A stretch of 23,226 bases of DNA from a virus, in the IMG/VR virus record IMGVR_UViG_3300025128_000353, positions 1-23,226 of that record; one strand, written 5' to 3'. Position numbers and translations under genes: made by a program. This document shows positions 1-23,226 of this stretch, piece by piece (within the stretch, counting starts at the first letter, position 1; each line of letters opens with the position of its first letter). A model generated the notes under the pieces. The model searched no databases. It had not been told where the DNA came from and saw only the letters and a program-made list of their open reading frames with translations.

Positions 1-28
1 GCCGAGAGAGTTCTGTGAAAGAACAGAC

Positions 29-334
29 ATGGGCGGCATAGAACGCGCAGGTGATATGGGCATACTCTTTTCTCACCGACCCGAACTTGAAACCGGAGAA
101 CAGTTAGAGGGCTATGTCCTTCTTCAAGGCTTTCACGGTGACGACTACTACGAATGTGAGTGCGGCAGCGTCACAACCGACGACCAAATGTGGTGGTGCG
201 ATGGCTGCGGCTCATCGGCTTGCGGCTCATGTGGCGGCAACTGTGACTGTAGAGAGTGTGCGTGCGGCGAATACTACGATAGCAACGGATGGAGTGATAG
301 CGGCAAGTGTAGCCGTTGCGAGGAGGAGGAGTGA
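29..334 (+). CDS. Cys-rich zinc-binding protein, 5' end uncertain
   Basis: The product is about 101 aa with at least ten cysteines in its second half. CECG is followed by CDGCG, then a run of CxxC and CxC pairs (SACGSCGGNCDCRECACG) and a final CSRC before a Glu tail. This spacing suggests one or two zinc ribbons or knuckles; the partner is unknown. The frame is open to the left edge of the window, so the gene may begin outside it. An alternative ATG at 56 directly follows AGGTGAT, which resembles a ribosome binding site but sits very close. It begins a tightly packed run of small genes. Confidence 0.6.
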   Translation: MGGIERAGDMGILFSHRPELETGEQLEGYVLLQGFHGDDYYECECGSVTTDDQMWWCDGCGSSACGSCGGNCDCRECACGEYYDSNGWSDSGKCSRCEEEE

Positions 335-336
335 AC

Positions 337-630
337 ATGGATGACGAAGGCAAGTGGGATAGAGAGCAACAACACCTTGACGACCACCACTACGACCTGC
401 TCCATGAGGAGCGGTTGTTGAACTGCGAGCATGAGGAATGGAAAGTCACCGAAATAGTCAATGAGAGAACTCACGGACTACGAGGAGAGAAGTTGGATGA
501 CCCAATGCTTGAAGTCGAAATAGTCTGTGAGTTTTGTGGTAAAAGTAACATGGGCGAGATACAGTTAGACTTTGTGTTGGAGTGGTTGAACCATAACACT
601 ACCCCTTACTACTACGAGGAGTGGGAATGA
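337..630 (+). CDS. Small acidic protein with CxxC motif
   Basis: Hypothetical protein of 97 aa. I place the start at ATG 337 because a strong GAGGAGGAGGAGTGA site lies just upstream; the frame also contains an earlier TTG inside that site. The N-terminal third is rich in Asp, Glu and His (QQHLDDHHYDLLHEE). A Cys-Glu-His is followed later by CEFCGKSN, which could form a small zinc site. The CxxC-GKSN segment resembles CPECFGKSN in the gene at 1624, suggesting a shared fold. Function is not recognised. Its stop overlaps the next start as ATGA. Confidence 0.6.
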   Translation: MDDEGKWDREQQHLDDHHYDLLHEERLLNCEHEEWKVTEIVNERTHGLRGEKLDDPMLEVEIVCEFCGKSNMGEIQLDFVLEWLNHNTTPYYYEEWE

Positions 631-770
631 TGCCGACCAAAAAGCAAAGAGCGGCGCAACGATGGCGATACAATCAGAAGTATAAATCGAGAGTCAAGTC
701 AGGTGAGAAAAATAGCCGACGCTTGCGTAGCGAGAAGACAAACTTCATAAGCAACAACGAGGAGGAGTAA
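627..770 (+). CDS. Very small basic protein
   Basis: A 47-aa protein starting MMPTKKQR. The first 40 residues carry many Lys and Arg residues and it ends in three Glu. The start overlaps the previous stop (ATGA at 627) and the gene ends in a GAGGAGGAG run that also serves as ribosome binding site for the gene at 773, so it fits the operon exactly. The composition would suit nucleic-acid binding, but no family is recognised. It is below usual length cut-offs and easily missed. Confidence 0.5.
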   Translation: MMPTKKQRAAQRWRYNQKYKSRVKSGEKNSRRLRSEKTNFISNNEEE

Positions 771-772
771 AT

Positions 773-1021
773 ATGAGTGAGTTATCAGGAGCAATCCAAC
801 GACTACAAGACCTACACGATGAACTAAAGCAGTTAGAGGCCGCACGCGACGCAATCTACGAGGCGTTAGACGCGCTGGAAAACGCCGAGTGTGTTTTCAG
901 CAGCACCGGACTCGGCTACTCAAGTGGTCTGTCGCATCATGCGTCAATGGAGATAGAAGAATCTCTTGCTATGGTTGATGAAAGAATCGAGGAAATAGAA
1001 GGGGCGGCTGAACAACTATGA
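773..1021 (+). CDS. Small coiled-coil protein
   Basis: An 82-aa acidic protein, almost entirely helical by composition. Residues 5-40 (IQRLQDLHDELKQLEAARDA) show heptad-like Leu and Ile spacing, as does a second segment near the C-terminus (SLAMVDERIEEIEG). A short Ser/Gly/His-rich linker separates them, giving a likely antiparallel coiled-coil hairpin that could oligomerise. A GAGGAGGAG site precedes ATG 773. Function unknown. Confidence 0.6.
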   Translation: MSELSGAIQRLQDLHDELKQLEAARDAIYEALDALENAECVFSSTGLGYSSGLSHHASMEIEESLAMVDERIEEIEGAAEQL

Positions 1022-1245
1022 GAGCAGAAACTATACCCCATGTTGAATACGAAATCTTCAATCTGATACTTGACGAGATAGATATATCTATGCTAAAAGA
1101 ACAGATGTGCCCGACAGGAGATGATGTCGCACTTACTCGCTTTGAGAAGGGCGCAGCATCGGCAGCACAACTGATACAGAATCTAATCGAGAGGCGTAAG
1201 CACAGACTGCCTCACGACCACTTAGACTACGAGGTGAAGGCATGA
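1018..1245 (+). CDS. Hypothetical protein, 75 aa
   Basis: The start is the ATGA overlap with the coiled-coil gene. The protein looks mainly helical (EIFNLILDEIDISML, then AAQLIQNLIERRKHRL). It has no cysteine cluster apart from a single Cys and no membrane segment. Translational coupling to its neighbour suggests the two products may act together. No family recognised. Confidence 0.55.
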   Translation: MRAETIPHVEYEIFNLILDEIDISMLKEQMCPTGDDVALTRFEKGAASAAQLIQNLIERRKHRLPHDHLDYEVKA

Positions 1246-1376
1246 AGGATGCACACTACTACTTACGCATCATCAAAAAGGAGTCAAGACTCTATGGTGA
1301 TACACCACGCTCAATCGCTAATATCGCTTGGGCGGAACGACAACTTCTCGATATGATAGATGGGGTGAAGGCATGA
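1242..1376 (+). CDS. Very small hypothetical protein
   Basis: A 44-aa protein beginning MKDAHYYLRIIKKESR. GAGGTGAAGGC directly upstream is a good archaeal ribosome binding site and the start overlaps the previous stop. The same GGTGAAGGC-ATG arrangement recurs at its own 3' end to start the next gene. Its regular place in the overlap chain is the main support for it being real. No function recognised. Confidence 0.5.
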   Translation: MKDAHYYLRIIKKESRLYGDTPRSIANIAWAERQLLDMIDGVKA

Positions 1377-1627
1377 TGCACTACCACTATGAATCAACCG
1401 TGACGAGAGGAGAGAGCGAGCATGAAGTTTATCTTAGGCTAAAGAAAAGAGCGCATCTTCTCTACGACGACATCATAATGAGTAAGTCATGGTTTTCATA
1501 CTCTAAGCATGACTCCCCTATCGCCATCTATACCTTCACACGCGACAGCGACCACGACCCACACTTTGAGCATCAAATAGGCAGGGGTTCATGGGAAGGC
1601 CGACATAAGGGGTTGAGTGAAGAATGA
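1373..1627 (+). CDS. Hypothetical protein, 84 aa
   Basis: The start is ATG 1373 (ATGATG), preceded by GGGGTGAAGGC and overlapping the previous stop; the frame continues further upstream but inside the preceding gene. The protein is rich in His, Tyr and Asp (MMHYHYES; DSDHDPHFEHQ), with a central Lys/Arg-rich helix. No membrane segment or known motif. The clustered His and Asp could bind metal, which is inference only. Confidence 0.5.
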   Translation: MMHYHYESTVTRGESEHEVYLRLKKRAHLLYDDIIMSKSWFSYSKHDSPIAIYTFTRDSDHDPHFEHQIGRGSWEGRHKGLSEE

Positions 1628-1848
1628 TGAAGCACATCTCTAACGGGCGCGGTAGAATATGCGGCACACCTATTCCCGAACAGGGCGAGTATGTGTCGGA
1701 TGCCGAATGGAGGAAACTATCTGAGTGCCCTGAATGTTTTGGTAAAAGTAATATCACGCTTGCGCCTCACGAACCTAAAGTTCATAAGCGTGAGGAACAA
1801 CCGACAACTACGAAGCAAGGACTATACCTGCGACAATACTTGGAGTGA
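1624..1848 (+). CDS. Small zinc-ribbon-like protein
   Basis: A 74-aa protein. A Cys at about residue 13 (RICGTP) and a CPEC pair near residue 35 are followed by FGKSN, with two His further on. This could form a small zinc knuckle. The start overlaps the previous stop as ATGA. The CPEC-FGKSN segment resembles CEFC-GKSN in the gene at 337. Partner and role unknown. Confidence 0.55.
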   Translation: MMKHISNGRGRICGTPIPEQGEYVSDAEWRKLSECPECFGKSNITLAPHEPKVHKREEQPTTTKQGLYLRQYLE

Positions 1849-1853
1849 AAAAA

Positions 1854-2072
1854 ATGGAATGGAAAAAGGGCGACAAAAAATACGAAGTATCATGGATAGA
1901 ATACTACCAATACCTTGAGGGGTTGAGGCAATCGGGCATCACTAATATGTTCGGTGCAGCCCCTTACTTGGCTGAGGCATACGCTTTGTCGCAAGGCGAG
2001 GCATCAGAAGTCTTGGTGTCTTGGATGGAGAACTACGATGCTCTCCTATCCGATGGCGTAATAGAAAGGTGA
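1854..2072 (+). CDS. Hypothetical protein, 72 aa
   Basis: I chose ATG 1854, which follows TTGGAGTGA at a suitable distance; an in-frame GTG at 1845 overlaps the previous stop and would add three residues. The product is rich in aromatic residues (MEWKKGDKKYEVSWIEYYQYL) and continues as an Ala/Glu-rich helix. No family recognised. A GGTGAAAGTA site for the next gene lies at its 3' end. Confidence 0.5.
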   Translation: MEWKKGDKKYEVSWIEYYQYLEGLRQSGITNMFGAAPYLAEAYALSQGEASEVLVSWMENYDALLSDGVIER

Positions 2073-2077
2073 AAGTA

Positions 2078-2317
2078 ATGACGGAAAGAGAAGTATGTCC
2101 TGCCGACATGAGGCATCATGGGGGTCATGTATGGGTGAGAAAAACCCTGTTCGATGTTCATGTTGGCGTGGGTGATGTGATAGTCACCGATGTTGATATC
2201 GTGTGTCTTGACTGCAACGAGCGAAGAAACATTGTATGCACTACACCGATAATCTTCTTTCAAGAACTCTTAACGGAGAACAGAAAACCCATTTGGTTGA
2301 TACCGGAGGAAGAATAA
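2078..2317 (+). CDS. Small zinc-ribbon protein
   Basis: A 79-aa protein. The start at ATG 2078 follows AGGTGAAAGTA. A beta-rich middle (HVWVRKTLFDVHVGVGDVIV) leads to CLDCNERRNIVC, a typical ribbon half-site, with another Cys at residue 7 and a His pair near residue 13. A role in binding nucleic acid or protein is plausible but not shown. It ends with TAATG, sharing one base with the next start. Confidence 0.55.
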   Translation: MTEREVCPADMRHHGGHVWVRKTLFDVHVGVGDVIVTDVDIVCLDCNERRNIVCTTPIIFFQELLTENRKPIWLIPEEE

Positions 2318-2664
2318 TGAGTAACGCAAAGAGGAATACGCGAGCAATCAAGGGCTTCACAGTTAGAGGCTGGTGGATGCTGCGTGCTGCTGCGCTCTAC
2401 CTACAAGATGTAGGAGAGGCAACTTCAAGTGAAATCTTAGCCAATGCAAGAAGTCCACCACGCCGCAAAGGACACGAAGGCTCACGCATAGACCTAAGCA
2501 GACGGGCACTATCAAGCCGCCTACAACGACACTCCTCCTTCAAGAGCAGGAAGGATGGGAAGAACAAATCCAATCCTGTTCTTTGGCGCGTCGTTGATGA
2601 TAACATTTTCTTGGAGAACCCTCACGATAAAAATACTCGTAGAATGAAGGAGTGGAAACTATGA
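2317..2664 (+). CDS. Winged-helix-type DNA-binding protein
   Basis: A 115-aa basic protein. The start at ATG 2317 is preceded by CCGGAGGAAGAATA. After a basic N-terminus, one helix (WWMLRAAALYLQDVG) is followed by EATSSEILANAR, a predicted recognition segment with SRRALSSRLQRHSSFKS, and a strand ending NPVLWRVVDD. The order helix, TSSEIL helix, LSxxLxxxxxF helix, W/Y strand matches a winged helix and recurs in six other small proteins here. Likely binds DNA; target unknown. No sequence family is assigned. Confidence 0.55.
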   Translation: MSNAKRNTRAIKGFTVRGWWMLRAAALYLQDVGEATSSEILANARSPPRRKGHEGSRIDLSRRALSSRLQRHSSFKSRKDGKNKSNPVLWRVVDDNIFLENPHDKNTRRMKEWKL

Positions 2665-2882
2665 GTATGACTGTAGATGGACTATACCACGCCATGCTTA
2701 AGTTATTGAAGGAGGGGAAGGGCGACCACGAAATCTCCGTCGCTTTCCGTTGGGAAGGCGATACGGTTCTTTCCAATATCACATCATGGTGTCTTAACGG
2801 TAAAACTATTCAACTAAATGAGGAGGACTTTGACCTCCTCCTAATTGACGAGGGGATAAAGGATGAATTGCACCGCCTGTAA
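2661..2882 (+). CDS. Hypothetical protein, 73 aa
   Basis: ATG 2661 overlaps the previous stop and follows AAGGAGTGGAAACT; a GTG at 2652 is also in frame. The product has a short helix (LYHAMLKLLKEGKGD), a beta-rich centre (ISVAFRWEGDTVLSNIT) and an acidic C-terminal region. No recognised motif. The small CxxCxGxG gene begins inside its 3' end. Confidence 0.5.
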   Translation: MSMTVDGLYHAMLKLLKEGKGDHEISVAFRWEGDTVLSNITSWCLNGKTIQLNEEDFDLLLIDEGIKDELHRL

Positions 2883-2970
2883 GGGTCGAGGATTCACAGT
2901 AGTCTATGCCGCCTGTGGTGGTAAGGAACCTGAACAATGTATGTGGTGTAGAGGGAGAGGAATTGAATGA
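2863..2970 (+). CDS. 35-aa peptide with two CxxCxGxG zinc motifs
   Basis: The peptide begins MNCTACKGRGF and ends CMWCRGRGIE. Two copies of CxxCxGxG separated by about 18 residues are the hallmark of the DnaJ-type zinc finger, where such pairs bind one zinc ion. The rest of DnaJ (J domain, substrate-binding domains) is absent, so this is a stand-alone knuckle. GAGGGGATAAAGG precedes the start, and its stop forms an ATGA overlap with the gene at 2967. It could bind unfolded protein or a partner. Family resemblance is clear, the role is not. Confidence 0.6.
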   Translation: MNCTACKGRGFTVVYAACGGKEPEQCMWCRGRGIE

Positions 2971-3203
2971 GTAAGTTTGAGGAAAAAGTAATACAAAAAA
3001 TAATGGAACGCGCCAAAGTAGGCGAAGCCAAGTATGGCGTGACGATGGAGAGAAAGGACCTCAGCATCGTTGAGTGGTTGGTTCATCTCCAAGAGGAACT
3101 GATGGATGCTTGCGTCTATGTAGAGCGGCTCATCGCAGACTGCTCATGCCCACTTCACGACACAGAACCGGAGAAAGGATGTCCTTACTGCCGACGCTTG
3201 TGA
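2967..3203 (+). CDS. MazG-like nucleotide pyrophosphohydrolase domain protein
   Basis: A 78-aa protein. Residues 14-55 (KYG, a short loop, then EWLVHLQEELMDACVYVERL) resemble the short phage MazG-like family. There KYG is followed by a helix and the EELxDxxxY motif supplies metal-binding acids (E43, E44, D47). Members hydrolyse nucleoside triphosphates to monophosphates, which in viruses may tune nucleotide or alarmone pools. Unusually, the C-terminus adds CSCPLHDTEPEKGCPYC, a probable zinc ribbon. The first acidic motif (ExxE) is not obvious, so catalytic activity is uncertain. The start overlaps the previous gene. Confidence 0.5.
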   Translation: MSKFEEKVIQKIMERAKVGEAKYGVTMERKDLSIVEWLVHLQEELMDACVYVERLIADCSCPLHDTEPEKGCPYCRRL

Positions 3204-3248
3204 AGCATGACCGAAGCCTTTAAGTGTGCTAACTATGTCGGAGATAAT

Positions 3249-3518
3249 ATGAGGCACAAGAGAATACGCAGGGCTTTAGTCCAAGTGATTCGGGCAAATC
3301 CCGAAGGAATAACGGCTAACCAAATCTTAGAGCAACTTGACCCTAAGAGGAAGAAGAAGGTGAGTAACGCCAAGCACATAAGCACACTACTTCGTGGTGT
3401 GAAGGGTGTGAAGAAGTCAGGCGTAACAGGCATCGGTTTTGGAGATGGGTATAGAACTACAGCCTCCTACCAAGTCAATGTGTATTACTACGACGAAGAT
3501 GAGGGGGCCGAGATATGA
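3249..3518 (+). CDS. Winged-helix-type DNA-binding protein
   Basis: From ATG 3249, chosen because CGGAGATAAT precedes it, the product is 89 aa and starts MRHKRIRRALVQVI; an in-frame ATG at 3207 would add 14 residues. The first helix is followed by NPEGITANQILEQL, a Lys-rich turn, then NAKHISTLLRGVKGV and a C-terminal wing-like strand (TTASYQVNVYYYDED). This matches the winged-helix pattern seen elsewhere in the window. The strong positive charge at the N-terminus fits DNA binding. Target unknown. Confidence 0.55.
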   Translation: MRHKRIRRALVQVIRANPEGITANQILEQLDPKRKKKVSNAKHISTLLRGVKGVKKSGVTGIGFGDGYRTTASYQVNVYYYDEDEGAEI

Positions 3519-3721
3519 AAACAGACACAAAGTGGATATTGTTCGCCAAGCGACCATCAAGAGATAACTGCATAGGTAGAGGTAGAATCCTTGACTGTCG
3601 GCTAAATAAAAGAGGAGTGGAGTTTGAGGAAGGGTTTTTGTTGGAAATAGACATGACGCTCGACGGTGTTAGGTTTGTCGGCACTTTAGCACCAGCACGC
3701 AAACAGGATGAGGAGGAATAA
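3515..3721 (+). CDS. Hypothetical protein, 68 aa
   Basis: The start overlaps the preceding stop (ATGA). The protein looks beta-rich (TKWILFAKR, GVEFEEGFLLEIDMTL, GVRFVGTL), suggesting a small beta-barrel or OB/SH3-like fold, and ends in a Glu tail coded by the GAGGAGGAATA ribosome binding site of the next gene. No recognised family. Confidence 0.5.
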   Translation: MKTDTKWILFAKRPSRDNCIGRGRILDCRLNKRGVEFEEGFLLEIDMTLDGVRFVGTLAPARKQDEEE

Positions 3722-3723
3722 TT

Positions 3724-3972
3724 ATGAAGAAATATAGTGACTACTTAGAGGATAAAAGAAAAGAGGAGGAGGAGAGTAAGATACCTTACGCCTTCACCGA
3801 CTGCCCCGAATGTAATGAGTGTAGGGAAGTCATAGAACTGATGAGTAAGTGGATGAGCATAGGCTCCTTCCAACAGAAGACACCACAGAAAATGGTTAAG
3901 GAGTTCAAGGCTACTATGAAGCGAGCGAATGCTATCATACGACAAAACAAACAGGACAGGGAAGAATACTGA
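3724..3972 (+). CDS. Small charged protein with CPECNEC motif
   Basis: An 82-aa protein with strongly charged ends. The N-terminus is MKKYSDYLEDKRKEEEE; CPECNEC follows at about residues 27-33, then a helical Lys-rich region (KMVKEFKATMKRANAIIRQ). Three closely spaced cysteines could bind zinc with one further ligand or between subunits. GATGAGGAGGAATAATT precedes the start. No family recognised. Confidence 0.5.
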   Translation: MKKYSDYLEDKRKEEEESKIPYAFTDCPECNECREVIELMSKWMSIGSFQQKTPQKMVKEFKATMKRANAIIRQNKQDREEY

Positions 3973-4790
3973 TGAGTTCCTATGTCGAAATACGCCCGCT
4001 TCAATGCGAGGTAATAGGAGCAAGCGAATACGCCCTACCAAGACATGACTCACCCATGCACCCTGTGGTTAGGTTTTCCGACGGCAAGCATTCTTATCAC
4101 ATAAACGATAGGTATGTGCTTTATTCTTTCCTAAAGGTATTAGACCCCGAACTTGAATATCTTGATATGATGCAAAGCATCTATGATACGCCCATAGGCG
4201 AGCGACCAAGTTTAGACATCATCATACAGGGGTATTTGGGCTACTCAGAACCACCACACCTTCGTATGGGTCTGTGGGTAGAGAATACCGAGATAAACAA
4301 GTCACGCGAAATCTTGAGTGTGGAAGATGGAAACACCAATAGCGAATACTTCGATACTACTATGGAATACATTAGGGCTAACTTTCTCCCCGAACACAAC
4401 ACATCTATCCGGCACATGATAAAGGGAAAAAACAAATACCCTGTAATGGTTTTCTCTAAGGGTAATACTAAGATAGAAATAATGTCCTACAAACAAAAGA
4501 CTTTCATAGCCGGAAGATACAAAAACAGGTATCAACCACGACCCGTAGGCTTCTGTCCTCGTTGGTCGCATTTGATACCTCACGACATCCTAAGTATAAT
4601 GTTAGATGACTACCGCATACTCGATAGCATGGATGAACTCACTAAGGATAGCATAATCGTTGGTGGTGGTGGAGCATCAGAAAGGCTCAAGCATTGGGCC
4701 GAAAGGAATGCTTTAGAAAGGGATAATATGTATCGCTTTGACCGTAAAACTATTCAGGCAATCAATTCTTTTTGTAATGTCGAGGAGTGA
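3972..4790 (+). CDS. Unknown 272-aa protein closing the first operon
   Basis: Full-length 272-aa protein starting MSSYVEIRPLQCEVIG. It shares one base with the previous stop (TGATG). It looks soluble and mixed alpha/beta, with no membrane segment, P-loop or Cys cluster. A beta-rich segment (YPVMVFSKGNTKIEIMSYK) is followed by a basic stretch (AGRYKNRYQPRP) and a Gly-rich loop (IIVGGGGASERLKHW) near residues 230-245. I do not recognise the family. It is the largest gene of the first block and the last before the only large intergenic gap. Confidence 0.6.
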   Translation: MSSYVEIRPLQCEVIGASEYALPRHDSPMHPVVRFSDGKHSYHINDRYVLYSFLKVLDPELEYLDMMQSIYDTPIGERPSLDIIIQGYLGYSEPPHLRMGLWVENTEINKSREILSVEDGNTNSEYFDTTMEYIRANFLPEHNTSIRHMIKGKNKYPVMVFSKGNTKIEIMSYKQKTFIAGRYKNRYQPRPVGFCPRWSHLIPHDILSIMLDDYRILDSMDELTKDSIIVGGGGASERLKHWAERNALERDNMYRFDRKTIQAINSFCNVEE

Positions 4791-4832
4791 AAAAAGAAAA
4801 AAATGCTTGACTGCGCCCCACTTTTCTAATTC

Positions 4833-4895
4833 TTCAATTTCTTCAAAGGTTATTAAGTTAAGTTAAGTGTCTTACATACCTTTGAAGTAATTGAA
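4833..4895. repeat. 18-bp inverted repeat flanking three TTAAG repeats
   Basis: The left arm TTCAATTTCTTCAAAGGT (4833-4850) and right arm ACCTTTGAAGTAATTGAA (4878-4895) are complementary at 17 of 18 positions. The 27-nt centre holds three tandem TTAAG units (4853-4867), and TAAG/CTTA (4864-4867, 4871-4874) could pair again. No T-run follows the right arm; an A-run does. Possible roles are an operator, replication origin iteron/hairpin, or RNA 3'-end structure. Confidence 0.8.
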
Positions 4896-4963
4896 AAAAT
4901 AAGGAATAGGCTCGCAGTATAGCGGTTTATTCTTTTCACGCTTGCGCCACGAAATAAAAATAA

Positions 4964-4970
4964 TTATATG
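4964..4970 (+). promoter_or_regulatory. TATA-box-like promoter of the second operon
   Basis: TTATATG followed by CGTAATGG lies 29 nt upstream of ATG 4993. It is a weaker match to the TTTATATGTGTAATG element found before five later modules. The spacing fits an archaeal TATA box with transcription starting at or very near the start codon. Confidence 0.5.
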
Positions 4971-4992
4971 CGTAATGGAATGGTGTTAGTAT

Positions 4993-5349
4993 ATGGCGCG
5001 ACCACAGCATAAGCGAATGCAGCACAGACTTTACCACCACTTGTTAGAGAGAGGCCCGATGACGACACGACAACTCCTTGAGTGGTATAACCACGAAAGA
5101 CCACAACTAAGCCCTACACACGCGAAGGGCGCACAACACGGTTCAACTATGCAAGGTGTATCGGGTGTTCTTCGTAGCAGCATTCTGTTTGATGCAACCT
5201 TTGAAACCCTTGAGGGTGCTAAGATATGGAGCGCACGCCCTTTGAGTGATGTGGTAGAAAGAGCCATACTATCAAAAAGGAAAATCAAAAAGTTCCCACA
5301 CTTCTTACAGTTAGCAATCAAGGAAAAACTACAGGAGGAATCGGAATGA
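4993..5349 (+). CDS. Winged-helix-type DNA-binding protein
   Basis: A 118-aa basic protein, first gene of the second operon. MARPQHKRMQHRLYHHLLERG is followed by PMTTRQLLEWYN, a loop rich in His and Pro, then MQGVSGVLRSSILFDAT and a strand ending KIWSARPL. This repeats the GPxTxxxLL, then LxxxLxxxxxF, then W pattern of the other winged-helix candidates. A Lys-rich tail follows (SKRKIKKFPHF). There is no clear ribosome binding site and the TATA-like element is about 29 nt upstream, so the message may be leaderless. Its leading position would suit a regulator, which is inference. Confidence 0.55.
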   Translation: MARPQHKRMQHRLYHHLLERGPMTTRQLLEWYNHERPQLSPTHAKGAQHGSTMQGVSGVLRSSILFDATFETLEGAKIWSARPLSDVVERAILSKRKIKKFPHFLQLAIKEKLQEESE

Positions 5350-6119
5350 AAATCATAGACAGTAGAGGCGATACCGACTTCGTATGGGAGCGAGAGGTAG
5401 AGGTTGAACCAACCACACTCATAGCATACTATCAGAACGAGCAGGGCTTCGCATCCTTTATCGCGGGCGCGAGCCTCATAGGAGAAAATAAGCCTGTGTG
5501 CAGCATCCTCTCAAAGTTGCATCAAGTAGAGCCGATGAATACAATCCCCGCACCGACATATCCTGAGTGGCGACTCTATGAACTTCGTAATGAGGATGGT
5601 CGCCGTTACTTTGTCCTAAGAATAAATCACGCATACATCCCCTCACCTACAGAAAAGAAGTCGTGGCTGTATAACTATCCTGTGTTCCGAGATATCGTCA
5701 CCGTTCTTTCTGAGAAGGGAGTGGATGAGTTAGTTTATCTTACGGCAAATATAATGCAGGAATATATCTACCAAGAGCAAGCACAAATACCTGACGGCGA
5801 ACTTCTTGTCTATGACTATGATGAGAAGGATGACTCACTCTTTCTGACCGATGGAACAGACCTTACAAATCAAGACCTTGATATCCCCCCGCCGTCGTGG
5901 ATAGTGACTTCGTGCTTTGAAAAGTTCAACACTAATCCTGTTCGTGGGAACTACATAGTTATGTGCGCTCACACAGCAACCACCTTCATAAATGAAAGAG
6001 AGGCTGAAAGACTACTACAGTTCCTTGAGGACACACACGCCCTCCTCTACGACGAAAAGTATAAGAGCGAGTTGTTGGAAGTTCTGTATGACGCAGAAGT
6101 GACGCAGGTGATGGAATGA
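5346..6119 (+). CDS. Unknown 257-aa protein
   Basis: The start overlaps the winged-helix gene (ATGA) with GGAGGAATCGGA upstream. It appears soluble and acidic. The first 100 residues are beta-rich with a conserved-looking segment (WRLYELRNEDGRRYFVLRI); the middle is helical and the C-terminus (RLLQFLEDTHALLYDEKYKS) is a long helix. No P-loop, Cys cluster or membrane segment. A 19-nt stretch encoding QFLEDT recurs exactly in the gene at 10914. It precedes the helicase and could be a replication accessory factor, but there is no direct evidence. Confidence 0.55.
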   Translation: MKIIDSRGDTDFVWEREVEVEPTTLIAYYQNEQGFASFIAGASLIGENKPVCSILSKLHQVEPMNTIPAPTYPEWRLYELRNEDGRRYFVLRINHAYIPSPTEKKSWLYNYPVFRDIVTVLSEKGVDELVYLTANIMQEYIYQEQAQIPDGELLVYDYDEKDDSLFLTDGTDLTNQDLDIPPPSWIVTSCFEKFNTNPVRGNYIVMCAHTATTFINEREAERLLQFLEDTHALLYDEKYKSELLEVLYDAEVTQVME

Positions 6120-6265
6120 GTGGGGAGAGAGAGCCGGCGAGATGCAGGAATAAATCTTGCATAGCAAGCCGACGGCGTTGTTTTATCGAAGATAATGTTG
6201 TAGCGTTAGAAAGATATCCTCAACCTTACAGTAGTTGTTGGATGTGTGGGGGGCTTCTATCATGA
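6116..6265 (+). CDS. 49-aa zinc-ribbon protein
   Basis: It starts MSGEREPARCRNKSC and carries a second half-site CWMCGGLL near the C-terminus: Cys at residues 10 and 15, another near 22, and CxxC at about 42-45. It overlaps both neighbours by ATGA (starts 6116 and 6262), so it fills what would otherwise be a gap before the helicase. A small zinc-ribbon adaptor for the helicase or transcription is possible but unproven. Confidence 0.6.
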   Translation: MSGEREPARCRNKSCIASRRRCFIEDNVVALERYPQPYSSCWMCGGLLS

Positions 6266-7599
6266 CTTTCAATATCTTCGATAAAACTAACGAGTTCGCA
6301 AGGAAAAACTACTTCATAGATGTTGAGGACAAAATCCCCATCTTCCTATGTAGTATCGGAGGACATATCTTCAACTGCCTGAACAAGTGTAGTCGTTGCG
6401 ACTTCGACCCCGACAGCCCGTTGGTGGATGAGGAAAACGACTTCATCATTGAGAACTGCCCGCTACGGCACGACAATGTTCCCTTCTACACTCCTATGTC
6501 GCAACTACCCGACACGCGCATACACATACTAATGAGAGGCGCAAAAGGTTCAGGTAAATCAGTCTTAATACTAATGTTCCTCGCAGAAGGAACAGGGTTG
6601 GTTCATTCCCCTACTGCTGACTTAGGGCAGGGCTTCCGCACCATGATGGGGGCTAACTCCATCACGGAGGCAGGTATGTTCGGCTCGGTGGATGAAGAAG
6701 GCGATATAGCAGGGCGACCTATCGCCCGCGAGATGTGCGGTGGTATCTTGGGCTTTGAGGAGTTCTCCTCTATGTCCGATGCCTCAAAAAAGGAACACAG
6801 CCTCGATATGAAAAATCAACTGCTGACTTCTCTTGATAACGGCAGGGTGCAGAAGGCTCTACGCGCAGGGTGGGTGAACTACACTACCCGTTATACTTGT
6901 TGGGCTGGAACACAGCCCGCAAGGTTTGAGTTAGACTCCGGCCTTGACCGAAGGTTCTTCATCATAGATATCGAGATGACTCCTGAGAAGGAGAGGCAGT
7001 ATAAACTCGCCCAACACGCTCAAGCGAATATGTCTAACTCGGAGAGAGTCGAGTTGGCTAATCTTAACATACAAATAAAAGATTGGATAAGGATGCGTAT
7101 GCACACAGCCGTTAGTAACCCACCAACGGGTATTCTCTTTGATGACGATATCATGGAGTGGATAGACAGGCCGGATGTCCGTTCCTTTGAGGCCGACCTG
7201 TTCCGCCGAATGTGTATCGGCTACGCCATGATGCAACCCGAATACAAAGGCGGAGAAATGCTTATCATCAGACTTGATGATACACTTAAGACAATACTAA
7301 ATCAGTCGCTTGCTATGCGCCGTCGAGTTATGGATGCAGATGTGGAACTGATACGAGCAGCGTTTTGGATGAAGGATGTGCCGAAGTCACAACTACTCAA
7401 GGAGATAAGCCGTATGATAACTTCCGGCGACTATCAAACAGCGAAGCGTTGGTTGATAGAGAACCTTGAAGGGCAGGGATGGTATGAAGAAGTTGAGCCA
7501 ACCGTTAAAAGGCGTGGGCGTAAGGGAGTGATATGTCGCTTCGGGCCTGTATCAGAAGCAAGCGCAGCAATAAGTTGGGGTGGTAAAAGTGCCGAGTAA
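6262..7599 (+). CDS. MCM-like AAA+ replicative helicase
   Basis: A 445-aa AAA+ ATPase. The start at ATG 6262 overlaps the previous stop; an upstream TTG at 6235 lies inside that gene. The N-terminus has a probable zinc site (C30, C39, C43, C46, with C66 and H70). The AAA+ core has Walker A GAKGSGKS (93-100), Walker B-like GILGFEEF (161-168, Glu in place of the usual Asp), sensor 1 WAGTQP (214-219) and an arginine-finger-like LDRRF (229-233). NQLLTSLDNGRVQKALRAG before sensor 1 resembles the MCM presensor region, and the C-terminus looks like a winged helix. It would unwind DNA ahead of the polymerase. It is shorter than cellular MCM (about 600-700 aa), so a divergent viral MCM or another AAA+ family is possible. 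Confidence 0.65.
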   Translation: MTFNIFDKTNEFARKNYFIDVEDKIPIFLCSIGGHIFNCLNKCSRCDFDPDSPLVDEENDFIIENCPLRHDNVPFYTPMSQLPDTRIHILMRGAKGSGKSVLILMFLAEGTGLVHSPTADLGQGFRTMMGANSITEAGMFGSVDEEGDIAGRPIAREMCGGILGFEEFSSMSDASKKEHSLDMKNQLLTSLDNGRVQKALRAGWVNYTTRYTCWAGTQPARFELDSGLDRRFFIIDIEMTPEKERQYKLAQHAQANMSNSERVELANLNIQIKDWIRMRMHTAVSNPPTGILFDDDIMEWIDRPDVRSFEADLFRRMCIGYAMMQPEYKGGEMLIIRLDDTLKTILNQSLAMRRRVMDADVELIRAAFWMKDVPKSQLLKEISRMITSGDYQTAKRWLIENLEGQGWYEEVEPTVKRRGRKGVICRFGPVSEASAAISWGGKSAE

Positions 7600-7909
7600 T
7601 CCTATCTACGATAAAAGAACTCCCCACTATCGAAAGTCGTGGGAGTTCCCCCCGAATGAAAAATCGTGGTGGAAAAAGAATAAGAGGAATCCTGTTGTGC
7701 GTGCGTGTATCGCCTATGCTCTTTCCCTAAAAGAACCTTTCAAAGCAAGTAAGGTATACGAAGAAGCGAGATATCACAACGGTAATCTTGTAAAGAATAG
7801 TGGTATGCTCTCGCCTAATTTTAACAAAGTCGAGGCTATGATACGCTACTGTGGCTACTTCGACAGCACCAAGAAAGGCGAACAGGCAAGAATATGGAGG
7901 AAAAAGTAA
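7589..7909 (+). CDS. Small winged-helix-type protein
   Basis: From GTG 7589 the product is 106 aa; GTG 7580 is an alternative. GGGGTGGTA sits before 7589, inside the helicase 3' end. The N-terminus is basic and aromatic (RKSWEFPPNEKSWWKKNKR). The body follows the winged-helix pattern: VVRACIAYALSLKEP, FKASKVYEEARY, then NKVEAMIRYCGYFDS and a final strand RIWRKK. It overlaps the helicase gene, suggesting coupling, and may bind DNA as a partner. No named family. Confidence 0.5.
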   Translation: MPSNPIYDKRTPHYRKSWEFPPNEKSWWKKNKRNPVVRACIAYALSLKEPFKASKVYEEARYHNGNLVKNSGMLSPNFNKVEAMIRYCGYFDSTKKGEQARIWRKK

Positions 7910-8352
7910 TGAGTGGTGGTTCAGCAGGAAACATAAGGGTAGCAGACCGTTGTTATCGGTATCTCCAAGAGAACGGAGATAAGACCGTGAGCGAGTTGAA
8001 AGATTACCTTAATACTTTTCCGCGTGGCGCAACTTCTGAGCAACTTGCTAATGTTCTCAGATGCAGCCCGTTGTTCAAGGTATCGGGCACTACGATTATT
8101 CGATATGGTGAGGCTGGTGGTTTGAGTCGAAAGAAAAGTAATGTTGGTGGTAATGAGTGGGGTAGTGCATTTTCCTATACCAATGTAAGCGACCAAATCA
8201 ACAAGGCGGGCGGAAGTGAAGCGGAAGTCAATGTTTATACTACCGTTCCAATAGAAGATATTATCGAAAAACTACGCGGCAAACAACACTTAGTCAGAAA
8301 GAGATGGCCCAAAGTGCTAAAAGACGCGATGAAAAAAGAGGGTTTGATATGA
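7909..8352 (+). CDS. Winged-helix-type DNA-binding protein
   Basis: A 147-aa protein starting at ATG 7909 (TAATG overlap) after a strong GGAGGAAAAAGTA site. Residues 10-60 fit the recurring pattern: VADRCYRYLQENGDK, TVSELKDYLNTF, then SEQLANVLRCSPLFKVSGTTIIRY. A Gly/Ser/Asn-rich linker leads to a C-terminal charged helix (EDIIEKLRGKQHLVRKRW). Probably a DNA-binding protein with a second interaction domain. Function not recognised beyond the fold. Confidence 0.55.
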   Translation: MSGGSAGNIRVADRCYRYLQENGDKTVSELKDYLNTFPRGATSEQLANVLRCSPLFKVSGTTIIRYGEAGGLSRKKSNVGGNEWGSAFSYTNVSDQINKAGGSEAEVNVYTTVPIEDIIEKLRGKQHLVRKRWPKVLKDAMKKEGLI

Positions 8353-8966
8353 GGAGTAAGAGAGAGATACACCAGCGACTTGCGAGTGAAAATGATGCCT
8401 TCGCCATAGAGGTTCTACGGTGGGTGTTATCCGGTGGTTGTGAAGTGTGCGAACACAAAGATAAGCGAGAAATAGAGATGGATGTTTATTCAGGTGAAGT
8501 ATCTTCTTCATATCTTGAGGCTAAATATAATTGGCCTGACGGCCATGTGATGAACCACATGGATGCACACCTTGACTATGACCCGAAAGAAGCAAAGCAT
8601 ATAGAGGAGGCTCGCAGTCAAAGCATTAACACGCTGGATGCAGCCGAAGATATCGTGAATCGTATCACGACATATCTCGATGAGTTAGAGGAACTAAAAG
8701 AGCAGGAAGGAGGTATCACATCCGACTTCGTGACTGATGCGGCGCGTCTTATCGCTCAAGCCAACACTTCGCTAAAGTTGGTAGGAACGCTCAAGAAAGA
8801 GATAGGGGTTGATAGCCAACTCCTTCTCGCTCACACGCAACTGAATGAGGTGAGTCGAGTTCTTGTTGAAGTTCTCTCGGAGCAACCTAAACTCCTTGAT
8901 GATGTGGAGAGGAAACTGAATATGCTCGCCACACCTATTGATGTTCCCTTTGAGGTGATAGAATGA
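8349..8966 (+). CDS. CxxC/His HTH protein, possible small terminase subunit
   Basis: A 205-aa protein starting at ATG 8349 (ATGA overlap); an upstream in-frame ATG lies within the previous gene. The N-terminal segment CEVCEHKDKREIEMDV (C31, C34, H36), then EAKYNWPDGHVMNHMDAHL (H66, H70, H74), resembles a viral/mobile-element HTH unit in which CxxC-H precedes IE and a recognition helix with spaced His. The rest is helical coiled coil ending in a LKLVGTLKKEIGVD segment. Small terminases combine an N-terminal HTH with an oligomerising coiled coil, so that role is possible. No large terminase is in the window to support it. Confidence 0.4.
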   Translation: MRSKREIHQRLASENDAFAIEVLRWVLSGGCEVCEHKDKREIEMDVYSGEVSSSYLEAKYNWPDGHVMNHMDAHLDYDPKEAKHIEEARSQSINTLDAAEDIVNRITTYLDELEELKEQEGGITSDFVTDAARLIAQANTSLKLVGTLKKEIGVDSQLLLAHTQLNEVSRVLVEVLSEQPKLLDDVERKLNMLATPIDVPFEVIE

Positions 8967-9232
8967 GAAAGTGGAGAAGCAAGCCGACGAAGTATCTTTC
9001 TACAAGGCCGATATTTAAGGAAGAATATCCCGACTTGATAGAGGCGATGAAGGAAGATGGTCTTACCGGAATGATAACTCCTCATGGGGTCATGTGGTAT
9101 CATGGCGACTATCAAGTTAGTAGTAGAGTGGTTTGTCGTGTTTGGAATCTCACAGAATCACAGATGAAAAAAATCAAGCAATATATCTATGGGCACGACC
9201 CATTCGTAGGTGAAGAAGATGGTAAAGCATAA
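8963..9232 (+). CDS. Hypothetical protein, 89 aa
   Basis: ATGA overlap with the previous gene. The product is basic at the N-terminus (MRKWRSKPTKYLSTRP) with a mixed alpha/beta centre (LTGMITPHGVMWYHGDYQVSSRVV) and a final helix (ESQMKKIKQYIYG). A helix-turn-helix is conceivable from TESQMKKIKQYI but not convincing. No family recognised. Confidence 0.5.
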   Translation: MRKWRSKPTKYLSTRPIFKEEYPDLIEAMKEDGLTGMITPHGVMWYHGDYQVSSRVVCRVWNLTESQMKKIKQYIYGHDPFVGEEDGKA

Positions 9233-9470
9233 GTTCGCAAGACGGGCACTAAGAAAGTGGGCGAAGGAAAAGGGAGAGAAGTTCACTACTAATGAGGCGA
9301 TGCTATTCCTTAATGGTAAAAGTAAGAAGTGTTACTCGCTATCTCAAAAACAACTAAACAATGTGTTGGGTAAAACACGCAAAGTTAAAATGAGTAATGG
9401 AGAAGTCTTTGGTTATAGAGGAGAGTTAGTGGGCCGACTAATGGTATGGGAGTATGTTGAGTATGTCTGA
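9219..9470 (+). CDS. Small winged-helix-type protein
   Basis: From ATG 9219, preceded by TAGGTGAAGAAG, the product is 83 aa and strongly basic. It follows the local winged-helix pattern: FARRALRKWAKEKGEK, FTTNEAMLFLNGKSKK, LSQKQLNNVLGKTRKVK and a final strand MVWEYVEYV. It overlaps both neighbours. Likely a DNA-binding protein; target unknown. Confidence 0.5.
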   Translation: MVKHKFARRALRKWAKEKGEKFTTNEAMLFLNGKSKKCYSLSQKQLNNVLGKTRKVKMSNGEVFGYRGELVGRLMVWEYVEYV

Positions 9471-9588
9471 TAATGAAGAATGGTGTATGGAACACATGGG
9501 CGTTATGGCCTTTTGGAGAACAGGAATCAGTATCGTAAATCTATTCCTTACCCTTGTTATTGTGCTAAAAGTATTCGGGGTTATATGA
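9463..9588 (+). CDS. 41-aa single-pass membrane protein
   Basis: It starts MSDNEEWCMEHMG and has one hydrophobic stretch from about residue 21 to 41 (ISIVNLFLTLVIVLKVFGVI) that could span the membrane with an acidic N-terminus. It overlaps the gene at 9219 by 8 nt, and its stop forms ATGA with the start at 9585. Both junctions are typical of this genome. A small viral membrane protein could act in lysis, egress or membrane anchoring; no specific family is recognised. Confidence 0.5.
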   Translation: MSDNEEWCMEHMGVMAFWRTGISIVNLFLTLVIVLKVFGVI

Positions 9589-10247
9589 TGATAATTTTTA
9601 CGCCGGATGAGTCGCCCTTTAGAAGCGAGAACGAAGTGTTCATGTATGGTTCAATTGATACTATCCCTAACCTACCGGACACCACTTACTTCTTACATTC
9701 AGATAAGTTCGGGTCAAAAGATGTCCTCGCTTGGTCGCCTTTTGTTCAAAATCGTTTGGTAATCGTCACACAGAAAGCCCCTTCGCTGAACAAGGAAGCG
9801 CACAAATTATGCGTTGTTGATGATAAACTCAAGGGTAAAAATACTGATGAAAACTTCCTTCTTGTTAAGGCAATAGTAAATTGGGCAGACCGAAAAAGAG
9901 TTCAAGCAGTTTTCAAGAGTCCTCCTATGGCCTTGTTACTTTGGTTCTTGAGAGGTAATGTCGAGGATATAGATGTGTGGAGAAGGATAGCGAAAGTTCA
10001 ATATACACTTCCCGAAGATTACATGGAGGCCGCAATCATCTACGGAATCAAACCATCAAGGAAACGAGTAGTGTGGCCTAAGAAGAAGGGTAAAAGTAAA
10101 GAGCGACCACCGATGTTCAGAAGCACCGATAAACATTGGGAGTTGCTGATAGAAAACTCTATAAGCGTAGCGAACACAGTCAGGGCTGACGGAGAGATAC
10201 CAAAGGGTATGCTCCGTCGCAAGGCGGCAATAAAAACATGGCTGTAG
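9585..10247 (+). CDS. Unknown 220-aa protein
   Basis: I place the start at ATG 9585 (MMIIFTPDESPF); an earlier in-frame ATG at 9480 would run through the 41-aa membrane gene. The N-terminal half alternates strands and helices. Residues near 100-170 are helical (LLVKAIVNWADRKRVQAVFK, then PMALLLWFLRG and EDYMEAAIIYG). A Lys-rich linker (WPKKKGKSKERPP) and a helical C-terminus follow. The layout loosely recalls clamp-loader delta-type subunits (degenerate ATPase plus helical collar), but no diagnostic motif is present. I leave it unassigned. Confidence 0.5.
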   Translation: MMIIFTPDESPFRSENEVFMYGSIDTIPNLPDTTYFLHSDKFGSKDVLAWSPFVQNRLVIVTQKAPSLNKEAHKLCVVDDKLKGKNTDENFLLVKAIVNWADRKRVQAVFKSPPMALLLWFLRGNVEDIDVWRRIAKVQYTLPEDYMEAAIIYGIKPSRKRVVWPKKKGKSKERPPMFRSTDKHWELLIENSISVANTVRADGEIPKGMLRRKAAIKTWL

Positions 10248-10456
10248 AAGAATCACCACTCGCCGCCCTGTTCTACTCTATTATCGTGTTAATCCTAATT
10301 TTAATGTATGGTAGATTTATTGATATTATCATATATTACATTGAGGGTAAAAGTAATAATACAGAAAAAGTTGGGCAACAAAAATCAACGCTTGCGACGC
10401 ATGATGAGTCGTTTATAAGCGGTATGGTGTGGTCTGATGTCGGGCGAGGAGAATAG
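10238..10456 (+). CDS. 72-aa single-pass membrane protein
   Basis: MAVEESPLAALFYSIIVLIL begins a hydrophobic stretch of about 30 residues (to IIIYYIEG), enough for one long transmembrane helix. A hydrophilic C-terminal tail rich in Lys, Asn and Ser follows. The start lies 10 nt inside the previous gene. It is the last gene of the second operon. A role in lysis or membrane association is possible; no family recognised. Confidence 0.55.
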   Translation: MAVEESPLAALFYSIIVLILILMYGRFIDIIIYYIEGKSNNTEKVGQQKSTLATHDESFISGMVWSDVGRGE

Positions 10457-10461
10457 AACAG

Positions 10462-10469
10462 TTTATATC
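10462..10469 (+). promoter_or_regulatory. TATA-box-like promoter
   Basis: ACAGTTTATATCACC lies 30 nt before ATG 10492 and just after the stop at 10456. It matches the TTTATAT core of the other module promoters but lacks the GTGT part. The spacing implies a leaderless or nearly leaderless transcript; there is no ribosome binding site before ATG 10492. Confidence 0.6.
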
Positions 10470-10491
10470 ACCTTCACGCCAACATTGATAT

Positions 10492-10893
10492 ATGAGTGCT
10501 AACAATCGCCGTGTTCGTAGATTTATCATTGAGATACTTTGGGAGTATGGACCTCTAACTAAGGAAGGAGTAGCCGAAAAACTATCCATCTTGAAGAATG
10601 TTCGTGCTGTTCCATCACCCCACAGCCTTTCCGCCTTGCTCTCTAAGAACCCACAGGTTATAGCGGTGGGTAGTGAGAAGGTAGAGAATGCAGTAGGCGT
10701 GAAAGCCTCGCATCTCCTCTATGATATAGACCGAGATGTGATTAAGTGTCTTGATGATATAGTTTATACCCGTAGTCCGACGGTAATGACTCCAAAGCAA
10801 AGGCTAAAGGCAGAACAATGCTCCTGTGGGCGAATCCGTATTTTCCCGCCGGAATCAAAGGTATGCTTACCATGCCTTAGAAAACCTCAATAA
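10492..10893 (+). CDS. Winged-helix plus zinc-ribbon protein
   Basis: A 133-aa protein with two parts. Residues 3-80 follow the local winged-helix pattern (RRVRRFIIEILWEYGP, LTKEGVAEKLSI, SLSALLSKNPQVIAVGS, then a strand ASHLLYDID). The C-terminus is a zinc ribbon, CSCGRIRIFPPESKVCLPC, with four cysteines in CxC and CxxC pairs. This combination is common in archaeal transcription regulators. It is first behind its own promoter, so a regulatory role is reasonable inference. Target unknown. Confidence 0.55.
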   Translation: MSANNRRVRRFIIEILWEYGPLTKEGVAEKLSILKNVRAVPSPHSLSALLSKNPQVIAVGSEKVENAVGVKASHLLYDIDRDVIKCLDDIVYTRSPTVMTPKQRLKAEQCSCGRIRIFPPESKVCLPCLRKPQ

Positions 10894-10913
10894 GACACTA
10901 AGGAGATTAACAA

Positions 10914-11255
10914 ATGGGCGCAACTATGAGGGAAGATATTTCCGGCCTAATATCAGCCATGATGCAAACTCATAGTGGTGTAGATTTAACCCGTATGCTT
11001 ACCCAAAACAACATATTCGATGCTGCTATTCTCCGCGCATTCCTTCTCGACCTTGTAGGGGATGATGACGATTTCAAAGAGTTCCTTGAGGACACACAAA
11101 TAGATAACTCCTTCATTCGTGGATTTATGGCGGGTATTATTCAATCAATTCTAATCGAGAAAGGACATGGGGAAGTCTTAGGTAGGCCAAGTCACGGAGA
11201 ACTCTTGGCTCTCTATGATTCTGCTTCCGCTCACCTCATAGAGTCTTCCCTATAG
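10914..11255 (+). CDS. Hypothetical helical protein, 113 aa
   Basis: AAGGAGATTAACAA precedes ATG 10914; ATG 10926 is also in frame. The acidic, mainly helical protein (ISGLISAMMQTH, IFDAAILRAFLLDLVG, IRGFMAGIIQSILIE) has no cysteines and no clear membrane span. A 19-nt stretch encoding EFLEDT is shared exactly with the gene at 5346. Its stop codon abuts the promoter of the clamp-loader gene. Function unknown. Confidence 0.55.
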   Translation: MGATMREDISGLISAMMQTHSGVDLTRMLTQNNIFDAAILRAFLLDLVGDDDDFKEFLEDTQIDNSFIRGFMAGIIQSILIEKGHGEVLGRPSHGELLALYDSASAHLIESSL

Positions 11256-11263
11256 TTTATATG
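11256..11263 (+). promoter_or_regulatory. TATA-box-like promoter of the clamp-loader gene
   Basis: TAGTTTATATGTGTG starts with the stop codon of the previous gene; TTTATATG lies 29 nt before ATG 11285. No ribosome binding site precedes that ATG, which fits a leaderless archaeal message. Confidence 0.7.
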
Positions 11264-11284
11264 TGTGTTTGATAACCTCACATC

Positions 11285-12181
11285 ATGCTTTGGGCAAACA
11301 AGCACAGACCGACCTCCTTCGATGACCTCGTAGGCGGGGCTAAGTCACTCGACCATCTTGCTACGAATATGCAGCACCTCTTGCTACACAGCAAGGGCGC
11401 AGGAACGGGCAAGACTACGCTTGCTCATGTCTTGGCTAACACCCTTGACTACCCACTCCATGTATTCAATGCTTCCTCCAAGAAAACGCGAGGCATAGCG
11501 TTTGTAGAGGAGGAGTTGATACCTCTTACACGCGCAGGAAACTACAAGCAGATAATCCTGCTCGATGAAGCCGACCAACTAACACCCGAAGCGCAGTCGG
11601 CATTGAAGGGAGTCATTGAAAACGCACAGGGCTTCTTCATCCTCACCTGTAATGATATCAGGAAGGTTAGCAAGTGGATTCAATCTCGCTGCCTAACCAT
11701 AGAGTTCAGACCAATAGGTAGAAAATCAATGATGGAGCGACTACAACATATATGTGGAGCAGAAGGTGTGAAAATCACCGAGAGTCAGTTGAATCTTATA
11801 TGTGACGCGCATGAGGGCGACCTAAGAAACGCCATCAATACACTTCAAGCCTATGATGGACTATACGACCCTAATTCTAACGCGGCCCGAAGGTTCATAC
11901 TCAGTCTTGCTGAACATGACTTTGATGCTTATACCTTCCTCAAGGTGTGTATGGTGGAGAAGGACTTACTTTACGCTAACATTATGTTGTCCGACGCTTA
12001 TGATGCTCGGTCTGCGGTGCGCTCCGTGTTTGAGGAAGGCGTAGCAGGAACTAAAGCACCACTTTCAGATAACAAGAAACTCCAAGTCGTTGATGCTGCA
12101 ATCACAGCCGAGCGCGATATCCTAAGCGGTGTTGATGAAGATATTGTTTGGGCTAACTTCGTGAGGATGCTGATAGCATAG
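11285..12181 (+). CDS. rfcS: Clamp loader, replication factor C small subunit
   Basis: A 298-aa AAA+ ATPase of the RFC small-subunit family, which opens the PCNA ring and loads it on primed DNA. The RFC N-terminal signature is intact (WANKHRPTSFDDLVG). Walker A is GAGTGKTT (38-45), Walker B ILLDEAD (90-96), sensor 1 TCND (121-124), the arginine-finger motif SRC (134-136), and sensor 2 GDLRNAIN (178-185). A C-terminal helical collar follows. Length is close to cellular RFCS (about 320 aa). No large subunit is seen, so it may form a homo-oligomer, pair with host RFCL, or use an unrecognised viral partner. It is transcribed from its own promoter. Confidence 0.92.
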   Translation: MLWANKHRPTSFDDLVGGAKSLDHLATNMQHLLLHSKGAGTGKTTLAHVLANTLDYPLHVFNASSKKTRGIAFVEEELIPLTRAGNYKQIILLDEADQLTPEAQSALKGVIENAQGFFILTCNDIRKVSKWIQSRCLTIEFRPIGRKSMMERLQHICGAEGVKITESQLNLICDAHEGDLRNAINTLQAYDGLYDPNSNAARRFILSLAEHDFDAYTFLKVCMVEKDLLYANIMLSDAYDARSAVRSVFEEGVAGTKAPLSDNKKLQVVDAAITAERDILSGVDEDIVWANFVRMLIA

Positions 12182-12189
12182 TTTATATG
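12182..12189 (+). promoter_or_regulatory. TATA-box-like promoter of the SSB-GroES-GroEL operon
   Basis: TAGTTTATATGTGTAATG begins with the stop codon of the clamp-loader gene. Here the first ATG (12230) is 48 nt from the TATA element and has GAAAGGTGAATAAACC upstream. This transcript probably carries a short leader with a ribosome binding site, unlike most others. Confidence 0.7.
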
Positions 12190-12229
12190 TGTAATGCAAC
12201 GACGGAGAAATTAGAAAGGTGAATAAACC

Positions 12230-13405
12230 ATGAGTGACGAAATGCTGAACAATATAGCCAAGACATTGAATGTCGCGCCGGAAGCGGTGCGAGAGAGGGC
12301 AGATACTGTCCTCGCAGAACAAGGCCCTGCATGGAAGAATGCGGGTCGCTCCGATGAGGACTGCTTTATTCTCGCGTTGAGAGTAGCAGGAAGAAACATT
12401 ACGAGCGAGAATGCCCGAATGCGCCGAGCAGGTGCTGATACATACGAGGGTATGTTCCTGTCTGTTCCACGCCCGAAGGAGTGGGGTAAGATACTCTACA
12501 ACAAGATGAAGAATCAAATGCTAAATGCGTCTGCCGAAGTTCGTCAGACCCTTGTTGATAGCGGCGCAGTAGTGCTGTTTGAGAACAACAACGATGGAAC
12601 ATACACGCGCCTTGCTGATGAAAAGTTCGGCTTCGGTGCAGAATCCGATGTATCATCGCTACCAAAGCACACAATGCAGTTAGATGCTAACACACACTTC
12701 TATGTTGTGTGGGATAAGACTAACGCGACCTTCCCAAGTGGAGATGCTAACTTCAAGTATGGCGCTCCACGACCACAGGATGAGCGCGAGCGTTCAAGTC
12801 TGTTCTTTGGTCGCCCACAGGGAACTGATGGGCAACCACAGGTATTCAATGTAAGCGGTAATGGAAAGGCGGCTGACCGAAAGTTCCCTACCTTCATACC
12901 ACTAACCATACCAATGAAGACAGGTAAGAATAACCGATGCTACCTCAATGCAGATGTATCAGTTCATACTGTAGATGAAACACTATCGTCTATCTTTAGT
13001 GGCTCTCCACTTGATATGCTACCTGCTATCATTGGTGACGAGAATATGCTACCTGACTTGGCGGCTATCGGTCAATACTACGACACACACAACGGCACAG
13101 CCGGATGGTGGGATAGAAACTGCGCTACTGTAGTTGAAGTAATCCACATTGACCCACGCGAAAAGGGCGGTTCAATCCTTGTCTGTGGCGACACCGCTAT
13201 AGAGTCAATGGCTGGAACCATAGATGTATATTGCGATGATGTTCCTTCATTCGGTGTTGGAACCAAACTACTAATCTTAGGCCAAGCATGGCGCAGTCGT
13301 GAGGGCGAAGACCGCCTGAGCGTCAATGGCTGGTGGGCCTTCGATGAGATAGCCGCGCTGGTTGAGCCTGACTTTGGTGATAGCAGCGACGGGTGGGAAG
13401 CGTGA
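12230..13405 (+). CDS. RPA-like single-stranded DNA-binding protein
   Basis: A 391-aa soluble protein. The N-terminal 80 residues are helical (NNIAKTLNVAPEAVRERAD), then GADTYEGMFLSVPRP begins a longer beta-rich region. The last 150 residues look like an OB-fold with strand-rich segments (NCATVVEVIHIDPREKGGS; IDVYCDDVPSFGVGTKLLIL). The C-terminus is acidic (EPDFGDSSDGWEA), as in many ssDNA-binding proteins that recruit partners through an acidic tail. Its position between clamp loader and recombinase/clamp genes fits a replication SSB. There is no RPA zinc finger. Identification rests on composition and context, not on a signature motif. Confidence 0.55.
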   Translation: MSDEMLNNIAKTLNVAPEAVRERADTVLAEQGPAWKNAGRSDEDCFILALRVAGRNITSENARMRRAGADTYEGMFLSVPRPKEWGKILYNKMKNQMLNASAEVRQTLVDSGAVVLFENNNDGTYTRLADEKFGFGAESDVSSLPKHTMQLDANTHFYVVWDKTNATFPSGDANFKYGAPRPQDERERSSLFFGRPQGTDGQPQVFNVSGNGKAADRKFPTFIPLTIPMKTGKNNRCYLNADVSVHTVDETLSSIFSGSPLDMLPAIIGDENMLPDLAAIGQYYDTHNGTAGWWDRNCATVVEVIHIDPREKGGSILVCGDTAIESMAGTIDVYCDDVPSFGVGTKLLILGQAWRSREGEDRLSVNGWWAFDEIAALVEPDFGDSSDGWEA

Positions 13406-13716
13406 GTAGGGCTTGGAAGGCTTTAGGCGACTTCATCATTCTTGCGAAAGATGAAGTTAAAAGTAACTCAGGACTTATCCTCGACGCTCATTACATTGTA
13501 GCGAGTGTCGGCGGGTTTGTTCCTGTAGATATTGAGTGTGGCGAAGTTGTTGTCCTAAGTGACGACGCAGAACTGACTCACATAGAGCCTTCCAACCCGA
13601 ACTCACCTTGCGCTGTTCATTACAGTAAGATATGTGCTACATCTCTTGGTGATGACGAGCCGGACTACATTGAAATGCACGAAGAACCACTTGCTATTAT
13701 GGAAGTAGAACTATGA
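13402..13716 (+). CDS. groES: GroES-like co-chaperonin
   Basis: A 104-aa protein starting at GTG 13402 (GTGA overlap, GGGTGG upstream). It aligns by eye with GroES: ALGDFIILAKDEVKSNSGLIL corresponds to the first strands and mobile loop, where SGLIL matches the GroES GG-IVL segment that docks into GroEL. IVASVGGFVP and IECGEVVVLSDD match the barrel strands, and EEPLAIMEVEL the C-terminal strand. An insertion near residues 60-90 makes it longer than the usual 95 aa. It lies immediately before, and is coupled to, the GroEL gene. It should cap the chaperonin ring. Confidence 0.75.
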   Translation: MSRAWKALGDFIILAKDEVKSNSGLILDAHYIVASVGGFVPVDIECGEVVVLSDDAELTHIEPSNPNSPCAVHYSKICATSLGDDEPDYIEMHEEPLAIMEVEL

Positions 13717-15278
13717 ACACACTAATAACAGGAGCGGAGGCCCGCTCAAAACTACTTGTCGGTGTGAATAAAGTCGCTAATGCGGTGAAGGGAACCTTCG
13801 GCCCGCAAGCCCGAACAGTAATCATTCAGAATCCTATGGGTATGCCCGTCATTCTCAATGACGGTGTGACTATCGCACGCGCTGTGCATGATAACGACCC
13901 GTATGTGCAGATGGGAATAGACCTTCTAAAAGAAGTCGCTTCCGAAGCACAGGAGAAGTCCGGCGACGGAACAACGAGCGCAACTCTCATAGCACAGACG
14001 CTATGTAATGGTTCGCTTTCTTTGATGGAGGAGGGGGTATCGCCTCTCCGTATTAGGGATATGTTCAAGGATTTGTTAGAAAAAACAGAAACTTATCTTC
14101 ATAATACAGTAATAGAGGACTTTGACCTAACGGCTGTTGCTACAATAGCGGCTAACAATGATAGAGAACTCGGTGATATGATAGCAGGTGTAGTGAAGAA
14201 TGCTGGTAAGGATGGCGGCATCACTATTGAGAAGTCGCTAACAGGTGAAACCTATGTGCGCGACTCAAACGGTATTGAAATAAATGCTGGTTATACTCAC
14301 GCTCTTATGGCTAACTCGCCACGCGGCAAGTGTGAGTTTGATAACGCATTAGTTCTCACTACTACTGAAAAGATATCCACCTTCAATGCTTTAGTTCCTG
14401 TGCTTGAAATAGCAGTAAAGGAGAATAAACCATTGGTTATATTCTGTTCAGATTTCAACGCTATAATGTTGCAGAATCTTTTGGTAAATATAGTGCAGGG
14501 TAAAGTGTCTGTCTGTATGGTAAAGCCTTCGGGAATGCCTCAACAACAACAGGCATGGCTTGAAGATATTTCAGCCGCCGTTGGCTCAAAATTATTCAAG
14601 GTATCTCTCAATGAGAGTATGGTAAATGTAAGTAATGATGATTTGGGTTCTTGTGAGAAGTTTATATCAAGTCAGACTACTACCACTCTTACGCTAAAAG
14701 AAAACGCGAACATATACCACTTAGAGCATCTAAAAGATATGGCTAACAACGAAACTAATGATTGGTTGAAGGAACAGTATCATAATCGCTACTCACGACT
14801 AACAACAGGTATCTCCACCATTTATGTTGGAGGTGCTTCCGAAGTAGAGCAGGTAGAAAGGAAGGAGCGGGTAGATGACGCAGTAAATGCGTGCAAACTC
14901 GCTCTTGACTCCGGTGTAGTCATCGGCGGTGGCGCAGAACTTTTCCGCGCCACAGAATACCTACAGGACATTACTCCTGAGAATGAGGATAACATAATCA
15001 GCGACTTATTCTACAAAGGTCTTACTACTCCACTTGAAACTATCGTAGAAAATGCTGGTAAAAGTATTCAGTTTAAGTATGGAGATATTGGCGACTTAGA
15101 TGAAGATGACTTCTTTAACACAGGGTATGTCTGTGGTAAGACAGGCGAATACCGATGCGCTCTTGAAGATGGCGTGCTTGACCCTATGCAGGTTGTCTTG
15201 AACAGTCTTGAAAGCGCGGTGTCTATCGCTGCGTTGGTTTTGATGACCGATGCCGCAATCATAGCACCTGAGCAATAG
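13713..15278 (+). CDS. groEL: GroEL-like group I chaperonin
   Basis: A 521-aa protein of the GroEL (group I) family that folds proteins in an ATP-driven cage. Equatorial ATP-site motifs are intact: VKGTFGPQARTV (25-36), NDGVTIA (49-55; D50 matches E. coli D52), GDGTTSAT (84-91; D85 matches D87), and RVDDAVNA with GVVIGGGAEL (D388/D389 match the D398 region). It is slightly shorter than bacterial GroEL (about 545 aa) and ends in TDAAIIAPEQ, lacking the Gly-Gly-Met tail. The apical domain is the most divergent part. It starts by ATGA overlap with GroES. Archaea normally use the group II thermosome, so a bacterial-type pair in an archaeal-type replicon is notable. It might fold capsid or tail proteins (inference). 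Confidence 0.93.
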   Translation: MNTLITGAEARSKLLVGVNKVANAVKGTFGPQARTVIIQNPMGMPVILNDGVTIARAVHDNDPYVQMGIDLLKEVASEAQEKSGDGTTSATLIAQTLCNGSLSLMEEGVSPLRIRDMFKDLLEKTETYLHNTVIEDFDLTAVATIAANNDRELGDMIAGVVKNAGKDGGITIEKSLTGETYVRDSNGIEINAGYTHALMANSPRGKCEFDNALVLTTTEKISTFNALVPVLEIAVKENKPLVIFCSDFNAIMLQNLLVNIVQGKVSVCMVKPSGMPQQQQAWLEDISAAVGSKLFKVSLNESMVNVSNDDLGSCEKFISSQTTTTLTLKENANIYHLEHLKDMANNETNDWLKEQYHNRYSRLTTGISTIYVGGASEVEQVERKERVDDAVNACKLALDSGVVIGGGAELFRATEYLQDITPENEDNIISDLFYKGLTTPLETIVENAGKSIQFKYGDIGDLDEDDFFNTGYVCGKTGEYRCALEDGVLDPMQVVLNSLESAVSIAALVLMTDAAIIAPEQ

Positions 15279-15286
15279 TTTATATG
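15279..15286 (+). promoter_or_regulatory. TATA-box-like promoter of the ATPase-clamp-polymerase operon
   Basis: TAGTTTATATGTGTAATAG begins with the GroEL stop codon, 30 nt before ATG 15309. It is nearly identical to the copy at 12182. GAGGGAATAAT before the ATG may also serve as a ribosome binding site. Confidence 0.7.
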
Positions 15287-15308
15287 TGTAATAGAAAGAG
15301 GGAATAAT

Positions 15309-16256
15309 ATGAGTTGGGGAACGCAAGCACCTGAACAGAAGGCCAAGCCTAAGACCGTAGAACCTAAGATGCAATTTGATGAAGCATACTATAGGAACTT
15401 ATTTGAGAACAACCGCACGAACACTATCACGCATAGATGTGCGCTCGTAGGACATGAGAACACCCTCAAGACAGGGCTTGCTCTTTCGTTCCTTGAGCCT
15501 GAAATTAGTGCTGGTAAGAAGGTGTTTGTTTTTGATATAGACAACTCCGCGAAGCCAACCATAGACCACATCTACCCTAACAATGAGAATGTTGTTGTTC
15601 TTCCACTACAAGATGAAACAGATGACTCCATCTTTGATGAGGATAACAATGTAGATTACAAAGCACTTCTTGATAAGACCGCATACTATGTGAATATCCT
15701 TGCTGAGAAGGTCAAGGCTGACCCCGACTCCGTTGGTGGTGTAATCTTTGATGGCGGCTCTACTTTCCTAAAGTGGTGCGAACACGCTATGCGTGCTTCA
15801 CTACTTGCGCGGGGAGTCATTGAGGAAGAAAGCGATACTTTCAATCAGAAGGAATGGCGCGAGCGTAACAGGCTTTATCGTAATATCCTAACACGACTAC
15901 ACAGCCTCAATGTTCCCAAAGTGTATTTCATCTTCCACCTAAAGCCCGTATCACAGTATATGGATGACGGAACAGGTAAGAAGATTCTTATGACTGTCGG
16001 CCATAGGCCGGAGTGGGATAAGGGAACTATGAGAAAGTTCTCTCAACAGATATTCCTATCTCGACACATGAAAAAGGCTGACTTAGCCGCAGGTGTCGAA
16101 GGCGACAGAAACCTCAAGGATGACGAATGGGTTGTTCGTGGTAAGGTAGAGGAGATGAAGGGCGACCACATTGAAAAGGTTGGTTCAACCTATGATATTG
16201 CCCGCATTTCAAAGGGTAAGTTCGACTTCATCGGCCTTGAGTGGATGAAGGAGTAA
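15309..16256 (+). CDS. RecA-fold ATPase, Sak4-like recombinase
   Basis: A 315-aa protein of the RecA/RadA-like core ATPase type seen as Sak4 (AAA_24) in phages, where it helps strand annealing or exchange with SSB. The Walker A region is CALVGHENTLKTGLAL (about 44-59), with K54 and T55 but Leu instead of Gly before the Lys. The Walker B strand is VGGVIFDGGST. A strand ending YFIFHLKPVSQY fits the RecA core sensor region. The N-terminus has a short disordered Lys/Pro segment. It leads an operon with the clamp and PolB, after the ssDNA-binding protein operon. The family is fairly clear; recombination versus clamp/helicase accessory function is not. Confidence 0.65.
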   Translation: MSWGTQAPEQKAKPKTVEPKMQFDEAYYRNLFENNRTNTITHRCALVGHENTLKTGLALSFLEPEISAGKKVFVFDIDNSAKPTIDHIYPNNENVVVLPLQDETDDSIFDEDNNVDYKALLDKTAYYVNILAEKVKADPDSVGGVIFDGGSTFLKWCEHAMRASLLARGVIEEESDTFNQKEWRERNRLYRNILTRLHSLNVPKVYFIFHLKPVSQYMDDGTGKKILMTVGHRPEWDKGTMRKFSQQIFLSRHMKKADLAAGVEGDRNLKDDEWVVRGKVEEMKGDHIEKVGSTYDIARISKGKFDFIGLEWMKE

Positions 16257-16261
16257 TACTC

Positions 16262-17101
16262 ATGTCTATTGTTGTTGAAACTGAATCCCTCAAGTGGCTA
16301 CTTTCGTTAATGCAACGGAAGCAGACTATTGACGGTAAAAGTATTACACAGGTTCATTCCCTGTCTTTGAAGACAGAAGGAAGCAGACTTGTTGGTTGCA
16401 CGCGAGTAAAGGATGGCGTGACCTCCCTTATGCGACTCTCTATACCCTGTAGCGGCGAAGGGGAGTTCGTGCTTACAGATATTGAGGCTGCTCTTGGAGT
16501 TCTCAAGTATCACGGAGGCGCACTACGCCTCACACCAAGCGAAGATAAGGTTAAGTTCAAGTCAAGTGGTAAGCAGACAACGCTTGCCGCGAATAAGGAG
16601 GCGAGAGCATTTCCTCACACACCCGAAACTATAGCAATTTGGACTGAAAAGTCACATAGTCTTGCGGAAAAAATAGATGCAGATAATATGCAGTATAACA
16701 CCAACGACGGACAATGTTTAGATGTGGTCGTGTGTCTTTCAGATATTAGCACCACCACTCTTTACGAAGCATTCCGGTGTGACTCTATGAATGGGCAAAA
16801 GTTCAACAAATACACTATGGAGTATACAGGTGGAGAACTAACCATCACAGTAGGTGATGAATTGAAGGGTAAAACTACTACTCAGATGAACAACATTGTT
16901 CATTCCTATGTGGATTTACCCGAACACGATGCACCGGACATAAAGGCGACCTACAATGGTGGTCTTGAATATATTTTCCATCATCTTAACAACGATGTTA
17001 ATATCGGTGTGTGGGATTTTACCCATGTAGGTATGGGCTATCCTATGCTTATCACTCTTGGTGACGGTGACTTCATTTTCCAAGCATCAAACGAGGCATA
17101 A
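16262..17101 (+). CDS. pcn: PCNA-like DNA sliding clamp
   Basis: A 279-aa protein. ATG 16262 follows GAAGGAGTAATACTC; an earlier in-frame ATG falls within the ATPase gene. Alternating strands and short helices across two similar halves, without catalytic motifs, fit a processivity clamp. The C-terminal segment GLEYIFHHLNNDVNIGVWDF, then GYPMLITLGDGDFIFQAS resembles the PCNA end, where a helix and strand lead to the P-x-x-x-x strand and final YxLAP-like strand. Length is a little above the usual 245-260 aa. Presence of RFC small subunit and PolB supports the call. Sequence similarity is modest. Confidence 0.65.
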   Translation: MSIVVETESLKWLLSLMQRKQTIDGKSITQVHSLSLKTEGSRLVGCTRVKDGVTSLMRLSIPCSGEGEFVLTDIEAALGVLKYHGGALRLTPSEDKVKFKSSGKQTTLAANKEARAFPHTPETIAIWTEKSHSLAEKIDADNMQYNTNDGQCLDVVVCLSDISTTTLYEAFRCDSMNGQKFNKYTMEYTGGELTITVGDELKGKTTTQMNNIVHSYVDLPEHDAPDIKATYNGGLEYIFHHLNNDVNIGVWDFTHVGMGYPMLITLGDGDFIFQASNEA

Positions 17102-17103
17102 CT

Positions 17104-17391
17104 ATGGGTATGACTCTCTATAATTTGGGTTTGGTAAGACGGTTAAGTAGCCATGATGACCCATTAGGTAAGCACCTATTCCATATATGTGCAGATATGC
17201 CCGCCTTCGGGCCTTTTGTAATCACTTGGAAGGATGAGGAAGGAATAAACTATGTTGCATCAGTAAATGTGCGAATGGAATTAGATGAGGCTTACAATAA
17301 TATATTGAACATTACTCAAGACCATTTGAAAGCGGAAAAGTTAATAAGCGAAAAGATGGGAACAGAAGATGAGAGCGAGGAATGGGTATGA
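17104..17391 (+). CDS. Hypothetical protein, 95 aa
   Basis: It starts two bases after the clamp stop; ATG 17110 is an alternative. The protein has a beta-rich middle (FGPFVITWKDEEGINYVASVNV) followed by an acidic helix (ELDEAYNNILNITQDHLKAEK) and an acidic tail. No cysteine cluster apart from one Cys. Its place between clamp and polymerase suggests a replication accessory, but nothing in the sequence proves it. Confidence 0.5.
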   Translation: MGMTLYNLGLVRRLSSHDDPLGKHLFHICADMPAFGPFVITWKDEEGINYVASVNVRMELDEAYNNILNITQDHLKAEKLISEKMGTEDESEEWV

Positions 17392-17588
17392 GTGATTGGT
17401 GGATAGAACTACAGACTGATAGTGGGGAAACTCACATTGACCGACGAGAGATATGTGCCGTCACCTTAGAAAATGATAGCCTAACCTACTCCATACACAT
17501 GAAATCGGGAACAATCTTTACCACACAGGATAAAATTAGTATATCGCGCATCCTCTATGTAGAAAGAAAATATCCGGTGATGAAGTGA
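17388..17588 (+). CDS. Hypothetical protein, 66 aa
   Basis: ATG 17388 overlaps the previous stop (ATGA); an in-frame ATG two codons earlier is possible. The product, MSDWWIELQTDSGETHIDRR onward, is beta-rich throughout (ICAVTLENDSLTYSIHMKSGTIFTT), suggesting a small barrel or sandwich. No motif recognised. Confidence 0.5.
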   Translation: MSDWWIELQTDSGETHIDRREICAVTLENDSLTYSIHMKSGTIFTTQDKISISRILYVERKYPVMK

Positions 17589-17755
17589 GTGTAGAGTCGC
17601 CCTTTATGTCTTGCCTCAACTGTGGCGCAAAGTTCTCCTTTGTGTTTGTTGATAGCATATCAGAAGGCGACATATACGAGTGCGAGTTTTGTAATAACAT
17701 AAAACTAAAGAGATATCCTCAAGAAGAAACAGAAGTGATGGAGTATGATAATTGA
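17585..17755 (+). CDS. 56-aa zinc-ribbon protein
   Basis: It starts at GTG 17585 (GTGA overlap) or, less likely, at ATG 17606. CLNCGAKFSF and CEFCNN form two CxxC half-sites about 24 residues apart, the classic zinc ribbon. It overlaps the polymerase start by 11 nt. Similar ribbons often mediate contact with DNA, RNA polymerase or replication proteins. Specific role unknown. Confidence 0.6.
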   Translation: MSVESPFMSCLNCGAKFSFVFVDSISEGDIYECEFCNNIKLKRYPQEETEVMEYDN

Positions 17756-19988
17756 ACGCTCAAGAGGTAGAGATGTTATCATACGAGGTCGTGATGCTTC
17801 CGGTGAAAGATATGAAAAAACTATCAAGGGCCATTGGCCCTATTGCTTCGTGAGAAGTGAGGATGCTCAGTATGTCGCTGAGGCGGTCAGAACTGAGGAA
17901 GGATTCACCGGACTATACGGTGAAGAACTCACTAAGATAATTTGCGCCACCGACTATGATGTAAAACAGGTAGGTAAGAGGGAGCAGACATGGGAAGGTA
18001 ATCTTTCCTATCCTAACCAAGTTCTTGCCGACCACATCAATGAGGGTAACGAACCAATAGAGAACTACAAACACCGAACATGGTATCTCGATGCTGAATG
18101 GTCGCCAGCCACAGGAAAACTCCGGTGTATCGTGGTCTATGATAACTTCAAGGAAAAAGAATATGTGTGGTTTATCGAACATGGTTTAGGTAATATCTTA
18201 GGGGAAACACCGAAGGATGGTGTGCCTACACCATACAGTAAATATGGCGACTACGAATATGAAACCCCCGCTATGGCCTTTCCTAATGAACGGTCTATGC
18301 TAATCCACTTTCTAAGACACATGAAGGCGTGCGACCCCGATATCATCACAGGGTGGTTCGTGGTCGGTGCTGATATCAAGACAATAATGGAAAGATGTCG
18401 CGCCAATGGTTTGTCTGAACTATCTCTTTCACCAATGAGGAAAGTTAGATATGAGTTCAAGGATTGGGCACAGCCCATAGTTGGTCGCAACTGTATAGAC
18501 TTGATGGTTGCAGTATCGAAGTTGTGGGAATTGAAGAATGGAAAATTACCCTCATACAAACTCGATGATGTAGCCTTTGAAATCTTAGGGGAAAAGAAAG
18601 TCGAACTTGAAGATGGGCACGACACATGGTTCAGCGATACTCCACTATACCTACACTACTGCCGACAAGATGTGCGGCTGCTGCCCAAGTTAGATGAAGC
18701 AGTCAATGCTCTCGACTACTACACATCGCTACAACACATCGTTCAATGCGATATTCGTTCAACTCCTTTCATCACTAAAATGTTCTCACAATTAGTCCTC
18801 ACAGACCCTGACTTCGACAGGAGGCTACCCTCCAAACCACAGTTCGATAAGGTAGATTATGAGGGTGCTGAAATCTTAGAGGTAGAGCCAGCCGTGTATG
18901 AGAATGTCGGTATCTTAGATATTCGCGCCATGTATCACAGTAATGCCGGTAAATATAACATTTCATGGGAAACCCTTGATGAGAACGGGCATGACTGTGG
19001 TAATGGAACTAAGTTCTCCCAAGATAACAAGGGTCTTCTTGTAAGACAGATGGAAAAGATGACCGAACTACGAAATATATTCAAGGTGAAAATGTTTGTT
19101 AGTGATGGTGCGGAGAGAAGGAAGTGGGATGGTATGCAATTTGCCGCTAAGACGCTTGTTGCTTCAATGTATGGAGTGGCTGGTGATGCTAAGTATGGTC
19201 TGTATCACCCTGATATAGCCGCAGCCATCACCTACACTTCTCGACACACATTGGGTGAGTTAATGGTGGAAGCACAGCGCGTCGGCTTCAATGTAATTTA
19301 CGGTCATACTGACTCAGTATTCTGTGAGATACCTACGCCCGAAGCGGGGTTGGAACTTCTACCCGAAATCAATGAGAGAATGTCGCCAATCGTAGTAGAG
19401 TTTGAGAAGTGGTGTCCTCGACTAATCATGGTGGCGAAGAACCGCTATACAGGAATGGTGACTTGGACTGATGGAGAGTATCAAGAGCCTCAAATGTATG
19501 TGAAGGGTATCGAGATGAAACAATCAAGAATGCCTCCGGTGATGAAAGAGGCCATGAACAACACCATTTCAGGCATACTAAATGGCGAATCAGAAATCGT
19601 TATCACAGCGCGAAATGAAGCCCTAATTGACTCAATAATGGGGGGTAAAATAGACCCACTAAAATTGTGTATGAAAGGGAAGATAGAACGCGACCTATCT
19701 AACTACAAAGTTCTCTCCGGTTCTTCTGCTGGCGCGGCTTGGGCCAACGAATATCTCGGTAAGGGTTATCGTAAAGGTTCTTTCTTCCTCGTTACGATTA
19801 ACGATAAGGGAAAATATATTGCCTTTGACGACCCGAAGGAAATTGACGGTATAACTAACATAGGAAATAGAATACTCGTAGATAGATTCATCATCAAAAA
19901 ACTAACACCCTACTATAGTTTGGCTGGTTGGAACACGCAGCCTCTTGAAAATGTGAAAAATGGTATTGGTGATGTGTTGTGGGTATAG
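17745..19988 (+). CDS. polB: Family B DNA polymerase with 3'-5' exonuclease
   Basis: A 747-aa replicative polymerase. Exonuclease carboxylates are present: Exo I WYLDAEW (D116, E118), Exo II PDIITGWFVVGAD (D210) and Exo III YCRQD (D309). Exo II has lost its usual Asn and Phe. The polymerase domain has motif A LDIRAMYHS (D392, steric-gate Y397; the usual Pro is His), motif B KTLVASMYG (K469, Y476, G477; usual Asn is Ala) and motif C YGHTDS (D523 kept; the first Asp of YGDTDS is H521). The essential acids remain, so activity is expected. It is much like archaeal PolB in size. GGAGT lies before ATG 17745. Clamp upstream and primase downstream complete a replisome. Confidence 0.93.
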   Translation: MIIERSRGRDVIIRGRDASGERYEKTIKGHWPYCFVRSEDAQYVAEAVRTEEGFTGLYGEELTKIICATDYDVKQVGKREQTWEGNLSYPNQVLADHINEGNEPIENYKHRTWYLDAEWSPATGKLRCIVVYDNFKEKEYVWFIEHGLGNILGETPKDGVPTPYSKYGDYEYETPAMAFPNERSMLIHFLRHMKACDPDIITGWFVVGADIKTIMERCRANGLSELSLSPMRKVRYEFKDWAQPIVGRNCIDLMVAVSKLWELKNGKLPSYKLDDVAFEILGEKKVELEDGHDTWFSDTPLYLHYCRQDVRLLPKLDEAVNALDYYTSLQHIVQCDIRSTPFITKMFSQLVLTDPDFDRRLPSKPQFDKVDYEGAEILEVEPAVYENVGILDIRAMYHSNAGKYNISWETLDENGHDCGNGTKFSQDNKGLLVRQMEKMTELRNIFKVKMFVSDGAERRKWDGMQFAAKTLVASMYGVAGDAKYGLYHPDIAAAITYTSRHTLGELMVEAQRVGFNVIYGHTDSVFCEIPTPEAGLELLPEINERMSPIVVEFEKWCPRLIMVAKNRYTGMVTWTDGEYQEPQMYVKGIEMKQSRMPPVMKEAMNNTISGILNGESEIVITARNEALIDSIMGGKIDPLKLCMKGKIERDLSNYKVLSGSSAGAAWANEYLGKGYRKGSFFLVTINDKGKYIAFDDPKEIDGITNIGNRILVDRFIIKKLTPYYSLAGWNTQPLENVKNGIGDVLWV

Positions 19989-20776
19989 ATTATGTGGTTA
20001 TGTATTCAGGGGGGGTCACTTCCTTTGAGGCCGCACGACGCGCCATAGAAAAACACGGTAAAGATAATGTTCGCCTGTGGTTTGCAGACACTCTTATTGA
20101 AGATGAGGACTTGTATAGATTCAACGATGATGTCGAAGAATATCTCGGTGTTGATATAGAGGTTATCAGCGAGGGCCTATCCGTATGGGATGTGTTTTTC
20201 AAAGAGAGATTTATTGGTAATACACGCGCAGACCCCTGTAGTAAGATTCTAAAGAGGGAGGCCCTACGCAAAAAACTCAAGAAGGAATACCCGAACCCCG
20301 ATGATGTCGTGGTGATTCTCGGTATGGATGATATCGAGGATTGTAATAGGTGGAAGGCGGCGGAGAAGGCACAGGCCCCCTATTCTGTGTGGTTCCCGTT
20401 GATGGATGGAGAGTCAATGATGAAAACTGATATTATTCGGTGGCTTCAAGAAAATGATATTGAGCCTCCAAGACTATACAAGATGGGATTCAAACACAAT
20501 AACTGTGGTGGCTTCTGTGTTAAGGCGGGGTTAGGGCAATTTGCTCACCTGTATAAGACAATGCCTGAAAGGTATGCTTACCATGAAAATAAGGAGGAGG
20601 AGTTTAGAGAGTTCATTGGAAAGGATGTGTCTATATTGAGAGATAGGCGGAATAATACCACAAAACCTCTAACGATGCGCCAATTGAGGGAGAGAATTGA
20701 TGCTGGCGAGTCCTTTGCGTATGATAGTGATTGGTCTTGTATGTGTTTTGTAGTAATAGAAGATGAGTGGTTATAG
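19979..20776 (+). CDS. PAPS-reductase/ATP-pyrophosphatase-family protein
   Basis: A 265-aa protein. It starts at GTG 19979, inside the PolB 3' end; GTG 19994 and ATG 20000 are alternatives. YVVMYSGGVTSFEAA carries the PP-loop SGGxxS (10-15) typical of PAPS reductases and ATP pyrophosphatases, which adenylate a substrate. Cysteines at 87 (DPCSK), 122, 176 and 180 (NCGGFC) and a CMC near the C-terminus could bind a metal or Fe-S cluster. Phage homologues are common and are linked to sulfur metabolism or DNA/RNA modification such as phosphorothioation (DndC). The overlap with PolB hints at genome modification, which is inference. Confidence 0.7.
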   Translation: MGIDYVVMYSGGVTSFEAARRAIEKHGKDNVRLWFADTLIEDEDLYRFNDDVEEYLGVDIEVISEGLSVWDVFFKERFIGNTRADPCSKILKREALRKKLKKEYPNPDDVVVILGMDDIEDCNRWKAAEKAQAPYSVWFPLMDGESMMKTDIIRWLQENDIEPPRLYKMGFKHNNCGGFCVKAGLGQFAHLYKTMPERYAYHENKEEEFREFIGKDVSILRDRRNNTTKPLTMRQLRERIDAGESFAYDSDWSCMCFVVIEDEWL

Positions 20777-20781
20777 AACAG

Positions 20782-20789
20782 TTTATATG
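20782..20789 (+). promoter_or_regulatory. TATA-box-like promoter of the nuclease-primase operon
   Basis: ACAGTTTATATGTGTAGTG lies just after the stop at 20776 and 30 nt before ATG 20812. It is almost identical to the copies at 11256, 12182 and 15279. GAGAGGTGAATGAATT before the ATG is a ribosome binding site, so translation need not be leaderless. Confidence 0.7.
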
Positions 20790-20811
20790 TGTAGTGAGAG
20801 GTGAATGAATT

Positions 20812-21114
20812 ATGAGCAAGAAAGCGAGTCAAGAAGACTTTGAGAACTTCGTAAAGGAAGTAGCCCATGTGATTTCAATAATGGGTGCAGATGTAATGAA
20901 AATGCAGACTATCATGTATAACCTGCTTGATGAGATGGGTAAGGTAGAGAAGCCTTCCTGTGTATCATGTAAGGAAACACTTTTGATACCTATTGTGCAG
21001 AATGTAGATAGGAGCGATGTATGCCCCAACTGTGGAGAAAATATCTACGGTGACGAACAGACCACATTTGAATCGTGGGATGAAGGCATAACAATAGGTG
21101 GCGAAGAAGAATGA
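20812..21114 (+). CDS. Helical protein with C-terminal zinc ribbon, 100 aa
   Basis: GAGAGGTGAATGAATT precedes ATG 20812. Residues 5-45 are helical with heptad-like hydrophobics (FENFVKEVAHVISIMGADV), a possible coiled coil. CVSCKETLLIPI and CPNCGENIYG give a standard two-CxxC zinc ribbon, followed by an acidic tail. It leads the operon with the Cas4-like nuclease and primase. A dimeric zinc-ribbon adaptor is plausible; no named family. Confidence 0.6.
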   Translation: MSKKASQEDFENFVKEVAHVISIMGADVMKMQTIMYNLLDEMGKVEKPSCVSCKETLLIPIVQNVDRSDVCPNCGENIYGDEQTTFESWDEGITIGGEEE

Positions 21115-21124
21115 TGGTGAAAGT

Positions 21125-21976
21125 ATGCGAGCAACACCCGAACAATCAACAACCTCGTCTTACATCCCTATAGACAACGGTATTCTACGCATCAGTAAGT
21201 CCTCTCTAATGGGCTACAAGATGTGCCCCCGACAGTTCTATTGGGGATATGTAGCAGATATACCGCGCCCTCCCGCTACTGAGGAGATGATACGCGGAAC
21301 TCATATTCACACGGTCATGGAAGCAGGTTTGCTTGAAGGGCCGGACATGATGATGCCTACTGCTGTAGAGCAAGGGGTAGAGGAAGATGAGGGCGTAGAT
21401 TCTCTCAATCTATTACTCCATCAGATAGCCGCAGATATTGGAGGCTTTGATGTAGTCGAGGCTGAGGTAAAGCATGAGGTCTTTGAGGTGTTTGACGGAC
21501 ACGAAATAGTGTGGGTCGGACTCATTGACGGAGTTCTTCGTCATCCTGAAACCGGAGGCTTGATTCTCGTTGAACTTAAGACGGGAAATATGAACATGGG
21601 TAAGTTGGGTAGAACAAGAAAGGAGTTGGTGTATTATGCACGACTTCTTCGTAAATTGGGGTATGATGAGGTGACTCACTTCCTCTATGTGACTCCCGAC
21701 TACGAAGTGCCGGAGGACAAAGACGACAAACTTCTGTATGAAGGAAACAAAAGGGGTAAAACTATGTGGCTTGGGCCGGAGCGCGGATTCGCTCTTTTAG
21801 AGCCGTTCTTGGAACGCTCTTATAATGCCTTTGAGGAATCATTATACGACACTATTGAATCATTAACTTCCCATGTATGGACTATGAAATGGAATGATTA
21901 TTTCTGTCCTATGTGGTGTGACTTTTCTTTGAATTGTGAAGCAGAATTAAGTGGTATAAGCGGGTGGAGTGTATGA
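21125..21976 (+). CDS. Cas4/RecB-like PD-(D/E)XK nuclease with Fe-S cysteines
   Basis: A 283-aa protein. I chose ATG 21125 after GGTGAAAGT; an upstream GTG is in frame. The order of motifs is that of Cas4-type exonucleases: SKSSLMGYKMCPRQFYW with C34, then RGTHIHTVMEAG (His of motif I, H60 or H62), VGLIDGVL (D135), LVELKTG (E150, K152), an YYARLL helix, and a C-terminal cluster with C261, C265 and C271. Four such Cys bind a 4Fe-4S cluster in Cas4 and AddB. The enzyme would resect DNA ends. No CRISPR array is present, so recombination or replication is the likely context, with the ssDNA-binding protein and Sak4-like ATPase as partners. Confidence 0.8.
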   Translation: MRATPEQSTTSSYIPIDNGILRISKSSLMGYKMCPRQFYWGYVADIPRPPATEEMIRGTHIHTVMEAGLLEGPDMMMPTAVEQGVEEDEGVDSLNLLLHQIAADIGGFDVVEAEVKHEVFEVFDGHEIVWVGLIDGVLRHPETGGLILVELKTGNMNMGKLGRTRKELVYYARLLRKLGYDEVTHFLYVTPDYEVPEDKDDKLLYEGNKRGKTMWLGPERGFALLEPFLERSYNAFEESLYDTIESLTSHVWTMKWNDYFCPMWCDFSLNCEAELSGISGWSV

Positions 21977-22140
21977 GTAGAGCAGGGTCATCAAGAGTAT
22001 TTATCGTATGTGCCGCTTGCGGTAAGGATGATGCTTGGGAAGGCTCGGAGAAGGTTTGGAGAGTTAATGGGCAAGAGGGTTCAGCCCCCGAAGAAGTGCT
22101 GATTTATGGTTGCGAATGCGGTAATCAACAGGCCGCGTGA
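21973..22140 (+). CDS. 55-aa zinc-ribbon protein
   Basis: The start overlaps the nuclease stop (ATGA). The sequence begins MSRAGSSRVFIVCAACGKDD and ends CECGNQQAA, with a CxxC and a CxC half-site about 30 residues apart. It lies directly before the primase. Archaeal and eukaryotic primases often rely on zinc-binding partners, but nothing here shows a contact. No family assigned. Confidence 0.55.
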   Translation: MSRAGSSRVFIVCAACGKDDAWEGSEKVWRVNGQEGSAPEEVLIYGCECGNQQAA

Positions 22141-22144
22141 TACC

Positions 22145-23158
22145 ATGTCTTTTCTCTTTCCCCGCGAGATAGGTCTGCGACGCACTCTTTGCGAAACCCG
22201 CGACGAGTTCGATAACTATATCTCAAAAGTAAATGGGAAGGCTTCATGTTATACTTCCCTTTATTCTTTTGAAAGACGCGATGAGATACGAACATGGAAA
22301 ATGGATGTGGAGTCTGTAGTTATGGATAGAGCGTGGTGGGATTTCGATATGTTAGAGGGTGGAACCCTTGATGATGTTAAGAAGGATGTTACCGAACTAC
22401 TAAAGAGAATAAACACAAATGAGCGTGTGGCTCTTGGGCGAGAAATAAGAATAGTCTTTACAGGTAGGGGATTTCATGTTCATCAGTTCTTTGATAAGCC
22501 TGTGAAGGGAACAGCCATAGCAAAGCACATAGACCGCTACCAAAGGCTACAGGCGCGAGGGCTAAGAACACTTGATGGTGTAGGCTTCCCTCAGAAACTC
22601 ACACGCATTCCTGATACTTACAATCCAAAGAGAGGTAGGTGGGCTGTGAATATAGACCCCATGAGTTTTTATCTTAATCCTAACTATGAAATACCTATAG
22701 AACCATTACAGGAACTCAAGATTTACGACCCATATACAGGTCATAGTGCTATTGACGGCTTCAACATTAGGGCGTGGATAGCAAACAACCCCGCCCAAGA
22801 ACAGGAGCATCAGGGAGAGTTCAATGGTGAGATTGGTTCTGCCGGACAGATACCTATTCCTCCCTGCTTACAGAAGGCAATACACCAAGACAACCCTAAA
22901 CATACGGTAAGAATAGCATTGACTCAACACCTCGCAGAAAATCTGCGTTGGTTTGCTCACCCATCTACACTAACGCCCGAACAACGAACACAATGTATAG
23001 AAACAATAGTGGCGTTTATGTCGAAGTTGAATTGGAGAGATTACAACGAAAGCACTACACGATTCCATGTTAAGAGTATCATAGATTATGAACACGCCCC
23101 TACTAAGTGCGTAGTGGATGCTGGCCCATGTTGGGCGCATGACGGAGTAAAGCGGTGA
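22145..23158 (+). CDS. priS: Archaeo-eukaryotic primase small subunit (PriS-like)
   Basis: A 337-aa AEP-family primase that makes primers for the polymerase. ATG 22145 is preferred; ATG 22106 would overlap the preceding zinc-ribbon gene by 35 nt. The catalytic DxD is WWDFDML (D66, D68). The nucleotide-binding sxH motif is FTGRGFHVHQFF (105-116, H111/H113). The third acidic site falls in RIPDTYNPKRGRWAVNID (D171), matching the usual R-x-P-x-S-x-H-x-K-T-G region. No large subunit or PriCT-type zinc domain is fused, and no helicase is fused. The C-terminal 100 residues are helical and may bind a partner. Confidence 0.85.
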   Translation: MSFLFPREIGLRRTLCETRDEFDNYISKVNGKASCYTSLYSFERRDEIRTWKMDVESVVMDRAWWDFDMLEGGTLDDVKKDVTELLKRINTNERVALGREIRIVFTGRGFHVHQFFDKPVKGTAIAKHIDRYQRLQARGLRTLDGVGFPQKLTRIPDTYNPKRGRWAVNIDPMSFYLNPNYEIPIEPLQELKIYDPYTGHSAIDGFNIRAWIANNPAQEQEHQGEFNGEIGSAGQIPIPPCLQKAIHQDNPKHTVRIALTQHLAENLRWFAHPSTLTPEQRTQCIETIVAFMSKLNWRDYNESTTRFHVKSIIDYEHAPTKCVVDAGPCWAHDGVKR

Positions 23159-23162
23159 TATT

Positions 23163-23226
23163 ATGATGCTAAAAGAACAAGAAATAAAGGACATGAAAGA
23201 ACACGGAAAATGTGTGACTTGTAAAG
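23163..23226 (+). CDS. Truncated CxxC protein at the right edge
   Basis: GCGGTGATATT precedes ATG 23163 and the frame stays open to the end of the window. The visible 21 residues (MMLKEQEIKDMKEHGKCVTC plus a Lys) include a first CxxC, probably half of a zinc ribbon or other zinc site. The rest lies outside the window. Confidence 0.5.
   Translation, partial: MMLKEQEIKDMKEHGKCVTCK

Follow-up and report, generated by a model that had tools for sequence, protein, structure and literature searches.

Avoidance of restriction sites is a textbook property of phages, and as a rule it concerns a single site, or few, in each of them. The window, which covers positions 1 to 23,226 of the viral record IMGVR_UViG_3300025128_000353, raises the question of why a single fragment of viral DNA should be devoid of a long list of short words, and which agent could have removed them.

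Missing words and the route of their removal

Exact counts on the sequence give zero copies each of GATC, GTAC, CTAG, AGCT and ACGT, against 72-102 copies of each expected from a first-order Markov model. These five are the only absent tetramers out of 256, and all are palindromic, so that 5 of 16 palindromic tetramers are missing versus 0 of 120 non-palindromic pairs (Fisher p = 1.2e-5). When 7,285 codons, which make up 94% of the window, were shuffled among synonyms 200 times with proteins and codon usage kept, the expectation came to 77.5 for GATC, 64.5 for GTAC, 59.8 for CTAG, 82.4 for AGCT and 65.4 for ACGT, and the lowest single shuffle still held 41-65 copies. The absence of the five words from the whole window, proposed in an initial annotation, is thus borne out, and the depletion stands when all 16 palindromic tetramers are compared with Markov models and shuffles. 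The other palindromes are present, as had also been stated; CATG, GGCC, GCGC, CGCG and CCGG occur near the shuffle expectation, but AATT, TTAA, TCGA and TGCA are lowered to 0.46-0.67 of it. The list of five itself was incomplete, since a systematic word search detects at least 13 further word classes that do not occur even once on either strand:

1..23226, both strands: zero-count words with degenerate positions, TGWCA, TGSCA, CCWGG, CCSGG, CASTG and CCNNGG
1..23226, both strands: zero-count asymmetric pentamers, CAGAG, GAGAC, CCAGA, CCAGT, CCCAG, GGGAC and GGACG
1..23226, both strands: other zero-count words, RAATTY, GAAGAG and CTGAAG

At least 18 independent words are therefore at exact zero, where the synonymous shuffle predicts 8-82 copies. 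The seven asymmetric pentamers are counted separately because relatives of the virus lose each of them separately, and CCAGNT was dropped as an extra word because it is implied by CCAG[AGT] together with AGCT. In addition, the six-base palindromes as a class are at 0.13 of their expected total, and 54 of the 64 do not occur at all. Such absences are seen in none of 20 order-1 and 20 order-2 simulated windows, and chance or composition is ruled out by Markov models of orders 1, 2 and 3 together with the shuffles.

All long genes lie on the + strand, yet neither strand contains the asymmetric words, an indication that selection acts on double-stranded DNA and not on mRNA or codons. Genes placed on one strand might in principle bring about a codon bias, and selection at the codon or mRNA level, or else an artefact of assembly or binning, would then be responsible for the gaps. 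The probability of this is close to nil: all the words return in shuffles with codon usage kept, composition-matched simulations produce none of the absences, and the same style of purging is common to independent contigs from different metagenomes, so that the shuffles and these contigs already refute it.

The codons themselves record how the words were lost. Glycine before threonine is encoded by GGA 23 times, by GGC 4 times and never by GGT, the commonest glycine codon overall (189). Aspartate before a codon beginning with C is GAC in 55 cases and GAT in none, although GAT is commoner overall (294 versus 193), and Glu-Leu pairs are written GAA-CTN (27), GAG-TTR (12) or GAA-TTR (5), never GAG-CTN. 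These counts agree with the codon choices that had been noticed in the initial annotation. At codons shared with related contigs, sites of the relative are removed in the window with the amino acid unchanged in 12 of 15 cases (G003) and 18 of 29 cases (G004); the removal proceeds mostly via synonymous codons. The 111 differences that separate the window from its nearest relative over 9.2 kb would, if placed at random, be expected to create about 20 sites, and 1 was found. This substitution test rests on L002 only; the comparison with L003, which is confounded because L003 does not avoid GGGAC and its changes are clustered, was left out.

Genes, affinity and relatives of the virus

The features that bear on the identity of the virus are the following.

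11285..12181, + strand: clamp-loader ATPase, closest to the archaeal RFC small subunit (Pfam AAA and RFC lid; best PDB matches 2chq, 2chg and 1iqp, which are RFC small subunits; NCBIfam RFC small subunit match below cut-off)
13393..13716, + strand: probable co-chaperonin GroES, judged by its size and its place directly upstream of GroEL (no Pfam or NCBIfam match)
13713..15278, + strand: GroEL, a Group I-type chaperonin (PF00118, E=6e-49; phrog_5725 GroEL, E=1.5e-100; NCBIfam PRK12849 above cut-off)
16241..17101, + strand: protein at the position expected for the sliding clamp, a putative clamp by position (no Pfam, PDB or NCBIfam match)
17745..19988, + strand: family B DNA polymerase (PF00136, E=1e-29)
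19979..20776, + strand: PAPS-reductase-like / SspD-like nucleotide alpha hydrolase (PF01507, E=5e-10; PADLOC SspD, E=3e-11)
21098..21976, + strand: PD-(D/E)XK nuclease, Cas4-like (PF12705, E=1e-8; PADLOC Cas4, E=2e-7)
22106..23158, + strand: conserved protein, possibly a primase (62%-identical homologue in the related contig G016, which weakly matches the archaeal primase large subunit, PF04104, E=0.005, below cut-off)

Magroviruses (order Magrovirales, family Aoguangviridae) are uncultured viruses of Poseidoniales; they are marine and tailed, and encode a family-B polymerase, an RFC small subunit, a primase and GroEL/GroES (PMC10768690). Polymerase, RFC-type clamp loader and GroEL are found in the window, while clamp, GroES and primase are putative, and the gene content appears, from sequence, magrovirus-like. 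A terminase and a portal are present in G016. The best cultured relatives of the polymerase are those of Halorubrum tailed viruses, at 24-25% identity. The window comes from an uncultured marine tailed virus, probably of archaea, within a magrovirus-like marine clade that has replication genes of archaeal type; its hosts may be Poseidoniales or near kin. No tRNA genes were found. A motif scan detected no methyltransferase motif in the proteins of the window, which is a fragment of the genome, and among 563 predicted proteins in these contigs it gave 6 methyltransferase candidates, of which Pfam confirmed one.

The nuclease content bears on the idea that the family uses its own sequence-specific nucleases to destroy host DNA and avoids their sites itself. 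A PD-(D/E)XK nuclease is encoded in the window and an ERCC4-type nuclease in G016, but the former is Cas4/RecB-like rather than a restriction enzyme and the latter has a repair fold. One enzyme would be required for each of the eighteen or so specificities, and enzymes in such number are not seen; this origin of the gaps is extremely improbable.

With the family B polymerase as a marker, 20 related contigs were found. They are purged in the same manner as the window, each with its own list of words, and so is a wider, non-redundant set of 66 contigs that have the clamp loader or GroEL in common with it. Among these 66, GATC is at zero in 61, AGCT in 61 and CCWGG in 63. In the relatives by polymerase, purging is nearly all-or-none: out of 534 motif-by-contig cells with an expectation of at least 20, 170 are exactly zero. 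GTAC stands at 120 observed to 135 expected in G009, against 0 to 105 in its sister G010; GGGAC stands at 9 to 13 in G002, whose polymerase is 92% identical, against 0 to 33 in the window. On the polymerase tree, CTAG requires 4 changes, GTAC 5, GAGAC 6 and CCAGT 6. The loss of GATC, AGCT and CCWGG is nearly universal, and other words come and go over short distances. Since the lists of relatives differ, neither composition nor protein content explains them.

The relatives also bear on a general pressure against short palindromes as such, from a nuclease or a constraint on replication. The missing words are indeed dominated by palindromes, as the depletion of six-base palindromes illustrates; 5 of 32 palindromic pentamers are missing versus 7 of 460 others (p=5e-4), and 33 of 43 palindromic hexamers versus 40 of 1820 others (p=1e-41). 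However, GATATC (15 copies, 12.6 expected), ATATAT (11, 10.0) and CTATAG (7, 7.4) are untouched in the window, TCATGA, GAATTC, CAATTG and AATATT are among the palindromes spared in relatives, and GGCC, CATG and TGCA are at zero in none of the 66 contigs. Asymmetric pentamers are purged as well, and such a pressure is very unlikely to be the cause.

Candidate hosts and known systems

As an alternative to restriction, the initial annotation had named a property common to the host genome. On this reading the virus would copy a chromosome that avoids the same words through mutation bias, repair or amelioration. Word counts in 19 pieces of Poseidoniales genomes give ratios to expectation of 0.42 for GATC and 0.46 for AGCT, which both belong to the three words that almost all these viruses lack; no others of the five tetramers show strong depletion, and even these two still occur. 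The same pieces stand at 0.77 for ACGT, 1.01 for CTAG, 1.28 for GTAC, 1.04 for CCAGA, 1.17 for CCAGT and 0.86 for six-base palindromes, whereas the window is at or near zero for all of these, and sister viruses differ sharply in the words that they lack. For most words a shared signature is largely refuted, and as the general cause it is very unlikely.

A relative of the viral polymerase occurs in 0 of 319 Poseidoniales genomes, which for a lytic virus is weak evidence. Across the phylum, 390 genomes yielded only 10 distant matches (E about 1e-41 to 1e-46). The N6/N4 methyltransferase family is present in 63 of 116 Poseidoniales genomes, mostly as a single copy, and 15 of 116 have a member of the cytosine methyltransferase family. 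DpnII-family and MjaI-family enzymes were detected in 0 of 311 genomes, and MvaI/BcnI family enzymes in 3 of 254; in one genome, a restriction enzyme closest to R.MvaI adjoins a methyltransferase. MvaI recognises CCWGG, and the avoided words are linked to a particular enzyme for one specificity at most. As few restriction-modification genes occur in the surveyed genomes, most of the words are without a cognate enzyme in hand, and we know of no enzyme that matches TGNCA, CCAGA, CCCAG or GGACG.

The closest known case is that of the HF1-group haloviruses (Hafunaviridae: HF1, HF2, Serpecor1, Hardycor2 and HRTV-7), in which GATC and CTAG are fully absent, AGCT is also missing from HRTV-7, and 21 six-base palindromes are absent in all, which the authors credit to diverse host defences; the study covered palindromes and GGWCC, and stated that non-palindromic words were not its focus (PMC7230728). 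These are tailed viruses of archaea, as the virus of the window probably is, and they share with it a family-B polymerase and words at zero. In HF2, six-base palindromes are at 0.07 of expectation and 14 independent words are missing in 23 kb. Its first 23 kb, however, keeps AGCT, ACGT and GTAC (0.8-1.65 of expectation), whereas the window lacks all three and seven asymmetric pentamers besides. The HF1 group is also hypersaline rather than marine and a different clade; a member would be expected to show high nucleotide similarity to HF1/HF2 and their gene order, and the polymerase of the window has only the low identity to its best halovirus matches given above.

Unmodified lytic phages such as T7 resemble the window in that Type II sites are under-represented or eliminated, but a survey of non-temperate bacteriophages found only 3.9% of genome-site pairs eliminated (PMC6286503). 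By the same method that gives 17 missing words in the window, T7 lacks 4, lambda 2, KHP30 7, HTVC010P 8 and Cellulophaga Calle_1 3, and phiCh1, Vibrio pv27 and Flavobacterium immuto lack 0. For magroviruses, no prior report of restriction-site avoidance was found in the open-access literature. The phenomenon itself is known, most closely in the HF1 group; what is new is how broad it is here, that it extends to asymmetric sites, and that the barcodes are specific to lineages.

Probable avoidance of the pooled restriction specificities of the hosts

The missing words are very probably recognised by restriction endonucleases of the hosts and would have been lost from a lytic virus with unmethylated DNA, which avoids the pooled specificities of a diverse host population. 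Selection by restriction, which had been suggested from the start, is by far the best fit to the both-strand losses, the excess of palindromes, the synonymous route and the differing lists of relatives, even though the enzyme link concerns a single specificity at best. That several specificities were involved was right as to the plural but too low, as about 18 or more are required for the window by itself.

The virus, in which no recognisable DNA methyltransferase is encoded on the fragment, would be protected by having no sites. One unmodified site can suffice for the genome to be cut, and each site class would be driven to exact zero and held there, mainly through synonymous changes. Individual host genomes would carry few restriction systems, whereas the population would hold many different ones that are quickly exchanged, and a lineage that meets many host strains, as the data suggest for these viruses, would have to avoid the pooled set. 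Its list of missing words would then be a barcode of the specificities recently met, those for GATC, AGCT and CCWGG being met by nearly all lineages and others by some.

Whether the absent-word lists of the clade form a readable, lineage-specific record of these pooled specificities, with asymmetric sites among them and also specificities for which no enzyme is yet known (TGNCA, CCAGA, CCCAG and GGACG), is more tentative, and we put it somewhat short of even. Avoidance was not observed at Type I or IIG sites, and little at Type III sites, in the survey of phages (PMC6286503), and the asymmetric words would consequently have to be Type IIS sites or an exception.

In terms of biology, 18 or more short words are avoided within one 23 kb fragment, together with most six-base palindromes, dozens of related contigs avoid sets of their own, and the avoided words include asymmetric ones, a kind with little or no avoidance in that survey. 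If restriction is the agent, the defences that populations of uncultured marine microbes possess are on record in these viruses, the rate at which specificities are gained and lost becomes measurable on virus trees, and specificities of unknown enzymes can be proposed from sequence alone. If the barcode reading is true, it would predict the "restrictome" of uncultured hosts and might help to assign viruses to host populations.

Missing short words in the window

An exact count bore out the claim of the initial annotation that GATC, GTAC, CTAG, AGCT and ACGT are missing from the window, an IMG/VR virus record, and among tetramers only these five stand at zero. When synonymous codons were shuffled with proteins and codon usage held fixed, 60-82 copies of each were expected, and the lowest count in 200 shuffles was at least 41. 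The accompanying codon pattern holds in full: GGT precedes Thr in 0 of 27 Gly-Thr cases, GAT precedes a C-initial codon in 0 of 55, and GAG never precedes CTN.

An unbiased search of gapped and ungapped words, in which both strands were counted, revealed further words at zero, namely TGNCA, CCNGG, CCNNGG, CASTG, CAGAG, GAGAC, CCAGA, CCAGT, CCCAG, GGGAC and GGACG, with a shuffle expectation of 8-40 for each such class. RAATTY, GAAGAG and CTGAAG are also absent (24.6, 22.7 and 11.8 expected), and GGWCC occurs twice against 15.9 expected. The six-base palindromes are affected as a group, 54 of 64 being absent where 1.2 absences are expected. The 41 whose sequence includes none of the missing cores occur 46 times against 214 expected, and 33 of these occurrences belong to GATATC, ATATAT and CTATAG, which have normal frequencies. 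Palindromes are strongly enriched in the missing-word sets at lengths 4, 5 and 6, and simulated windows give zero missing words with the same greedy procedure.

Variation among related viruses

Polymerase searches retrieved 27 related contigs, 20 of which were scored together with the window for 33 words. Counts of AGCT and CCWGG are zero or nearly so in each of the 21, and those of GATC in 18; avoidance of other words is variable (CTAG in 14, GTAC 13, TGWCA 13, CAGAG 14, GTSAC 4, GCGC 1). The states are close to all-or-none: 170 of the 534 word-by-contig cells with an expectation of at least 20 are exactly zero, and the majority of the rest exceed half of expectation. The sister contigs G009 and G010 are wholly different for GTAC and CAGAG, and several words require 4-6 changes on the polymerase tree. 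In the polymerase gene, at sites kept in a relative and gone in the window, the amino acids are the same at 12 of 15 and 18 of 29 positions (two relatives). Between the window and its nearest relative there are 111 substitutions across 9.2 kb; the relative has 1 avoided site, against ~20 expected under random placement. G010 (L035, L036) is the only one of the 21 without GCGC; CGCG, GGAGT, CAACT and GCWGC are missing from it too, which makes its list quite different from that of its sister G009.

Clamp-loader and GroEL searches yielded 66 non-redundant contigs of at least 12 kb, in which zero counts were found for CCWGG in 63, GATC in 61, AGCT in 61, ACGT in 29, and CTAG and GTAC in 19 each. 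Six contigs lack all five words first noticed, and six-base palindromes have a median of 0.31 of expectation; GGCC, CATG and TGCA are at zero in none of the 66.

The related contig G016, which at 68 kb is longer than the window, carries terminase, portal and ERCC4-type nuclease genes. The gene content of both fits that described for magroviruses, which includes PolB, RFC-S, primase, GroEL and GroES (PMC10768690), and because of this likeness the window is probably of marine origin. Other genes observed are the following.

Window, 19979-20776: PAPS-reductase-like protein, which matches the model for SspD of phosphorothioation-based defence as well; proteins of a similar type are found in ordinary phages, e.g. 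lambda ninC
G016 (L041 1-1995, - strand): long collagen-like protein with a GPTG repeat, near structural genes
Related contig G020 (L021 712-1863): N6/N4 DNA methyltransferase (PF01555, E=7e-50), the sole confirmed one among 563 predicted proteins of the motif scan

Probable restriction-site avoidance and its precedents

A lytic virus with unmodified DNA that avoids restriction sites would show a both-strand, palindrome-rich and exactly-zero pattern with fast turnover, and this is the most likely explanation of the pattern in the window and its relatives. HF1-group haloviruses are without GATC, CTAG and many six-base palindromes, for which their authors give the same explanation in an analysis that did not focus on non-palindromic motifs (PMC7230728). 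The phenomenon is of the same kind, in a different clade, and the present case adds many more short words, asymmetric ones, and variation among close relatives. HF2 (L057, first 23 kb) also lacks CASTG (CACTG/CAGTG), GAGACC, GCWGC (GCAGC), CTCTTC and CCWGG, in addition to words noted from that paper; GAGACC, CTCTTC and CACTG are avoided by several marine contigs as well. With the same procedure, missing words number 17 in the window and, among cultured controls, 14 in HF2, 12 in HRTV-7, 11 in HVTV-1, 8 in the AT-rich HTVC010P, 7 in KHP30, 4 in T7, 3 in Cellulophaga Calle_1, 2 in lambda, and 0 in phiCh1, Vibrio pv27 and Flavobacterium immuto.

Among cultured viruses in a published survey, avoidance mainly concerned orthodox Type II sites, whereas Type I and IIG sites showed none (PMC6286503). 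By that rule the asymmetric pentamers of the window would belong to Type IIS, unless they are an exception. Within our incomplete coverage of the open literature, we found no report of such avoidance for magroviruses.

Candidate hosts and the probable source of the avoided words

Genomes of Poseidoniales, the candidate hosts, were reached with a group-specific 16S probe sequence. In nineteen 20-kb pieces, GATC and AGCT stand at 0.42 and 0.46 of expectation, CTAG at 1.01, GTAC at 1.28, ACGT at 0.77, CCWGG at 0.78 and six-base palindromes at 0.86. The initial annotation had also considered a property shared with the host genome. This explanation fails for most words because CTAG, GTAC, ACGT, CCWGG and the palindromes are not comparably depleted in these pieces, and of the five tetramers only GATC and AGCT are strongly so; partial depletion of exactly these two would be expected in a host where restriction systems against them are common. 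In pieces L145-L164, CGCG reaches 0.44 of expectation; it is wholly lacking in 19 of 53 wider virus contigs, and CGCG methylation has been reported for a marine group IIA genome (PMC9516812).

The virus polymerase was found in none of 319 Poseidoniales genomes searched. In many Poseidoniales genomes there is a single high-scoring N6/N4 DNA methyltransferase; that of G028 (G028:C1:378608-379270; L328 4363-5319) has no obvious restriction enzyme beside it and might recognise one of the universally avoided words. Each genome holds few restriction genes, and their distribution is patchy, with N6/N4 methyltransferases in 63 of 116 genomes (mostly single copies), cytosine methyltransferases in 15 of 116, and MvaI/BcnI-type enzymes in 3 of 254, of which the one in G260 has R.MvaI as its closest match and adjoins a methyltransferase. 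Since single host genomes appear poor in restriction systems, the avoided words more likely reflect specificities pooled across many host strains.
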